A stretch of 59,325 nt of DNA from Aromatoleum toluolicum (GTDB lineage: Bacteria > Pseudomonadota > Gammaproteobacteria > Burkholderiales > Rhodocyclaceae). This document shows, piece by piece, positions 1-59,325 of the stretch. Each line of letters opens with the position of its first letter. Position 1 is the first letter of the stretch. Position numbers and translations under genes: made by a program. Where the stretch lies: positions 1 through 59,325 of the forward strand of contig NZ_WTVS01000033.1 of the NCBI RefSeq assembly GCF_012911005.2. Direction: 5' to 3'. The notes beneath the pieces are model-generated. The model had not been told where the DNA came from. It made no database searches and saw nothing but the letters and a program-made list of their open reading frames with translations.

Positions 1-112
1 TCGGCTGCGCCGGCGCCATTTGCGCTTGAGCACCCCTGCCATGAACGATCCCTCCATTGTTGACCCTGGAGGCAATTGTCCACGTCGATCACGTGCCCTG
101 GAATAACGCCGG

Positions 113-646
113 TCAGTTACCGCTTACATGGCGCTGATGGTCGGGGCCATGACGATTCACAACATCCAGCCCGGGCCGCAAGTCATGAGCAGCAACCCCG
201 AACTGTTCTGGGGGCTGATCGCTTCGATGTGGATCGGCAACGCAATGTTGGTGGTCCTCAACCTGCCGCTCATCGGCATTTGGGTGAAACTGCTGGCAGT
301 GCCCTACCGCTGGCTGTTCCCCGCGATCGTGCTGTTCTGCGCGATCGGGGTTTACTCGACCAACAACAATGTATTCGACATCTGGCTGGTGGGGCTGTTT
401 GGCATCATCGGCTATGCCTTCGTCAAGCTCGGTTGCGAGCCTGCGCCGCTGCTGCTGGGCCTGATCCTCGGGCCGATGATGGAGGAAACCCTGCGCCGCT
501 CACTGGTGCTCGCGCAAGGCGATTGGAGCGTCTTCGTCACCCGCCCCCTGTCCGCGACCTTGCTGGCGGTGGCGGTCCTGCTCCTGATCGTCGTACTGTC
601 GCCATCGATCAAGAAGAGGCGCGAGGAAGCCTTCGTGGAGGATTGA
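113..646 (+). pseudogene. 3' remnant of a TctA-type transporter gene
   Basis: The sequence encodes about the last 175 residues of a TctA large membrane subunit of a tripartite tricarboxylate transporter (a full subunit is about 500 residues). Visible family features are the IQPGPQ motif, the ELFWGLIAS helix and the GPMMEE motif near the C-terminus. They match the same part of the complete TctA at 16516-18045, but the two are clearly divergent paralogues. Homology seems to begin at about 113-127 (codons for S-V-T-A-Y before M-A-L-M). An in-frame TAA at 104-106 closes the upstream frame, and the first 100 bases do not read as TctA in any frame. I therefore call it 5'-truncated by rearrangement. 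An internal ATG at 128 could start a 172-residue product, but it would lack most membrane segments. Confidence 0.75.
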
Positions 647-703
647 GGAGCGGCCCCGGAAGCGGCCGCCTCGCAAACCGAATAACTCGAATCGGGGAAG
701 AAA

Positions 704-1147
704 ATGTACCAGCACCTGTTTGTACCTGTTGACGGTTCGGAGCTGTCGCACCGTGCCATGGACGGCAGTATCGCCCTTGCAAAGCAGCTGGGAGCCAGAA
801 TTACCGGCTTTGTCGTCGAGCCGGACGTTCCGTTATCCGCGACCAGCCGCAATCCCGAGACCTTTGCACGGCACCTGAGGGAGCACGAGCAGAAGAACGA
901 AAGCCATTCCAACGCCTTGCTCGGTCAGTTCAGGGAACGCGCCGAGGCGGTAGGCGTGGCGTTCAGCGGGCTGGCGGTGACTGCCTACATGGTCGACAAC
1001 GCGATCATGGAGGAGGCCGAGCGCGCCGGCTGCGACATGATCGTCATGGTCACCCATGGGCGAGGGCCGATAGGGGAGTTCCTGTTCGGCTCGCATACCC
1101 AGAAGATCGTGGCGAGGTCGAGGCTTCCGGTCCTCGTCCTGCACTGA
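704..1147 (+). CDS. Universal stress protein, UspA family
   Basis: This 147-residue single-domain Usp protein has the usual family length. It begins with the typical strand MYQHLFVPVDGSELS and ends with a THGRGPIGEFLFGS segment and a hydrophobic strand (LPVLVLH). The G-rich segment resembles the ATP-binding loop of the ATP-type Usp subfamily. These proteins are cytoplasmic, usually dimeric, and linked to survival under stress or energy limitation; no specific partner can be read here. The start at 704 follows a purine-rich stretch (GGGGAAGAAA). The gene lies 57 bp after the tctA remnant and may once have been co-transcribed with it. A second Usp domain occurs at 53034-54059 fused to hemerythrin. 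Confidence 0.9.
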   Translation: MYQHLFVPVDGSELSHRAMDGSIALAKQLGARITGFVVEPDVPLSATSRNPETFARHLREHEQKNESHSNALLGQFRERAEAVGVAFSGLAVTAYMVDNAIMEEAERAGCDMIVMVTHGRGPIGEFLFGSHTQKIVARSRLPVLVLH

Positions 1148-1324
1148 ACGAGCGCGGTCTGGCAACGAACTGAGCCTGTTGCCCCTATCCCCTTCGCCAG
1201 GGATCTTGCTCGCGTTCGCCCTCCGGTCGAAAAGCTGGCCGCGAGCCATCTAATTGCGCCGAACGAGTTGATCCTCGATTCGGCGCCCGTCAATTCCATT
1301 CATTTTTGCGCGTTGCTCATGCGC

Positions 1325-1341
1325 TATTCCTGTCCCGAATA
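1325..1341. promoter_or_regulatory. Operator-like dyad TATTCC-N5-CGAATA
   Basis: This is a near-perfect 17-bp dyad (TATTCC, five bases, CGAATA), 158 bp before the start of the HMGS-like gene. The inner T-N11-A geometry fits a LysR-type box. The same pattern occurs at 4285, 5431, 13672 and 15882, each before a transcription unit of the same catabolic module. Confidence 0.6.
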
Positions 1342-1415
1342 CCTCGGTGTGGATTGTTAATTGCTGACCCATTCGGTCGCTAGTACTCTGATTTAGCGGT
1401 TCCGTTCTTGGTGCC

Positions 1416-1439
1416 GATAATCAAATCACAGTGATTATC
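1416..1439. promoter_or_regulatory. Inverted repeat GATAATCA-N8-TGATTATC
   Basis: This perfect 8-bp inverted repeat with an 8-bp spacer is centred about 71 bp before the start at 1499, a position suited to a promoter-proximal regulator site. I see no second copy in the window, so it is either specific to this promoter or a chance dyad. Confidence 0.4.
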
Positions 1440-1498
1440 GAACTTTCGAATTGATAGCTGTAAAACCGGGGCGCGCACTAATAAATGGGAGTTCTTCG

Positions 1499-2944
1499 AT
1501 GAGCAACGATTTCGGTATTTTGTCGTGTGGCGCGTATGTTCCGCGTCTTCGACTGCAGCGAAAGAGTATCGCGATATCCAATAGCTGGTTTTCGCCAGGC
1601 TTGCGCGGGCTCGCCCGCGGTGAGCGCGCGATGGCGAATTGGGATGAGGATGTCATTACGATGGCGGTGGAGGCGGCGCGGAGCTGCCTGCAGGGCAGAA
1701 AGCGCTCGGGCGTCGGTCAGCTGACCTTTGCTTCCACGACCTTCCCGTTCGACGACCGCCAGAATGCCGGTGTTGTCGCAAACGCATTGAACCTCAAGTC
1801 TTCCCTCGCGGTGCTGGACGCATCGGGGAGCCAGCGTGCAGGCGCATCGGCCCTCTCCGCAGCGTTCGGCTCCTCGGCAGGGAGTGATTTTCTCGTCGTT
1901 GCGAGCGAAAAGCGTCAGGCAAAGGCGGCGAGCCCGCAGGAAATGCACTACGGCGACGGCGCAGCCGCAATACTTGTCGGCCGGGGCCAGCCGATCGCGC
2001 GCCTGATCGGGTCGCATAGCGAGACGGTCGATTTCGTCGATCATTTCCGCGGCCGTGGTGCCGATTACGATTACGGGTGGGAGGAGCGGTGGATCCGCGA
2101 AGAGGGCTACCAGAAGATCGTGCCCCGCGCGATCGGTACGGCCCTCAAGTCGGCTGAGGTGAGCCCGGAATCGATCACGCACTTTTGTATGCCCTGCACG
2201 CTGTCGCGTGTCGGTGCGGCGGTCGCAAAGGCGGCGGGAATCAAGGAAGAGGCGGTGCGGGACAATCTCGCCGCGGTCTGCGGCGACACCGGTACGGCGC
2301 ATTCGCTGCTGATGCTCGCGCACGCACTGGAGGACGCCAAGCCGGGTGACCGGATCCTGGTTGCGGCCTTCGGACAGGGTTGCGAGGTGCTGCTCTTCGA
2401 AGTGACCGACGCGATTTCCGAAGCCGCCGCGCGCAAGTGCGTGAGTGCGACGCTGGCGCGCCGGAAGGAAGAGTCGAATTACCAGAAATTCCTCGCGTTC
2501 AACGATACCGTCGTACTCGAGCATGGGATGCGTTCCGAGATGGACAAGATCACGACGCTCACCTCGCTCTATCGGAACCGCGACACGGTCATGGGGATGG
2601 TCGGCGGTCGCTGCCGGTGCTGCGGAACGCGCCAATTCCCGCGCGGCCGCTATTGCGTCAACCCCGAATGCAATGCGCTGGATTCGCAGGACGACCTTCC
2701 GTTCTCCGATACGCCTGCGACCGTGATGACCTATACGGCGGACTCGCTCACCTACAGCCGGAATCCGCCGCATTACTACGGCATGGTCAGGTTCGAAGGC
2801 GGCGGGCGTCTCGTGATGGATTTTGCCGACGTCGATGAAGGCAGGATGGAAGTGGGTTTGCCTATGCGAATGATGTTCCGGGTCAAGGACTACGATCATG
2901 CGCGGGGTTTTGTTCGGTATTTCTGGAAAGCTGCGCCGATCTGA
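1499..2944 (+). CDS. HMG-CoA-synthase-like protein fused to a DUF35 OB-fold
   Basis: The 481-residue protein has two parts. Residues 1 to about 330 have a thiolase-like HMG-CoA synthase fold. Residues about 360-481 form a DUF35 domain: a zinc ribbon C372-x2-C375-x10-C386-x4-C391, then an OB-fold. DUF35 subunits bind thiolases (for example BbsA with BbsB in anaerobic toluene breakdown), and the next gene is a thiolase 18 bp downstream, so a complex is likely. At the expected HMGS nucleophile the protein reads DASGSQRAGAS, with no Cys. The usual Glu and His positions (STTFPF and FCMPCTL) also look changed, so it may be a scaffold or carry out altered chemistry. I chose the start at 1499 because GGGAG lies about 8 bp upstream; an ATG at 1451 has no such site. 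Confidence 0.8.
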   Translation: MSNDFGILSCGAYVPRLRLQRKSIAISNSWFSPGLRGLARGERAMANWDEDVITMAVEAARSCLQGRKRSGVGQLTFASTTFPFDDRQNAGVVANALNLKSSLAVLDASGSQRAGASALSAAFGSSAGSDFLVVASEKRQAKAASPQEMHYGDGAAAILVGRGQPIARLIGSHSETVDFVDHFRGRGADYDYGWEERWIREEGYQKIVPRAIGTALKSAEVSPESITHFCMPCTLSRVGAAVAKAAGIKEEAVRDNLAAVCGDTGTAHSLLMLAHALEDAKPGDRILVAAFGQGCEVLLFEVTDAISEAAARKCVSATLARRKEESNYQKFLAFNDTVVLEHGMRSEMDKITTLTSLYRNRDTVMGMVGGRCRCCGTRQFPRGRYCVNPECNALDSQDDLPFSDTPATVMTYTADSLTYSRNPPHYYGMVRFEGGGRLVMDFADVDEGRMEVGLPMRMMFRVKDYDHARGFVRYFWKAAPI

Positions 2945-2962
2945 GCTGAGGAGGAACAAGAA

Positions 2963-4165
2963 ATGGCAACTGGAATTCGCGACAAGGTGGTAATCCTCGG
3001 TATGGGGTGCTCGAAGTTCGGCGAGCGCTGGGACTGCAATGCCGAAGATCTGATGGTCGAGGCCTTCGAAGAGTGTCTCAAGGATGCCGGAGTTGAAAGA
3101 AAACAGATCGAAGCGGCATGGTTCGGCACCGCAGCGGACGAGGTAAACGTCGGCAAGTCCGGCACGCCGCTGGCGGTCACGCTGCGCCTTCCGTACATCC
3201 CGGTGACCCGCGTGGAAAATTTCTGCGCAACCGGCACCGAAGCGTTTCGTGGCGCGGTGTATGCGGTGGCGTCGGGCGCTGTGGATATCGCGCTGGCCTT
3301 CGGTGTGGAAAAGCTCAAGGACACGGGTTACCCCGGTCTGCCGCAATTCACCCGTGGCACCTTCAATAACCAGTATTGGGCGAACATGACCGCGCCGGGC
3401 AACTTTGCGCAGCTGGCGTCGGCGTACTGCGCGAAGTACGGCGTCGATCCGAAGGAGCTCAAGCGCGCCATGGCGCACATCTCGGTGAAGAGCCATGCCA
3501 ACGGTTCGCGTAACCCGAAGGCGCATCTCCGGAACCGCATCACCGAGGAAGACGTGCTGAACGCCCCGATGGTCGCCGAGCCGCTGGGCCTGTACGACTG
3601 CTGCGGTGTGTCGGACGGTGCGGCCTGCGCCATCGTGACCACCCCCGACATCGCCCGCGCGCTTGGAAAGAAGGACCTGGTTTCGGTCAAGGCGGTCCAG
3701 CTTGCGGTGTCCAACGGCGAGGAAGCGTACTTCGACAAGTGGGACGGTTCCTACGTGGCGACGACGCGCGCGGCGGCAAAGCGCGCCTACCGCGAAGCGG
3801 GCATCGACGATCCGCGATCGCAGCTCTCGCTCATCGATGTGCACGACTGCTTCTCGGTGACCGAGCTCGTGACGATGGAGGATCTCGGCATCTCCCAGGA
3901 CGGCAAGGCCATCGGTGACGTGCTGGACGGCTTTTACGACGCGGACGGCGGCATTCCGTGCCAGATCGACGGCGGCCTGAAGTGCTTCGGGCATCCGGTC
4001 GGGGCGTCGGGCCTGCGGATGCTGTACGAGATGAATCTGCAGATCAGCGGGCGTGCGGGCGAGCGGCAACTGTCCAATCCTGTCCTCGGCCTCACGCACA
4101 ACCTGGGCGGCTGGCCGAGCCAGAACGTGTCGGCGGTGACCATCGTCGGTGCCTATGGCGCCTGA
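2963..4165 (+). CDS. Thiolase, SCP2/DUF35-partner type
   Basis: This 400-residue thiolase-superfamily protein belongs to the SCP2-like branch that works with DUF35 proteins. The nucleophile is likely C88 (ENFCATGTEA). The HDCF motif (LIDVHDCFSV) and the GHPVGASG motif supply the other catalytic residues, so it appears active, unlike Ltp2-type aldolases that lack the Cys. The likely reaction is CoA-dependent cleavage of a 3-oxoacyl-CoA, possibly branched or ring-bearing; a retro-aldol role cannot be excluded. A strong GAGGAGG site precedes the ATG. It forms an operon with the HMGS/DUF35 gene (18 bp gap). Confidence 0.88.
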   Translation: MATGIRDKVVILGMGCSKFGERWDCNAEDLMVEAFEECLKDAGVERKQIEAAWFGTAADEVNVGKSGTPLAVTLRLPYIPVTRVENFCATGTEAFRGAVYAVASGAVDIALAFGVEKLKDTGYPGLPQFTRGTFNNQYWANMTAPGNFAQLASAYCAKYGVDPKELKRAMAHISVKSHANGSRNPKAHLRNRITEEDVLNAPMVAEPLGLYDCCGVSDGAACAIVTTPDIARALGKKDLVSVKAVQLAVSNGEEAYFDKWDGSYVATTRAAAKRAYREAGIDDPRSQLSLIDVHDCFSVTELVTMEDLGISQDGKAIGDVLDGFYDADGGIPCQIDGGLKCFGHPVGASGLRMLYEMNLQISGRAGERQLSNPVLGLTHNLGGWPSQNVSAVTIVGAYGA

Positions 4166-4284
4166 TTGACGTGTCCTCCTGTGATCGTGAGCGCCGCATT
4201 CCGGAGACCGGTGACGCGCTTTCGGTCGCAGGAGGATATGTTCTTGCGGTTTCAACCTTGCAGGTGTTTCGCCCATTAAGCGGC

Positions 4285-4301
4285 TATTCCAACCGGGAAT
4301 A
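4285..4301. promoter_or_regulatory. Operator-like dyad TATTCC-N5-GGAATA
   Basis: This is a perfect 17-bp dyad, 115 bp before the LysR gene start, and the best plus-strand copy of the module-wide motif. It shares flanking bases with the site at 1325 (CTATTCC before, GAATAC after). The location fits autoregulation of the LysR gene. Confidence 0.65.
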
Positions 4302-4340
4302 CGTCGGGGCGCCGAATTGATTGCTGGGCCTTTTGGCGGG

Positions 4341-4372
4341 GGATAAGGTTTTGGCACCGGTGCCCCTTATCC
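4341..4372. promoter_or_regulatory. Nested hairpin in the LysR leader
   Basis: An outer inverted repeat GGATAAGG/CCTTATCC encloses a perfect 12-bp palindrome GGCACCGGTGCC, with a TTTT bulge on the left side. It lies 44 bp before the LysR start and would form either a stable leader hairpin or a DNA operator. No U-tract follows, so a simple terminator is unlikely. Confidence 0.45.
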
Positions 4373-4415
4373 GACCGGCAATCGAGGCACTTCAATTGGC
4401 AAGGCGGGACATCGC

Positions 4416-5321
4416 ATGGACCTACGTGATCTGCAGTACCTCATCGCAATTGCGGAAGCGGGCAGCCTCGTGCGGGCGGCGGAATTGCTGGGGACCACTC
4501 AGCCGACGCTGTCGAAGGCCGTGACCCGGCTCGAACGGCTGTTTCGCGTCAAATTGATCGAACGCCTTGCCCGCGGTGTGCGGCTTACCTCGTATGGTGA
4601 AGCGGTCGTGGGCAGGATGGGGAGTATCGACGTCGGCGTCCGCGACATGTTTGCCGAGCTGAGGGATCTGCGCCAGGGAAAGACGGGGCAGATCACCTTC
4701 GGGGTGGGGACGGGAATTCCTCCGGCATTCGTGGCGACGGCGATCAAGCCGCTGTCGCTCAGCAACGATATTACTTTCACGATCGTCGGTGGCCAGGCGG
4801 ACGCCTTGTTGCGCTCGGTGCGCGCGGGCGATATCGAATTTGCGGTCACCATCGCGCCCGCATCGAAAGGGAACCTCGTGTGGCAAAAGCTGTTCGATGA
4901 CCCGATGGTCCCGATCGCTCACAAGAACCATCCGCTTCTCCAGGCTCGGAATGTGAACTGGGAGGATCTCGCCGCGGCCCGATGGATCGTTCCCGTCGAA
5001 GGGACGACCACGCGCGAATGGTTCGAAAATCAGTTCCGCAAACGCGAACTGGTGCCTCCCGTTCCCGCCATCGCCCTAGATTCGGTGGCTGGCTGGGCCG
5101 GACTCGGGCCAACGCTCGATCTGCTCGCGCTGCTGCCTGCGTCGAGTGTCAATTATCTGCCCGTGGCCGCGCTGGGCTCCATTGTCGGTACGCCGGACGA
5201 TTGGCGGTCCGAAAGGGCGGTCGGCGTCGTTCACCGAAGTGGTGGATATCTCAGCGCAGCGGCTAAACGCCTGATCGAAAGTCTCTCGAAAGTGGCCGAA
5301 CGCATGGGCCGCAGCGACTGA
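4416..5321 (+). CDS. LysR-family transcriptional regulator
   Basis: The protein has 301 residues, the standard LysR length. Residues 1-60 form the winged helix-turn-helix (MDLRDLQYLIAIAEAGS, AAELLGTTQPTLSKAV). The rest is the periplasmic-binding-like effector domain (LTFGVGT-type strand near residue 90). It lies just after the HMGS/thiolase pair on the same strand and is the only classical regulator inside region A. The T-N11-A dyads found upstream of five transcription units here make it the best candidate regulator of the module. The effector would probably be a pathway CoA ester or free acid, but the sequence does not show which. Confidence 0.92.
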   Translation: MDLRDLQYLIAIAEAGSLVRAAELLGTTQPTLSKAVTRLERLFRVKLIERLARGVRLTSYGEAVVGRMGSIDVGVRDMFAELRDLRQGKTGQITFGVGTGIPPAFVATAIKPLSLSNDITFTIVGGQADALLRSVRAGDIEFAVTIAPASKGNLVWQKLFDDPMVPIAHKNHPLLQARNVNWEDLAAARWIVPVEGTTTREWFENQFRKRELVPPVPAIALDSVAGWAGLGPTLDLLALLPASSVNYLPVAALGSIVGTPDDWRSERAVGVVHRSGGYLSAAAKRLIESLSKVAERMGRSD

Positions 5322-5324
5322 CGA

Positions 5325-5346
5325 CAGGTCCAGGCCTGGCGACCTG
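5325..5346 (+). terminator. Weak terminator-like hairpin after LysR
   Basis: CAGGTC and GACCTG pair around a 10-base loop that itself holds CAGGCCTG, starting 3 bp after the LysR stop. No clear U-tract follows, so termination would be weak or Rho-assisted. Confidence 0.3.
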
Positions 5347-5430
5347 CCAATCATTTTCCGGCTTCCCGATTAACGAATCTTTCGTGGGATCCCCCGTTCG
5401 CCACGATTCATTTTTCCCTCATTTTAATGA

Positions 5431-5447
5431 TATGCCCGTCGTGAATA
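5431..5447. promoter_or_regulatory. Degenerate operator-like dyad TATGCC-N5-TGAATA
   Basis: The site has one mismatch per half against TATTCC-N5-GGAATA, with identical spacing and the same GAATACG right flank as the 4285 site. It lies 212 bp before the acyl-CoA dehydrogenase pair. Confidence 0.45.
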
Positions 5448-5658
5448 CGTTCCTGCGGCGATTAAGTGGCTGGTGAAAATCGCGTGGGGTATCGTCAATC
5501 ACACGTAGGCCAACACAAGCGCAGTCGATTCCAATTGCGAAAATCAGGATTTCGGCTGTCTTTGAAATTGACTGCGAAATTGCCAGACATGCGAATGGGC
5601 TTGGCAAAGGTGAAGGTTGTCGTGAAACGACCGGACTCATACCTCTAGGATCAATTCC

Positions 5659-6810
5659 ATGGACCTCAATTACTCTGACGAAGAACTCGTGTTTCGAGAC
5701 GAGATCCGCAGCTGGCTGGCGGCGAATCTTCCCCAGGACCTCCGCGAGAAGGTCGAAACCTACGCCGAGCTGACCCGCGATGATCTGATGCGCTGGCACC
5801 GCATCCTCGCCCAAAAAGGATGGGTGGCGCCCTCGTGGCAGAAGGAATGGGGCGGTACGGATTGGACGCCCGTGCAGCGCAATATCTTCGAGGAGGAGTG
5901 CGGCTTTGCCAGTGCGCCGCCGCTGATGCTGTTCGGCCTGCACATGTGCGGCCCGGTGCTGCAGCGATTCGGTACCCAGGCTCAAAAGGAACGTTTCCTG
6001 CCGCGCATCTACAACGGCGACGATTTCTGGTGCCAGGGGTATTCCGAGCCGGGCTCGGGTTCGGACCTGGCCTCCTTGAAGACGCGGGCGGAACGACAGG
6101 GCGATCACTACGTAGTGAATGGCCAGAAGATCTGGACGACGCTGGCCCATTACGCCGACTGGATTTTCTGCCTGGTCCGTGCGGATCCGAGCACCGACAA
6201 GAAGCAGGATGGAATCTCCTTCCTTCTCATCGACATGAAGACGCCCGGAATTACCGTGCGGCCTTTGATGCTGATGGACGGGGTGCGCCACGTCAATGAG
6301 GTCTTCTTCGACGATGTGAAGGTGCCCGTAGAGAACCTCGTGCACGAGGAGGGCAAGGGCTGGACGGTCGCGAAATACCTGCTCGGGCACGAGCGGATGA
6401 GCGCCGGACGGACCGGGGTCTCCAAGCGCGAGCTCGCGAAACTGAAGGAACTGGCGGCTTCCCAGCCCGGGAACGACGGCAAGGCGATCATCGAAGATCC
6501 GCATTTCCGGGCCAAGCTCACGCGCCTCGAAGTCGAACTTATGGCGCTCGAGATCACCAACCTGCGTTTCCTCGACGAAATGCGCCGCACCGGCCAGCCG
6601 CCGGGGGCGGATGTCTCGATGCTCAAGATCAAGGGCACCGAAATTCAGCAGACGCTCACCGAGCTGATGATGCGCGCGGCCGATCCCGCGGATCTGGAGA
6701 AGTACGAAGTCCTTGCCCGGCGCTATTTCAACATGCGCAAGACGACGATCTACGGCGGATCGAACGAAGTGCAGCGCAACATCATCGCGAAAATGACTTT
6801 TGGACTGTGA
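5659..6810 (+). CDS. Acyl-CoA dehydrogenase, large-type subunit (PimC-like)
   Basis: This 383-residue FAD enzyme has the N-terminal helical domain, the beta domain with the substrate/FAD motif GYSEPGSGSDLASL at about residues 125-138, and a C-terminal domain ending IYGGSNEVQRNIIAKMTFGL. It is followed 7 bp later by a second, divergent acyl-CoA dehydrogenase. Such pairs (PimC/PimD, steroid FadE pairs) usually form heterotetramers acting on bulky or dicarboxylic acyl-CoAs. Expected reaction: 2,3-dehydrogenation of the pathway acyl-CoA, with electrons passed to EtfAB (10.5-12.2 kb) and then to ETF-QO (22.2 kb). The start has an AGGATC-type ribosome site. Confidence 0.88.
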   Translation: MDLNYSDEELVFRDEIRSWLAANLPQDLREKVETYAELTRDDLMRWHRILAQKGWVAPSWQKEWGGTDWTPVQRNIFEEECGFASAPPLMLFGLHMCGPVLQRFGTQAQKERFLPRIYNGDDFWCQGYSEPGSGSDLASLKTRAERQGDHYVVNGQKIWTTLAHYADWIFCLVRADPSTDKKQDGISFLLIDMKTPGITVRPLMLMDGVRHVNEVFFDDVKVPVENLVHEEGKGWTVAKYLLGHERMSAGRTGVSKRELAKLKELAASQPGNDGKAIIEDPHFRAKLTRLEVELMALEITNLRFLDEMRRTGQPPGADVSMLKIKGTEIQQTLTELMMRAADPADLEKYEVLARRYFNMRKTTIYGGSNEVQRNIIAKMTFGL

Positions 6811-6817
6811 GGTAGGT

Positions 6818-7915
6818 ATGAACTTCGAGAGCAATGAGGAGCAGCGGCTGCTCACAGATTCGGTGCGGCGTTTCATCGACAAGGATTACGATTTCGAGAA
6901 ACGACGCAAGATCATCGCCTCGCCCGAGGGCTGGGATTCCAATGCCTGGGCAGCGCTCGCGGAAATGGGAGTGACGGCGCTGGCATTGCCTGCCGAGTAC
7001 GATGGCTTCGACGGCGGCGCGGTCGATCTGATGGGCATCATGGAGGCCTTCGGCGCGGGGCTGGTCGTCGAACCCTTCCTGCCGACGGTGCTCGCCGGTC
7101 GTCTCGTCATGGCGGCGGGCAGCGAGGCGCAGAGAAGGGCGATCCTGCCGCGCGTCGCCAGTGGCGAACTTCGCCTGGCATTCGCGCATCTCGAGCGCGG
7201 CGCTCGTTTCGACCTCTCGCGCGTCGGCGCGGAAGCGAAACGCACCGGGGACGCTTGGACGATCTCGGGCGAAAAACGCGCGGTGGTCGGCGCCCCGGTG
7301 GCCGGGAAGCTCGTGGTTTCCGCGCGCACGCCGAGCGGACTCGGCTTGTTCCTGATCGACACGCAAGACGCCGAATTGAAGCGCCACGCCACGGTCGACG
7401 GCATGCGTGTCGCCGATGTCCTGCTCTTCAACGCGAAGGCGGAACTCCTGGGCGACGGGGCCGCGACCCTGGCGAAGATCGAGGAAGTGAATGACTTCGG
7501 CACCGCGCTGGTGTGCGCCGAGGCGGTCGGGGCGATGAAGTACGCGTGCGACACGACGCTCGACTACCTGAAGACCCGCAAGCAGTTCGGCGTGACGATC
7601 GGCTCTTTCCAGGCGCTGCAGCACCGCATGGTCGACATGTATATCGCCAGCGAGCTGTCGCGGTCGATGACCTGCCTCGCGTGCTCGAAAGTCGATGCGA
7701 CGGGGGACGCGAAAGAAAGGGCGCACGCCGTTTCCGCCGCGAAGATCAAGATTTCCGACAGCGCGCGCCTGATCAGCCAGGAAGCCGTGCAGCTGCATGG
7801 CGGCATGGGCATGACCGAGGAACTGAAGGTGTCGCACACCTTCCGGCGCCTGACCGTCATCGCGGAGCAATTCGGTGACGAGGACTATCACCTGACGCGG
7901 TTCGGGGCGCTGTAA
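6818..7915 (+). CDS. Acyl-CoA dehydrogenase, small-type subunit (PimD-like)
   Basis: This 365-residue acyl-CoA dehydrogenase homologue starts MNFESNEEQRLLTDSVRRF and carries the HGGMGMTEEL motif near residue 335. It is divergent from the gene just upstream, and its middle (FAHLERGARFDL) lacks the usual TEPGSGSD-type motif seen in that partner. This is typical of the second subunit of heteromeric acyl-CoA dehydrogenases. GAGGTAGG lies just before the ATG at 6818. The 7-bp gap supports translational coupling and a shared complex. Confidence 0.87.
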   Translation: MNFESNEEQRLLTDSVRRFIDKDYDFEKRRKIIASPEGWDSNAWAALAEMGVTALALPAEYDGFDGGAVDLMGIMEAFGAGLVVEPFLPTVLAGRLVMAAGSEAQRRAILPRVASGELRLAFAHLERGARFDLSRVGAEAKRTGDAWTISGEKRAVVGAPVAGKLVVSARTPSGLGLFLIDTQDAELKRHATVDGMRVADVLLFNAKAELLGDGAATLAKIEEVNDFGTALVCAEAVGAMKYACDTTLDYLKTRKQFGVTIGSFQALQHRMVDMYIASELSRSMTCLACSKVDATGDAKERAHAVSAAKIKISDSARLISQEAVQLHGGMGMTEELKVSHTFRRLTVIAEQFGDEDYHLTRFGAL

Positions 7916-7950
7916 GAAGCGTACGCGCCGTGCAGCGGGCAAGTCGGATG

Positions 7951-7986
7951 CGGCGGTCCGGAGCGTAGTGTCCGGACCGGCCGCCG
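7951..7986 (+). terminator. GC-rich hairpin between dehydrogenase and SDR genes
   Basis: GGTCCGGA and TCCGGACC pair across an 8-base loop, and flanking GGCG/CGCC can extend the stem with a bulge. There is no U-tract. It could reduce readthrough or protect the upstream mRNA end rather than fully terminate. Confidence 0.35.
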
Positions 7987-8029
7987 AAAGTCGGGCGCTC
8001 TTGACCGACAAAAACATGGAGACAAGGTA

Positions 8030-8944
8030 ATGTCGAAGATGCTGGAAGGAAAGGTGGTGGTGGTGACGGGCGCAGGGGGCGGCATCGGCCGCGACTTCGC
8101 GCTGGCGATGGCGGCGAACGGCGCGCGCGTCGTCGTGAACGACATCGGGGCCTCGGTCGCGGGCGAAGGCAACGACGCCGGTCCGGCGCAGAAGGTGGTC
8201 GACGAGATCAAGGCGAAAGGCGGGTCGGCCGTCGCCAACACCGACAGCGTCGCGGACTGGGATTCGGCGCAACGGATCGTGCAGTGTGCGATGGACACGT
8301 TCGGCCAGGTCGACGTTGTCGTCAATAATGCCGGCATCCTGCGTGACCGCTTCTTCTTCAACATGTCGATCGAGGAGTGGAAGGCGGTCATCGACGTCCA
8401 TCTCAACGGATCGTTCTATGTGGCGCGCGCGGCGGCGCCCCATTTCAAGAACCAGGGTTCCGGCCGCTACATTCACATGACGTCCACGTCGGGGCTGATC
8501 GGCCAGACCGGCCAGGCCAACTACTCCGCGGCCAAGCTCGGGGTGACGGCGCTGTCGCGCTCCATCGCGCTCGACATGGCGAAGTTCAATGTGACGTCGA
8601 ACTGCATCGCCCCGTTCGCATGGAGCCGCATGGCGGGCACGATTCCGTCGGAAACGCCCGAACAGCAGGCGCGCCTCGAGAAGTTCAAGACGATGGAAAC
8701 CGGCAAGATCGCGCCGCTGGCGGTCTATCTTGCGAGTGATGGCGCCGCGGGTGTCAGTGGCCAGATCTTCTGCGTGCGCTCCAACGAGCTGTTCCTGATG
8801 TCGCAGAGCCGTCCGCTCCGTTCGGTTCATCATGCCGAAGGGTGGACGCCGCAGAGCATTGCGGAGATCGCGCTGCCGGCACTGAAGCCGAATCTCTACC
8901 CGCTGGAGCGGACGCCGGACGTCTTCAGCTGGGATCCGATTTAA
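8030..8944 (+). CDS. 3-hydroxyacyl-CoA dehydrogenase-like SDR
   Basis: This 304-residue short-chain dehydrogenase resembles the dehydrogenase part of peroxisomal multifunctional enzyme 2 (17-beta-HSD type 4). Features are the NAD(P) motif TGAGGGIG (residues 14-21), a long insertion DIGASVAGEGNDAGP typical of that group, NNAG near residue 100, and the catalytic Ser plus YSAAK near residue 165. The C-terminal 60 residues extend past the core fold. Likely reaction: oxidation of a 3-hydroxyacyl-CoA to the 3-oxoacyl-CoA that feeds the thiolase. The ATG has a GGAGACAAGG site. It is probably in the same operon as the dehydrogenase pair, 114 bp upstream. Confidence 0.88.
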   Translation: MSKMLEGKVVVVTGAGGGIGRDFALAMAANGARVVVNDIGASVAGEGNDAGPAQKVVDEIKAKGGSAVANTDSVADWDSAQRIVQCAMDTFGQVDVVVNNAGILRDRFFFNMSIEEWKAVIDVHLNGSFYVARAAAPHFKNQGSGRYIHMTSTSGLIGQTGQANYSAAKLGVTALSRSIALDMAKFNVTSNCIAPFAWSRMAGTIPSETPEQQARLEKFKTMETGKIAPLAVYLASDGAAGVSGQIFCVRSNELFLMSQSRPLRSVHHAEGWTPQSIAEIALPALKPNLYPLERTPDVFSWDPI

Positions 8945-8957
8945 GCGACGCAGGAGA

Positions 8958-8987
8958 CCTGCTACCGTGGCAAGGCCCGGTAGCAGG
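8958..8987 (+). terminator. Strong hairpin after the SDR gene
   Basis: A perfect 10-bp stem, CCTGCTACCG/CGGTAGCAGG, with a 10-base loop starts 13 bp after the SDR stop. Only a weak T-rich run (GTTGTT) follows, so it is a probable but not textbook terminator. Confidence 0.55.
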
Positions 8988-9020
8988 AGTCGTTGTTCAC
9001 TTGATCTGAGGTGAGTCGAA

Positions 9021-10016
9021 ATGGCATTACGTGCGCGTAGATTGGCGATGCTGGGCCTGGGTTCCGCGTTGCTCCTGGGATTGATCGTGCCGCGGGCGGC
9101 ACAGGCGGAGGATGTCTGGCCTTCGCGCCAGATCACGATGATTACACCCTCGTCGGCGGGTTCGGGGCCGGACGCGCTGGCGCGCGCGATGGCCCAGCGT
9201 TTGTCCGAGGCGCTGAAGCAGCCGGTCATCGTCGATAACCGTCCGGGCGCGAGTGGCGTCATCGCGATCAATGCAGTGTCCAAGGCGAAGAATGACGGCT
9301 ACACGCTGTTGTATACGAGTGCATCGGCGGCCGTCGTGTGGCCCGCAGTCGGAAAATCCGTGCCGTATGACGTCATGCGCGATCTCACTCCGGTGGCGCA
9401 GACCGCTGCGGGGGGCGTACTGCTGCTCGTGAACAGCGAAGTGCCGGCGAAGAATCTGCAGGAACTGATCGAGCTGGTGAAGGCCAATCCGGGCAAGTTC
9501 AGTTACGGCACCTGGGCGACGGGGTCGTCGGGGCATCTGATGATGGAATGGCTCAAGGGACGGACCGGGATGAAGATGACCCACGTGCCGTACCGGACGA
9601 CAACCCAGATGCTCACGGAACTGTCGTCGGGCGTGCTCAAGATCGGCTGGGCCGATCCCAGCGCGCCGGTGCCCTTCCTGCGCACGGGCAAGATTCGGGG
9701 CATCGTGATCTCCGGTAACACCCGTGCGCCGCAGGTTCCGGATATCCCGACGCTGGACGAAGCGGGGCATAAGTTCAATGCGCTGGGGTGGTTCGGCATC
9801 TTCGCGCCCGCGGGAACGAATCCGGCGGTCGTCAAACGGCTCTCCGACGAGGTGAACAGGATTCAGGGGTCTTCGGACATGGGCGGCTTGATGGCGAACC
9901 TGAACTTCGAGGCTCCGCCGAAGAAATCTCCGGAGCAGTTCCGCGAAATCGTGCAGAACGACCTCACGACATGGAAGAAGATCGCGACGGACTCTAACAT
10001 CAGCGTCGAAAACTGA
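9021..10016 (+). CDS. Bug/TctC-family periplasmic substrate-binding protein
   Basis: This 331-residue Bug-family receptor has a clear signal peptide (residues 1-29, basic start, LGSALLLGLIVP core, cleavage near AQA-ED). The mature part starts WPSRQITMITPSSAGSGPDALARAMA, the family fingerprint. It contains the IVDNRPGASG loop and the YGTWATGSSGH loop that shape the ligand site. It would bind a carboxylate in the periplasm and deliver it to TctBA, encoded at 16.0-18.0 kb. Those genes are separated from it by a minus-strand block, so the pairing is inferred from their common module. GAGGTG precedes the ATG. Confidence 0.92.
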   Translation: MALRARRLAMLGLGSALLLGLIVPRAAQAEDVWPSRQITMITPSSAGSGPDALARAMAQRLSEALKQPVIVDNRPGASGVIAINAVSKAKNDGYTLLYTSASAAVVWPAVGKSVPYDVMRDLTPVAQTAAGGVLLLVNSEVPAKNLQELIELVKANPGKFSYGTWATGSSGHLMMEWLKGRTGMKMTHVPYRTTTQMLTELSSGVLKIGWADPSAPVPFLRTGKIRGIVISGNTRAPQVPDIPTLDEAGHKFNALGWFGIFAPAGTNPAVVKRLSDEVNRIQGSSDMGGLMANLNFEAPPKKSPEQFREIVQNDLTTWKKIATDSNISVEN

Positions 10017-10030
10017 GTTGAGGTGACGTG

Positions 10031-10062
10031 CGCGAGCCCTGCCCAGGTGGGCAGGGCTCGCG
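10031..10062 (+). terminator. Intrinsic-type terminator after the Bug gene
   Basis: A perfect 14-bp GC-rich stem (CGCGAGCCCTGCCC and its complement) closes a 4-base AGGT loop, 14 bp after the Bug stop. The tail ACTTTGTG is only partly U-rich, but the stem is the strongest in this part of the window. Confidence 0.75.
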
Positions 10063-10094
10063 ACTTTGTGCCACTGCCCGTCCGGAGAACAATC

Positions 10095-10460
10095 GTGGAT
10101 AAGGTCGAAGCGCTTCCCTCGGAGCGCGACGCCGCACCAGCGTGCGGAAAGGCGTCTTCTCGCCTGAGCGAGGAAAACCGCCGGTTTCAGGGAACGGGAG
10201 GGCGAAGCCAGGAGAACCGTTCCCTCGGCTTTCGTCCGGCCTTCTTCGACGGCATCACGGGCATCATCTACGCATCCCGCTTTTCAAATGGAATGGACGC
10301 CCCGTTCCATCTCCTCGATGGTCTGCCTGATGAGGTGGTCATGCGGCGTCATGCTTCCGGGCAGGTTGCCGAGGTCAAGACCTCGCTCGTCTCGGGCTTC
10401 CTGAGAGACGGCCTCTTTTATACCCGGGAGCAGGCGGCCGCGTTTGTTGCCGGCGCCTGA
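10095..10460 (+). CDS. Small conserved hypothetical protein
   Basis: This predicted 121-residue protein starts at a GTG with CCGGAGA 7 bp upstream; a longer frame could start at 10023, but that start sits inside the sequence leading to a terminator hairpin. The C-terminal half (SLGFRPAFFDGITG, FHLLDGLPDEVV, SGFLRDGLFYTREQAAAF) reads like a small family of unknown function that I recall as common near mobile elements in Burkholderiales and Rhodocyclales. No enzyme motif, signal peptide or membrane segment is visible. It points towards the convergent etfA gene. Confidence 0.55.
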   Translation: MDKVEALPSERDAAPACGKASSRLSEENRRFQGTGGRSQENRSLGFRPAFFDGITGIIYASRFSNGMDAPFHLLDGLPDEVVMRRHASGQVAEVKTSLVSGFLRDGLFYTREQAAAFVAGA

Positions 10461-10480
10461 AGAAATTCGATCGAACATCG

Positions 10481-10510
10481 GCTGCCGGGCCATGAATTGG
10501 CACCGGCAGC
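10481..10510. terminator. Bidirectional hairpin between convergent genes
   Basis: GCTGCCGG-GCCA pairs with TGGC-A-CCGGCAGC around a TGAAT loop, with one bulged A. It lies between the stops of the plus-strand hypothetical gene and the minus-strand etfA, so it could end both transcripts. Confidence 0.55.
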
Positions 10511-10528
10511 GGCCTTCAGTTGAGCCCC

Positions 10529-11458
10529 TCAGAGCTCATTGACGAGCGCGGGGATGGCCTCGAACAGATCGGCCTCGAGTCCATAGTCGGCAATGCCGAA
10601 AATCGGCGCTTCAGGATCCTTGTTGATGGCCACGATGATCCTGGAGTCCTTCATGCCTGCCAGATGCTGGATCGCGCCGCTGATCCCGCATGCGATGTAG
10701 AGCTCGGGCGCGACGATCTTGCCCGTCTGGCCGATCTGCAGGTCGTTCGGCGCGTAGCCGGAATCCACGGCTGCGCGGCTGGCACCGATCGCCGCGCCCA
10801 GCTTGTCGGCCAGCGGGGTCAGCACTTCGGAGAAGCGCTCGCTCGAGCCCAGCGCCCGTCCGCCTGACACCACGATCTTTGCCGCCGTCAGTTCGGGACG
10901 ATCGCTCTTGGTGATCTGGCGTTCGACGAACGAGCTCTTGCCGTAATCGGCAACGGCGCCGATCGTCTCGATGGGGGCATCGCCGCCGGACTCTGCCGCC
11001 TGGAAGCCGGTGATACGGACCGTGAGGACCTTCACGGCGTCCTCGCTCTGGACGACGGCGACGGCGTTTCCGGCGTAGATCGTGCGCTCGAACGTGTCGG
11101 CCGCGTGGACCGCCGTGATGTCGCTGACCTGCGCGACGTCGAGGAGGGCGGCAACCCGCGGGGCGATGTTTTTCCCCCAGGCCGTAGCAGGGAACAGGAT
11201 GTGGCTGTAGGTCGATGCGATTTTCGTGACCTGGTTTGCCACGTTTTCCGCCAATCCACTTGCGAAAGCGGAGCTGTCGGCGTGAAGAACCTTGCTGACG
11301 CCGCTTACCCTCGCCGCGAGTTGTGCGACGGCGGACGCGTCCGCGCCCGCCACCAGCACGTGTACGTCGCCGCCACATTGCGTTGCCGCGGTGATGGTGT
11401 TGAGGGTCGCTCCCTTGAGCGTCTGGTTGTCGTGTTCGGCAATGACGAGTGTGCTCAT
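10529..11458 (-). CDS. etfA: Electron transfer flavoprotein alpha subunit
   Basis: The protein has 309 residues, the normal EtfA length. The N-terminal half is the ETF domain ([20 protein letters not shown]). The C-terminal FAD domain has [11 protein letters not shown], the [19 protein letters not shown] loop, and the end signature [20 protein letters not shown]. With EtfB it accepts electrons from the acyl-CoA dehydrogenases of the module and passes them to ETF-QO. The gene follows etfB with a 10-bp gap. A dedicated copy inside a catabolic module is common in Rhodocyclales and suggests co-regulation with the substrate. Confidence 0.96.
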
Positions 11459-11468
11459 GTCGTGATCC

Positions 11469-12218
11469 TCAGATGACCTTGGCTTCGTTGCGCAGCTTCG
11501 CCACCAGCGTCGCCACGTCGGGTACCTTGATGCCGGCCGAGCGCTTTGCAGGCTCGCCGACCTTGAGCGTCCGCAGACGCGGCGTTACATCCACGCCGAG
11601 ATCGGCGGGTGTCGTGACATCGAGCGGCTTCTTCTTCGCTTTCATGATGTTCGGCAGCGTCACGTATCGCGGTTCGTTCAGGCGCAAGTCGGTCGTCACG
11701 AGTGCGGGCAGGGTGAGCTTCAGCGTTTCGAGCCCGCCGTCGATTTCGCGCGTCACCAGCGCCGCCCCGTCGGTCAGCCGCAGCTTGGACGCGTAGGTGG
11801 CTTGCGGCAGGTCGGCCAGGGCCGCCAGCATCTGGCCGGTCTGGTTGCAGTCGTCGTCGATGGCCTGCTTGCCCAGGATGATCAGGTCTGGCCGTTCGTC
11901 ATGAACGACACGGTTGAGGAGTTTCGCGACGGCCAGGGGCTGCAGTTCGGCGTCGGTCTCGACCAGGATGGCGCGGTCGGCGCCGATCGCAAGGGCGGTG
12001 CGCAAGGTTTCCTGGCACTGGCCGGTGCCGCAGGAAACGACGAGCACTTCCGTCGCCGCACCTCGCTCCTTCTGCCGCACGGCTTCTTCGACGGCGATTT
12101 CGTCGAAGGGATTCATGCTCATCTTGACGTTCGCGGTTTCTACCCCGGACCCGTCTCCCTTCACGGAAATCTTCACGTTGTAGTCGACAACGCGTTTTAC
12201 AGCGACAAGTACTTTCAT
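11469..12218 (-). CDS. etfB: Electron transfer flavoprotein beta subunit
   Basis: This 249-residue EtfB begins with the hallmark [17 protein letters not shown]. It has the AMP/adenine-site region ([29 protein letters not shown]) and the recognition loop region [24 protein letters not shown] near residue 130. I chose the ATG at 12218 because it matches the conserved N-terminus; a GTG at 12227 would add three residues. It pairs with EtfA just downstream. A strong terminator separates it from the CoA-transferase gene upstream, so its promoter or readthrough control is not obvious. Confidence 0.96.
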
Positions 12219-12230
12219 GAGATTCACTCG

Positions 12231-12299
12231 AAAAAAAAGGGCGGTCTGGACGCAACAATTCGAACCTGCGTCCGAATTCCATGCGCCTTGAACCGCCCT
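12231..12299 (-). terminator. Two-stem terminator between CoA-transferase and etfB
   Basis: Read on the minus strand, AGGGCGGT pairs with ACCGCCCT and an internal GGACGCA pairs with TGCGTCC. A run of eight T follows. This is a textbook U-tract terminator placed between two same-strand genes, so it should end or attenuate the CoA-transferase transcript before etfBA. Confidence 0.75.
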
Positions 12300-12305
12300 G
12301 TTGGA

Positions 12306-13502
12306 CTAGATGATGCCCTTCGCGCGCAGACGGTCCTGCTCCTTCGGGGAAAGGTCCAGCAGCTCGCCGTAGATTTCCGCGTTGTTCTGTCCCAGCGCGC
12401 CGCCTGTCGACCGCACGCTGCCGGGATCCCTGGCAAATCGCGGAACGACGTCCTGCATGCGTACGCTGCCGAAATCGGCGTCGGGCACGGAGGTGATCGC
12501 CTTGCGGGCCTGCATCTGCGGATCGGCGAAGATCTGGTCTACGGAATAGACCGGCGCGATCGTGCCCTGCGCGTTCTGGAAGGCTGAAAGAACCTCGTCA
12601 AGAGTGTGCTTCGCACACCACGCGGCGAAGATCTCGACCAGCTCCTTCCGGTGCTCGACACGCGAGCCATTCGTGGCAAAACGCGGATCGTCGATCAGGT
12701 CGGGGCGTCCGATCGCACGGCAGTTGTTTGCAAAAAGCGGCCCGGTCGATCCGGCAAGCGACACCCAACGATTGTCCCGGCAGGGAAACACCGCTGACGG
12801 CGCCGAGAACTGATTGGAGTTGCCCTCTCGCTCCTGAATATTCCCGAGCTGGTCGTACTTGATCGCGAGGTTATCGACGAGCTTGAAGGTCGCTTCGGTC
12901 AGGGAGAGGTCGATCTCCTCGCCGGGTGCCTCGGGATCGCGTGCGCGCTTCCAGCACGCCGCCAGCACGCCGAGGGCACCGAAAAGGCCCCCGACCGCAT
13001 CGCCGATCGGGTACCCGGCATGCATCGGTTCGCCGTCGGGTTCGCCCGTGATGTGCGCCAGTCCGCCCATCGCCTCGAAGATGCGTGCGAACCCGGGGCG
13101 ATCGCGATACGGCCCGGACTGACCGAAACCCGTAGCGCGCAGGATCACGAGGCGCGGTTGTACCGCCCACATGGCTTCCGCGGTCAGGCCCCAGCGGTCG
13201 AGCGTGCCGGGCCGGAAGTTCTCGATGAGAACGTCGAAATGCGGCAGCAGCTTCAGGAAGACTTCGACGCCTTCGGCTTGGCGAAGATCGAGGGAGATGA
13301 ATTTCTTGTTGCGGTTGATCACTTTCCACCAAAGCGGCCTGCCGTCCTTGAAGGGGGGGAGGTTGCGTGCGCCATCCCCTTCGCCCGGCAATTCGACTTT
13401 GAGTACTTCGGCCCCGTAATCGCCGAGCAATGCGGCGGCGGTCGGGGCGGCGATGATGGTTGCGATGTCGAGGACACGCAAACCTGCAAGAGGTCCGCTC
13501 AT
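12306..13502 (-). CDS. Family III CoA-transferase (CaiB/BaiF type)
   Basis: This 398-residue family III CoA-transferase has the N-terminal signature GPLAGLRVLDIATIIAAP and the likely catalytic aspartate D168 (YPIGDAVGGL), matching D169 of CaiB and formyl-CoA transferase. Such enzymes move CoA between carboxylic acids through a glutamyl/aspartyl anhydride mechanism. BbsEF in anaerobic toluene breakdown is one example, but here only one subunit is encoded. It probably activates the imported acid using an intermediate or product CoA ester. GGAGA precedes the ATG, and an operator-like dyad lies 170 bp upstream. Confidence 0.92.
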   Translation of the reverse strand: MSGPLAGLRVLDIATIIAAPTAAALLGDYGAEVLKVELPGEGDGARNLPPFKDGRPLWWKVINRNKKFISLDLRQAEGVEVFLKLLPHFDVLIENFRPGTLDRWGLTAEAMWAVQPRLVILRATGFGQSGPYRDRPGFARIFEAMGGLAHITGEPDGEPMHAGYPIGDAVGGLFGALGVLAACWKRARDPEAPGEEIDLSLTEATFKLVDNLAIKYDQLGNIQEREGNSNQFSAPSAVFPCRDNRWVSLAGSTGPLFANNCRAIGRPDLIDDPRFATNGSRVEHRKELVEIFAAWCAKHTLDEVLSAFQNAQGTIAPVYSVDQIFADPQMQARKAITSVPDADFGSVRMQDVVPRFARDPGSVRSTGGALGQNNAEIYGELLDLSPKEQDRLRAKGII

Positions 13503-13671
13503 CAGTTTGTCTCCATTTTGCGAGGTTCAGTTCGAATTTCCGGCCCGCTCGGAATGGACACGGTCCTGCAATTCGGTAATCGATAACGACAGCGGATATA
13601 ACTGCCGTATTTATCGCAAAAACACAGTAGCGCGCTGAATTGGGTGTCGCAATCAAGTTGTTGCGGCGTCG

Positions 13672-13688
13672 TATTCCGCAATGGAATA
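13672..13688. promoter_or_regulatory. Perfect operator-like dyad TATTCC-N5-GGAATA
   Basis: This is a perfect 17-bp dyad 170 bp before the minus-strand CoA-transferase start, with the same flanks (CTATTCC, GAATACG) when read on the minus strand as the sites at 1325 and 4285. It is the strongest support, together with 4285, for a shared regulator. Confidence 0.65.
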
Positions 13689-13724
13689 GCGTCGGCCGGG
13701 GTTTGCGCGGTCCGCTTCAGGAAT

Positions 13725-13752
13725 AAGAAAAGGCGCGGCAGATGCCGCGCCC
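13725..13752 (-). terminator. Intrinsic terminator of the DUF1302 gene
   Basis: A perfect 9-bp GC stem, GGCGCGGCA/TGCCGCGCC, with a 2-base loop is followed on the minus strand by TTTTCTTATT. It sits 26 bp after the DUF1302 stop and is a clear U-tract terminator. Confidence 0.85.
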
Positions 13753-13777
13753 CGCAATTTGTCCGAGGTCGAATGAG

Positions 13778-15637
13778 CTAGAACTTCATCCCGATGTTCA
13801 TCGAAAGGTAACTCCTGTCCTTCAAGGTGTTGTAGTCACCGCCGTCATGGTTCGTCAGCGAAATGGCGGCGAAATAGCGCTTGAGATATTCGACGTCGAG
13901 ACCGAGCACCGTCGTCGTAGCGCCCTCGCTGAAGAGGCCGTCGTAGGACCAGCCGCGCAACCCCTTCGTGTAGGAGAACCTGCCGCGCAGATTGAGGCCG
14001 TCGATGCCGACATTGGCGTACATCAGCGAACCGGCGATCGTCGCGCCGATTGCCTCCTTGCTCACGTAGCCGTTGGTCGTGCACTGCAATTCGGGAAGGT
14101 TGCTCGTGCTGGTGACGGTGCAAACGCCTTTCACAAAGCCTCGTCCTGCCTGTGTCATCCGGCCGTAACGGCGAACCGAGACGTCGGGAAGATCGTTCAC
14201 CCATTTCCCGGCGACCTCGATCGCGATGCTGCCGCCTGCGGCGCCGGCGATACGAAGATCGTTCTTCGCAACGTTGATGCTCAGTTGGGAAACCTCTCGC
14301 GAATCCCATGCGTGCCAGGCTTGCCCGGGCGCGGTATTGAGCCAGTCCTTGTAGAGCAGGTGGGCGGAAGGGGACGCGACCGTTGCATTGAAGGGGCCCA
14401 GCGCATCGGGCGCGTTGAGCATGATCGGCTGATTCGGCCGATACGTACCTTCGGTGCCCAGCGTTATCCCCGTCGAGTCGAACCGGGTAAGGGTGCTGAA
14501 GCCGAATGTCCGTACGTCTTCAGGATATTCCATGCGGTATTTCGTATTGTTTTTCGGGTCGCTTCCGATGACCGGATTCGTGCCCGTGCCGGCGCCGGGC
14601 CGCGTGGACTTGATGAGGTCGATGACCGGCGTCCTGGAATTGTTCTGGAAATAATAGATGCCGGCCCGGGTGTTCAATGCCGTGAGATCGTATCGGAGGG
14701 ACAAGCCGAATTGACCCGCCACGTCTTCGTGCGGGTCGGATACGCGTGCCACGTAATTGCCCGTGGCAGCCCGTTGCGTGTCAGTTCCCGCTGCACCGCC
14801 GCTCATGAGCCGATCACAGCCCGGCTGCATGTAGTCGTTGAGCGAAAGGAAGGTGCCGCACGGATGAACGACGGAATGGGCGTTCGCCAGCTGAACAAAT
14901 CCTTCGAAGGCGAGTTCCTTCGTGAGATTGGCCGTGGCCTGGGCCGCCGGAATCGGTACCAGGACTTCTTCAGGAAGCGCACCGGGCCGAAACGCGGCAG
15001 GGGCATCGACGGGATTGATGGCCTTCAGGCCTCCGCCGATCAGGGAGGCGCGTCCCCAGTCGAAATTCTGTCCTCCCACCTTCCAGCTGACCGGTGTGTC
15101 ACGGAGCGAAGTCTTTCCGAATAGGTAAGCGCTTTGTACGGCCACGCCCGAGAATTTCGCCCGATGGGTGAAAGTGCTGTCGCTCAGCGGCGTGCCATGA
15201 ACGTAGTTGTTGGGATCGTTGCCCCATCGCACGGAATCGTTTTCGAGCGCGAAGTCATTCCACGCCTTGAGCGCCAGAAAACCGCCCCATTGCCCGAGAT
15301 CGACATTCACGCTCCCGTAGGCCTTCAGAACGCGAGAGACGATGGCATTCTTCCCGTAGTTCAAATTGCCGTCGTCGGTGCTTTGACTGCTGGCGTTCTT
15401 GCCTCCCAGGGAATTTCCGGATTTCACCCCGATTGAATTGGCATTGATATAGGGCACGAGCGTCGGTTCGACGTCGTCGGTACGTTGCGCAATTCCGTAG
15501 GTCACGGTTGCGTTCGTGGTGATTTTGACCGGGCTGTTGTCGGGACTTTGGGCAAATGCCGGTGCCGCGGCGCCGACGGCGCCGAGTGCAACAATGCAAT
15601 GAATGGTCCCGTTCCAGCGGTGCGCACTGCGTTTCAT
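13778..15637 (-). CDS. DUF1302-family outer-membrane protein
   Basis: The 619-residue protein has a signal peptide (MKRSAHRW start, core IHCIVALGAVGAAAP, cleavage near AFA-QS) and a long beta-rich body with alternating aromatic residues, ending MNIGMKF with the C-terminal Phe typical of outer-membrane barrels. It matches the DUF1302 family, often encoded with hydrophobic-acid breakdown clusters. The role is probably a channel or uptake barrel for the substrate; this is inferred from context. The start at 15637 has an AAGGAGAC site; a start 33 bp upstream is unlikely. It shares a divergent promoter region with tctBA. Confidence 0.82.
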   Translation of the reverse strand: MKRSAHRWNGTIHCIVALGAVGAAAPAFAQSPDNSPVKITTNATVTYGIAQRTDDVEPTLVPYINANSIGVKSGNSLGGKNASSQSTDDGNLNYGKNAIVSRVLKAYGSVNVDLGQWGGFLALKAWNDFALENDSVRWGNDPNNYVHGTPLSDSTFTHRAKFSGVAVQSAYLFGKTSLRDTPVSWKVGGQNFDWGRASLIGGGLKAINPVDAPAAFRPGALPEEVLVPIPAAQATANLTKELAFEGFVQLANAHSVVHPCGTFLSLNDYMQPGCDRLMSGGAAGTDTQRAATGNYVARVSDPHEDVAGQFGLSLRYDLTALNTRAGIYYFQNNSRTPVIDLIKSTRPGAGTGTNPVIGSDPKNNTKYRMEYPEDVRTFGFSTLTRFDSTGITLGTEGTYRPNQPIMLNAPDALGPFNATVASPSAHLLYKDWLNTAPGQAWHAWDSREVSQLSINVAKNDLRIAGAAGGSIAIEVAGKWVNDLPDVSVRRYGRMTQAGRGFVKGVCTVTSTSNLPELQCTTNGYVSKEAIGATIAGSLMYANVGIDGLNLRGRFSYTKGLRGWSYDGLFSEGATTTVLGLDVEYLKRYFAAISLTNHDGGDYNTLKDRSYLSMNIGMKF

Positions 15638-16015
15638 GATGTCTCCTTCCTTGTTTTGCTCTCTTGGCAATTTGGTTTGCGATCATGTGCGCGCAGCCCG
15701 CAATGAATCCGTTGGCATGAAACGCCGGACGGAGATTGCCCATATGATGCGCAACTGGATGTAACACTAGACCGGTTGCGATTGCCGAGACATCAAATCC
15801 GCGAGCGGAGCTATTCTTTGTTTGGATACCTTCGATCGTTTCTGGGGTGGGAGCCTTACTGCCGATCGCGGAGATCCGCAGTATTACTTTTTGGAATAGA
15901 TTGCCGTAAAAATCGGATTGCTCGCTGAAGAAAGCGAAAGTAGTGTCGTTCGTAAGCGCATAAGGTGGTGCGGTGGGCGCGGATAACTCTAAGGCGAGCA
16001 ATAAAGGAGACGGCG
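15638..16015. other. Divergent regulatory region, DUF1302 and tctBA
   Basis: The 378 bp between divergent genes hold the operator-like dyad at 15882 and ribosome sites at each end. No gene, clear promoter hexamers or further repeat are evident. Confidence 0.5.
15882..15898. promoter_or_regulatory. Operator-like dyad TATTAC-N5-GGAATA
   Basis: The site has one mismatch to the module dyad with conserved spacing. It lies 118 bp before tctB and 245 bp before the DUF1302 start, so it could serve both. Confidence 0.5.
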
Positions 16016-16501
16016 GTGACAGACATTCGGGGCTTGAACAAGGAGCGAGCCGGGGCGGGGTTGATCGTGCTGTTCGGCAGTGCGATCGCCTATGCGGGGC
16101 ACGGATATGGCGTGGGCACGCTGGAGCACATGGGCTCGGGTTTCGTGCCGCTCTCGATCGGCGTGGCATTGGTGGTGGTGGGCCTGCTGCTGGGCCTGGC
16201 CGCGCTGCTGTCGCCCAACGACGCAGACGGCTCGCCGCACATGCAGCACATGAACCTGAGTGGCCTGCCCGACCTGCGGGGCGGCGTCTGCATCGTGGCG
16301 GGGGTGATGGCGTTCGTGGTGCTCGGAGAGCATGCCGGCCTGGTACCCGCGACCTTCGCCAGCGTCTTCATCGCTGCGCTGGGCGACCGCAAGAACAGCG
16401 TGCGCGACGCGGCGCTGCTCGCCGGCGTGATGGTCGCACTGGCGCTGATCGTCTTCAGCTGGGCACTCAAGGTGCAGATGCCCGCCTTCGGCTCGCTATA
16501 A
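16016..16501 (+). CDS. TctB-family small transporter subunit
   Basis: This 161-residue protein has four hydrophobic segments, the normal size and topology for the TctB small membrane subunit. Visible segments include GAGLIVLFGSAIAYAGHG, FVPLSIGVALVVVGLLLGL and AALLAGVMVALALIVFSWAL. It works with TctA (14 bp downstream) and a Bug receptor, taking up a carboxylate with an ion gradient. I chose the GTG at 16016 because AAAGGAGA lies 6 bp upstream; an ATG at 15965 would add a basic stretch that does not fit the family. Confidence 0.85.
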   Translation: MTDIRGLNKERAGAGLIVLFGSAIAYAGHGYGVGTLEHMGSGFVPLSIGVALVVVGLLLGLAALLSPNDADGSPHMQHMNLSGLPDLRGGVCIVAGVMAFVVLGEHAGLVPATFASVFIAALGDRKNSVRDAALLAGVMVALALIVFSWALKVQMPAFGSL

Positions 16502-16515
16502 GGAGATCGGACATC

Positions 16516-18045
16516 ATGGAACAGAGCCTGATGGATCTCTGGTACGGCTTCAGCGTCGCGCTGCAGCCGACCAACCTGATGTGGTGCGTATTCGGCGTGC
16601 TGATCGGCAACCTGATCGGGGTGCTGCCCGGCATGGGGGCGCCGACCGCGATTTCGATGCTATTGCCGCTCACCTACGTGATGGCGCCCGTGCCGGGCAT
16701 CCTGATGCTGGCCGGGATTTTCTACGGCTCGCAGTACGGCGGCGCGATCGGCGCGATCCTGCTCAACCTGCCGAGCCATCCGCCGCACGCCGTGACCTGC
16801 CTCGACGGCTACCCCTTGACCCGCCAGGGCCGTGGCGGTGCGGCGCTGGGGGTCACGATGATGTCCTCCTTCTTTGCCGCCTCGGTGGGCATCGTCGTGA
16901 TGATCTTCTTGTCGCCGCTGCTCGTGCAGCTGGCCGTCAATTTCGGGCCGGCGGAGATCTTCTCGATCATGCTGATGGGCCTGATGACGGGCGCCACGAT
17001 GTCGCGCGGCTCGCCCCTGAAGGGGATCGCGATGACCCTCTTCGGTCTGGTCGTCGGCGTGGTCGGCACCGATGTGACGACGTCAGCGACGCGGCTCACG
17101 CTGGGCATGGCGCATCTGGCCGACGGCATCGAACTGGGGGCGCTGTGCATGGGGCTGTTCGGCATCGCGGACTTCATGCTGTGCGTCAATCGCACCACGA
17201 TCAAGCCGCAGGACGCCAAGGTGTCGCTGCGCGACATGCGCCCCACGCGCGCCGAGATCAAGCAATCCTTCTTCCCGATGCTGCGCGGCACGGCCATCGG
17301 CACGCTCTTCGGCGCCTTGCCGGGCACCGGGCCGACGATCACGACCTTCATCTCGTATGCGCTCGAACGCAAGTGGTCCAAGAACCCGGAGCGCTTCGGC
17401 AAAGGCGCGATCGAAGGGGTCGCGGCGCCGGAAGCCGCCAACCATGCCAAGACGCAGGTCGACTTCATCCCGACGATGTCCTTGGGTATCCCCGGCGACA
17501 TCGTGATGGCGCTGATCCTGGGCGCGCTGATCGTCAAGGGCATCCAGCCCGGACCGCAGCTGATCACCGAGCATCCGGACATCTTCTGGGGCCTCGTAGC
17601 GAGCTTCTGGATCGGCAACATCTTGCTGGTGCTGCTGAACGTGCCGCTGATCGGCGTCTGGGTGAAGATGCTGCAGGTGCCGTACCGGCTGCTGTTCCCG
17701 TCGGCGATCTTCTTCATCTGCATCGGCGTGTTCACGGCCCGCAACAGCCTGTTCGGTGTCGGCGAGGTGGCGGCCTTCGGTGTCATCGGACTGCTGCTGA
17801 TGGTGCTGGATTTCCCGCTGGCGCCGATCGTGCTCGGCTACATCCTCGGTCCGATGATCGAAGAGAACTTCCGCCGCGCGATGCTGCTTGCCCACGGCGA
17901 CCTCAACATCTTCGTCGATCGCCCGATCAGCGCCACCTTCCTCGCCGCGTGTGCCTTGCTCGTGCTCGTGCAGGTCGGTTCGTACGCGAAGAAGCTCCTT
18001 GAGACCCGGGCGCAATCCCGGATCGTGGTGGGCGCCCAGACCTAG
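16516..18045 (+). CDS. TctA-family large transporter subunit
   Basis: This complete 509-residue TctA has 10-12 hydrophobic helices. Family motifs are IGVLPGMGAPTAISMLLPLTY near residue 40, the FYGSQYGGAIGAILLNLPS loop near residue 75, a second PGTGP motif near 275, GIPGD near 330, and GPMIEENFRRA near the C-terminus. It forms the transport path of the TTT system with TctB and Bug. A strong AAGGAGATC site lies before the ATG. The partial paralogue at 113-646 matches its last third. Confidence 0.93.
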   Translation: MEQSLMDLWYGFSVALQPTNLMWCVFGVLIGNLIGVLPGMGAPTAISMLLPLTYVMAPVPGILMLAGIFYGSQYGGAIGAILLNLPSHPPHAVTCLDGYPLTRQGRGGAALGVTMMSSFFAASVGIVVMIFLSPLLVQLAVNFGPAEIFSIMLMGLMTGATMSRGSPLKGIAMTLFGLVVGVVGTDVTTSATRLTLGMAHLADGIELGALCMGLFGIADFMLCVNRTTIKPQDAKVSLRDMRPTRAEIKQSFFPMLRGTAIGTLFGALPGTGPTITTFISYALERKWSKNPERFGKGAIEGVAAPEAANHAKTQVDFIPTMSLGIPGDIVMALILGALIVKGIQPGPQLITEHPDIFWGLVASFWIGNILLVLLNVPLIGVWVKMLQVPYRLLFPSAIFFICIGVFTARNSLFGVGEVAAFGVIGLLLMVLDFPLAPIVLGYILGPMIEENFRRAMLLAHGDLNIFVDRPISATFLAACALLVLVQVGSYAKKLLETRAQSRIVVGAQT

Positions 18046-18094
18046 TACAGAGTTTCGGCGCGCCCGGGCGCTTCACCTTGCTTCGGATTCGGAA

Positions 18095-19798
18095 ATGCCA
18101 AAGCTGACGAGACATCATGCGCACTGGCCGGAGGGCGTGCCACACACGCTGGATCTGCCCGAATATTCTCTTTACCGGCATCTCGAAGCCAGTGCGGAGA
18201 GAGCCCCGGCCAGGATCGCCATCGACTACTACGGCCGCCCGATCAGCTATGGGGGTTTGCATCGGGCGGTGCTGAATCTGGCCGGGTATCTGCAGCAATG
18301 CCTGGGTGTCAGGTGCGGCGACCGGGTGCTGCTCCTGATGCAGAATTGCCCGCAGTTCATCATCGCCTATTACGCGATCCTGCGCGCGAATGCAGTGGTG
18401 GTGGCGATCAATCCGATGAGCACTGTCGACGAAACCGCCTATTACCTCGGTGATTGCGGCGCCCGCGTGGCCATCGTCACGCAGGACATGTTGGCGAAGG
18501 TCCGACCCCGGCTCGATGACGGATCCCTGACGGGCTGTATCGTCGGGGCCTACAGCGACATGACGTATCCCGAAGGGAATCCGGATTTCCTGCAGATTCC
18601 GGACTTCGTCGCCGAGGCCGGCCAGCCGCCGCTGTCCGATCGGGAGCACGAATTCGGGAATGCCGTCGCCGCTGCCTTGGCGCCGTCCCCGATCGTGGTC
18701 ACTGGAAGCGATCTCGCGGTGATCGCATACACTTCGGGTACGACAGGCAAGCCCAAAGGTGCGATGTTGAGCCATCGCGCACTCGCGCTCGCCACCGCAC
18801 AGCGCTCGTTGTGGCTGGACGACAAAGCGCCCAGCAGCGATCTGCTGGTCCTGCCGATGTGTCACATCGCCGGCATGAGCGGCATGAATCAGGCAATCTT
18901 CCAGGGACGGAGCATCGTGCTGCTCGCGCGTTGGGATGCTGGAGCCGTCCCGGCGCTGATCGAACGTTTCCGTGTCGGACGCTTGGGGGGGGTCGCCCCG
19001 ATGCTGATCGAATTGCTGGCGCGTCCGGAGTTTGCCCGCCACGACCTCTCCTCCCTCAAACGCCTGTATGTCGGCGCGACGCCGACACCCGTCTCGATTG
19101 CGAAGGAATTGGAAGCGCGCCTTGGCCGGGTTCCGATCGAGTGCTATGGCATGACGGAAACATGCGGCAGCACGCACATCAATCCTCCTATGGACGCACG
19201 ATGCGGATGTGCCGGCATTCCCCAAATCGACGTCGATGCCAGAATCATCGATCCGGAAAACCTGACTGAATTGGATTGCAACGAGTCCGGCGAGATCGTC
19301 ATAAATTGCCCGACACAGTTCATCGGATACTGGAACAAGCCCGAAGCGACGCGGGAGGCATTCGTCGAGATCGACGGCAAACCCTTCGTACGAACCGGCG
19401 ATATCGGCCACCATGACGAAGACGGCTATTTCCATATCACCGATCGCCTCAAGCGGATGATCAACGCCTCGGGGCTGAAAATCTGGCCGAGCGAAGTCGA
19501 GGCCTGCCTGGTGGCGCATCCCTTGGTCCAGGAAGCCTGCGTCCTCGCAGCTTACGATGAATATCGCGGGGAAACCGCAAAGGCGCTGATCGTGCCCGTT
19601 CCCGACGCAGAGGGGACGATTTCAGCCGAGATCATCATCGAGTGGGCGAGGACGCATTTGGCAGCCTATAAAGTCCCGCGCTTGATCGAATTCGTCGGCA
19701 GCCTCCCCCGGACACTTTCGGGAAAGGTGTTATGGCGAGCGCTGCAGAATGAGCAGAATGAAAACGATCGAGAGCGACGAGACGCTGCCCGCCAGTAG
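18095..19798 (+). CDS. AMP-forming acyl-CoA ligase
   Basis: This 567-residue ANL-superfamily ligase has the P-loop YTSGTTGKPKG near residues 212-222, the YGMTE motif near 350, the hinge region ITDRLKRMINASGLKIWPSEVE near 455, and the catalytic lysine motif LPRTLSGKVLWRAL near the C-terminus. It adenylates a carboxylate and forms the CoA ester. It lies 49 bp after tctA, so an imported acid could be activated right away, giving an ATP-dependent alternative to the CoA-transferase. The start at 18095 is the first ATG giving the usual N-terminus; its ribosome site is weak. Confidence 0.9.
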   Translation: MPKLTRHHAHWPEGVPHTLDLPEYSLYRHLEASAERAPARIAIDYYGRPISYGGLHRAVLNLAGYLQQCLGVRCGDRVLLLMQNCPQFIIAYYAILRANAVVVAINPMSTVDETAYYLGDCGARVAIVTQDMLAKVRPRLDDGSLTGCIVGAYSDMTYPEGNPDFLQIPDFVAEAGQPPLSDREHEFGNAVAAALAPSPIVVTGSDLAVIAYTSGTTGKPKGAMLSHRALALATAQRSLWLDDKAPSSDLLVLPMCHIAGMSGMNQAIFQGRSIVLLARWDAGAVPALIERFRVGRLGGVAPMLIELLARPEFARHDLSSLKRLYVGATPTPVSIAKELEARLGRVPIECYGMTETCGSTHINPPMDARCGCAGIPQIDVDARIIDPENLTELDCNESGEIVINCPTQFIGYWNKPEATREAFVEIDGKPFVRTGDIGHHDEDGYFHITDRLKRMINASGLKIWPSEVEACLVAHPLVQEACVLAAYDEYRGETAKALIVPVPDAEGTISAEIIIEWARTHLAAYKVPRLIEFVGSLPRTLSGKVLWRALQNEQNENDRERRDAARQ

Positions 19799-20003
19799 CG
19801 TGCAAGTCTTCGTCCGCGACGCCATGCCCGCAAAGAATGGGTGACACCAAGAACTGCGTGGCTCACCGAAAGATCGGCTGATATCGTCAGGGTGTGTCGT
19901 CGAATTCGGCTTCAGGGAATGCCAGTGAATATCGTGCATTCGCTGTCCGTTTCCGGTGCGACGTATGCAATGACATTCAAGAGATGTGACGAGGAGATCG
20001 AAA

Positions 20004-20465
20004 ATGGGAAAGCTTGTCGTGGAGTCAATTGGCGATCTGCGTTCGCGAGTTGGCGAGGAAGCCTTCGTGACCGATTGGCTGCAAATTACCCAACAGAGAA
20101 TCAATGCGTTCGCCGAGGCAACGGGAGACCGCCAGTGGATTCACGTGGACGTCGATCGGGCGCGGAAGGAATCGCCCTATGGCGGGACCATCAGCCACGG
20201 GTATCTCACCCTGTCTCTGATCGCAGGGTTTTTCCTCGATTCACTGGACATCAAGCATCGCAAGCGCGGGGTCAACTACGGGCTGAACCGTGCGCGCTTT
20301 CTCGCACCGGTGCCGGTCGACGGCTGGGTGCGCGCGCGCGCCTTTCTGGAGCGCTATGAAGACATCGAAGGCGGCGCACAGCTGACTTGGCGCGTCGTCG
20401 TCGAGCTCAAGGGCAGCGAAAAGCCGGCGTGCGTCGCAGAAGCGTTGAATCAGCTATACGCGTGA
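20004..20465 (+). CDS. MaoC-like enoyl-CoA hydratase
   Basis: This 153-residue hot-dog-fold hydratase has the MaoC/R-hydratase signature AEATGDRQWIHVDVDRA and SPYGGTISHGYLTLSL, which contains the catalytic Asp and His. It would hydrate the enoyl-CoA made by the dehydrogenase pair; the R-type product fits the 17-beta-HSD4-like SDR in this module, since MFE-2-type enzymes work on R-hydroxyacyl-CoAs. The start at 20004 has GAGGAG upstream. The preceding 205 bp hold no gene. Confidence 0.88.
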   Translation: MGKLVVESIGDLRSRVGEEAFVTDWLQITQQRINAFAEATGDRQWIHVDVDRARKESPYGGTISHGYLTLSLIAGFFLDSLDIKHRKRGVNYGLNRARFLAPVPVDGWVRARAFLERYEDIEGGAQLTWRVVVELKGSEKPACVAEALNQLYA

Positions 20466-20567
20466 GCGGTATGCGAGTCGGGTGCGAACCGCAAGACGGT
20501 TGAAGCACCGGTGCTGGGCCGGCGACGAAGAGGCCAGGCGGGACGTTATCGTTCGGAGGACACGGAC

Positions 20568-22157
20568 TTGTTTGCGAAGTCCTTGGGAAAATCATCGGTG
20601 CTGGCTCCGCTGAGCGGAGCAGCGTTTCGCATGTTGTGGCTATCCTGGTTTGCGGCCAATTTGACCGTCTCGATGGGGGATGTTGCATCGGCGTGGCTGA
20701 TGACCTCGCTGACCAACGATCCGCTGATGGTCGCACTGGTGCAGTCGGCAGCAACATTGCCGGTATTCATCCTCGGATTGCCGAGCGGCGCATTGGCAGA
20801 CATCATGGACCGGCGGCGCTATATGGCGGCGACCCTGCTATGGGGCGCGGGCGTGTCGACCGGCCTGTGGGCATTCGTGGCCGCGGGCTCATTGACGGCT
20901 GCGATGCTGCTGGTGTTTACCTTTCTCGCCGGAATCGGCGTGGCGATGCGATGGCCTGTATTCATTGCGATCATCCCGGAGTTCGTATCGAAAACCGAGC
21001 TGCCATCCGCGATCGGTTTGAATGCGATTGCCGTGCATTTCTCACGCCTGCTGGGCCCCGTGGTAGCGGGAGTCTTGCTGGCCAGTGCCGGCAGCCAGTA
21101 CGTCTTTATGACCAACGCCGTGCTGTCGGTAGTCGCCTTCCTGCTGGTCATGCGGTGTCGCCCAGCGCCCAAGGACAGCCGGCTGCCGGGCGAGCGCTTC
21201 GTCGGTGCGATGCGGGTCGGATTGAAGCATGTCCTCGCGTCCCCGGCGTTGCGCGTTGTGCTGGCACGGACCTTCCTCTTCTTTTTCCAGGTAACGGCGC
21301 TGACGGCTCTGCTGCCGCTGATCGCACGCAATTTTCACGGTGAAGGGATTGGCAGCTTTACGACCATGCTCGCGGCCATGGGCGGCGGTGCCATTGCCGG
21401 CATCTTCCTGTTGCCATATCTGCGCGGACATCTGGACCGGGATCGGGTCATCTATTGGGGTACAGGGATCCACAGCGTGACATCGGTGCTGGTGGTGTTT
21501 GCGCCGACACTCTGGTTGGCGCTGCCGGCGATGTTTGTTGTGGGAATGGCTTGGATCGGCGTCGCGAATTCGCTGACCATTGCGGCGCAATGGGCCCTGC
21601 CGGCTTGGGTGCGGGCACGCGGCATGTCGTTCGTTCAAATCGCGATGATGGGCGGCATGGCGGCGGGCGCCGCATTGTGGGGTTATTCAGCCCGTCTGAC
21701 GACCGTCGCCGACAGCATCCTTGCCGCTGCCATCATCGGTCCGCTCGCACTTTTCGTAATGCACCGGCTGGGTGCCTGTGGGCTGGAAGATGAGGATCTG
21801 ACGCCGGTACGGATAGGCGCGAATTTGGTTCCCCCCGTCGTCGATATCAATTTCGACGAAGGGCCGTTAGTCGTGACGATCGAATACATGATCGACCCGA
21901 CGCGTGCGGACGATTTCAGAACCGTGATGAAGGAGACGCGCGGGGCTCGATTACGCCAGGGGGCGCTTTCATGGCGGCTGTACCGCGATATCACGGAGCC
22001 GGGGCGTTACATCGAGCATATTGTCAACGAGAGCTGGGTCGAGCATCAACGCCTGCTGGAGCGATTTACTGCGGCCGATGAGCGCCTGCGCGAGCGGCGG
22101 CTCGGGTTTCATATCAGCGCTACACCTCCGCGCATTCAGCGCTATCTGGAGTGCTGA
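20568..22157 (+). CDS. MFS transporter with C-terminal soluble domain
   Basis: This is a roughly 529-residue protein. Residues about 20-415 form an MFS permease of the DUF894/enterobactin-exporter type (SWFAANLTVSMGDVASAWLM, then 10-12 helices, with DRRRY after helix 2). The last 90 residues form a soluble domain (VTIEYMIDPTRADDFRTVM, WRLYRDITEPGRYIEHIV) resembling antibiotic-biosynthesis-monooxygenase/NIPSNAP-like alpha-beta folds. The combination is known in this MFS branch, but its function is not. I prefer the TTG start at 20568, with CGGAGGA 7 bp upstream; an ATG-equivalent frame opens at 20511. It could export intermediates or exchange carboxylates. Confidence 0.8.
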   Translation: MFAKSLGKSSVLAPLSGAAFRMLWLSWFAANLTVSMGDVASAWLMTSLTNDPLMVALVQSAATLPVFILGLPSGALADIMDRRRYMAATLLWGAGVSTGLWAFVAAGSLTAAMLLVFTFLAGIGVAMRWPVFIAIIPEFVSKTELPSAIGLNAIAVHFSRLLGPVVAGVLLASAGSQYVFMTNAVLSVVAFLLVMRCRPAPKDSRLPGERFVGAMRVGLKHVLASPALRVVLARTFLFFFQVTALTALLPLIARNFHGEGIGSFTTMLAAMGGGAIAGIFLLPYLRGHLDRDRVIYWGTGIHSVTSVLVVFAPTLWLALPAMFVVGMAWIGVANSLTIAAQWALPAWVRARGMSFVQIAMMGGMAAGAALWGYSARLTTVADSILAAAIIGPLALFVMHRLGACGLEDEDLTPVRIGANLVPPVVDINFDEGPLVVTIEYMIDPTRADDFRTVMKETRGARLRQGALSWRLYRDITEPGRYIEHIVNESWVEHQRLLERFTAADERLRERRLGFHISATPPRIQRYLEC

Positions 22158-22178
22158 TTCTTGAAGGAAGCAATGCAT

Positions 22179-23834
22179 ATGCAACGCGAATCGATGGAAT
22201 TCGACGTCCTGATCGTCGGCGGCGGCCCTGCGGGGTTGGCGGCGGCGATCCGGTTGAAGCAACTGGCCAACGAGAAGGGCATGGAACTGGCGGTGTGCCT
22301 GATCGAGAAGGCGGCCGAGATCGGCGCCCACATCCTGTCCGGCGCAGTGATGGACCCGTGTGCGCTCAACGAGCTGATCCCCGACTGGAAGGAACAGGGC
22401 GCGCCGGTCACCACCGCCGTCATCGAAGACCGCGTGATCTTCCTCAACGAGGCGGGCGGCCGCAAGGTGCCCACCGGCCTGCTGCCGGACTGTTTCCTCA
22501 ACCACGGCAACTACATCGTGCGCCTCGGCAACGTCGCGAAGTGGCTCGGCGAGCAGGCCGAAGCGCTGGGCGTCGAGGTCTATCCGGGCTTTGCCGGGGC
22601 CGAGATCCTGTTTGACCTCAGTGGCGAAATGAACGGCGCCGTGAAGGGCGTTGCGACCGGCGACATGGGCGTCACGCGCGAAGGCGAGCAGGGCCCCGCG
22701 TATCAGCCGGGCATGGAGCTGCACGCGAAATACACGCTGTTTGCCGAAGGCTGCCGCGGGCATCTGGGCAAGCAGCTCGAAGCCAAATTCAACCTCAGGA
22801 ACGGCGTCGATCCGCAGACCTACGGCATCGGCCTGAAGGAACTGTGGGAAGTGCCCGCCGAGCGTCATGAGCCGGGCGTGGTCGTGCACACCACCGGCTG
22901 GCCCCTGCCCTCGGACACCTACGGCGGCGGCTTCGTCTATCACCTCGAGGACAACCTCGTCGCGATCGGCTACGTGGTGGGCCTCAACTACACCAACCCG
23001 CACCTCTCGCCCTTCGAGGAATTCCAGCGCTACAAGACGCATCCGGAGATCCGCAAGTATCTCGAAGGCGGCAAGCGTCTCGCATACGGTGCGCGCGCGA
23101 TCGCCGCGGGCGGCCTGCAGAGCCAGCCCAAGCTGGTGTTCCCGGGCGGCGCGCTGATCGGCGACGACGCGGGCTTCCTCAACGCCGCGCGCATCAAGGG
23201 CAGCCACGCAGCGATCAAGAGCGGCATGCTCGCCGCGGAAGCGGCTTTCGACGCGGTGGCCGCTGAACGTCAGCGCGACGAACTCGCCGCGTTCCCGGAA
23301 GCGTTCAAGAACAGCTGGCTGTACGCGGAACTGCACAAGACGCGCAACTTCAAGCCCTACATGAAGCGCGGCCTGTGGATGGGCTCGCTGCTCTTCGGCA
23401 TCGACCAGAAGGTGCTCAAAGGCAAGGCCCCGTGGACGCTGCACAACAGCTCCGACCACGACAAGCTCAAGCTTGCCTCGGAATGCCCGAAGATCGACTA
23501 CCCGAAGCCCGACGGCGTGCTGACCTTCGACCGCCTCTCCTCGGTGTTCCTGTCGAACACCAACCACGAGGAAGATCAGCCCTGCCACCTGCAGCTGAAG
23601 GATGCGTCGGTGCCGATCGCGGTGAACCTCGCGAGGTACGACGCCCCCGAGCAGCGCTACTGCCCGGCCGGGGTGTACGAGATCGTCCGCGACGAATCAG
23701 GATCGAACCCCCGCCTGCAGATCAACGCGCAGAACTGCGTGCACTGCAAGACCTGCGACATCAAGGACCCGACGCAGAACATCAACTGGGTCGTGCCGCA
23801 GGGCGGCGAGGGGCCGATCTACCAAGGGATGTAG
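22179..23834 (+). CDS. Electron transfer flavoprotein-ubiquinone oxidoreductase
   Basis: This 551-residue ETF-QO has the FAD motif VLIVGGGPAGLAAAIRL near the start and the conserved EIGAHILSGAVMDPCAL. It ends with the 4Fe-4S region (NCVHCKTCDIKDPTQNINWV plus an upstream YCPAGVYE Cys). It passes electrons from EtfAB to ubiquinone at the inner membrane, closing the redox path of both acyl-CoA dehydrogenases in region A. The ATG at 22179 has AAGGAA 9 bp upstream; an ATG at 22173 is too close to that site. It is the last gene of region A. Confidence 0.96.
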   Translation: MQRESMEFDVLIVGGGPAGLAAAIRLKQLANEKGMELAVCLIEKAAEIGAHILSGAVMDPCALNELIPDWKEQGAPVTTAVIEDRVIFLNEAGGRKVPTGLLPDCFLNHGNYIVRLGNVAKWLGEQAEALGVEVYPGFAGAEILFDLSGEMNGAVKGVATGDMGVTREGEQGPAYQPGMELHAKYTLFAEGCRGHLGKQLEAKFNLRNGVDPQTYGIGLKELWEVPAERHEPGVVVHTTGWPLPSDTYGGGFVYHLEDNLVAIGYVVGLNYTNPHLSPFEEFQRYKTHPEIRKYLEGGKRLAYGARAIAAGGLQSQPKLVFPGGALIGDDAGFLNAARIKGSHAAIKSGMLAAEAAFDAVAAERQRDELAAFPEAFKNSWLYAELHKTRNFKPYMKRGLWMGSLLFGIDQKVLKGKAPWTLHNSSDHDKLKLASECPKIDYPKPDGVLTFDRLSSVFLSNTNHEEDQPCHLQLKDASVPIAVNLARYDAPEQRYCPAGVYEIVRDESGSNPRLQINAQNCVHCKTCDIKDPTQNINWVVPQGGEGPIYQGM

Positions 23835-24401
23835 CCATCCTTTTCCTTTCGGAAAGGTGTCAACTTGGCGCTTGACGGTTTACTCTCCCCCTCTCCCTTT
23901 CCTTCACGCGCGGCACCTTTCCATTTTTTTACTGCACGTCGTCGGGGGACCCGATGGGGCACCGCTCAGTTCTCTGCGTGCACGTGACAGCTCATCGATT
24001 GAGCTTTGCCAGCATTTTCCTTCTCGATTTTCCCCCTACAACGTGCTCCTTTCACGAGGAGGATAATGTCAAGTGCGACAGGGGGCTCGGTGCCGCCCGC
24101 TTAAGGGGCAGCGACTAGCCACAGCGCAGCTGCGGCTGCACATGCTTTGTGGATCTGCAATGATCACTGCGGCCGACGATGTCCGCCACATGGCGAAATC
24201 TCCACAAGACACCTCGCGAGAGCCGCGCGCCCGGGGAAGCGCGGGGCGCCTCTCGGTGGCAGGCAAGACCTTTGAAAGGCCTGCCCTGATCAATCGCCAG
24301 CGGGTTGCGAAATCCGTATCCGATGACGGCAATTCCAACACGCTATGCATGTGTTCCGCCTGCTCATGAGACCCGATCATGCGGCTCACGAGCTCAAGCC
24401 C
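23835..24401. other. Gap between regions A and B with a repeat copy
   Basis: The 567 bp have no convincing gene. They hold a 13-bp palindrome CCTTTCGGAAAGG at 23845 without a U-tract, a 12-codon frame at 24066-24104 behind a strong GAGGAGG site, and one copy of the 67-bp dispersed repeat at 24152-24218. The look is that of decayed mobile DNA. Confidence 0.5.
24152..24218 (+). repeat. 67-bp dispersed direct repeat, copy 1
   Basis: This copy matches 47175-47240 at 61 of 67 positions (five substitutions, one 1-base gap), in the same orientation. Weaker similarity runs about 15 bp further upstream, and none is seen downstream. I do not recognise the parent element. Confidence 0.75.
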
Positions 24402-27101
24402 TCAGATGAGCCCCAACTCCAAGGCTCTCGCCACTGCCTGCGTGCGGCTGCGGATCCCGAGTTTCCCGTAGATCCGGCGCAGGTGGGTTTCGACGGTGTT
24501 CTCCGTCACGAACAGCTTGCGTGCGAGCTCCTTGTTGGAGTGTCCTTCGGCGAGGAGGCGGAGGATCTGGCCCTCCTTGGGGCTGAGGCGCATGGCCTCG
24601 TCCTGCGGGTGGCCTTTGGGGGCGATCGGTTCGGTCTTGGTCGCTGCGGCGTGGACGTGCTGTAGATAGCCCGCGGAGACCGCGCATTTCCGATCTTCCA
24701 GCGTTCTCAGCAACTCGTTGAGGTGCCAGGGCTCGTCGGCGAAGACGCGCAGCATTCCACCGGGCTCGGCCTGTGCGAGGGCGCGTTCAAGCGTTTCGAG
24801 GGCCTGGGGCCGGCGACGGGCGACTTCGAAGGCTTGGGCGAGCAGGCACTGCAGCCTTGCGACGCGTCGACGCCGGTTGTGTCCGCCGGCTTCGCAGATC
24901 GCGTCCTGTAGGCGGGGAATGATCGCGCGCACCGACCCTTCGACCAGTGCCTGCCGGGCGTCGGAGACGATCGGGTCGTCGAGGTTTTCGGCGTAGAGCG
25001 AAAATCCCTCTGAGGGCTGCCACACGGATGCGTCCGCGATCAGCGGCGCCATTCGCTGGGCGGCCGCGACGTCGCCGGCGAGCAGCGCGAGCCGATGCTT
25101 GTCGATTCGGGATGCTGCCGAAATGCGCGGGATCGATCGCACGTCCCCGAGGTCCTGCAGCGTGTCGAGGGTCACCAGGGCTTTCGCATACTGTCCGCGC
25201 TGCGCCTGGATGCGGGCCAGCACCCGGTACGCGACGATGATGTGGTCGGGCAGGCAGCCGTCGTGTATGACCGGCAAATAGTCGATGAGCAGCGTTTCGG
25301 CCGCGTCGATCTCGTTGATCTCGTAGAGGGCTTCGGCGAGGTGGGCGGCGACGATCGCGGTTGATGTCGTGTAACGGTGGCCGCCCGCGATGATCGCCTG
25401 CAGCGTGCCTTCGAAGCGCGCCCGCGCGGCTTTCGCCTCGCCCTGTAGCAGGGCGATGGCGCCTTCGAAGCTGACGCTGTAGTTGAGGGCATGGACGGCG
25501 CCGATGGGCTCGAGCAGGCGCTTCGCCGCAGCGATCTCCTGCATTGCCTTGATGTCGCGCCCCAGCGTGATGGCTTCGTAGGCGAGGGTATTGTGGATCA
25601 GGCCGGCCACGTAGGGAGGCATTACGGCGAGGTTGGCGCGGGCGGATTCGCCGATCCGGAAGGCTTCCACGAGCCGGTCCGACCAGGCGCACAGCATGAT
25701 CCTGAGGGCCACCAGCTCGGCGGCGATTGCCTCGTCGGCCTGGGCCTGCGCCGGGAGCAGTTCGATGAGCCGGGACGCCTCGCCGTACCGGTGCAGGAAG
25801 GTCGCGGCATAGGCGCCGGCAATCAGCAGGGGCGGGTGCGTCGCGAGAATCGCTGCCGGGATGGCGGCCACCCATTTTGCAACCGTGTCGAACTGTCCGA
25901 CCCGCACCAGATCGTTGGCCCGCGTCGCCATGATGGTGGCCGCAAGTGCATGGTCGCCGGCGGCCAGGGCGTAGGGCACGGCGGGAAAGTGCCTGCCATG
26001 GTCCGCGAGCCAGCGGGCTGCGTTCAACTGCAGGGTGGCAACGCGTTGTGGCGTCACGCCCGAGTGACGTAGTTGGGTACCCAGAAATTCGCGGAAGAGC
26101 GGGTGGTAGCGATACCAGGGGCCGTCATTGTCGATGCGCTGGAGAAACAGGTTGTCGCGCTCGGTTGCGGCGATGCATTCGCGGCTGTCGGTGACGCCGA
26201 GGGCCGCGTCGCACATGGCCGGCGAAAAGGCGTCGAACAGGCTGGTCGTGAGGAGGAAATCGCACAGGCGCGGGGGGAGCCGGGCAAGGACGTCTTCGGC
26301 GAGGTAGTCCGAGATGTTGCGTGACGATGCCGCCAGCCCTTCGAGGAGGGCCGCGGTATCGGTGCGCCCCGTGAGCGCCGCCGCCGCGAGCTGCAAGGCC
26401 GCGGGCCAGCCGTCGGTGCGATGTTGCAGCGTATCCAGCTCCGCCTCGTTGAGGGCGCAGGGCAAGCGGCCGGCAATGTAGCGCCGCGATTCCTCCCGGT
26501 CGAACTTGAGCAGATCCGCGTCGATCTCCAGCAGGCGACCACTGACCCGCAGCCGCCCCAGTGGGAGGTCGGGCGTATGCCGCGAGCCGAGGACGATCTG
26601 CTGGCCCGGGGACAGGGCGGCGACGACTTCGCTGACGAGCTGGAGGACCCTGGTCGAGCCGATTTCCTCGAATTCGTCGATGAACAATACGAAGGGAGCT
26701 TCCGCGAGATCGAGGGATTCGAGCAGCTGCTGCATGCGCGCGCTCGACGCCGTCGAGCCATCGAGGCCGGACCCGGCGCTCTCCGGTTCATCGACCTCGT
26801 CAAGCACGCTGCTCAGCGCGGCGCGAAGGTAGAAAGTGAAGCGCCCGAGATCGTCGTCCGACGCGTCGACCGTCAGCCAGCAGGCCGCCCGGCCGGCGGT
26901 GCGCATCTGGCAGTAGAGCTGGCTCAGGGTCGTCGTCTTGCCGTAGCCGGCCGGCGCGGTGACGAGCACAAGGTTCGCGTTCGAGTGATCGACCAGGTCG
27001 AAGATCCGGCTCCGTTCCACCTTTCCCGCGGCGTCGTAAGACGGGCGCAGCTTGCGTGTATTGACGCGGATGCCGGGACTGGAAAGGGCTTGCTGGTGCA
27101 T
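24402..27101 (-). CDS. MalT-like LuxR-family transcriptional activator
   Basis: This 899-residue LAL/MalT-type regulator has an N-terminal STAND NTPase with Walker A APAGYGKTT (residues 49-57) and a Walker B-like FVLFIDEFEE near residue 135. A long helical TPR-like sensor region follows. The last 65 residues form a LuxR helix-turn-helix (LSPKEGQILRLLAEGHSNKELA, TVETHLRRIYGKL). Such proteins bind an inducer and ATP, oligomerise and activate transcription. It is divergent from the region B gene run at 27444, so it is the likely activator there. The ATG at 27101 has no strong ribosome site, and its start is less certain. Confidence 0.9.
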   Translation of the reverse strand: MHQQALSSPGIRVNTRKLRPSYDAAGKVERSRIFDLVDHSNANLVLVTAPAGYGKTTTLSQLYCQMRTAGRAACWLTVDASDDDLGRFTFYLRAALSSVLDEVDEPESAGSGLDGSTASSARMQQLLESLDLAEAPFVLFIDEFEEIGSTRVLQLVSEVVAALSPGQQIVLGSRHTPDLPLGRLRVSGRLLEIDADLLKFDREESRRYIAGRLPCALNEAELDTLQHRTDGWPAALQLAAAALTGRTDTAALLEGLAASSRNISDYLAEDVLARLPPRLCDFLLTTSLFDAFSPAMCDAALGVTDSRECIAATERDNLFLQRIDNDGPWYRYHPLFREFLGTQLRHSGVTPQRVATLQLNAARWLADHGRHFPAVPYALAAGDHALAATIMATRANDLVRVGQFDTVAKWVAAIPAAILATHPPLLIAGAYAATFLHRYGEASRLIELLPAQAQADEAIAAELVALRIMLCAWSDRLVEAFRIGESARANLAVMPPYVAGLIHNTLAYEAITLGRDIKAMQEIAAAKRLLEPIGAVHALNYSVSFEGAIALLQGEAKAARARFEGTLQAIIAGGHRYTTSTAIVAAHLAEALYEINEIDAAETLLIDYLPVIHDGCLPDHIIVAYRVLARIQAQRGQYAKALVTLDTLQDLGDVRSIPRISAASRIDKHRLALLAGDVAAAQRMAPLIADASVWQPSEGFSLYAENLDDPIVSDARQALVEGSVRAIIPRLQDAICEAGGHNRRRRVARLQCLLAQAFEVARRRPQALETLERALAQAEPGGMLRVFADEPWHLNELLRTLEDRKCAVSAGYLQHVHAAATKTEPIAPKGHPQDEAMRLSPKEGQILRLLAEGHSNKELARKLFVTENTVETHLRRIYGKLGIRSRTQAVARALELGLI

Positions 27102-27443
27102 GAACTGGACGTAAGAAGGGTGGCCGGGGCGTGTTCGACGCTTTCAGTATGAATCCGCGAAAGGGTGATGGAAACACCGTAACGGGGGTTTTGACAAGCG
27201 TGTGCGCGACGGTGGAAGGCGCGTGAATGCTGGCGCCTGGGCCCGACGCATGGTGCGCTGCGGGATCGCTGTGCACCGCCGCGCTTATCTTGCATTGCAG
27301 CACTTGTCACGGTTTTCCGTTACGACACGTGCCGCGGAAAGTCATGGGTTTGCGCGATTGAGAGGATTTATCGGTCGATTAAAAATCTCCCCCATGCCGA
27401 CAGCGTTTCGGCGTCCCGTTCCACCCACGGAGGAGATTCGAAC
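27102..27443. other. Divergent promoter region, LuxR regulator and region B
   Basis: The 342 bp contain no gene. A TTGACA at about 27192 lacks a good -10 partner at the right spacing. GGAGGAG before 27444 serves the acyl-CoA dehydrogenase. I see no strong dyad like those in region A. Confidence 0.45.
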
Positions 27444-28700
27444 ATGAACGACCGGAACCCAACGCCCGCCGCTGCCAGATTGGGGCCGCTGGGTGCAGAG
27501 CCGCCGCTTTCCGAAACGGCGGCCATGATCCTCGAAAGCCTCGAGCGCTTTGCCACGGACGTGATGCGTCCGATCGGCACCCGGCTGGACCGGATGACGC
27601 CAGACGAGGTCGCGGCGGCCGATTCGCCGTACTGGGAATCGCGCCGCAAGTTCGTCGAGCTCGGGTTCGGCGTTGAGGCGCTGCTCGGGTTCGAGCCGGA
27701 AGAACGCGGCAAGATGATGTGCCTGCTGTTCGAAACCTTGGGCTGGGGCGACTCGGGCCTCGCGATTTCCTTCGGCGCCGCCATGCTGCCGCAATACATG
27801 TGCGCCGTGCTCGGTCGCGACGACCTGCTCAAGCTGTACCCGGACGCGGTGCTCGGCTGCTGGGGGATCACCGAGCCGGATCACGGTTCCGATTCGATCG
27901 ATCCGAACCGGATGATCTTCCACCCCCAAGGGCAGTACGGCCGTCCGAACTGCTGGGCGAGGATCGACGGCGACGAGGTCGTCATCAACGGACAGAAGTC
28001 GGCCTGGGTCTCCAACGGCACCATCGCCGATGTCTGCGTGCTGTACTGCGCGACCGACACGGGCACGTCCCTCGACTCGCAGCGTGGCTGCGTCGTGATC
28101 GTGCCGATGGATGCGAGGGGCGTCTCGCGCGGGAAGCCGCTGGACAAGCTCGGCCAGCGTGCGCTCAACCAGGGCGAGATCTACTTCGACAACGTTCGCG
28201 TGCCGCGCACCCACCTGCTGGCGGGGCCGGATGAATTCCAGGCGGCGGTAAAGATCATCCACACGGCCGCCAACGGGTTGATGGGCGCGACCTTTACCGG
28301 CGTGGCGCGGGCGGCGTACGAACACGCACTCGACTATGCCCACGAGCGCAAGCAGGGCGGCGTGCCGATTATCCGCCACCAGTCGGTGGCCCAGCGCCTG
28401 TTCCACATGTTCCGCAAGGTCGAGGCCTCGCGGGCGCTGACGAACCGCGTCCTTCACTACAACTTCATCTCCCCCGCGCCCTCGCTGCATGCGGCCATGA
28501 CCGCCAAGGTGACGGCCACGCAGACGTCATTCGAAGTCGCCAGCGATGCCTTGCAGATCTTCGGGGGCAACGGTCTGACGCGCGAGTACCCGGTCGAAAA
28601 GCTGTTGCGCGATGCCCGTGCCTCGCTGATCGAGGACGGTTGCAACGAAATTCTCTCCATCAAAGGCGGCTACTACCTCGCCGACCCGGATCGTCTGTGA
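27444..28700 (+). CDS. Acyl-CoA dehydrogenase family protein
   Basis: This 418-residue protein has the family beta domain (WGITEPDHGSDSI near residue 140, INGQKSAWVSNGTIADVCVLY) and a C-terminal FGGNGLTREYPVEKLLRDAR segment with the FAD-binding arginines. The usual TSE catalytic segment near the C-terminus reads IEDGCNEILSI, so the base position is present but in an unusual setting. It would oxidise the acyl-CoA made by the ligase 37 bp downstream. It is the first gene of the long region B series. Confidence 0.85.
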   Translation: MNDRNPTPAAARLGPLGAEPPLSETAAMILESLERFATDVMRPIGTRLDRMTPDEVAAADSPYWESRRKFVELGFGVEALLGFEPEERGKMMCLLFETLGWGDSGLAISFGAAMLPQYMCAVLGRDDLLKLYPDAVLGCWGITEPDHGSDSIDPNRMIFHPQGQYGRPNCWARIDGDEVVINGQKSAWVSNGTIADVCVLYCATDTGTSLDSQRGCVVIVPMDARGVSRGKPLDKLGQRALNQGEIYFDNVRVPRTHLLAGPDEFQAAVKIIHTAANGLMGATFTGVARAAYEHALDYAHERKQGGVPIIRHQSVAQRLFHMFRKVEASRALTNRVLHYNFISPAPSLHAAMTAKVTATQTSFEVASDALQIFGGNGLTREYPVEKLLRDARASLIEDGCNEILSIKGGYYLADPDRL

Positions 28701-28737
28701 TGCGCGGCGAGCAACAGGAAGCGGAGAAGTCCCAGCC

Positions 28738-30357
28738 ATGACCGCAAGAGACGAACAGATTCTCGCGAACCTCATCGCCAACCGGGCCGAAACCCACCCG
28801 GACCTGGACGTGGTGACCTTCGAGCACCCAGGTTGCCCCGACGAGGTGCGTACCTATCGGCAGCTGTGGGATAACGGTCGGCGTGTCGCCGCTGCCCTCA
28901 AGGCCGGTCGTGTCGCCAACGGCGGGCATTTCGCGCTGCTGATGCAGAACCACCCCGAGTTTCTCGACGCCATGGTCGGCGCTTCGATCAGCGGGGCGGT
29001 CTTCGTTCCCATCGACCCGCGTACCAAGGGCGACAAGCTGGTGTACATGCTGCGCCATTCCGGCTGCCGGGGCGTGATCTGCGCCGACTACGTGCTCGAC
29101 AACCTCGACGCGGTGCGCGCGCAGTTGCCGGAGCTGGAATGGATCTGGGTCATCGACAGCGGCGCGCGGATGGAGAGGCCGCTGGCCGACGATGCGGGCG
29201 TGCAGCGCCTGGCGGAGGTACTCGGCGATTCGGTGCCGGAGGTGGAGATCGTCGCCGACGATCCGTCGAAGCCGATGGAGATCATGTATACCTCGGGCAC
29301 CACCGGTGATCCGAAGGGCGTGGTGATTCCGCACGCGCGCTTTGCCGCGGTCGGAAATTGGCACGCACTGCTCGGTTACCGTCAGGACGACCGGCCCTAT
29401 ACCGGTCTGTCGCTGACGCACGGCAACGCCCAGTTGGTGACCCTGTCCTGCGTGCTCAAGCTGGGCATGCGGGCGGTGATCAGCCGGAAGTTCTCCAAGT
29501 CACGCCTGTGGGATGTGGCGCGCAAGTATGGCTGCACCACCTTCACGCTGCTGGGCGGCATGACGACCGCCATCTACAGCGAGCCGCCCCGCGCGGACGA
29601 TGCCGACAATCCGGTGCGCTTCGTGATCAGCGCCGGCATGCCGGCAGCGATCTGGCGGGACTTCGAGCGTCGTTTCGGCGTCGAGATCCTGGAGTTTTAT
29701 GGCGCGGTGGAGGGCGGACTGAGCATCAAACCGGTCGGCGAAGGCCCGGTCGGAAGCGTCGGGAAGCCGCCTGCAACGCTTCGCATGCGAATCGTCGACG
29801 AGTACGGGCAGGACGTCGCGCCGGGCGAGCGCGGTGAAATCATCTTCAAGCCCGCCGACGGATCCGCCCCGGCGATCGCCTACCTCCATAACCCGGAAGC
29901 TTCGGCCGCAAAAACGCGCGGCGGCTGGCTGCGGATGGGCGACATCGGTCACGTCGACGCGGACGGGTGGCTGTTCTTCGATTTCCGCATGGGGGGCGCG
30001 ATCCGCCACAACGGCGATTTCGTTGATCCCGCCACGATCGAGAAGGTGCTGGCCGAGAGCCCGATGGTTTCCGACGTCTTCGTGTACGGCATCGACGCGG
30101 CCTCCGGTGCCCCCGGCGAGAAGGACGTGGTGGCCGCGATCGTGCCGGAGGCCGGCATCGAATTCGCGCCCGAGACGCTGTTCCGCCTGTGCCGCCAGAA
30201 GCTCGATAGCTCGAGCGTCCCGAGCTACCTGCAGGTGGTGGCCGAAATCCCCAAGACCGCCTCGGAGAAGCCGCAGGAGCGGTTCCTGAAGGATGCCTTC
30301 AAGGCTGCCGGTGCCGAGATCCACGAAGAGCGTCGCGCCGAATCAATGGCGCGTTAG
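28738..30357 (+). CDS. AMP-forming acyl-CoA ligase (CaiC-like)
   Basis: This 539-residue ANL ligase has the P-loop MYTSGTTGDPKG near residues 182-193, a FYGAVEGG motif in place of the common YGMTE, and a C-terminal domain with DFRMGGAIRHNGDFVDPATIE. The catalytic lysine region reads IPKTASEKPQERF. The family is closest in feel to crotonobetaine/carnitine-CoA ligases and bile- or steroid-acid ligases. It probably activates the region B substrate. It overlaps no neighbour and sits 37 bp after the dehydrogenase gene. Confidence 0.85.
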   Translation: MTARDEQILANLIANRAETHPDLDVVTFEHPGCPDEVRTYRQLWDNGRRVAAALKAGRVANGGHFALLMQNHPEFLDAMVGASISGAVFVPIDPRTKGDKLVYMLRHSGCRGVICADYVLDNLDAVRAQLPELEWIWVIDSGARMERPLADDAGVQRLAEVLGDSVPEVEIVADDPSKPMEIMYTSGTTGDPKGVVIPHARFAAVGNWHALLGYRQDDRPYTGLSLTHGNAQLVTLSCVLKLGMRAVISRKFSKSRLWDVARKYGCTTFTLLGGMTTAIYSEPPRADDADNPVRFVISAGMPAAIWRDFERRFGVEILEFYGAVEGGLSIKPVGEGPVGSVGKPPATLRMRIVDEYGQDVAPGERGEIIFKPADGSAPAIAYLHNPEASAAKTRGGWLRMGDIGHVDADGWLFFDFRMGGAIRHNGDFVDPATIEKVLAESPMVSDVFVYGIDAASGAPGEKDVVAAIVPEAGIEFAPETLFRLCRQKLDSSSVPSYLQVVAEIPKTASEKPQERFLKDAFKAAGAEIHEERRAESMAR

Positions 30358-30388
30358 CCGCCGACCCTCAATATCAAAGGAGAAAGCA

Positions 30389-31504
30389 ATGGAGACGAAT
30401 TACGAAGTGGTGGTGTACGGCGCCAGCGGCTACACGGGCAAGCTGATCGCGTGGAAGCTTGCAGAGCGCGGCATCCCCTTCATCGCCGCGGGGCGCAACC
30501 TGCAGCGGCTCGAGGAGGAGATGGGGCGTGTCCCCGAGTTGGGGGGGCACGACTACCGCTGCGTGGCGGTCACTCACGATGTCGCTTCGCTGACCGAGCT
30601 GTTCCGCGGCAGGAAGGTGGTCATCAACGTGACCGGCCCCTTCATGCAGATTGGGGAACCGGTCGTGCAGGCCTGCCTTGCTGCGGGGTGTCACTACTTC
30701 GACACCACAGGCGAAGCCGACTGGATGTCGATGCTCAAGGCCGAGTACGGCAAGCGCTTCGCCCAAGCCGGCCTGGCACTGTGCCCGGCCAATTCCTACA
30801 TGTGGGCGGAAGGGCTGCTGGCGGCGGAGATCGCCCTGGAAACCCCGGGTATCGATTCGCTGGAGATCGCCTATCTGGCGGACTCGCAAACCAGCGTCGC
30901 CTCGACGAAATCCTTCCTGCGGATGTGCACCAAGCCACAGTACTACATCAAGGACAAGACGCCGACGATGTGGCCCTACGCCACCGGTTACACGGTCACG
31001 CTGCCGGGCGAGCACGAACTGTTCAACGCACTGCCCTGGGGCGGCGGCGGCGAACCGGTCTGGTACCAAGGCGACAAGCGCGTGCGCAATTGCCGGGTAC
31101 TGGTGTCCTTCCGCAATCAGGTGATGTTCAAGGCGGTGATGAACATCCTCGAACGCTTCGAGAAGGAGTGCCGGGAACTGCCGCCAGACGAGCAGGAGCG
31201 TGTGACGAACCAGTGGGGTGGCGAAGTCACCTCTGTCGAGCCGCCGCGCGAGGATCCGGAAATAAATCGCTGCGTGCTGTCGTGCTACGGGCGCGGCAAG
31301 ACCGCCTCGGTCAACGTCGTGCTGCGCGGCAATTCCCCCTACATCCAGACCGGCGTGCTCGGCGCCGAGGCCGCCCGGCGCGTGCTGCGCGGCCAGCTTC
31401 AGGCGGTCGGCTTCGTGTCGCCGGCGCAGGCCTTCGGCGCCCGCAATCTGCTGGCGGCATTGGCCGAGGAAGGTCATCTCGCGTGGCAGGTGTACAGCGC
31501 TTGA
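30389..31504 (+). CDS. Saccharopine-dehydrogenase-like NAD(P) oxidoreductase
   Basis: This 371-residue protein starts YEVVVYGASGYTGKLIAWKL, a Rossmann fold of the saccharopine dehydrogenase NADP-binding domain family (also found in trans-acting enoyl reductases). NVTGPFMQIGEPVVQACLAAGCHYFDTTGE is the conserved second block. No motif fixes the substrate; a reductase or dehydrogenase step on a lipid-like or alicyclic acid is plausible from the neighbours. The ATG at 30389 has AAAGGAG 7 bp upstream. Confidence 0.8.
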   Translation: METNYEVVVYGASGYTGKLIAWKLAERGIPFIAAGRNLQRLEEEMGRVPELGGHDYRCVAVTHDVASLTELFRGRKVVINVTGPFMQIGEPVVQACLAAGCHYFDTTGEADWMSMLKAEYGKRFAQAGLALCPANSYMWAEGLLAAEIALETPGIDSLEIAYLADSQTSVASTKSFLRMCTKPQYYIKDKTPTMWPYATGYTVTLPGEHELFNALPWGGGGEPVWYQGDKRVRNCRVLVSFRNQVMFKAVMNILERFEKECRELPPDEQERVTNQWGGEVTSVEPPREDPEINRCVLSCYGRGKTASVNVVLRGNSPYIQTGVLGAEAARRVLRGQLQAVGFVSPAQAFGARNLLAALAEEGHLAWQVYSA

Positions 31505-31553
31505 GCGCGCGGCGTTTGCAGTTCCCGAACCCGGATCAACGCGAGAGAGCGAA

Positions 31554-32795
31554 ATGAATCAACGAGTGTATGTAGCGGGCGTCGGCATGACGCCCTTCGG
31601 CAAGCATCTGGGCACCAGCGTCAAGCAGCTCACCCGCGTCGCGGTCGAGCAGGCGCTGGCCGATGCCGGTTGTCAGGCGAGCGATGTCCAGATGGCCTTC
31701 TTCGCGAACGCGGCGCAGGGCCACATGGAGGGGCAGGACATGGTCCGGGGCCAGATCGCGCTGCGTGCGATGGGCTTCGAGGGGCTTCCGGTGGTCAATG
31801 TCGAGAATGCCTGCGCCAGTGCGAGCACAGCTTTCCAGATGGCGGTGGCCCTGGTCAGCGGTGGTGCGGCAGACGTCGTGCTCGCTGTCGGCGCGGAAAA
31901 GATGTTCTCCGACGACAAGGCGCGCACCTTCGGTGTGTTCGACGGCGCATGGGACGTGCATGACGTGGCCGCCGGGCGCGACCGGTTGCTGCGCATGGGC
32001 GAGGGCATCGAACCACCGGCGGGCAGTGTCTCGCCCAGGCCGTACAGCGTGTTCATGGACATCTACGCCGCCTTCGGGCGCATGCACATGCGCGAATACG
32101 GTAGCACGCAGCGCCAGTTCGCCGCTGTGTCGGCAAAGAACCACCGCCACTCGGTGCATAACCCGCTGGCGCAATATCAGCAGGCCTACAGCATCGACGA
32201 GATCCTCGCGGCACCGCCGATCACCTATCCGCTGACGCTGCCGATGTGTTCGCCGGTGAGTGACGGTGCTGCGGCGGCGATCGTGTGCAGCGAGGCCGGG
32301 CTGGCGCGGTTGGCGGGGCGGACGTCCCGTGCGATCAAGGTGCTTGGTTGGGCGCTGCAGGGCGGCTCGGACCGTGCAGCGGAAGCGCTCGACCTGCATC
32401 TGGTGCGTACTGCTGCGCAGAAAGTTTATGAACAGGCGGGCGTGGGACCGGAAGACATTTCGGTCGCGGAGGTGCATGACGCCACCGCCATCGGCGAAAT
32501 CATCCAGTCGGAAGTGCTCGGCCTGTGTGCTCCGGGCATGGGAGGCGTGTGCGCCGAACGGGGCGAGACCGCCATCGGCGGGCGCATCCCGATCAATCCG
32601 TCCGGTGGCCTGGAATCGAAGGGGCATCCGATCGGCGCGACAGGGCTGGGCCAGATCTTTGAGCTCGTCACCCAGTTGCGCGGCGAAGCGGGTGCGCGCC
32701 AGGTCGAGGGGGTGCGACTTGCACTGGCGGAGAACGGCGGCGGCCTCTACGGCATCGAGGAAGCGGTCGCGTGCGTGACGCTCCTCGGGCGATGA
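31554..32795 (+). CDS. SCP2-like thiolase
   Basis: This 413-residue thiolase has its nucleophile at C87 (NVENACASASTAF) and the GHPIGATG motif in its C-terminal half. The position usually reading HDCF is HDAT (EVHDATAIGEI), a variation seen in this branch. It probably cleaves a 3-oxoacyl-CoA of region B. Unlike the thiolase at 2963, it has no DUF35 partner next to it. A GAGAG site precedes the ATG. Confidence 0.85.
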   Translation: MNQRVYVAGVGMTPFGKHLGTSVKQLTRVAVEQALADAGCQASDVQMAFFANAAQGHMEGQDMVRGQIALRAMGFEGLPVVNVENACASASTAFQMAVALVSGGAADVVLAVGAEKMFSDDKARTFGVFDGAWDVHDVAAGRDRLLRMGEGIEPPAGSVSPRPYSVFMDIYAAFGRMHMREYGSTQRQFAAVSAKNHRHSVHNPLAQYQQAYSIDEILAAPPITYPLTLPMCSPVSDGAAAAIVCSEAGLARLAGRTSRAIKVLGWALQGGSDRAAEALDLHLVRTAAQKVYEQAGVGPEDISVAEVHDATAIGEIIQSEVLGLCAPGMGGVCAERGETAIGGRIPINPSGGLESKGHPIGATGLGQIFELVTQLRGEAGARQVEGVRLALAENGGGLYGIEEAVACVTLLGR

Positions 32796-32835
32796 ACTGA
32801 TCGCGGACGGAACTCGTAAGCAAGAAGAAAAAAAC

Positions 32836-32868
32836 GAAGCGCTCGGCCCGCTGCAGGGCTGAGCTTCG
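32836..32868. terminator. Hairpin between thiolase and RND genes
   Basis: GAAGCGCTCGGCCC pairs with GGGCTGAGCTTC (one bulge, one mismatch). An A-run lies on its left side, so the U-tract would suit only minus-strand transcription; on the plus strand it is an intercistronic hairpin at most. Confidence 0.35.
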
Positions 32869-32897
32869 ATAACAGAAGGCAGGTTGGAGACAAGAAA

Positions 32898-35324
32898 ATG
32901 GAGGCAATGGAGTTGCGCCATCGGTTGGCCAGGTTCGCCCTCGGCCACCGGTTCCTGGTGCTGACAGTGATGGCGTTGGCGACGGCGTTCTTTGCTGTCG
33001 GTCTGCAGCGCATCGAGGTGCGGACGATCTTTTCGGATCTGTTCCCGAAGAATCATCCCTTCGTCCAGGCGTACAAGGACCACCCCAACTTCGGCAATCC
33101 GCTGACCATCACCGTGATGGTCAAGCGCAAGGACGGGAAGGACCTGTACCAGCCGGAGACGATGAAGAAGATCTGGGACATGTCGCGCGAGATCGATCTC
33201 GCGCCCGGCGTCGACCACGACCAGATCCTCTCCATCGCCACCGAAAAGGCCCGCTACACGGTTGTGACGGCCGACGGGATCTATTCCAACCCGATCATGG
33301 ACGACCATCCGCCGACGACCGCCGAGGAGCTCGCAGAGGTGCGCCGTCGCGTGAACGAGTCGGCCGGCGCGCGCACCTTCTTGGTGTCGGAAGACGGCAC
33401 CGCCGCGGTGATCAATGCGACCTTCATCGAGCGGCTGGTGGATTACGGCCAGTTGTTCACCTTCGTGCAGGATCTCGTCGCCCGCGAGCGCGACGAGGCG
33501 CATGAGGTCTACGTCGCCGGATGGCCGATGCTCACCGGCTGGGTGTACTTCTTCGGTTCGGATACCGCAAAGATCTTCGGCGTCACGTTGGCGCTGATGT
33601 TCGTGCTGCTCGCGCTGCACATGCGCAACGTCGCGGGGATCGTCACGCCGGTGATCGTCAGTGCCGTGTCGGCGGTGTGGGGCTTCGGCCTCGTGGGCTG
33701 GATCGGGCATCCGGTCGAGCCGCTGCTGATGGTCGTACCGCTGTTGCTGATCGCGCGCTGCTTCAGCCATTGCGTGCAGGCCACCGAGCGCTACTACGAG
33801 TTGCTGCAGCAGTTCGGCGACAAGCACAAGGCGGCTGAAACCTCGCTCGTCTCGCTGATGTGGCCGGGCACGCTCGGTATCTTCACCGACGTCGTCGGCC
33901 TCCTGCTGGTCGCGATCGCGCCGATTCCCGCGCTGGAACGCTTCGCGCTCTTCACCGGCCTGTGGGCGCTCAACCTCGTGCCGACCGGCGTGTTCCTGAC
34001 GCCGGTGATGTTGAGCCTGTTGCCGCGGCCGAAGAATCTCGACCACCTGCTGGCCACGGAAGGTCAGGGCGGGGCGCTGCAGCGCGGGATGCAGACGCTG
34101 CTCGTCGGCATCGGCCGCTTCGCCGTGGGCCGGCGCGCGCGCTTCACCGCAGCCGTCTTCGTCGTGCTGAGCGCGCTGGCCCTCGTCGAGATGTTCCGCA
34201 TCCAGGTCGGCAATCCGGTGGAAGGCAGCAACCTGCTGCGCGACGATTCGCAGTTCAACGTCGCGGTGCGCGAGATCAACCGGAACTTCCCGGGCCTGAT
34301 GACGCTGGAAGTGATCTTCGAAGGCAAATCCGGCCGCATCGTGCGCCAGGCCGACACGTTGGGCACGATGCAGGCCTTGCAGCACTGCCTCGAAAGCGGC
34401 CCCAATCCGCCCACCGCGACGCTGTCCTTCGCCGACTATGCGCCTGAAGCCAACCGCGTGTTCAACGGCGGCAATCCGAAGTGGGCGCCGCTCGACCCGG
34501 ATGACGCCTCGGCCGCCGCCGCAGCGGGTGCGCTGATGGTCGGCACGAACGCCAAGGCTTACCTGCACGTCACCGACTTCGAGCAGGAAAACGGCACCGT
34601 TTCTTTGTGGTACCCCAATAACAAGCAGGCGACCGTCGATGCGGCGCTGGTCGAAGCGCGCAAATGCATCGATCAGGTAGGCACATCCCACCCGAACTTC
34701 CTGATCCGCCTCGGCTCTGGCTCGATCGCCCTGCAGCAGTCGATCAACGACACCGTGGATCTGTACCAGTGGTACATCCTCGGCGCGCTGAATCTGGTGA
34801 TCCTGATCGGCTGTTCGTTCGCCTATCGCTCGTTTGCCGCCGGGCTGGTACTGCTGGTGCCGGTGAATCTCGCCAACGTCTTCCTCACCGCGGCGATGTC
34901 GCTGGTCGGACTGGGCCTCGACGTGAATTCGCTGCCCATCCTCGCGATCGGGATCGGTGTCGGCATCGACTACGGCATCTACCTGCTGACCCGCATCTGC
35001 GAGGAATACCACCTCGCGCACAAGGACCTGCCGCTGGCCATCCGCAGCGCGCTCACCACCTGCGGCAAGGCGATCTTCTTCACCGCCAGCCTGATGACGC
35101 TCGGCATCGCGCCCTGGTACTTCCTGTCGGAGCTCAAGTTCCTCTCCGACATGGGCTTGATGCTGGTGGTCGTGATGCTGATCAACATGGTCCTGGCGCT
35201 GTTGCTGGTGCCGCTGCTGGTGTACCTGTTCCGCCCCCGTTTCCTCGAATCGGACATCTCGGTGCTTTCGGAATCGGTCGAACCCGCTCCGGGGGGCCTG
35301 CGGGTCTCGGTGGCGACGCTGTAA
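32898..35324 (+). CDS. RND/MMPL-family transporter
   Basis: This 808-residue inner-membrane protein has two halves, each with one helix, a large periplasmic loop and a cluster of about five helices. Membrane segments include FLVLTVMALATAFFAVGL near residue 20, IFGVTLALMFVLLALHM near 225 and LPILAIGIGVGIDYGIYLLTR near 680. It belongs to the MMPL/HpnN-like exporters, which handle hydrophobic molecules and are driven by the proton gradient. Next to DUF1329, YCF48-like and DUF1302 genes it forms a recurring envelope set in degraders of hydrophobic compounds. Direction and cargo are unknown. Confidence 0.88.
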   Translation: MEAMELRHRLARFALGHRFLVLTVMALATAFFAVGLQRIEVRTIFSDLFPKNHPFVQAYKDHPNFGNPLTITVMVKRKDGKDLYQPETMKKIWDMSREIDLAPGVDHDQILSIATEKARYTVVTADGIYSNPIMDDHPPTTAEELAEVRRRVNESAGARTFLVSEDGTAAVINATFIERLVDYGQLFTFVQDLVARERDEAHEVYVAGWPMLTGWVYFFGSDTAKIFGVTLALMFVLLALHMRNVAGIVTPVIVSAVSAVWGFGLVGWIGHPVEPLLMVVPLLLIARCFSHCVQATERYYELLQQFGDKHKAAETSLVSLMWPGTLGIFTDVVGLLLVAIAPIPALERFALFTGLWALNLVPTGVFLTPVMLSLLPRPKNLDHLLATEGQGGALQRGMQTLLVGIGRFAVGRRARFTAAVFVVLSALALVEMFRIQVGNPVEGSNLLRDDSQFNVAVREINRNFPGLMTLEVIFEGKSGRIVRQADTLGTMQALQHCLESGPNPPTATLSFADYAPEANRVFNGGNPKWAPLDPDDASAAAAAGALMVGTNAKAYLHVTDFEQENGTVSLWYPNNKQATVDAALVEARKCIDQVGTSHPNFLIRLGSGSIALQQSINDTVDLYQWYILGALNLVILIGCSFAYRSFAAGLVLLVPVNLANVFLTAAMSLVGLGLDVNSLPILAIGIGVGIDYGIYLLTRICEEYHLAHKDLPLAIRSALTTCGKAIFFTASLMTLGIAPWYFLSELKFLSDMGLMLVVVMLINMVLALLLVPLLVYLFRPRFLESDISVLSESVEPAPGGLRVSVATL

Positions 35325-35364
35325 ACACGACGGGATCCATCCCGAACACAAGGAGGAGTGAGAC

Positions 35365-36738
35365 ATGCATATCCGCAAATTCGACTTCGATTACAGCCGG
35401 CGCAACTTCATGGAGAAGACCGCCAAGGGCATCCTCACCGCCGGCGTGCTGACCCCGCTGTGGCCGCTCATCGCGCATTCGGCCGACATCACCAAGGCCT
35501 ATCCCGACGAACTGCTGTCGATCGAGGGCTACACCAAGGGCAAGATCAAGACCGGCGACCTGATCACCGCGGACAACGTGGAGCTCGTCAAGAACCTGCT
35601 CGACCCCGTCGCCTACAGGCAGGTGAAGGAGATGGGGCGGCGCATCCGCATCGTCGCCTCGACGCGCGACGTCACCCGCATGTACCCGCACGAATACCTC
35701 GAGGCGACGCTGCGCAACAAGGGCAAGGCGAAGCTCGATCAGGACGGCAACGTCGTGACCACCGACGGCAAGCCGTGGATCGGCGGGAACCCGTTCCCCG
35801 AGGGCACGAGCGCAAACGAAGTGTTCGCGAACCTGACGCTGTGCTGGGGGCGCCACGACAACTCGGTGTATGCCGTGCGCGACTGGGAGATCGGGCCGGA
35901 CGGGGACGTCTCGTACCAGTACGACTTCGTGTGGGTCGAGGAGAACACCGTCGCTCGCGTCGGCGCCGGCGGCCCCTACCTGAAGGGGCTCGAGGACAAG
36001 CTGCGCTTCCAGTCGGTGTTCTTCACGTCGCCCGCCGACGTCAAGGGCACGTCCTATCTCAACACGTGGCACTACGACCAGCGCAAGTTCCCGGATCTCG
36101 TCGGCTATCTGCCGGCCTTCAAGCGCGTGCGCAAGTTCCCGACCAATCAGCGTTTCGAACCGCTGGTGGCGGGCATGGCGCTGTACCTGTCGGACGCTTG
36201 GGCAGCCGGCGACCCGATGCTGACTTGGGGCAACTACAAGATCGTCGGCCGCGGCCCCTTCCTCGGCGCGGTGTCGGAGAACTGGTACGGCGACCACGCG
36301 AACTGGGAGCGCCCGGTGCACGGCGGCCCGAAGGGCCAGACCTTCTTCGAGACCCAGATGGAGCTGTGCCCCGAGGTGATCGTTGTCGAGGCCGAGCCGG
36401 TGGGCTATTCGCGCGCGCCGGTGTCGAAGAAGAGGGTGTGGATCGACGTGCGCAACATGATGTATGTCGCCTATGTCACCTACGATCGCCGCGGCGAGAT
36501 CTGGAAGCAGTTCGAACCACAATACAGCCTCTACGAGAAGGGTGGGGCGCGCGTCCTCGACGGCAAGAACACCGCGTGGTCGTGGACGGGCGTGCATTGC
36601 CACGACATCCAGTCCAACCGGATGACGCGCTTCGTTCAGGCCAAGACCGTCGCGGGCGGTGTGTCGTCGGGCTACAACCAGGCCGGTCTGTACGAGAAGT
36701 ACCTGACCGAACAGGCCATGCAGCGGCTGGGGACCTGA
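35365..36738 (+). CDS. DUF1329 family envelope protein
   Basis: This 457-residue DUF1329 protein has an N-terminal SRRNFMEKTAKG segment followed by a hydrophobic stretch ending near AHS-AD, which fits a twin-arginine signal, so export as a folded protein is likely. The rest is beta-rich with many aromatics, like LolA/LolB-type lipid carriers. It is encoded 40 bp after the RND gene behind AAGGAGGAG. I infer a periplasmic carrier or outer-membrane partner for a hydrophobic ligand; no catalytic motif is visible. Confidence 0.85.
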   Translation: MHIRKFDFDYSRRNFMEKTAKGILTAGVLTPLWPLIAHSADITKAYPDELLSIEGYTKGKIKTGDLITADNVELVKNLLDPVAYRQVKEMGRRIRIVASTRDVTRMYPHEYLEATLRNKGKAKLDQDGNVVTTDGKPWIGGNPFPEGTSANEVFANLTLCWGRHDNSVYAVRDWEIGPDGDVSYQYDFVWVEENTVARVGAGGPYLKGLEDKLRFQSVFFTSPADVKGTSYLNTWHYDQRKFPDLVGYLPAFKRVRKFPTNQRFEPLVAGMALYLSDAWAAGDPMLTWGNYKIVGRGPFLGAVSENWYGDHANWERPVHGGPKGQTFFETQMELCPEVIVVEAEPVGYSRAPVSKKRVWIDVRNMMYVAYVTYDRRGEIWKQFEPQYSLYEKGGARVLDGKNTAWSWTGVHCHDIQSNRMTRFVQAKTVAGGVSSGYNQAGLYEKYLTEQAMQRLGT

Positions 36739-36740
36739 TC

Positions 36741-37739
36741 GTGAAGGCACTCAAGTCCAGAATCATGCTTCGCCGCGTGGTGGCTGCGTCCCTCTTGGTG
36801 TTCGCCGGGGCCAGCGTCACGGCGTCGGAAGGCCCGGCGAGTCCGTCGCCGAAGGCGATCCGCAGCGGGGGCGCCCACGACGCCCTCTTCGATCTCGCAT
36901 TCGACGGACGACAGGGTATCGCGGTCGGCGCCTTCGGCACCATCCTCGGCAGCGACGACGGCGGTGCGAGTTGGGCTCCACTCGCGGTCCCGGCCAAGAC
37001 CCCGGTGCTGCTCGGTGCGGCGATCCGGGCGGGCCACTGCCTCGCGGTCGGCCAGCTCGGGACGATCCTCGCCGCCGACGACTGCCGTCAGTGGCGTCCC
37101 GTCGCCCCGGTCGGCAACGCGCGGCTGATGGCGGTGAGCCTGAACGGCCGCGGGCAGGCCTACGCGGTCGGTGCTTTCGGCACGGTACTGCGCTCTACCG
37201 ACGGCGGCCATGCGTGGCAGCCGGTCGCGATCGACTGGACCGGAGTCGGCGAGGGCGGCGCCGAACCGCATCTCTACGACGTCCATGTCGGCGACGACGG
37301 CATGGTCACGATCGTCGGCGAATTCGGCGTGATCCTGCGCTCGGCGGATGGCGTGCGCTGGCAGGTCGTGCATCGCGGCGAGCAGTCCCTCTTCGGCCTC
37401 GCGCAAGCGGGCGACGGCAACACCTACGCGGTGGGCCAGGCGGGAACGGTGCTGGCGAGCACCGACGGTGGCGCGAGCTGGAAAGCACTGCCCACGGGTT
37501 CCGCAGCGATCCTGACGGGCGTGTGGGGCGACGGCCACGGGCGCATCGTCGCCTCCGGCATCAACACCATCCTGCGCAGCGATGACGGTGGCGCGAGCTG
37601 GCGCCGCATCGACTCCCGGCTCGTCACCCAGGCCTGGCATCAAGCCGTGACCGCCGCCCGACGGGACGGCGAAGGGCAAGGCGCATGGCGGGTGATGACC
37701 GCCGGCGCAGCCGGCACGCTGCTCGAACTCGCGCCGTGA
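36741..37739 (+). CDS. YCF48/BNR-repeat exported protein
   Basis: This predicted 332-residue protein starts with GTG 2 bp after the DUF1329 stop; an ATG at 36765 is the alternative. A signal peptide (LRRVVAASLLVFAGASVTAS) is followed by at least five BNR-like repeats of the form AVG-x-FGTIL-x-S-DGG-x-SW, which build a beta-propeller related to the photosystem II assembly factor YCF48. In bacteria these occur with RND and DUF1329 genes. The role is probably a periplasmic scaffold. Confidence 0.85.
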   Translation: MKALKSRIMLRRVVAASLLVFAGASVTASEGPASPSPKAIRSGGAHDALFDLAFDGRQGIAVGAFGTILGSDDGGASWAPLAVPAKTPVLLGAAIRAGHCLAVGQLGTILAADDCRQWRPVAPVGNARLMAVSLNGRGQAYAVGAFGTVLRSTDGGHAWQPVAIDWTGVGEGGAEPHLYDVHVGDDGMVTIVGEFGVILRSADGVRWQVVHRGEQSLFGLAQAGDGNTYAVGQAGTVLASTDGGASWKALPTGSAAILTGVWGDGHGRIVASGINTILRSDDGGASWRRIDSRLVTQAWHQAVTAARRDGEGQGAWRVMTAGAAGTLLELAP

Positions 37740-37775
37740 CGCGACACGACACAACAAGACAAGGTAGGGGACACG

Positions 37776-39587
37776 ATGAACACCAAGGCATTCGGCTTCA
37801 CGCGCAGCAGCCTGTGGATCGCTGCGCTTCTCGCCCCGGCGTCGACACTCGCGGCCGAGTGGCAGTTTTCCGGCTTCGTTAGGGAGGAAATCGCGGTACG
37901 GGTCGGAGGCGAGGACAATCCGGCCAACCAGCAGGGCAACGTCTTCAACGGCAAGGCGGTGCCGAACACCGGCCTCGGCCCTTTCCTCGCGCCAGGTGTC
38001 GCGCCCGCGACGCTGACCCGGCCGGGATCGCTGAAGGATTCCAACACCTTCAACATGTTCGCCACACGCGTGGAATTGGCTGCGGACGGCAAACTGAGCG
38101 AGTCGCTGGCGGCCCACGTGAAGCTGCGGGGGTTCTACGACGGTATCGGCCAGGTCGACGGCGCCTTCAGGAAGGAGAACCTCTTCGAGCAGGAATTCCG
38201 TGGCAGCCGCGGCGGCACGCCGTTCGAGGTCGCGCGCAAGGACTGGATGCTCGACATCCCGGCAGCCTATCTCGACTACAACGACGGCCCGCTGTGGCTG
38301 CGCTTCGGCAACCAGCAGATCGCGTGGGGTGAATCAATCTTCTTCCGCGTGCTGGACGTGCCCAACGGCATCGACCTGCGCCGCCACTCGATACTCGACG
38401 TCGCCGCCGAGGAATATTCCGACAAGCGCGTGCCCTCGCTCGCGCTGCGCGGCAGCTTCCGCGTGAATAACGACTGGGAGGTCGAAGGCTTCACGCAGCG
38501 CTTCCAGCCCACGATCCTCCCTGGCGACAACTCGCCGTACAACACCATTCCGTCGCAATTCGCGGTGCAGGAGCGGGCGGGTTACGACAAGGTCAAGGAC
38601 GACTGGACCTTCGGCGGACGGGTGCGCGGAAAACTCGGCGACTTCGGCGTCCAGCTGATGGCGGTGAATCGACGCAATCCCGACGGCGTCGTGAAGTGGA
38701 CCGATTCCCGCAAGGGCGTCCTCGCCAATACCGCCTTCGAGGCGGGCACGGGGCAGGGCATCTACAGCGCCGCGGAATGGTTCCACTATGCCAGCCTCGT
38801 CGGACTGGACGGCATCGGCGGACTGGAAAGCGCGCTGAACGAATTCCCGGCGACGCTGGGCCTGGGCTCGGCTGCGGTCGCAGCAGGGTGCGGCGGCACG
38901 GTGAGCGGCGGGAAGATCTCGCTGCCCAACAAGGCCGCGACGTCCTGCGTGCTCGACACCTTCTTCGATCCGGTGGCCGGCCTCGGCAACCTGCGTGGTC
39001 ACATCGCCCGCGAGTTTCCGCGCGAGAACGTGTTCGGCTTCAGCGTGAACCACGTCTTCGAAGGCGAGCCCGATTCCTTCCTCGACCAGCTGGTGGGCCG
39101 CTTCGAACTCTCCTGGACCCCGGACAAGAAGTTCACCAACCCGACGTTGTCGCGCCGCTACGTCGAGGAAAACGAGACCCAGTTCGCCTTCATTGTCGAG
39201 AAATACCACAAGTTCAGCGCCGACATCCCCGCCACCTACATCGTCGCGCAATGGTTGCACAAGACCGCGAGCGATCTGTTCGGGCGCCACCTCTCCGGCC
39301 TCGACAACAAGCCCGGCGAGCGTCCGAAGGGGCTCGACAGCTTCAATGCCGTGGCCCTGGCGATCCAGCAACCGTCGAAAACCCTGGAGTGGCGCGGCGA
39401 CCTCACCATGCTGACCGACCTGCGCGGCGGCTGGCTGATCCAGCCCGGGGTCAAGTGGAAGCCGAACAAGTCCTTCCAGCTCGACCTCTACGGAAACATC
39501 CTGCGCAGCGACGGCGGCGGGGATGACTTCGGCGCGAACCTGCAGTCCGCCAACGAAGTGTTTATGCGCGGCACCTTCTACTTCTGA
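37776..39587 (+). CDS. DUF1302-family outer-membrane protein
   Basis: This 603-residue protein has a signal peptide (RSSLWIAALLAPASTLAAE) and a beta-barrel-like body ending in FYF, with a terminal Phe. It is the second DUF1302 member here and divergent from the one at 13778-15637. The segment WLRFGNQQIAWGESIFFRV near residue 180 is a family hallmark. It completes the RND-DUF1329-YCF48-DUF1302 set and probably forms the outer-membrane part of it. Confidence 0.86.
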   Translation: MNTKAFGFTRSSLWIAALLAPASTLAAEWQFSGFVREEIAVRVGGEDNPANQQGNVFNGKAVPNTGLGPFLAPGVAPATLTRPGSLKDSNTFNMFATRVELAADGKLSESLAAHVKLRGFYDGIGQVDGAFRKENLFEQEFRGSRGGTPFEVARKDWMLDIPAAYLDYNDGPLWLRFGNQQIAWGESIFFRVLDVPNGIDLRRHSILDVAAEEYSDKRVPSLALRGSFRVNNDWEVEGFTQRFQPTILPGDNSPYNTIPSQFAVQERAGYDKVKDDWTFGGRVRGKLGDFGVQLMAVNRRNPDGVVKWTDSRKGVLANTAFEAGTGQGIYSAAEWFHYASLVGLDGIGGLESALNEFPATLGLGSAAVAAGCGGTVSGGKISLPNKAATSCVLDTFFDPVAGLGNLRGHIAREFPRENVFGFSVNHVFEGEPDSFLDQLVGRFELSWTPDKKFTNPTLSRRYVEENETQFAFIVEKYHKFSADIPATYIVAQWLHKTASDLFGRHLSGLDNKPGERPKGLDSFNAVALAIQQPSKTLEWRGDLTMLTDLRGGWLIQPGVKWKPNKSFQLDLYGNILRSDGGGDDFGANLQSANEVFMRGTFYF

Positions 39588-39609
39588 TCCCGGCCTGGAG
39601 GAGTAAGGA

Positions 39610-40398
39610 ATGGATTCCAGTTCCCTGGAAGGGAAGGTTGCGCTCGTCACCGGCGCGGCCCGGGGCCTAGGTGCGGCCATTGCCCACGAAGTCGCTGCGG
39701 CGGGCGCCCGCGTCGTCGTGACCGACCTCGACGAAGGGCGCGGCAGGGCGACGGCCGAAGACCTCGGCGCCATGTTCCTGCAGCAGGACGTGACCCGCGA
39801 GGAGGATTGGTCGCACGTCATGGCGCGCACAGTCGAGGCATTCGGTGGCCTCGACGTGGTGGTCAACAACGCCGGCATCGAGACCGCTTCACTGATGGTC
39901 GATTGCGACCTCGCCGACTTCAGGCGGGTGATGGCGGTGAATGCCGACGGCTGCTTTCTCGGCACCAAGTGGGCGATGCGCGTAATGCGGCCGGGCGGTG
40001 CGGCGGGCCGGGGCGGGGCGGTTGTCAACCTCTCGTCGGTGGCGGGCCTCGTCGGCGTTGCGGGTCTCGGGGCGTACTGCGCCGCCAAGGGCGCGGTGCG
40101 CCTGTTGACCAAATCGGCCGCCATCGAAAGCGCACGGCTCGGATACGGCGTTCGGGTCAATTCGCTCCACCCGGCCGTCATCAAGACCGACATGGGCGAG
40201 GCGGTGGTGCGTTCGCTGGTGGATCTGGGGCTGGCCGCCGACGTGGCAGGGGCCGAGGCCCTCATGCTGCAGATGCACCCGATGGGCTACGGACGACCGG
40301 AAGACGTGGCCGCCGCGGTGCGCTACCTGGCGGCCGGTAGTGGCCGATGGATCAACGGCGCCGAACTGGTGCTCGACGGCGGGCTGACTGCCGGCTGA
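39610..40398 (+). CDS. Short-chain dehydrogenase/reductase
   Basis: This 262-residue classical SDR has TGAARGLG (residues 14-21), NNAG near 94, a catalytic Ser in NLSSVAG near 145 and YCAAK near 158. Its C-terminal part (MGYGRPEDVAAAVRYLA, INGAELVLDGG) is standard. It probably oxidises a hydroxy group of a pathway intermediate. GGAGGAG precedes the ATG, and it lies 22 bp after the DUF1302 gene, in the same run. Confidence 0.88.
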   Translation: MDSSSLEGKVALVTGAARGLGAAIAHEVAAAGARVVVTDLDEGRGRATAEDLGAMFLQQDVTREEDWSHVMARTVEAFGGLDVVVNNAGIETASLMVDCDLADFRRVMAVNADGCFLGTKWAMRVMRPGGAAGRGGAVVNLSSVAGLVGVAGLGAYCAAKGAVRLLTKSAAIESARLGYGVRVNSLHPAVIKTDMGEAVVRSLVDLGLAADVAGAEALMLQMHPMGYGRPEDVAAAVRYLAAGSGRWINGAELVLDGGLTAG

Positions 40399-40428
40399 GC
40401 AGCGCATTCATAGATAAGGAGTCAAACG

Positions 40429-41382
40429 ATGAGCAGGAAAACCGTCACCGTCTTTGCGGCCACCGGTAGTGCCGGGTCGGCCTGTGTCGAGGAGTTGCTG
40501 CGCCAGGACGTATTCAACGTGCAGGTGCTCGCGCGGGCAGGGGGGCTGCAGGAGAAGTCCTCCTCCGGTCTCCTCAATTCCGTCGATACGAAGCAGCAGC
40601 GCTGGGACGACTGGCGCCGGCGCGGCGTGGTCGTCAAGCAGGCGGACGTCACCGATCACGCCTCGCTGATCCCCGCGCTCGAGGGCACCGACTACTTGGT
40701 GTCCTGCGTTCCGCTGTTCGCGACCGAGTCGCAATACCCCTTGATCTGGGCCGCGAAGGAGGCCGGCGTGGAGCGTTTCGTGCCCTCCGAGTTCGGCTTC
40801 ATCTACGAGTGGGAACAGTTCTGGCCGACCGACAACGCGCACAAGACCGCCGCCCGCCAGAAGGCATTCATCCGCCGCGTGATCGAGCTGGCCGGGCTGG
40901 ATTTCACGATCATCCCGGCCGGGTTGTGGATCGAGTATTTCATGCCCGAGCCGGTGGCGGTGATGGGGGACGGCAATACGAAAATTTCCTGGTCATCGGC
41001 GTGCGACGTGGGACGCATCATCCCCCACGTGCTCGCCCACCCGGCCTCGCGCAACGCGGTCTGCCCGGTCGCTGCCACGGCCTACCTCACCTGGAACGAG
41101 CTGCTCGACGCACGCGAGCGCATCCTAGGTCGCAAGGTCGAGCGCGTGTACCTGGGGCACGAGGACTGGCTCAAGGCCTATGACGAAACGCCCGATGGCC
41201 CGATGAAGGCCATCGTCGGTATCGGCGTGTCCGCGACCGAGTGCCCGGAAGGCATGCCGTTGTGGGCACATTGGAACGCCATGCATCTGCCCGCGTTCAA
41301 GGGTACGCCGCTGGAACAACTCTTCCCCGAATACATCGAGCCCCGTGTCAGGGAACTGCAGGCCATGCTCGGCGCCGCCTGA
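40429..41382 (+). CDS. NmrA/isoflavone-reductase-like protein
   Basis: This 317-residue atypical SDR of the NmrA/isoflavone reductase group has the nucleotide motif VFAATGSAGSACVEELL at the start and VPSEFGFIYEWEQFWPTDN near residue 120. NmrA-like members can be reductases or redox sensors; the conserved Lys (AHKTAARQKAF) fits a reductase. The substrate is unknown. It is encoded in the same operon, 30 bp after the SDR gene. Confidence 0.8.
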   Translation: MSRKTVTVFAATGSAGSACVEELLRQDVFNVQVLARAGGLQEKSSSGLLNSVDTKQQRWDDWRRRGVVVKQADVTDHASLIPALEGTDYLVSCVPLFATESQYPLIWAAKEAGVERFVPSEFGFIYEWEQFWPTDNAHKTAARQKAFIRRVIELAGLDFTIIPAGLWIEYFMPEPVAVMGDGNTKISWSSACDVGRIIPHVLAHPASRNAVCPVAATAYLTWNELLDARERILGRKVERVYLGHEDWLKAYDETPDGPMKAIVGIGVSATECPEGMPLWAHWNAMHLPAFKGTPLEQLFPEYIEPRVRELQAMLGAA

Positions 41383-41400
41383 TTCAGCAAAGGAGAGAAG

Positions 41401-41835
41401 ATGAATATGAGCATGAGCACGATAACGAGCACGACCGTGCCGGCAGGCAGCGGCAGCTTTTCCGGCTGGCGGCTGATGTTCCGTCTGGCCGGCCTCTTCA
41501 ACATCGGTGTCGCGATCCCGCTGTGGATCGCCCCGGTGGCGCTGTCGAAGCTGTTCGGCTTCGAGCCGGTACCCACGGACATCCTCTACACCGATCTCTT
41601 CGCCGTATTGGTGATCGCTTTCGGCATCGGCTACTGGCGGGTCGGTGCCGACCCGGTGCGGAACCGCGTGATGGTCGAGATGGGCATCCTCGGAAAGCTG
41701 CTGGTAGTGCTGGTGGGCTACCAGCATTTTCTCGCCGGCACCGCCAGCCTGCCTTTCGCCGTGCTGGTGACCGGCGATCTCGTGTGGGCCTCGCTCTTCT
41801 GGCGATACCTGCGTACCCATCCCGAAGGAGCTTGA
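41401..41835 (+). CDS. Small four-helix membrane protein
   Basis: This 144-residue protein has four hydrophobic segments (LFNIGVAIPLWIAPVAL, YTDLFAVLVIAFGIGYW, ILGKLLVVLVGYQHFLA, LPFAVLVTGDLVWASLFW). It is similar in size and layout to DoxX-like or DUF4345-type membrane proteins, but I cannot assign a family with confidence. AAAGGAG lies 5 bp before the ATG. It sits between the NmrA-like and reductase genes with short gaps, so it is co-transcribed; it may be a membrane anchor or electron-transfer partner. Confidence 0.7.
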   Translation: MNMSMSTITSTTVPAGSGSFSGWRLMFRLAGLFNIGVAIPLWIAPVALSKLFGFEPVPTDILYTDLFAVLVIAFGIGYWRVGADPVRNRVMVEMGILGKLLVVLVGYQHFLAGTASLPFAVLVTGDLVWASLFWRYLRTHPEGA

Positions 41836-41837
41836 CC

Positions 41838-42821
41838 GTGTTCAAGGCAATCCTGATCGACAAGGACGAGAACGGTCATGCGGCAACGCTGGCCGAGGTG
41901 GATGACGGACGCCTGCCCGAAGGCGACGTGACCGTACGGGTCGAACATTCGACCCTCAATTACAAGGACGGTCTGCTGATCACGGGGCGGATTCCGCTGA
42001 TCAGTCATTTCCCGATGGTGCCCGGCATCGACCTGGCCGGGACCGTCGAGGCCAGCGACCATCCGGATTGGCGGCCCGGCGACAAGGTCGTTCTCAACGG
42101 CTACGGGCTGGGCGAGCGCCACTGGGGCGGACTGGCGCAGCGCGCGCGGGTCCGCGGCGACTGGCTGGTGCCCTTGCCGGCGGCATTTTCCACGCGCCAG
42201 GCGATGGCGATCGGCACCGCGGGTTATGCCGCGATGCTCTGCGTCCTCGCGCTCGAGCGCCACGGCATCCGCCCGTCCGACGGCGAGATCCTCGTCACCG
42301 GTGCGAGTGGCGGAGTGGGGAGCGTTGCGCTCGCGATCCTTTCGCGGCTCGGCTATCGCGTGGTGGCCGTAACCGGGCGGACCGCGGAGACGCAATACCT
42401 CAAGGCCCTCGGCGCGGCAGAGGTGATGGATCGCGCCCTCCTTGCCGACCCGGGTGCGCCGATGCAGGCGGAGCGCTGGGCGGGCGCGATCGATACCGCC
42501 GGCAGCCACACCCTCGTGAACGTTTGCGCATCCGTGCGCTATGGCGGCGCGGTGGCGGCGACGGGGCTGGCGCACGGAATGGATTTCCCGACAACGGTGC
42601 TCCCCTTCGTACTGCGCAATCTTGCGCTGTACGGCGTCGACAGTGTCATGGCGCCAAGGGAACTCCGGCTCCGGGCATGGCAAAGGCTCGCCCGGGATCT
42701 GAATCCGGACAAGCTGGAGTCGATGATCCGTGACGTCGGGCTGAGCGAAGTCGTCGGATTGGCCCCCGAGATCCTGGCGGGCAGGGTGCGCGGGCGAATT
42801 GTCGTAGACGTCTGGAATTAG
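41838..42821 (+). CDS. YhdH/AcuI-like NADPH enoyl/acryloyl-CoA reductase
   Basis: This 327-residue zinc-free medium-chain dehydrogenase/reductase has the YhdH/AcuI fingerprint STLNYKDGLLITGRIPLISHFPMVPGIDLAG (split here as STLNYKDGLLITGR and FPMVPGIDLAG) and the NADPH motif VTGASGGVGSVALAI near residue 155. AcuI reduces acryloyl-CoA to propionyl-CoA, so this protein may reduce a short enoyl-CoA product. The GTG start is 2 bp after the previous stop. A strong terminator follows it. Confidence 0.87.
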   Translation: MFKAILIDKDENGHAATLAEVDDGRLPEGDVTVRVEHSTLNYKDGLLITGRIPLISHFPMVPGIDLAGTVEASDHPDWRPGDKVVLNGYGLGERHWGGLAQRARVRGDWLVPLPAAFSTRQAMAIGTAGYAAMLCVLALERHGIRPSDGEILVTGASGGVGSVALAILSRLGYRVVAVTGRTAETQYLKALGAAEVMDRALLADPGAPMQAERWAGAIDTAGSHTLVNVCASVRYGGAVAATGLAHGMDFPTTVLPFVLRNLALYGVDSVMAPRELRLRAWQRLARDLNPDKLESMIRDVGLSEVVGLAPEILAGRVRGRIVVDVWN

Positions 42822-42882
42822 GGCGATCGGCCCATCGTGTTCGACCAGCGGAGCCTCCTCTCTCCTCCCGTTGGGCGATTTA

Positions 42883-42908
42883 CCCATCCAGCGTACGCGC
42901 TGGATGGG
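42883..42908 (+). terminator. Intrinsic terminator after the AcuI-like gene
   Basis: A perfect 11-bp stem, CCCATCCAGCG/CGCTGGATGGG, with a TACG loop is followed by CCTTTTCCCC. It is the clearest plus-strand terminator of region B and splits it into 27.4-42.8 and 43.0-47 kb units. Confidence 0.85.
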
Positions 42909-43045
42909 CCTTTTCCCCTCGACGAGCGCCGGATTCCCGGCGCAGGAGACGGCTCGGCCGGTCTTCTGCAGCCATTTCCATGCATCTCCCTCTGCCTTGG
43001 AAATGCCCCCAAAACACTCGAAGCATTGGAGCAGGATTTACCGCG

Positions 43046-44188
43046 ATGACTAGTGCAGACCCCGATGTTCAGCTCTTTCGCGACATGATCGTGCGGGCGC
43101 TCGAGCAGGAGATCGCGCCCCACTACCAGGACTGGGAGGACGCCGGGACCATGCCCCGCTCGGTCTGGCGCACGTTGGGCGAAGCCGGATTGCTCGGTAT
43201 CGATATGCCTGAAGAGTATGGCGGCGCCGGTGCCGGATTCGAGATTTCGCAGATCGCCACCGAGGAGATCGCGCGCCAGGGCTTCGGAGGTCTGGCCAGT
43301 GGATACAACATCCACGCCAACATCGTCATGCCCTACATTCTGCATATCGGCAGCGAGGCACAGAAGCGGCAATGGCTGCCGCGCATGAGCACCGGCGAAG
43401 TGCTCGGTGCGATCGCGATGACGGAGCCAGGCGCCGGCAGCGATCTGGCGGCCATGCGCACCGCCGCGGAGCGCACGGCCGAAGGATGGCGCATCAACGG
43501 CGCCAAGGTGTTCATCACCAACGGCATGCAGGCCGAGCTCGTGATCGTCTGCGCCAAGACCGACCCGAAGGCGGGGGCAAAGGGCGTCTCGCTGTTCCTG
43601 GTCGATGCGGGCCTGCCCGGATTCTCGCACGGCAAGGCGATCCGGAAGATCGGCCAGCACGCGGGTGACACGGCCGAACTGTTCTTTTCGGATCTCGTGG
43701 TGCCGGAAGACGCCTTGCTCGGCGAGGAAGGCCGCGGATTCGCCTACCTGATGCAGGAACTGCCCCGCGAACGACTGGCGGTCGCAGCGCACGCGCTGGG
43801 CGCCACGGAAGGTGCGCTCGCATTGACGCTCGACTATGTCCAGCAGCGAACCGCCTTCGGCCAGCGCATCGCCGATTTCCAGAACACCCGCTTCAAGCTT
43901 GCCGAGGCCAAGGCCGAGCTTGCCGTGGCTCGCGCCTATTTCGACCACTGCATTCGCAAGTACCGGCGCGGTGAGATGGATGCCGTCGATGCGGCGATCC
44001 TGAAACTGCAGCTCACCGAGATGCAGTGCCGGGTGACGGACGAATGCCTGCAGCTCTTCGGCGGCTATGGCTACACGGTCGAGTATCCGATCTCGCGTTT
44101 CTACGTCGATGCGCGGGTGCAGACGATCTACGCCGGTACGTCGGAAATCATGAAGGAAGTGATCGCCCGCTCAATGCTGGGCAAGTGA
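43046..44188 (+). CDS. Acyl-CoA dehydrogenase
   Basis: This canonical 380-residue acyl-CoA dehydrogenase has AMTEPGAGSDLAAMRT near residue 130, FITNGMQAELVIVCAKT, FGGYGYTVEYPISRFY near 335, and the C-terminal YAGTSEIMKEVIARSMLGK with the conserved Glu. It probably acts on a long or branched acyl-CoA and feeds EtfAB. I prefer the ATG at 43046, with AGGATT just upstream; a start at 42980 lies right after the terminator and adds a non-family stretch. Confidence 0.9.
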   Translation: MTSADPDVQLFRDMIVRALEQEIAPHYQDWEDAGTMPRSVWRTLGEAGLLGIDMPEEYGGAGAGFEISQIATEEIARQGFGGLASGYNIHANIVMPYILHIGSEAQKRQWLPRMSTGEVLGAIAMTEPGAGSDLAAMRTAAERTAEGWRINGAKVFITNGMQAELVIVCAKTDPKAGAKGVSLFLVDAGLPGFSHGKAIRKIGQHAGDTAELFFSDLVVPEDALLGEEGRGFAYLMQELPRERLAVAAHALGATEGALALTLDYVQQRTAFGQRIADFQNTRFKLAEAKAELAVARAYFDHCIRKYRRGEMDAVDAAILKLQLTEMQCRVTDECLQLFGGYGYTVEYPISRFYVDARVQTIYAGTSEIMKEVIARSMLGK

Positions 44189-44210
44189 GCGCGGTCTGCG
44201 GTCGCGCTCA
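44186..44210 (+). terminator. Hairpin spanning the dehydrogenase stop codon
   Basis: TGAGCGCG, which includes the stop codon, pairs with CGCGCTCA over a 9-base loop. No U-tract follows, so it is more likely an intercistronic stability element than a terminator. Confidence 0.35.
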
Positions 44211-44233
44211 GGACTGATCTTGGGAGAATGTGC

Positions 44234-45421
44234 ATGGAATTGAAGGATGTCGTGATTCTGGACGGCGTGCGTACGGCCGTCGGCGGCTTCGGCGGGAGCC
44301 TCTCGTCGATGAGTCCCGCCGAACTCGGCACCGTTGCGGCCGTCGAAGCGATTCGTCGGGTCGGTGTGCCCGCCGGGGAAATCGACCACTCGGTCTTCGG
44401 CCACATCGTCACCACGGGGCCGCAGGATGCCTACGTGGCGCGTCATATCGCGCTGAATGCCGGGCTGCCGAAGACGTCGGCCGCCTTCAACGTCAATCGT
44501 CTGTGCGGCTCGGCCGTGCAGTCCGTGATCTCGGCCGCCCAGATGATCCTGCTCGGCGACAGCCGCGTGGCGCTGGCGGGCGGCGCCGAATGCATGAGCC
44601 GCGGCGCCTATGTGTTGCCCAACGCGCGCCAGGGGCTGCGGATGGGGGATGGCGCCGTGGTGGACCTGACCGTGGGCGTGCTGAGCGATCCCTTCGGCAG
44701 CGGCCACATGGGCGTGACCGCTGAAAACGTCGCGCGCGAGTACGGCCTGACCCGCGGCGATCTCGATGCCTTCGCCGCGGAAAGCCATCGCCGCGCCTGT
44801 GCCGCGATCGAGCAAGGCCGCTTCGAATCGCAGATCGTTCCCGTGACGGTCCGCCAGGGGCGTCAGGAGATCAGCTTCTGCCGCGACGAGCACCCGCGCG
44901 CGGGCACCACGGTCGAAAGCCTCGGACAGCTGAAGCCCGTATTCAGGAAGGACGGCATCGTCACCGCCGGCAACGCGTCCGGCCTCAACGACGGTGCCGC
45001 CGCGATGGTACTGACCAGCGCTGCCGAGGCGGCGCGGCGCGGCCTGAAGCCGCGTGCGCGGCTGGTCGGCTATGCCTTCGGTGGTGTCGGCCCCGAGGTG
45101 ATGGGGTTGGGGCCGATTCCTGCGGTACAGCGCGTACTGGCGCAAACCGGGCTGAAGGTCGCCCACCTCGACGTGATCGAATCGAACGAAGCCTTCGCCG
45201 CACAGGCGATCGCGGTGTGCCGCGTGCTCGGTTTCGACGAGGACAAGGTCAATCCCAACGGCGGTGCCGTGGCGCTGGGCCATCCGGTCGGCGCAACCGG
45301 CTCGATCATCATCGTCAAGCTGCTTGCCGAGCTCGACCGGATCGACGGCCGCTATGGCTTGGTGACGATGTGTATCGGCGGTGGGCAGGGCATCGCCCTG
45401 GTCGTGGAGCGTCTGGCATGA
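44234..45421 (+). CDS. Acetyl-CoA acetyltransferase-type thiolase
   Basis: This 395-residue biosynthetic/degradative thiolase is of the AtoB/PhaA/FadA class. It has C91 (NRLCGSAVQS), NEAFAAQA, the GHPVGATGS motif and the second Cys in MCIGGGQGIA, so all catalytic residues are present. It would finish a beta-oxidation round. The ATG at 44234 has GGGAG 7 bp upstream; an ATG at 44228 is too close. Its stop overlaps the ATG of the next (broken) dehydrogenase gene by ATGA, a sign that the two once formed a coupled pair like fadA-fadB. Confidence 0.94.
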   Translation: MELKDVVILDGVRTAVGGFGGSLSSMSPAELGTVAAVEAIRRVGVPAGEIDHSVFGHIVTTGPQDAYVARHIALNAGLPKTSAAFNVNRLCGSAVQSVISAAQMILLGDSRVALAGGAECMSRGAYVLPNARQGLRMGDGAVVDLTVGVLSDPFGSGHMGVTAENVAREYGLTRGDLDAFAAESHRRACAAIEQGRFESQIVPVTVRQGRQEISFCRDEHPRAGTTVESLGQLKPVFRKDGIVTAGNASGLNDGAAAMVLTSAAEAARRGLKPRARLVGYAFGGVGPEVMGLGPIPAVQRVLAQTGLKVAHLDVIESNEAFAAQAIAVCRVLGFDEDKVNPNGGAVALGHPVGATGSIIIVKLLAELDRIDGRYGLVTMCIGGGQGIALVVERLA

Positions 45422-47064
45422 GCGGGGTCGATCCGATTCGCAAGGTCGGCGTGATCGGCGCCGGCGTAATGGGCGCAGGCATCGCAGCGTAGGCGGCCAA
45501 CGGCGGCGCAGAAGTGGTGCTGCTCGGCATCGTCCCGCCGGAAGCCAAGGATCGCAGCTGCATCGCCCGAGGGGTACTGGATCGCTTTGTCCGCGCCGGC
45601 AGCAACGGGGGGTTGATGCACCCGTCGGTGGCATCGCGGATCCGCATCGGCAACGTCGAAGACGATTTCGGGCTGCTGGCCGACTGCGACTGGATCGTCG
45701 AGGTCGTACTCGAGCGGCTCGACGTCAAGCAGGACCTGTATCGCCGGATCGCCGCCGTGCGCCGCTCCGACGCAATCGTGTCCTCCAACACCTCGACCAT
45801 TCCGCTGGCGAGGCTGGTGGAAGGTCTGCCGGAAGACTTCCGACGCCACTTCGTCGTCACCCATTACTTCAATCCGCCGCGTCACATGCGCCTGGTGGAG
45901 CTGGTCGCGGGGGAAGGGACCTTGCCCGAGGTTGTTGAGCGGGTGACCGATTTCAACGACTTTCGAATGGGCAAGACCGTGATCCGTTGCGCCGATCGTC
46001 CGGGCTTCATCGGCAATCGCCTGGGTATATTTTGGATGCAACTTGCCTTGCGCGAGGCCGTAGCGCTCGGTCTCACGGTCGAAGAAGCCGATGCGGTGAT
46101 GCGCGTCTGCGGGTTTCCGAAGACCGGCGTGTTCGGGCTGTGGGACCTTGTCGGCATCGACCTGATGCCCTCGGCAGTGGAAAGCCTCGGCGCATTGCTA
46201 CCGCCCCAAGACGACTTCTCGGCCATGGCGGAGATCGACGCGACGGTTCGGGGCATGCTCGACAAGGGCTACAGGGGCCGAAAGGGCGGCACGCTGCAAG
46301 GCTTCTACCGCCAGTTCAAGGATGCGTCCGGCGGGGTGTGCGCGAAACCATCGATCTGCAAACGCTGGAATATCGGGCGCCGCGCGAGGTTTCGTTGGCG
46401 AGCGCCGCCCTCAAGCCCGGCCAACTCGCCGAACTGATCGCCTGCGACGACAAGGGCGGGCGTTACGCCTGGCGCGTGCTGTCGCAGGTGCTGCATTACG
46501 CGACGCGGTTGATTCCGGATGTCGCAGCCGACGTGGATGCCTTCGACCAGGCGATGAAGCTCGGCTACAACTGGACATGGGGCCCGTTCGAAATGATCCA
46601 CCGGATCGGCCTGCCCGCGTTTGTCAGGCGCCTGACCGGAGATGGCATCGTTCCATCCGCCTTCCTGTCGCGCGCTGAGGGGCGGCCGGTTTATCGCTCA
46701 GCCCGGCGCAGTGGAGCGATTCATCTCGATCGGCCAACGCCTCGTCGTCGATCTGCTGCAGGCCCCCGTGCCCGTGGTTGGCGTCTTGACAGGCTCCGCA
46801 CTCGCCGGCGGGTTCGAACTGCTTCTCCACTGCCATGCGATCCAGGCGCATGCCGAGAGCGCGATGGGACTGGTCGAAGCGCAGGTCGGGATCGTTCCGG
46901 GGTGGGGTGGCTGCCGCGAAATGCTTGCGCGAAGCGCGGCGAAGGTCGGCGTGGGGCAGGCGATCGCCCACTGCTTCGATCTGCTACGGACCTGCAAGGT
47001 GAGCGCATCCGCACAGGAGGCCAGAGAGCTGGGTTTCTTATGCGATCGCGACGACATTACGATC
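45418..47064 (+). pseudogene. Broken 3-hydroxyacyl-CoA dehydrogenase/enoyl-CoA hydratase (fadB-like)
   Basis: This is a decayed dehydrogenase-then-hydratase multifunctional gene (full family length about 780 residues). The first 24 codons end at an in-frame TAG at 45490-45492, inside the Rossmann motif region (VIGAGVMGAGIAA then stop, where CAG is usual). The same frame continues past the stop as good dehydrogenase sequence to about 46330. A frameshift moves the signal to the next frame (TIDLQTLEYRAPREV) up to about 46690, and a second shift returns it for the hydratase part (VPVVGVLTGSALAGG, LLLHCHAIQAHAES). About 100 or more residues between the two domains are missing, and the end is truncated after ARELGFLCDRDD. 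Not functional unless repaired elsewhere. Confidence 0.85.
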
Positions 47065-47113
47065 AAGCAGTTAGCGAATTGCAGTATCCAAAGTGGTTGT
47101 AGAACGATCTACA

Positions 47114-47150
47114 AAAGCGGGCCCGCCAATGAGCGGGCCCGCTTGTTTAT
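47114..47150. terminator. Strong bidirectional terminator
   Basis: AAGCGGGCCCGC pairs with GCGGGCCCGCTT around a 6-base loop, with TTGTTTAT to the right and an A-run to the left. It works in both directions and ends the region B transcript. Confidence 0.85.
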
Positions 47151-47174
47151 AAACGGTTCCGCACTGGATTCGTC

Positions 47175-47240
47175 GATCTGCAATCATCACCGCGGCCGAC
47201 GACGTCCGTCACATGGGAAATCTCCACAAGACGCCTCGCG
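47175..47240 (+). repeat. 67-bp dispersed direct repeat, copy 2
   Basis: This is the partner of 24152-24218, 66 bases long because of a 1-base gap, with 61 of 67 aligned positions identical and the same orientation. It lies 24 bp after the terminator and 32 bp before the 8-bp duplication of the IS1595-type element. Confidence 0.75.
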
Positions 47241-47280
47241 GTTCAACCAGGCCCGCAGCAGTGCGAAGGGCTTTTCGGTG

Positions 47281-47679
47281 CCTATGTCCCAATTACGTGT
47301 TGCATGGGACGTCCGGCTGCTTTGTGCAGGCAGTACGCAGGTCGGATCGCGTCTCGGCAACGTTCCAGCATGCGTCGCGAACCGAGGTAATTGACGAGGT
47401 ACTTGGTGGCGACGCCGTGAAAGAGTGCTATCCAGTTCTTGAGCCGGCTAGGCATTGACGTTCTGGATATGGAAAGCGCCCGCAGGTCCGGCACAGCGCC
47501 TTCAAGCTCGTCTCGCCGGGGCTGCTCATGAAGTGTCGCCACGAGAAGGGCCTTCTGCTTGCCGCTGAGTTCGCTCAACTGAGCCAACAAATGCTGGAAA
47601 GCTTGCGTATCCATGATCAGACTCCGCGTCGGGCGCCTGCTTACGGATTAGCCTCCAACACGTAATTGGGACATAGCCA
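47281..47679 (-). mobile_element. IS1595-type deletion derivative with intact ends
   Basis: The 399-bp element has terminal inverted repeats that share an exact 21-bp core (47282-47302 and 47656-47676, outer part CTATGTCCC). It is flanked by an 8-bp direct repeat TTTCGGTG (47273-47280 and 47680-47687), the duplication size of the IS1595 family. It encodes only the two ends of a transposase, fused in frame. It should be non-autonomous but could be moved in trans by a complete relative. Confidence 0.85.
47282..47614 (-). pseudogene. Internally deleted IS1595-family transposase
   Basis: The frame of 110 codons starts MDTQAFQHLLAQLSELS (typical N-terminus of IS1595 transposases) and, after a short junction, continues as the family C-terminus (LKNWIALFHGVATKYLVNYLG, ending RPMQHVIGT). 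The zinc ribbon and the catalytic core, roughly 200 residues of a normal 310, are missing. The last codons and the stop lie inside the left terminal repeat. GGAG precedes the ATG by 8 bp. The frame is open, but the product cannot be an active transposase. Confidence 0.82.
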
Positions 47680-47819
47680 TTTCGGTGTGGTGGTGCGGCA
47701 ATAGTTGTGAATTGTCGCCTCGTCGGAAAGCACGCTGTCTCTCAACCACTTCCGAATCCCGGAGCAACGGGGCTTGGACTCTATGCGTTAGAACTCTACC
47801 TCATTGAGGCGCCTGGCAT

Positions 47820-48389
47820 TTATCCGGCGAGTTCGCGCACAAACTCCTCGGCCTTGACCCATTCGCCGAAGCCGGCCGCCGGGTTGAGGTGGCCGACGTC
47901 GCCGATGTTTACGACGTGGCTGCCCCAGGCGTGCGCGAAGCCGGTCACGCGCTCCAGGCTACCCAGCGGGTCGTTCGTGCTTGCGGCGACGATGCTCGGG
48001 AAAGGCAGCGGATTGCGCGGGATCGGCAGCCAACCGTTATCGCGCAGCGCGTCGATCGTCGGGTAGCCGGGCGGGAAGGGGGATTCCAGATCGGCGGGGG
48101 CTGCGAGCAGCGCGCCCATGATGGGGCGTTTGTGCTGCTGCGCCCAATGCACCGTGATCATCACGCCGGCACTGTGGGCGACGAGGATCACCGGGCCGTC
48201 GATCTCGGCCAAGGCCTGGTCGAGCGCCGCGACGCGGGCATCGCGGCTCAGCTTGTCGTGCTCAAGCGGTTGTACCGAGCGTGCTTCAATCAGCTTCTCT
48301 CGGAGCTTCTGTTCGAGGAGGGTCTGCCAGTGCTCCGCGACGTGGTCGCGCAGGCCGGGAACGATCAGGATGGTCGGGGTAGTCGTCAT
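47820..48389 (-). CDS. RBBP9/YdeN-like serine hydrolase
   Basis: This 189-residue alpha/beta hydrolase belongs to the RBBP9/YdeN group. It begins TTPTILIVPGLRDHVAEHWQ, and the likely triad is S73 (VAHSAG), D140 (ASTNDP) and H167 (DVGHLNP). The size matches the family. Substrates of these small hydrolases are mostly unknown; an ester or thioester role fits the operon. It is the last gene of the minus-strand operon, 32 bp after the MFS gene. No strong ribosome site is seen at its ATG. Confidence 0.85.
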   Translation of the reverse strand: MTTTPTILIVPGLRDHVAEHWQTLLEQKLREKLIEARSVQPLEHDKLSRDARVAALDQALAEIDGPVILVAHSAGVMITVHWAQQHKRPIMGALLAAPADLESPFPPGYPTIDALRDNGWLPIPRNPLPFPSIVAASTNDPLGSLERVTGFAHAWGSHVVNIGDVGHLNPAAGFGEWVKAEEFVRELAG

Positions 48390-48421
48390 TTTTTGTGCGT
48401 GGCGAGGGGTGAAACAGGAGG

Positions 48422-49723
48422 TCAGTGTTGCTGCGCCTGGAGACGCTTCAGGTCTCCGGCGTAGTAGCGCTTGCCGACGGCGAAGGCGGCGACCGCGCCG
48501 AGGGCGACCAGTGGCACCATCTGCATCGCGTCCATCAGGCCGACGCGGTCGGCAATGAGTCCGGTGACGAAGGGGCCGGGGGCAAGGCCCAGCAGGTTGT
48601 TCGCCAGCGTCAGCGTCGCGAACGCCGTCGCATGGATGGGGGCCGGAGTCAGGTTGGCGACCATTGCGCCCGCCGGGCCGGTGGTGCCGGCGACGATCGC
48701 CATGCCGGCGCCGAGCAGCACCAGTTGCGCGGGGCCGGCCGGGAGTTGGAAGGCGAACAGCAGCAGCCCGGCCGAAGTCAGCGAATAGGTCATCGCGATC
48801 GTCCATTTGCGCTCCGCTTTGACACGGCTGAGACGGTCGGTGACGATGCCGCAGACGATCATGCCGATGGCGCCGATCAGAATGAAGACCGCGGCGCCGA
48901 CACCGGCCTTGTCGGTGGGCAGGTCGTAATAGCGGTTCAGGAAGCTGGGCAGCCACGCCAGCATCGACGCCATGATGAAGAGTTGCAGCCCGCTGCCGAT
49001 GTAGGCCGCGATCACCGAAACCGATGCGAACAGTCCGGAGAAGATCATCCGCAGGCCGGGGCGGGCGGCGCGCTGCGCGACGCGGCCGTTAGCGCCGTGT
49101 GGGCACAGGCGTTTCTCGCGCACGACGAGGGCATAGAGGATGACCAGCGCGAGCCCGAACGCGGCCATCGCGCCGAAAGCCCAGCGCCAGCCGAACTGGG
49201 CGGCGATGACGCCGCCGAAGGCCATGCCGATCACGGAGCCGACCGGGCCGCCTGCCATGAAGGCGCTGCTGAGCGTCGAGCGCAGGTGGGCGGGGAAGAT
49301 GCTCAGGATCAGCGCGATGCCGACGCTGCCGTAGGCCGCCTCGCCGACACCGACACAGAATCGGGCGATGAACATCTCATTGTAATTGGACGCCAAGGCG
49401 CAGCCGAGGGTGGCCAGGCTCCACAGCGCAGCCATCAGCGTCACGCTCTTCACGCGGCCCCAGCGGTCGGCCACGACCGAGAGCGGAAAGGTCAGGAGGC
49501 CGACGAGCAGGGCGACGATGCTGCTGAGCGAGCCGAGCTGGGTGTCGCTCAGCGTCCATTCGGCCTTCAGCACCGGAAAGACCGCGTTCAGGACTTGGCG
49601 CGACATGTAGTCGGACAGCAGCAGTCCGAAGGTGAGCGCGAACACGATCCAGGCGTAGGTACGCGGAGCGGTCGGGGTGGAGGTCGATGCCTCCGGCAGG
49701 GCCTCTGCAATATACGCGGCCAA
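48422..49723 (-). CDS. MFS transporter (ACS-like)
   Basis: This 433-residue major facilitator protein has about 12 hydrophobic helices, with DRWGRVKSVTLMAALWSLATL after helix 2 and ARFCVGVGEAAYGSVGIALIL in helix 4, as in the anion:cation symporter group that moves carboxylates. The start codon is TTG, with GAGGAGA 5 bp upstream on the minus strand. It probably imports the substrate of the operon, but export cannot be excluded. The gap to the BKACE-type gene is 128 bp. Confidence 0.88.
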   Translation of the reverse strand: MAAYIAEALPEASTSTPTAPRTYAWIVFALTFGLLLSDYMSRQVLNAVFPVLKAEWTLSDTQLGSLSSIVALLVGLLTFPLSVVADRWGRVKSVTLMAALWSLATLGCALASNYNEMFIARFCVGVGEAAYGSVGIALILSIFPAHLRSTLSSAFMAGGPVGSVIGMAFGGVIAAQFGWRWAFGAMAAFGLALVILYALVVREKRLCPHGANGRVAQRAARPGLRMIFSGLFASVSVIAAYIGSGLQLFIMASMLAWLPSFLNRYYDLPTDKAGVGAAVFILIGAIGMIVCGIVTDRLSRVKAERKWTIAMTYSLTSAGLLLFAFQLPAGPAQLVLLGAGMAIVAGTTGPAGAMVANLTPAPIHATAFATLTLANNLLGLAPGPFVTGLIADRVGLMDAMQMVPLVALGAVAAFAVGKRYYAGDLKRLQAQQH

Positions 49724-49851
49724 GCTTGTCTCCTCGTGTTTGTGGCCGTCCCGGCGTCGCGAGATCGCTCGCCGGTCGGCGCTTTATGCGGGCAAGGGGC
49801 AGAAATCGTCCCCCTTGCCCGTACTGCATTGGTACTACCTTGTGCTACGAA

Positions 49852-50910
49852 TCATGCCGCGTGCTGCAGGAAACCGACCTGACCCGCCTTGCGGTTCGGT
49901 GCGAAGCCGTTCTTCGCCAGGGTCTCGTCGGCCCCTTCGTAGAAGGTGCCGATCTTGTAGATCTCGCGCGCTTCCTTGCCGTTGGCGACCTCGCGGCCGA
50001 ACTCGCGCGAGATCCGCACCAGCTGTTCGATCTGCTCGACGGAGCCCATCTTGCGATCGCGGCGCTGGGTCCAGATGTTGTCCTCGATACCGCAGCGCAC
50101 GTGCAGGCCCATCGCGATCGCCATCATGTTGAGCGGCAGCACGTTGAGCATCGAGGTTTCCAGCGTCAGCACGGCACCGTCCGGGCAGGCGCGCACGAAG
50201 TTGGCGAGGTTGTAGATGTTCGGCGCGTCGAAGCCGCCGCCGATAGCGACCCAGGTCAGGATCAGCGGCACGTTGCAGACGTTGCGGCGCATCATGCGCT
50301 CGACGGTTTCGAGCTGCGTGATGTTGGCGAGCTGGAAGTGCGTCTGGATGCCCTTCGACGACAGGCGACGGATGTGTTCCTCGACCCAATCCGGACCGGC
50401 GGGAATCGTCATTTCGCGGTAGGCCTGGTACATCGCCGGCTCGCCCAGCGAGGTGCCGGCGACGTCGGCGGCGCACATCTGCTCGACCACGTTCATCTGG
50501 TTGGTGTTGATCGCGATCGTCACCTGATCGGGCGTCGGCTGTAGCTCGGCGAGCATGTGGCGGGTGTCGTCCGACAGCCACTTGGCCGCCTCGCCCTCAC
50601 CCTCGGGGGCGAAGGAGATCGACCCGCCGACCTGCAGGATCATGTCCGGCACGCGGGCACGGATGCCGGCCAGCAGTTCGTTGAATTTCGACAGGCGCTT
50701 CGAGCCCTTGCCGTCGAGTTCGCGCACATGCACGTGCAGCACGGTGGCGCCGGCGTTGTAGCAGTCGACCGCCTTCTGGATCTGCTCTTCCATCGTCACC
50801 GGAATGTCTTCCGGGAAATCGGAAGGCATCCACTCGGGGCCGTAGGGGGCGGCGGTGATGACGAGTTTCTGCTGGTTTTCGGGGAACAGCGATCCGTCGA
50901 GGAAATTCAT
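49852..50910 (-). CDS. BKACE-family beta-keto acid cleavage enzyme (DUF849)
   Basis: This 352-residue BKACE protein has the zinc motif HVHVR (H59, H61) and, near the C-terminus, CGIEDN in the place of the family VGLEDN, which supplies the third zinc ligand. BKACEs condense a beta-keto acid with acetyl-CoA to give acetoacetate and an acyl-CoA. This one is about 50-80 residues longer than the type enzyme Kce. In this operon it could cleave a beta-keto acid made by the upstream dioxygenase and reductase. GGAG precedes the ATG. Confidence 0.88.
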   Translation of the reverse strand: MNFLDGSLFPENQQKLVITAAPYGPEWMPSDFPEDIPVTMEEQIQKAVDCYNAGATVLHVHVRELDGKGSKRLSKFNELLAGIRARVPDMILQVGGSISFAPEGEGEAAKWLSDDTRHMLAELQPTPDQVTIAINTNQMNVVEQMCAADVAGTSLGEPAMYQAYREMTIPAGPDWVEEHIRRLSSKGIQTHFQLANITQLETVERMMRRNVCNVPLILTWVAIGGGFDAPNIYNLANFVRACPDGAVLTLETSMLNVLPLNMMAIAMGLHVRCGIEDNIWTQRRDRKMGSVEQIEQLVRISREFGREVANGKEAREIYKIGTFYEGADETLAKNGFAPNRKAGQVGFLQHAA

Positions 50911-50965
50911 TTCAGGTGCTCCTTGCAGGGATTGGTATCTATTGGGAGTTTCATGTCGGGGCGCT

Positions 50966-51904
50966 TCAGGCGCCCGGACCTTCCAGGCCGTAGGGCTTGT
51001 CGCCGATGATCCCGGCGCGTTCCATCTTGCGATGGCAGGGCGCGTAGTCCATGACGGCGTAGTGTTGGGTGCTGCGGTTGTCCCAGATCGCCATGCTGTT
51101 GGGCTTCCAGCGCCAGCGCACCTGGTACTCGGGGACGAAGGCCTGGCGGATCAGGTACTGCATCAGCTCGGCGGCGCCCGGCGCATAGTCCTGGCCGAAG
51201 CGCACGTTGGCCAGGGTGTGGAAATTGGTGAAGTGGGTCGTGAAGGCGTTCACGAACAGCACCTTCTCGCCGGTCTCGGGATGCAGGCGCACCACCGGGT
51301 GCTCGGGATCCGGGTACTGTGCCTTCAGCGCAAGGCGTTTCTCGATCGGCATCGCCGCGCCGAAGCTCGCTTCGATGCTGTGGCGGGCGCGCAGGTGGGC
51401 GATCTTCGCCTTGATGTCCTCGGGCAGGCGCTCGTAGGCGAGCACCATGTTGGCCCACATCGTGTCGCCGCCCACCGGCGGGCATTCCACGCAGCGCAGC
51501 ACGCAACCCATCGGGGGCGCTTCGCGCCACGTGGCGTCGGTGTGCCAGGCGTTCTCGTAGCGGTCCATCGGCTGGTCGGGCGACTTGTAGATCTGCACGA
51601 GGCCCGGGTGTTCGGGGTGGCTGCCGGCGACGGGGTGGTCTTCGAGCTTGCCGAAGCGTTCGGCGAAGGCGACGTGCTCGGCGCGGGTGATGTCCTGATC
51701 GCGCAGGAACAGCACCTTGTATTCGAGCAGCAGGGCCTTGATCTCGGCAAAGAGCGCCGGATCGCGCGAGGCGTCGCCGAGGTTCACGTTGATCAGTTCG
51801 GCGCCGATGCTCGCGGTGAGCGGCTCGAACTTCACCGAGCTGTTCAACGCCCCCGGCCGCACGAAGGCCGGTGCAGCGGGCTTTTCCTGAGTCGTCTGGT
51901 TCAT
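50966..51904 (-). CDS. TauD/TfdA-type Fe(II)/2-oxoglutarate dioxygenase
   Basis: This 312-residue dioxygenase has the iron ligands H121-x-D123 (WHTDATW) and H281 (STQHYAV), and R292, spaced 11 residues after H281 as in TfdA, for 2-oxoglutarate binding. The reaction is hydroxylation of a carboxylate, sulfonate or ether substrate with O2 and 2-oxoglutarate. The sequence does not tell which. It needs oxygen, which sets this operon apart from region A. It lies 55 bp before the BKACE gene. Confidence 0.9.
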   Translation of the reverse strand: MNQTTQEKPAAPAFVRPGALNSSVKFEPLTASIGAELINVNLGDASRDPALFAEIKALLLEYKVLFLRDQDITRAEHVAFAERFGKLEDHPVAGSHPEHPGLVQIYKSPDQPMDRYENAWHTDATWREAPPMGCVLRCVECPPVGGDTMWANMVLAYERLPEDIKAKIAHLRARHSIEASFGAAMPIEKRLALKAQYPDPEHPVVRLHPETGEKVLFVNAFTTHFTNFHTLANVRFGQDYAPGAAELMQYLIRQAFVPEYQVRWRWKPNSMAIWDNRSTQHYAVMDYAPCHRKMERAGIIGDKPYGLEGPGA

Positions 51905-51993
51905 GAAGCTGTCTCCAGGTGTGGACTGACTGGTATGTCGGGTGAATGGGGGTCCGTGGTTTTCTTGTCTCTCTGTCGGGACGCTTTTTCTGG

Positions 51994-52974
51994 TCAGACG
52001 ATGAACACTGACGAGCCGATCGTCTTGCCGGCTTCCATGTCGTGGTGGGCCTGTACGGCGTCCTGCAGCGCGTAGCGCTGGTTGATCTCGATCTTGATGC
52101 GGCCGGCCGCGACGTGGTCGAAGAGCTCGCCCGCAAGGGCGTCGCGTTCCGCGGGATCGGCGATGTAGTCGGCGAGCGCGGGGCGGGTCAGGTAGAGCGA
52201 GCCCTTCATCGCGAGCAACTGCGGGTTGAAGGGCTCGACCGGGCCGGAGGCGGTGCCGAAGCACACCATCAGGCCGCGACGCTTCAGGGACGCGAGCGAG
52301 CCGTCGAAGGTCGTCTTGCCGATGCTGTCATACACGACCGACACGCCGACGCCGTTGGTGATTTCGCGCACGCGGGTCGCGACGTCCTCGCGGCGGTAGA
52401 AGATCACGTGGTCGCAGCCGTGGGCTCGGGCGATCGCGGCCTTTTCCTCGCTGGAGACCGTGCCGATCACCGTGAGTCCGAGCAGCTTCGCCCACTGGCA
52501 CACGATCAGGCCGACACCGCCTGCCGCGGCGTGGATCAGGATCGTATCGCCCGGGGCCAGCGGCCAGATGCGGCGCATCAGGTAGGCCGAGGTCAGGCCG
52601 CGCATCGTCATCGCGGCGGCCGTCTCGCACGAGATCGCGTCCGGCAGCTTGATCAGCGGCGCGGCGGAGATGATGCGTGCGGTGCTGTAGGCGCCGAGCG
52701 TATTCACAAAGCCGGTGTAGGTCACGCGGTCGCCTTCGGCGACGTTCGACACGCCTTCGCCGACCGCCTCGACCACGCCCGCGGCCTCGACGCCGAGGCC
52801 GTTGGGCATCGGGATCGGGTACAGGCCGGTGCGGAAATAGGTGTCGGCGAAGTTCAGACCGACCGCCTCGTGGCGCAGGCGGACCTGGCCCGGGCCGGGG
52901 GCACCGACTTCGACGGATTCCCAGCGCATCACTTCCGGCGCACCGGTCTCGTGGATTCGAATCGCATTGGCCAT
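51994..52974 (-). CDS. Quinone-oxidoreductase-like zinc-free MDR
   Basis: This 326-residue NADPH:quinone oxidoreductase-type protein has the N-terminal motif EAVGLNFADTYFRTGLYPIPMP (split as EAVGLNFADTYFRTG and LYPIPMPNGLGVEAAG) and the NADPH loop HAAAGGVGLIV near residue 150. No zinc ligands are seen. It may reduce a quinone or an enone intermediate. GGAG lies before the ATG. The 89-bp gap to the dioxygenase gene has no gene. Confidence 0.9.
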   Translation of the reverse strand: MANAIRIHETGAPEVMRWESVEVGAPGPGQVRLRHEAVGLNFADTYFRTGLYPIPMPNGLGVEAAGVVEAVGEGVSNVAEGDRVTYTGFVNTLGAYSTARIISAAPLIKLPDAISCETAAAMTMRGLTSAYLMRRIWPLAPGDTILIHAAAGGVGLIVCQWAKLLGLTVIGTVSSEEKAAIARAHGCDHVIFYRREDVATRVREITNGVGVSVVYDSIGKTTFDGSLASLKRRGLMVCFGTASGPVEPFNPQLLAMKGSLYLTRPALADYIADPAERDALAGELFDHVAAGRIKIEINQRYALQDAVQAHHDMEAGKTIGSSVFIV

Positions 52975-53033
52975 GCTGTGTGCTCCTTGCTGCGGCGCGA
53001 AGTGCGGCCGCGGTTTGGTTTAAGTAAAGCTCT

Positions 53034-54059
53034 TTATTGCTTCGCGGGCGAGGGCGCGAGATTCACGATGCGCGAAAACAGCCGCTTGAACTCCGCGTCG
53101 GTGTCCCGACCGAAACGCGGATCGCAGTTCTCGGAGAAGGCCGCGTTGATCTCGTCCCAGTCGGCCGGGGTCAGGTAGCGCTGGGCGGCGGGCAGGATCA
53201 CGCCTTCCTCGCGCCCCATGTGTTCCCAGATGAACAACGCGTAGCGGCTCACCGCTTCCTTCACGGTCGCGAGGTCTGCCTCGCCGGCGGCATGGCGGTC
53301 CACCGCCTTCGCCAGTTCATCCACCAACTGCAGGTCGCGTTCATGCTGGCGTTCCAGTTCGTCCAGTTCGGCGTTGCACTGCGAGGTCCGTTCGCGCAGC
53401 TTGCGGAACAGGTAATCCTCTTCCTTCGGGTGGTGCAGCGCGACCGGGAAGGCCTTGATGTAATGAACCATCGCGCGCATCAACTCGTCGCGCGAACCCT
53501 CCGCCGGGCCGCTGTCGGATTCCAGCAGATGCAGCCAGGCGTGCAGCACCGCGGCAAGCGAACGGTGTTCGTCGCGGATGATGCCGATCGCCTGCGAGGT
53601 CGCTGGCGGGCTCGACGTCGCCGCGACCAGCACCGGGATCCCCGCATTTACCAGCACCTTCAAGGTCTGCGAGCCCAGCATCATGCCGATGCTGCTGCGC
53701 CGTCCGTGCGAGGCCATGTAGATCAGGTCGCAGCCGCCATCCTGGGCGGCGGCGATGATAGCGCGGTAGGGGGAGTCGCTCACCGCAGTGGAGGAGTCGC
53801 ACGGTACGCCGAGTGCCCGCGCCGCCGATTCGGCCTTCGCCAGCAGTTCGCGCGCTCGCCCCTGGTAGGCGTAGGCGAAGTCGGCCGGGGAGGTGAGGCG
53901 CACGATCTCGGCTTCGCCGCCGAACGCCGCTGCATGGTTCGGCTGCGCGTGGAAGAAGGTGATGCGGGCACCGAGGGTGCGGGCGAATTCGACCGCGTTG
54001 CTGACGGTTTCGGTCGCGAGATCGGTACCGTCGATGGGCACGAGCAGATGGCGATACAT
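53034..54059 (-). CDS. Universal stress protein-hemerythrin fusion
   Basis: The 341-residue protein has two domains. Residues 1 to about 148 form a Usp domain (MYRHLLVPIDGTDLATETV, then SHGRRSSIGMMLGS near 118-130, and LPVLVAA-type end strand). Residues about 157-320 form a hemerythrin-like four-helix domain with H165, H210-x2-E213 or E214, H239 and H280-x3-E284, a pattern able to hold a di-iron centre. It could sense O2, NO or redox state and pass this to the Usp part, or store iron or protect the oxygen-dependent enzymes. The pairing is uncommon in my knowledge. GGAG precedes the ATG. Confidence 0.87.
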   Translation of the reverse strand: MYRHLLVPIDGTDLATETVSNAVEFARTLGARITFFHAQPNHAAAFGGEAEIVRLTSPADFAYAYQGRARELLAKAESAARALGVPCDSSTAVSDSPYRAIIAAAQDGGCDLIYMASHGRRSSIGMMLGSQTLKVLVNAGIPVLVAATSSPPATSQAIGIIRDEHRSLAAVLHAWLHLLESDSGPAEGSRDELMRAMVHYIKAFPVALHHPKEEDYLFRKLRERTSQCNAELDELERQHERDLQLVDELAKAVDRHAAGEADLATVKEAVSRYALFIWEHMGREEGVILPAAQRYLTPADWDEINAAFSENCDPRFGRDTDAEFKRLFSRIVNLAPSPAKQ

Positions 54060-54090
54060 GGCTACTCCTGGAAGCAGGGCGGGTTGGGTC

Positions 54091-54405
54091 TCATGCTGCG
54101 TTTCCGGCCGCGACGCGTACCCTGCCGTCGACGACTTCGACCGGAAACTTCTGCACCGACATCTCGGGCGCCACGAGCAGAGCACCCGTCGTGACGTCGT
54201 ATTTCCATCCGTGGGCCGGGCAGGCGACCGTGCGGCCGCACAGCTTTCCTCCCGCGAGTGCCGCGCCGGCGTGGCGGCATGCGTTCTCGATCGCATGCAC
54301 GACGCCATCGACATTGAACAGCGCAAGGTCGCGACCGCCGGCACGCACGGCCAGCGAGCCGCCTGGGGCGATGCTTTCCAGGGGGCAGACATCGACGTAT
54401 TGCAT
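54091..54405 (-). CDS. Rieske-type ferredoxin
   Basis: This 104-residue single-domain Rieske protein has C43-x-H45 (ENACRHAG) and C62-x2-H65 (CPAHGWKYD), the full 2Fe-2S ligand set. The length is that of dioxygenase ferredoxins, not of membrane bc1 Rieske proteins. It would pass single electrons to an oxygenase or other redox partner; no Rieske oxygenase is encoded in this window, so the partner may be elsewhere. GGAG precedes the ATG. It is the first gene of the minus-strand operon. Confidence 0.92.
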   Translation of the reverse strand: MQYVDVCPLESIAPGGSLAVRAGGRDLALFNVDGVVHAIENACRHAGAALAGGKLCGRTVACPAHGWKYDVTTGALLVAPEMSVQKFPVEVVDGRVRVAAGNAA

Positions 54406-54636
54406 CCGCTTCTCCTCGCATGGGGAATGACTTGAAACGGATGTTAGAGAGGGGGTGCAAGGGCCACCCCCCTCGCAGAAGGGGGGGAGCCCCCCCACGG
54501 GGGGCATGCCTATAATTGCCCACCCCTCGCGCGAGGGCGGGTATAAGCTGCATTGGCGCGTTGCGCGGCGCTCTCCGGCCGTCGGCGGAGCGAACGCCGC
54601 GGCGCGTATGCCGGATCCAAACCTGTCGGGACGCTC
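54406..54636. promoter_or_regulatory. Divergent promoter region of operon C
   Basis: The 231 bp lie between the Rieske gene and the LuxR gene. A GAGGGGGTG/CACCCCCCTC hairpin (54447-54473) lies in the Rieske leader. A TATAAT at 54511-54516 faces the LuxR gene, but its -35 region is a G/C run, so an activator would be needed. The rest is poly-G/C rich. Confidence 0.45.
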
Positions 54637-57342
54637 ATGACCTCTGCGATCGGCGCTGCGGCGCTGCCGGAACTTGTTCTCAAGACCACTCCGCCGCGAG
54701 CGCCGCGACACCTGTTGCTGCGCCCGCGGCTCAGTCTCGATGAAGAACAGTTCCGTGACCGGCAGGTCGTCGTCGTGCAGGCCCCGCCGGGCTTCGGCAA
54801 GACCTCGCTTCTCGCGCAGTGGCGGCGCGAGATCCTCGCCCGCGGCGCAGCTGTCGCGTGGATTTCGGTCGACGAGCACACAGACCCGCAGCGCCTGCTG
54901 CAGAGCCTCGTGCAGGCCGTACGCTCGGGCTGCGGCCGGCCCACCTTCGGGCGCATCCTGGTCGAGGGCGCGGGCGCATCGGCCAGCGAGTTCGAAGGCG
55001 TCACCGCCTGGCTGGCAGAGGTCGCGCAGACTTCGCTCGACCTCGTGTTGATGGTGGACGAGGCTGAACGCCTGCCCGATGCCTCCTTCACGCTCCTGTC
55101 CTACCTGCTGCACAACGCTCCGCCCAACCTGCGTCTCGTCATCGCCGCGCGCAGCGGCTTCGACCGCGAGGTCGCCGACCTGTGCTCCTACGGCTACTGC
55201 GTCCTCCTCGGAGCGGAATCGCTGCGCTTTCGCCTCGATGAGACGCTCAATCTCGTACGCAACCGTTTCGGCACCAAGGTCGACGCCGACACCTGTGCGC
55301 GCATCCACGAGATCATCGAAGGCTGGCCGCTGGGCCTGCAGCTTGCGCTCGCGGCGCTGGAACGCGGCGGCGACCCCCGCCTCGTCGTCGATGCGCTGTC
55401 CGCGCGCGCCGGCAACCAGCAGGATCAACTTCTCGGTGGTCTGCTGGCGAAGATCGCGCCCGAGGACGCGGCCTTCCTTACCCGCATCTCGGTGGTCGAC
55501 ATGCTGCACCCCGACCTGTGCGGGGCCCTCACCGGTGTCGCCGACCCGGCCGAGCGCATGGCGCGGTTGATGCGCGACATCCCGATCTTCGCGGTGGGTG
55601 ACAACAGTGAATGGTTCCGCCTGCACACGCTTGCGCGCGACGCCCTGCGCGCGCGCCTCGCGGAACTGCCCGCTGCCGAGCAGGCGGACGTGCACGCGCG
55701 TGCGATGCGCTGGCTGCAAGACCGCGGCATGCTCGAGGAAGCCGCGCGCCACGCGCTCGCCGCGGGCAATCGCGAGGTCGCCTTCGACCTCGCCGAGCAA
55801 TGCCTTTACGATGCGGCGCTGCAGGGCCACGTCGGCATGGTTCTCGACTGGGTCGAACTGCTGCCGCAAGCCGAACTCGACAGGCGCCCGCGGCTGCGGC
55901 TCGCGGCCGCCTGGGTGCTGGCGCTGAGCGAACGCCACGATGCGGCGGAGCGTCTCGTTGCGGGCATTCTCGAAGGGGCGGACATCGACGTCGGCCAGCG
56001 CTACGAATGCGCGCTCATCGGTAGCGGTGCCGCTTACTACGCCGACGACCCCGACCGATGCATCGCGCTCTTCGAGCCGTGGGTGGATGCGCCCCCCGCG
56101 CGCGAACCGCGGCTGCTGCAGATGCACGCCAACCGCCTCTCGGTGCTCGCTATCCTGCGCGGCGATCCCGCGCTTGCGCGGCGCCACCAGCAGCAGGTAC
56201 CGCGCGGCGAATACGGCGTCGCCTATGCCTACTCGGCGCGCTGGGGCGAATTCATCACCGGCCTGAGCTACCTCTGGGAAGGGCAGGTGCGGCTCGTCGA
56301 GGAGGTGCTGTGCCCCGCGTTGGCGCATGCGGACGAGGCACTCGGCCGCCGCCATCCGCTGTCGTGCATGCTTGCCGCGCTGCTGGCCGCCGCGGCCTAC
56401 GAACGCGACCGTGTCGACGAAGCCGCCGCGCTGCTCGCCAACCGCCTGGACGTGCTGGAACGCACCGGCACCCCCGAGACCGCGCTGCTTGCATACCGCA
56501 CCGCCGCCCGCGTCGCCGCTGCGCAGGGCGTCGAGCACCGCGCGCTGGACCTCCTCGAAACCCTTTTCGCGATCGGCGCCGCTCGCAACATGCCGCGCCT
56601 GTGCATCGTCAGCCTTGCCGAACAGACCCGCATGCACGCCGGCCGTTTCCGCTCGGAAACCTGCCGCGCGCTCGCCCAGCGCATCGACGAACTCCTTGCG
56701 CGCGAGGAGGGCAAACACGGCCCCGTGTGGCAACGCATGGTCGAACTCCAGCGCACCATGGCGCACGCCAACGCCGCCATCGCCGCGCAGGACTGGCGCA
56801 CCGCCCGCGAAGCCCTCGAACGCGCCGCCCCTTTCGCCGAAGGCCTCAAGCTCGGCCGCGCCCATATCGAGAACATGGCGCTACGCGCCTGGGTCCTCGA
56901 CCGCAGCAGCGAACACGGCCGCGAACTCCTGCGGGAAGCGATGGACCTCGCCCACACCTACGGCCTTGCCCGCGTGTTCGTTGATGCCCACCCTGCCATC
57001 GCCGACTGGGCGCGCAGCCTCTCGGTCGACGAAGCCGGCTATCCCGAACCCGGCCGCAGCATCGCCGTGGCCCGCGTCCTGCGCCCGGCAACGTCCACTC
57101 CCCCGCGCGACGCCGCCGGCCCGCGCGCGATCCCGAGCATGGTGCTCACGCCCAAGGAGCGCGAGGTCCTGGAACTCCTCGCGCGCAACCTCTCCAACAA
57201 GGAGGTCGCGCAGGCGATGGGAGTAGGGGAGGAGACCGTGAAGTGGCACCTCAAGAACCTGTTCGGGAAGCTGGATGCCGCGAACAGAAAACATGTGGTG
57301 CGGCGGGCGCAGCTGTTGGGCTTGCTCGAAGGCGTCGACTAG
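54637..57342 (+). CDS. MalT-like LuxR-family transcriptional activator
   Basis: This 901-residue LAL-type regulator has Walker A QAPPGFGKTS (residues 48-57), a DEAERLPDASFTLLSYLL segment near 145, a long helical repeat region and a C-terminal LuxR helix-turn-helix (LTPKEREVLELLARNLSNKEVA, ETVKWHLKNLFGKL). It is similar in layout but not close in sequence to the regulator at 24402-27101. It is divergent from the Rieske operon and upstream of an acyl-CoA synthetase, so it may control both. The start at 54637 matches the N-terminus; the longer frame from 54553 has no ribosome site. Confidence 0.9.
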   Translation: MTSAIGAAALPELVLKTTPPRAPRHLLLRPRLSLDEEQFRDRQVVVVQAPPGFGKTSLLAQWRREILARGAAVAWISVDEHTDPQRLLQSLVQAVRSGCGRPTFGRILVEGAGASASEFEGVTAWLAEVAQTSLDLVLMVDEAERLPDASFTLLSYLLHNAPPNLRLVIAARSGFDREVADLCSYGYCVLLGAESLRFRLDETLNLVRNRFGTKVDADTCARIHEIIEGWPLGLQLALAALERGGDPRLVVDALSARAGNQQDQLLGGLLAKIAPEDAAFLTRISVVDMLHPDLCGALTGVADPAERMARLMRDIPIFAVGDNSEWFRLHTLARDALRARLAELPAAEQADVHARAMRWLQDRGMLEEAARHALAAGNREVAFDLAEQCLYDAALQGHVGMVLDWVELLPQAELDRRPRLRLAAAWVLALSERHDAAERLVAGILEGADIDVGQRYECALIGSGAAYYADDPDRCIALFEPWVDAPPAREPRLLQMHANRLSVLAILRGDPALARRHQQQVPRGEYGVAYAYSARWGEFITGLSYLWEGQVRLVEEVLCPALAHADEALGRRHPLSCMLAALLAAAAYERDRVDEAAALLANRLDVLERTGTPETALLAYRTAARVAAAQGVEHRALDLLETLFAIGAARNMPRLCIVSLAEQTRMHAGRFRSETCRALAQRIDELLAREEGKHGPVWQRMVELQRTMAHANAAIAAQDWRTAREALERAAPFAEGLKLGRAHIENMALRAWVLDRSSEHGRELLREAMDLAHTYGLARVFVDAHPAIADWARSLSVDEAGYPEPGRSIAVARVLRPATSTPPRDAAGPRAIPSMVLTPKEREVLELLARNLSNKEVAQAMGVGEETVKWHLKNLFGKLDAANRKHVVRRAQLLGLLEGVD

Positions 57343-57667
57343 TCGCCTGCGCCGGACGGACCGGCAGTTCAGTCCGGCACTGCTCTCATCCCCGGTCTCG
57401 GCGGGCAGACGCATCGCAGATCGTTTCCGGTTGTTCGACCCGAGCGTGTGTTTCGCCCGCTCGGGCCAGATGACGTCCTGACCTCACCCCCCATGCGTTG
57501 CATGACTAGTGGTCCACTCCCCCTCGCCTCAGGGGGGGGAGCCGGCCCCATCCCCCCAATAAGCTTTCTCCTGTCTGTGCGATGGTGTGCAAGGGCTATG
57601 CTGAATTTGAGTCCCAACCACTGATCGCACCCCGGTTTCATCTCGAACAACCACGACGGAGACAGCC
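57343..57667. other. Gap before the acyl-CoA synthetase gene
   Basis: The 325 bp hold G/C-rich runs (CCCCTCGCC... and a poly-G stretch near 57530) and a GGAGA site before 57668. No gene, clear promoter or dyad stands out. Confidence 0.5.
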
Positions 57668-59314
57668 ATGCCGGACAACACGATCGTCGCCACACCCTCG
57701 GCCTATACCTACCCGCTGCTGGTCAAGCAGCTGTTGCTGAATTCGGTCAGCCTGCACGGCGACCAGGAGATCACCTACCGCGGGGAGATGCGCTACACCT
57801 TCCGCGAGTTCCGCCAGCGCGTCGGCAAGCTCGCTTCGGCGCTGACGGCGCTGGGCGTACGGCACGGCACGACGGTGGCGGTGATGGATTGGGACAGCCA
57901 TCGCTATCTGGAGAGCTACTTCGGCATTCCGATGATGGGAGCGACGATGTTCACGGTGAACGTGCGCCTGTCGCCGCAGCAGATCGCCTACACGCTGAAC
58001 GACGCCGAGGCGGAAGTGGTGCTGGTGCATGCGGACTTCGTGCCGCTGCTGGAACAGTTGAAGCCCGAATTGAAGACCGTGCGGCAGATTGTCGTGATGG
58101 CCGACGGGCAGGCGGTGCCGGCGACGTCGCTGTCGTTCGCGGGCGAATACGAGGCGCTGGTGGGGTCGGCGTCGGCGGACTTCGAGTTCCGTGATTTCGA
58201 TGAGAACACGAAGGCGGCGACCTTCTACACGACCGGCACGACGGGCGACCCGAAGGGGGTGTGCTACAGCCATCGCCAGATCGTGATGCACACGCTGGGC
58301 ACGGCCCTGAGCCTGACCTCGCAGCCCGAGGGGCAGCGGCTGCATCGCGAGGACGTGTACATGCCGATCACGCCGATGTTCCACGTGCTGGCGTGGGGCG
58401 TGCCCTACATCGCAGTGCTGCTGGGTCTGCGGACGGTGCTGCCGGGGCGCTACGTGCCGGACGTGCTGCTGAAGTTGAAGCGCGAGGAGAAAGTGACTTT
58501 CTCGCATTGCGTGCCGACGATTCTGCAGATGCTGCTGCAGGCGCCGTCCGGGGCGGATCAGGATCTGTCGGGATGGAAGATCATCATCGGCGGTTCGGCG
58601 CTGTCGCCGGCGCTGTGCCGCGCGGCGGTGGAGCGGGGCATCGATGTGTTCGCCGGATACGGGATGTCGGAGACAGGGCCGGTGGTTGCGCTCGCGCAGC
58701 TGTCGGCCGTCGATGCGACGTCTGATCTCGACGAGGAAGTGCATCTGCGTTGCCTGACCGGTCGGCCGGTGCCATTGGTGGATTTCCGCGTCGTCGATGC
58801 CGATATGAACGACGTGCCGCGCGACGGCAAGACGCAGGGCGAGATCGTGCTGCGCGCGCCCTTCCTGACGCAGGGCTACTTCAAGAAACCGGAGGCGTCC
58901 GAGGAGTTGTGGGCGGGGGGCTACCTGCACACGCAGGACGTTGCGGTGGTGCGTCCGGACGGTTTCGTGCAGATCGTCGATCGCATCAAGGATGTGATCA
59001 AGACGGGCGGCGAGTGGGTGTCGTCGATCGAAGTCGAGGGGCTGATCGGCGAGGTGCCGGGCGTGCAGGAATCCGCTGTGGTTGGCGTGCGCGACGAGAA
59101 GTGGGGCGAGCGCCCGATGGCCTACGTGGTGTGCAAGCCGGGCGTGACAGTGGACGTGGAGACGATCCGCCACCATTTGTTGGGGCTCGTGGAATCGAAG
59201 CGCATCAGCAAGTACGCGGTGCCGGACGCCGAGCGCATCGTCTTCGTCGCGGAAATTCCCAAGACCAGCGTCGGCAAGATCAACAAGAAACTGCTGCGCG
59301 AGCGCACGGCCTGA
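57668..59314 (+). CDS. AMP-forming fatty-acyl-CoA synthetase
   Basis: This 548-residue ANL ligase has P-loop TTGTTGDPKG near 188-197, YGMSETGP near 332, DRIKDVIKTGGEWVSSIEVEG near 440, and the catalytic lysine region KTSVGKINKKLLRERT at the C-terminus. The layout matches medium- to long-chain fatty-acyl-CoA synthetases. It may activate an acid released by operon C, but it is on the opposite strand and has its own ribosome site (GGAGA). The gene is complete; the window ends 11 bp later. Confidence 0.92.
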   Translation: MPDNTIVATPSAYTYPLLVKQLLLNSVSLHGDQEITYRGEMRYTFREFRQRVGKLASALTALGVRHGTTVAVMDWDSHRYLESYFGIPMMGATMFTVNVRLSPQQIAYTLNDAEAEVVLVHADFVPLLEQLKPELKTVRQIVVMADGQAVPATSLSFAGEYEALVGSASADFEFRDFDENTKAATFYTTGTTGDPKGVCYSHRQIVMHTLGTALSLTSQPEGQRLHREDVYMPITPMFHVLAWGVPYIAVLLGLRTVLPGRYVPDVLLKLKREEKVTFSHCVPTILQMLLQAPSGADQDLSGWKIIIGGSALSPALCRAAVERGIDVFAGYGMSETGPVVALAQLSAVDATSDLDEEVHLRCLTGRPVPLVDFRVVDADMNDVPRDGKTQGEIVLRAPFLTQGYFKKPEASEELWAGGYLHTQDVAVVRPDGFVQIVDRIKDVIKTGGEWVSSIEVEGLIGEVPGVQESAVVGVRDEKWGERPMAYVVCKPGVTVDVETIRHHLLGLVESKRISKYAVPDAERIVFVAEIPKTSVGKINKKLLRERTA

Positions 59315-59325
59315 CTACCCCCCCC

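Follow-up and report, generated by a model that had tools for sequence, protein, structure and literature searches.

Analysis of a 59,325-nt stretch of the Aromatoleum toluolicum genome (the window) revealed spaced dyads of the form TATTCC-N5-GGAATA through which, as judged from sequence, a single rare LysR-type activator very probably turns on an acid-degradation cluster, a new example of a well-known type of regulation. The dyads stand at a fixed spacing from predicted promoter elements, the resulting composite is exclusive to the cluster within its own genome, it is conserved in Herminiimonas sp. CN and a groundwater metagenome-assembled genome (MAG), and it co-occurs with a LysR gene. It is highly likely that the dyads are the recognition sites of one LysR-type regulator activating eight promoters together.

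The gene products of the cluster look like transport functions and a modified beta-oxidation pathway acting on an organic acid. A first forward-strand unit comprises an HMG-CoA-synthase-like/KAS III-like protein carrying a fused DUF35 OB domain (1499..2944, start codon placed by comparison with Herminiimonas) and a thiolase (2963..4165), and is followed by the gene of the LysR-type regulator P0001, the candidate activator (4416..5321, forward strand, HTH_1 and LysR_substrate domains). The PimC/PimD-like acyl-CoA dehydrogenases acad1 and acad2, an SDR, a TctC receptor and a 145-aa ORF without an assigned family (5659..10460, forward strand) are taken as one unit, their spacing suggesting co-transcription. 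The genes encoding a family III CoA-transferase (coaT), etfB and etfA run leftward (10529..13502, reverse strand), as does the gene for a DUF1302 protein (13778..15637, reverse strand), while tctB, tctA and an acyl-CoA synthetase gene (acs; 16016..19798) and the genes for a MaoC hydratase, an MFS_3 transporter and an ETF-quinone oxidoreductase (maoC-mfs3-etfQO; 19986..23834), the last three presumably co-transcribed, are on the forward strand. A C-terminal piece of tctA1 is also present (128..646, forward strand); an insertion sequence with 16-bp inverted ends and an 8-bp repeat splits it from the part on contig C46, which holds the other end of the gene, its promoter and operator and a divergent lysR2.

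Regarding the dyads themselves, a pattern scan of the window with up to two mismatches gave exactly five places, 1325, 4285, 5431, 13672 and 15882, in agreement with the initial annotation, which had also rightly described two as perfect (4285 and 13672) and the others as having one (1325 and 15882) or two (5431) mismatches, and all five as lying upstream of the transcription units it named. Dinucleotide-shuffled windows held a mean of 0.46 and a maximum of 3 such dyads, with five or more in 0 of 100 shuffles, a figure that alone overstates the case for the dyads because the motif was picked after the sites had been seen; when three mismatches are allowed, 11 places occur in the window and 6.9 are expected. 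The whole-genome scan, covering 6,159,496 bases in 289 contigs, returned 59 dyads with up to two mismatches, six of them in the cluster (five in the window, one on C46) and the other 53 near the shuffle expectation (0.46 per 59 kb, giving about 48). With up to one mismatch there were six, four in the window and one each on C46 and C156, and none in the reversed control.

The dyads open a rigid layout in which 19 bp, a predicted -35 element (TTGC-like), a 17-bp spacer and a predicted -10 element (TANNNT) follow one another. In all six own sites examined, these elements follow the dyad at +20 and +43, toward the expected gene and by a -10 criterion that demands three bases only; the same six sites read in the opposite direction show this geometry in no case. 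The putative operators on the forward strand are those of the HMGS-DUF35/thiolase unit (1325..1341; -35 TTGCTG at 1361-1366, -10 TACTCT at 1384-1389, predicted start about 1396; kept in Herminiimonas), of lysR (4285..4301; -35 TTGCTG at 4321-4326, -10 TAAGGT at 4344-4349, predicted start about 4356), of the acyl-CoA dehydrogenase unit (5431..5447; -35 TGGCTG at 5467-5472, -10 TATCGT at 5490-5495) and of tctBA-acs (15882..15898; -35 TTGCTC at 15918-15923, -10 TAGTGT at 15941-15946), and that of coaT-etfBA is on the reverse strand (13672..13688; -35 TTGCGA at 13647-13652, -10 TACTGT at 13624-13629). The statement that no other genes in the window are preceded by a site proved incomplete. A putative operator was added for maoC (19823..19839, forward strand, CATGCC-N5-AGAATG; -35 TGGCTC at 19859-19864, -10 TATCGT at 19882-19887; matrix score 24.6) and a putative weaker one for DUF1302 (15812..15828, reverse strand, three mismatches; -35 TGTCTC at 15787-15792, -10 TAGTGT at 15764-15769; matrix score 19.5), the latter reached by neither composite pattern, and an eighth lies outside the window at C46:3709, before tctBA of the second lysR/tctBA pair. 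The site at 15882 had been assigned to DUF1302 and tctBA together, which holds for tctBA and not for DUF1302; one shared divergent operator was rejected, as the promoter geometry runs rightward only and DUF1302 has its own site.

A geometry score was obtained for the distinct dyads in the fetched loci, with repeated sequence counted once and sites too close to the end of a locus excluded: all 37 dyads with up to two mismatches outside the clusters scored at most 4 of 7, and of 11 cluster dyads ten scored 6 or 7 and one scored 4. The dyad centre falls at about -63 from the predicted start in seven of seven window sites, by arithmetic from the predicted -10 with an assumed 7-bp step, which would be the usual place of a LysR recognition site, put near -65 from the transcription start in PMC8407307.

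The composite promoter, at up to three mismatches, matched six places, all within the cluster, and the rest of the 6.16-Mb assembly gave no match; a refined composite gave seven own-genome matches, again all within the cluster. The first pattern was written after the geometry had been seen in the earliest sites, and the refined one was derived from the sites it finds, so that only the absence of other matches is informative. As to rival sites of the same quality in the genome, there is one for the bare dyad, the exact copy at C156:8624, and none for the composite with three mismatches allowed. Neither this check nor the comparison of orthologous promoters refuted the initial reading. Among other genomes of the family, the loose composite matched 43 of 296, as against about 14 for its reversed control, and the refined composite gave one three-mismatch match in each of two of 203.

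Comparison of orthologous promoters supported conservation, as Herminiimonas sp. CN keeps sites before HMGS, coaT, acad1, tctB and maoC (the last at L047:3784). The coaT dyad is perfect there, with a different 5-bp spacer and both half-sites kept, and the acad1 promoter is kept with its dyad weakened to three mismatches. In the same genome, six of nine bare dyads with up to one mismatch lie off the module contigs, and a further composite match with three mismatches (C60:12431) was counted against the preferred reading. A contig of the groundwater MAG combines the composite promoter with a LysR of 75% identity, and of 21 window proteins compared with it only the SDR, TctC and the acyl-CoA synthetase match besides the LysR, at 29-35%; the operator thus follows the LysR and not the enzymes, because the MAG keeps both regulator and operator while its matching enzymes are at most 35% identical. 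The promoter elements are 1 bp further out in three of six MAG sites, and a fourth site (12086) has an 18-bp spacer between -35 and -10. Three MAG promoters, almost identical in their downstream block, look like copies of each other. The MAG dyad at 9982 stops 2 bp short of the LysR start codon and has full geometry leftward, and on both grounds was rejected as a rightward lysR promoter. As a tentative and rather doubtful extension, the composite promoter of about 65 bp may form a portable control cassette together with its rare LysR clade, standing before unrelated catabolic genes in different genomes and passed on along with the regulator instead of the enzymes, which are HMGS, thiolase, acyl-CoA dehydrogenases and CoA-transferase in the window genome and Herminiimonas versus AFOR, a molybdopterin enzyme, an SDR, a FAD protein and a CoA ligase in the MAG.

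A matrix built from eight Herminiimonas and MAG sites gave seven window positions scores of 18.0-48.9, the next best position scoring -5.4 and the best score on 60 resampled windows being 11.6. It recovered all five sites first noted and the two new ones before maoC (19823) and DUF1302 (15812, reverse strand). A matrix from six own sites misses the three MAG sites with the 1-bp offset and assigns a score of 14.0 to unrelated sequence in Herminiimonas (L046). The genome-wide frequency of bare dyads at two mismatches, about that predicted by shuffling, would suit chance dyads in an AT-richer intergenic background; this explanation was rejected and is scarcely conceivable given the fixed promoter geometry, the genome-wide exclusiveness of the composite and the cross-genome matrix prediction.

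In an alignment of 15 sites, from which three of 18 sites were left out (all MAG, promoter offset by 1 bp), the proposed T-N11-A core of a LysR box was present throughout as T3 and A15 of the dyad, as it was in both added window sites. The common outer flanks C and ACG were only partly right: C at +4 after the dyad occurs in 11 of 15 sites, and among flank positions conservation is highest for a G located two bases ahead of the dyad (14 of 15). At the -35 position ATTGC/ATGGC is kept (alignment columns 36-40), which is indistinguishable from the -35 element itself.

Regarding the regulator, P0001 is of the LysR type (PF00126, E 4e-19, residues 3-62; PF03466, E 9e-29, residues 87-292). TsaR is the LysR regulator of tsaMBCD and serves p-toluenesulfonate degradation; among solved structures it is the best sequence match of P0001 (PDB 3fxq, E 3e-20, residues 3-243), yet a remote match. 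The lysR gene adjoins putative targets in the window, on C46 and in the MAG, and the own lysR is preceded by a dyad. No relatives of P0001 at E 1e-60 were found in 296 other genomes of the family, 398 of the order, 368 of the class and 397 of the phylum, in overlapping samples of which the first few candidates per genome were scored, none at E 1e-40 in plasmids, and none among seven stretches of viral contigs that matched a pattern; the footprint could therefore go no deeper than three genomes. The proposal of one regulon with the LysR at 4416 as candidate regulator gains support, since the operator travels with the P0001-clade LysR even where adjacent enzymes differ. P0001 cannot be singled out, because its paralogue LysR2 on C46, 77% identical, has the same recognition-helix residues (TQPTLSKAV) and is an equally good candidate by sequence. 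That LysR2 rather than the LysR at 4416 works these sites, or that both share them or form mixed tetramers, is a rather unlikely alternative, consistent with LysR2 adjoining one operator and with two copies of the LysR C-terminus (81-82% identity) in Herminiimonas; against it, a single LysR of the P0001 clade was found in the MAG, where operators are present, and P0001 lies mid-cluster with its own putative operator, two points that are each compatible with sharing.

The exact dyad at C156:8624 lies at the divergent promoter of a LysR gene beside an FMN oxidoreductase gene, and a dyad with at most one mismatch recurs between the same genes in at least seven of 16 other genomes of the genus, so that another LysR such as this one might bind the dyads and tie the module to a second regulon. 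This is very improbable, as the C156 LysR is 21% identical to P0001 in alignment, its site has no +20/+43 elements in either direction and differs in downstream sequence, and five of those seven genomes are in the family sample for P0001, none with the P0001 clade. C156:8624 was accordingly rejected as a regulon member on LysR and geometry, although the identical dyad of an unrelated LysR means that a dyad by itself does not reveal which protein binds it.

Under the preferred reading of a single activator, each composite promoter would begin with a high-affinity TATKCC-N5-GGAATA dyad near -63, followed by an ATTGC-like half-site on the -35 element and, 17 bp onward, the TANNNT -10 element. The LysR at 4416, with or without LysR2, would sit as a tetramer on the dyad, and binding of a pathway metabolite, possibly an organic acid or its CoA ester, would shift the second dimer on the -35 region and so recruit RNA polymerase. 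The promoters concerned would be those of HMGS-DUF35/thiolase, lysR, acad1-acad2-SDR-tctC, coaT-etfBA, DUF1302, tctBA-acs, maoC-mfs3-etfQO and tctBA1 on C46. A regulator that mainly represses, with promoters freed when an effector removes it, is improbable: the MAG dyad at 9982 is in a natural place for self-blocking, but the own dyads lie upstream of -35 with the promoter uncovered, which is an activator position, and the -35 boxes appear poor against the usual consensus after TTG, as in activator-dependent promoters.

Activated promoters of the LysR type, such as those of BenM and CbnR, carry two regulator sites, one for recognition near -65 and one for activation at -35/-10. The promoters described here resemble such classical ones in the T-N11-A within an inverted repeat centred near -63 of the predicted start, in the ATTGC half-site-like sequence at -35 and in the location of lysR within the cluster with its own putative operator, and are unlike them in that a near-identical composite recurs at eight promoters of a single cluster. 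According to PMC9795900, the bad-ali cluster for cyclohexane carboxylate, which Herminiimonas sp. CN is also predicted to have, is controlled by the MarR-type repressor BadR through an operator CAAN4TTG overlapping -35 boxes. The two systems are alike in that the catabolic clusters of several degraders carry a single regulator with one conserved operator, and differ in that the candidate here is of the LysR type, a proposed activator, with a dyad upstream of -35. In the literature searched, neither TATTCC/GGAATA half-sites in a LysR operator nor a description of the catabolic module (HMG-CoA synthase/DUF35/thiolase; LysR with tripartite tricarboxylate transporter in Aromatoleum) was found.

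The 65-bp promoter and the LysR offer a ready reporter pair for finding the substrate. The analysis defines which promoters belong to a catabolic module that also occurs in an uncultivated toluene degrader reducing nitrate. The boundary of the regulon, given by the genes with the composite, takes in maoC-mfs3-etfQO and DUF1302, whose own sites are newly given, and a second transporter on another contig, and indicates which enzymes probably work together.

A pattern scan of the window confirmed the five dyads TATTCC-N5-GGAATA of the initial annotation, at 1325 (HMGS-like gene), 4285 (lysR), 5431 (acad1), 13672 (coaT) and 15882 (tctBA), and 100 shuffled windows held a mean of 0.46 dyads with at most two mismatches (largest count 3). 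With three mismatches allowed, 11 places were found in the window versus 6.9 expected, so that weak dyad matches alone mean little. Across the Aromatoleum toluolicum genome (6,159,496 bases, 289 contigs, of which the window is C216) the bare dyad occurs at 59 places with up to two mismatches, versus 16 for the reversed pattern, and at 6 places versus 0 with up to one; four of these six best dyads lie in the window and one at 3709 on contig C46.

Contig C46 is part of the cluster of the window. The left end of the window and the right end of C46 hold two pieces of one tctA gene (tctA1). Each piece stops at an identical 16-bp inverted repeat, the 8 bp next to it are also shared (an 8-bp target repeat), and the flanks join in a single reading frame, which shows that an insertion sequence, presumably IS66-like (window 1-127 and L017:5367-5493), splits both the locus and the assembly. 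C46 carries lysR2 and, divergent from it, tctB-tctA1, with an operator between them, and the lysR2 product is 77% identical to the window LysR.

For promoter geometry, the key new result, the six own-genome sites were read both ways, with positions numbered from the final base of the dyad. Towards the expected gene, TTGC occupies +20 to +23 at four sites, replaced by TGGC at acad1 and by TTGT at the C46 site, and TANNNT occupies +43 to +48 at all six; in the opposite direction these elements are absent at all six. They are predicted to be -35 and -10 elements with a 17-bp spacer. By arithmetic from the -10 element with the usual step to the start, the dyad centre falls near -63 relative to the predicted start; a LysR recognition site with T-N11-A is often around -65, according to PMC8407307. 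Among distinct dyads with at most two mismatches in the loci examined, six of the 11 cluster dyads had the maximum geometry score of 7, four scored 6 and one scored 4, and all 37 non-cluster dyads scored 4 or less.

The only one of the six best dyads outside the cluster, identical to TATTCC-N5-GGAATA, sits on contig C156 (L016:8624-8640) between an FMN oxidoreductase gene and another LysR, unrelated to that of the window. Of 16 further genomes of the genus, at least 7 have a dyad in the same place with no more than one mismatch. Neither the +20 nor the +43 element was found at the C156 dyad. The same half-sites thus appear to be used by an unrelated LysR, and the bare dyad is not diagnostic, whereas the composite of dyad, -35 and -10 at fixed spacing, a candidate operator-promoter, would be. 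With up to three mismatches, the composite (dyad, 19 bp, TTGC, 19 bp, TANNNT) occurs at six places in the own genome, all within the cluster (reversed control, 0). Some match was found in 43 of 296 other family genomes, the reversed control matching in about 14; the listed places include two at two mismatches, the others at three and none better. A refined 24-position composite derived from the known sites, which does not reach the DUF1302 site, gave 7 own, 7 Herminiimonas sp. CN and 2 groundwater MAG places, 16 of 16 on module contigs, and two single three-mismatch places in 203 other family genomes (reversed control, one).

When a matrix built only from eight Herminiimonas and MAG sites was run on the window, seven places stood far above the rest: 15882 (score 48.9), 5431 (43.7), 1325 (35.1), 13672 (31.6), 19823 (24.6), 15812 on the minus strand (19.5) and 4285 (18.0). 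The next-best score, -5.4, was the coaT dyad in the wrong direction; sixty resampled windows reached at most 11.6, and 56 kb of other own-genome DNA 3.7. On C46, site 3709 scored 44.4 and no other place exceeded -17. The original list of sites, to which the pattern scan added no sixth dyad with two mismatches or fewer in the window, is therefore extended by two missed window sites, 19823 before maoC and 15812 before DUF1302, and by one on the neighbouring contig; the fixed promoter architecture is also new. In the reverse test, a matrix trained on the six own-genome sites and run on the other genomes recovered the Herminiimonas sites and three of six MAG sites, missing the three MAG sites with a promoter shifted by 1 bp, and scored 14.0 on one unrelated Herminiimonas stretch. 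A useful internal control is the 27-59 kb region of the window, with another acyl-CoA gene set and a second DUF1302 (10 proteins scanned), in which the matrix scan gave no composite site. This second catabolic set, within 24402-59314, a stretch likewise free of composite LysR sites, comprises ACADs, AMP ligases, a thiolase, an MMPL transporter and the second DUF1302, and by eye a LuxR/MalT-like protein is also encoded there.

Herminiimonas sp. CN is described as an uncultivated nitrate-reducing toluene degrader in the title of a reference and in three reports (PMC9795900, PMC5874301, PMC7285207). Of 21 window proteins, 16 have counterparts on the four contigs compared. Identity is 70-92% for 15 of these and 55% for the tctA1 piece, whereas usp, the 145-aa ORF, DUF1302, etfQO and the LuxR protein are unmatched; its LysR copies are represented by the last third only. 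Comparison of orthologous promoters bore out the initial annotation, dyad, -35 and -10 being kept at the Herminiimonas HMGS and coaT promoters, the latter with a perfect dyad and a different 5-bp spacer. At acad1 the -35 and -10 elements are likewise kept, but the dyad has three mismatches; an equivalent of site 19823 precedes maoC (L047:3784), and composites also occur at two tctB promoters and one MFS gene. On contig C107 (L047:622-1622) a DDE transposase separates the operator at 11 from a tctB that, by eye, appears joined at its end to a tctA end, as if by internal deletion.

The clade of the window LysR appears isolated. After the two paralogues the next own-genome LysR is at 24% identity, and among 24 own-genome matches (the pair included) none besides the pair exceeds 33% over its stretch. 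Close relatives were located by a contig scan at three loci in two genomes, and none were found outside the own genome in the family, order, class and phylum samples. The one LysR of this clade found in the MAG (75% identity) lies on a 38.7-kb contig with six sites. Two of them have exactly the geometry described above, a third has a promoter spacer of 18 bp, and in the remaining three the promoter is displaced outwards by 1 bp. At these last three (L042:7092, L042:7236, L021:5986) the approximately 30-bp block after the operator is almost identical, as if the promoter had been copied. The sole exact dyad of the 5.2-Mb MAG genome is on this contig, as are 3 of 10 with at most one mismatch. The sites face genes for a CoA ligase, an AFOR, a FAD protein, an ATP-grasp protein with molybdopterin oxidoreductase and SDR, a second SDR, and a Cons_hypoth698 protein with FAD protein. 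In the comparison, covering 1-36.2 kb and the 35.0-38.7 kb end, just 4 of the 21 proteins of the window have a match on this contig (E 1e-10): LysR, and SDR, TctC and acyl-CoA synthetase at 29-35%. Since the enzymes are mostly unmatched, the operator seems to go with LysR and not with the enzymes, and no other sequence evidence speaks as strongly for its being read by the window LysR (4416-5321, plus strand).

The one-regulon reading, with the LysR at 4416 as candidate activator, is thus supported by an operator that apparently travels with LysR. The putative regulon comprises the HMGS-DUF35 fusion and thiolase; two PimC/PimD-like acyl-CoA dehydrogenases, for which no NCBIfam match reaches the cut-off, with SDR and TctC receptor; CoA-transferase III with ETF; DUF1302; TctBA with acyl-CoA synthetase; and MaoC, MFS_3 and ETF-quinone oxidoreductase. 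In the fusion (1499-2944), which adjoins the thiolase gene, the HMG-CoA-synthase-like and DUF35 domains each match a different chain (I and E) of a single solved complex, 6esq. The acad-SDR-tctC unit closes with a 145-aa ORF (10023-10460) without Pfam or NCBIfam match. We infer that the regulon encodes a route resembling beta-oxidation, with an imported organic acid as its substrate, and the cluster is a very clean further example of a well-known type of regulation.
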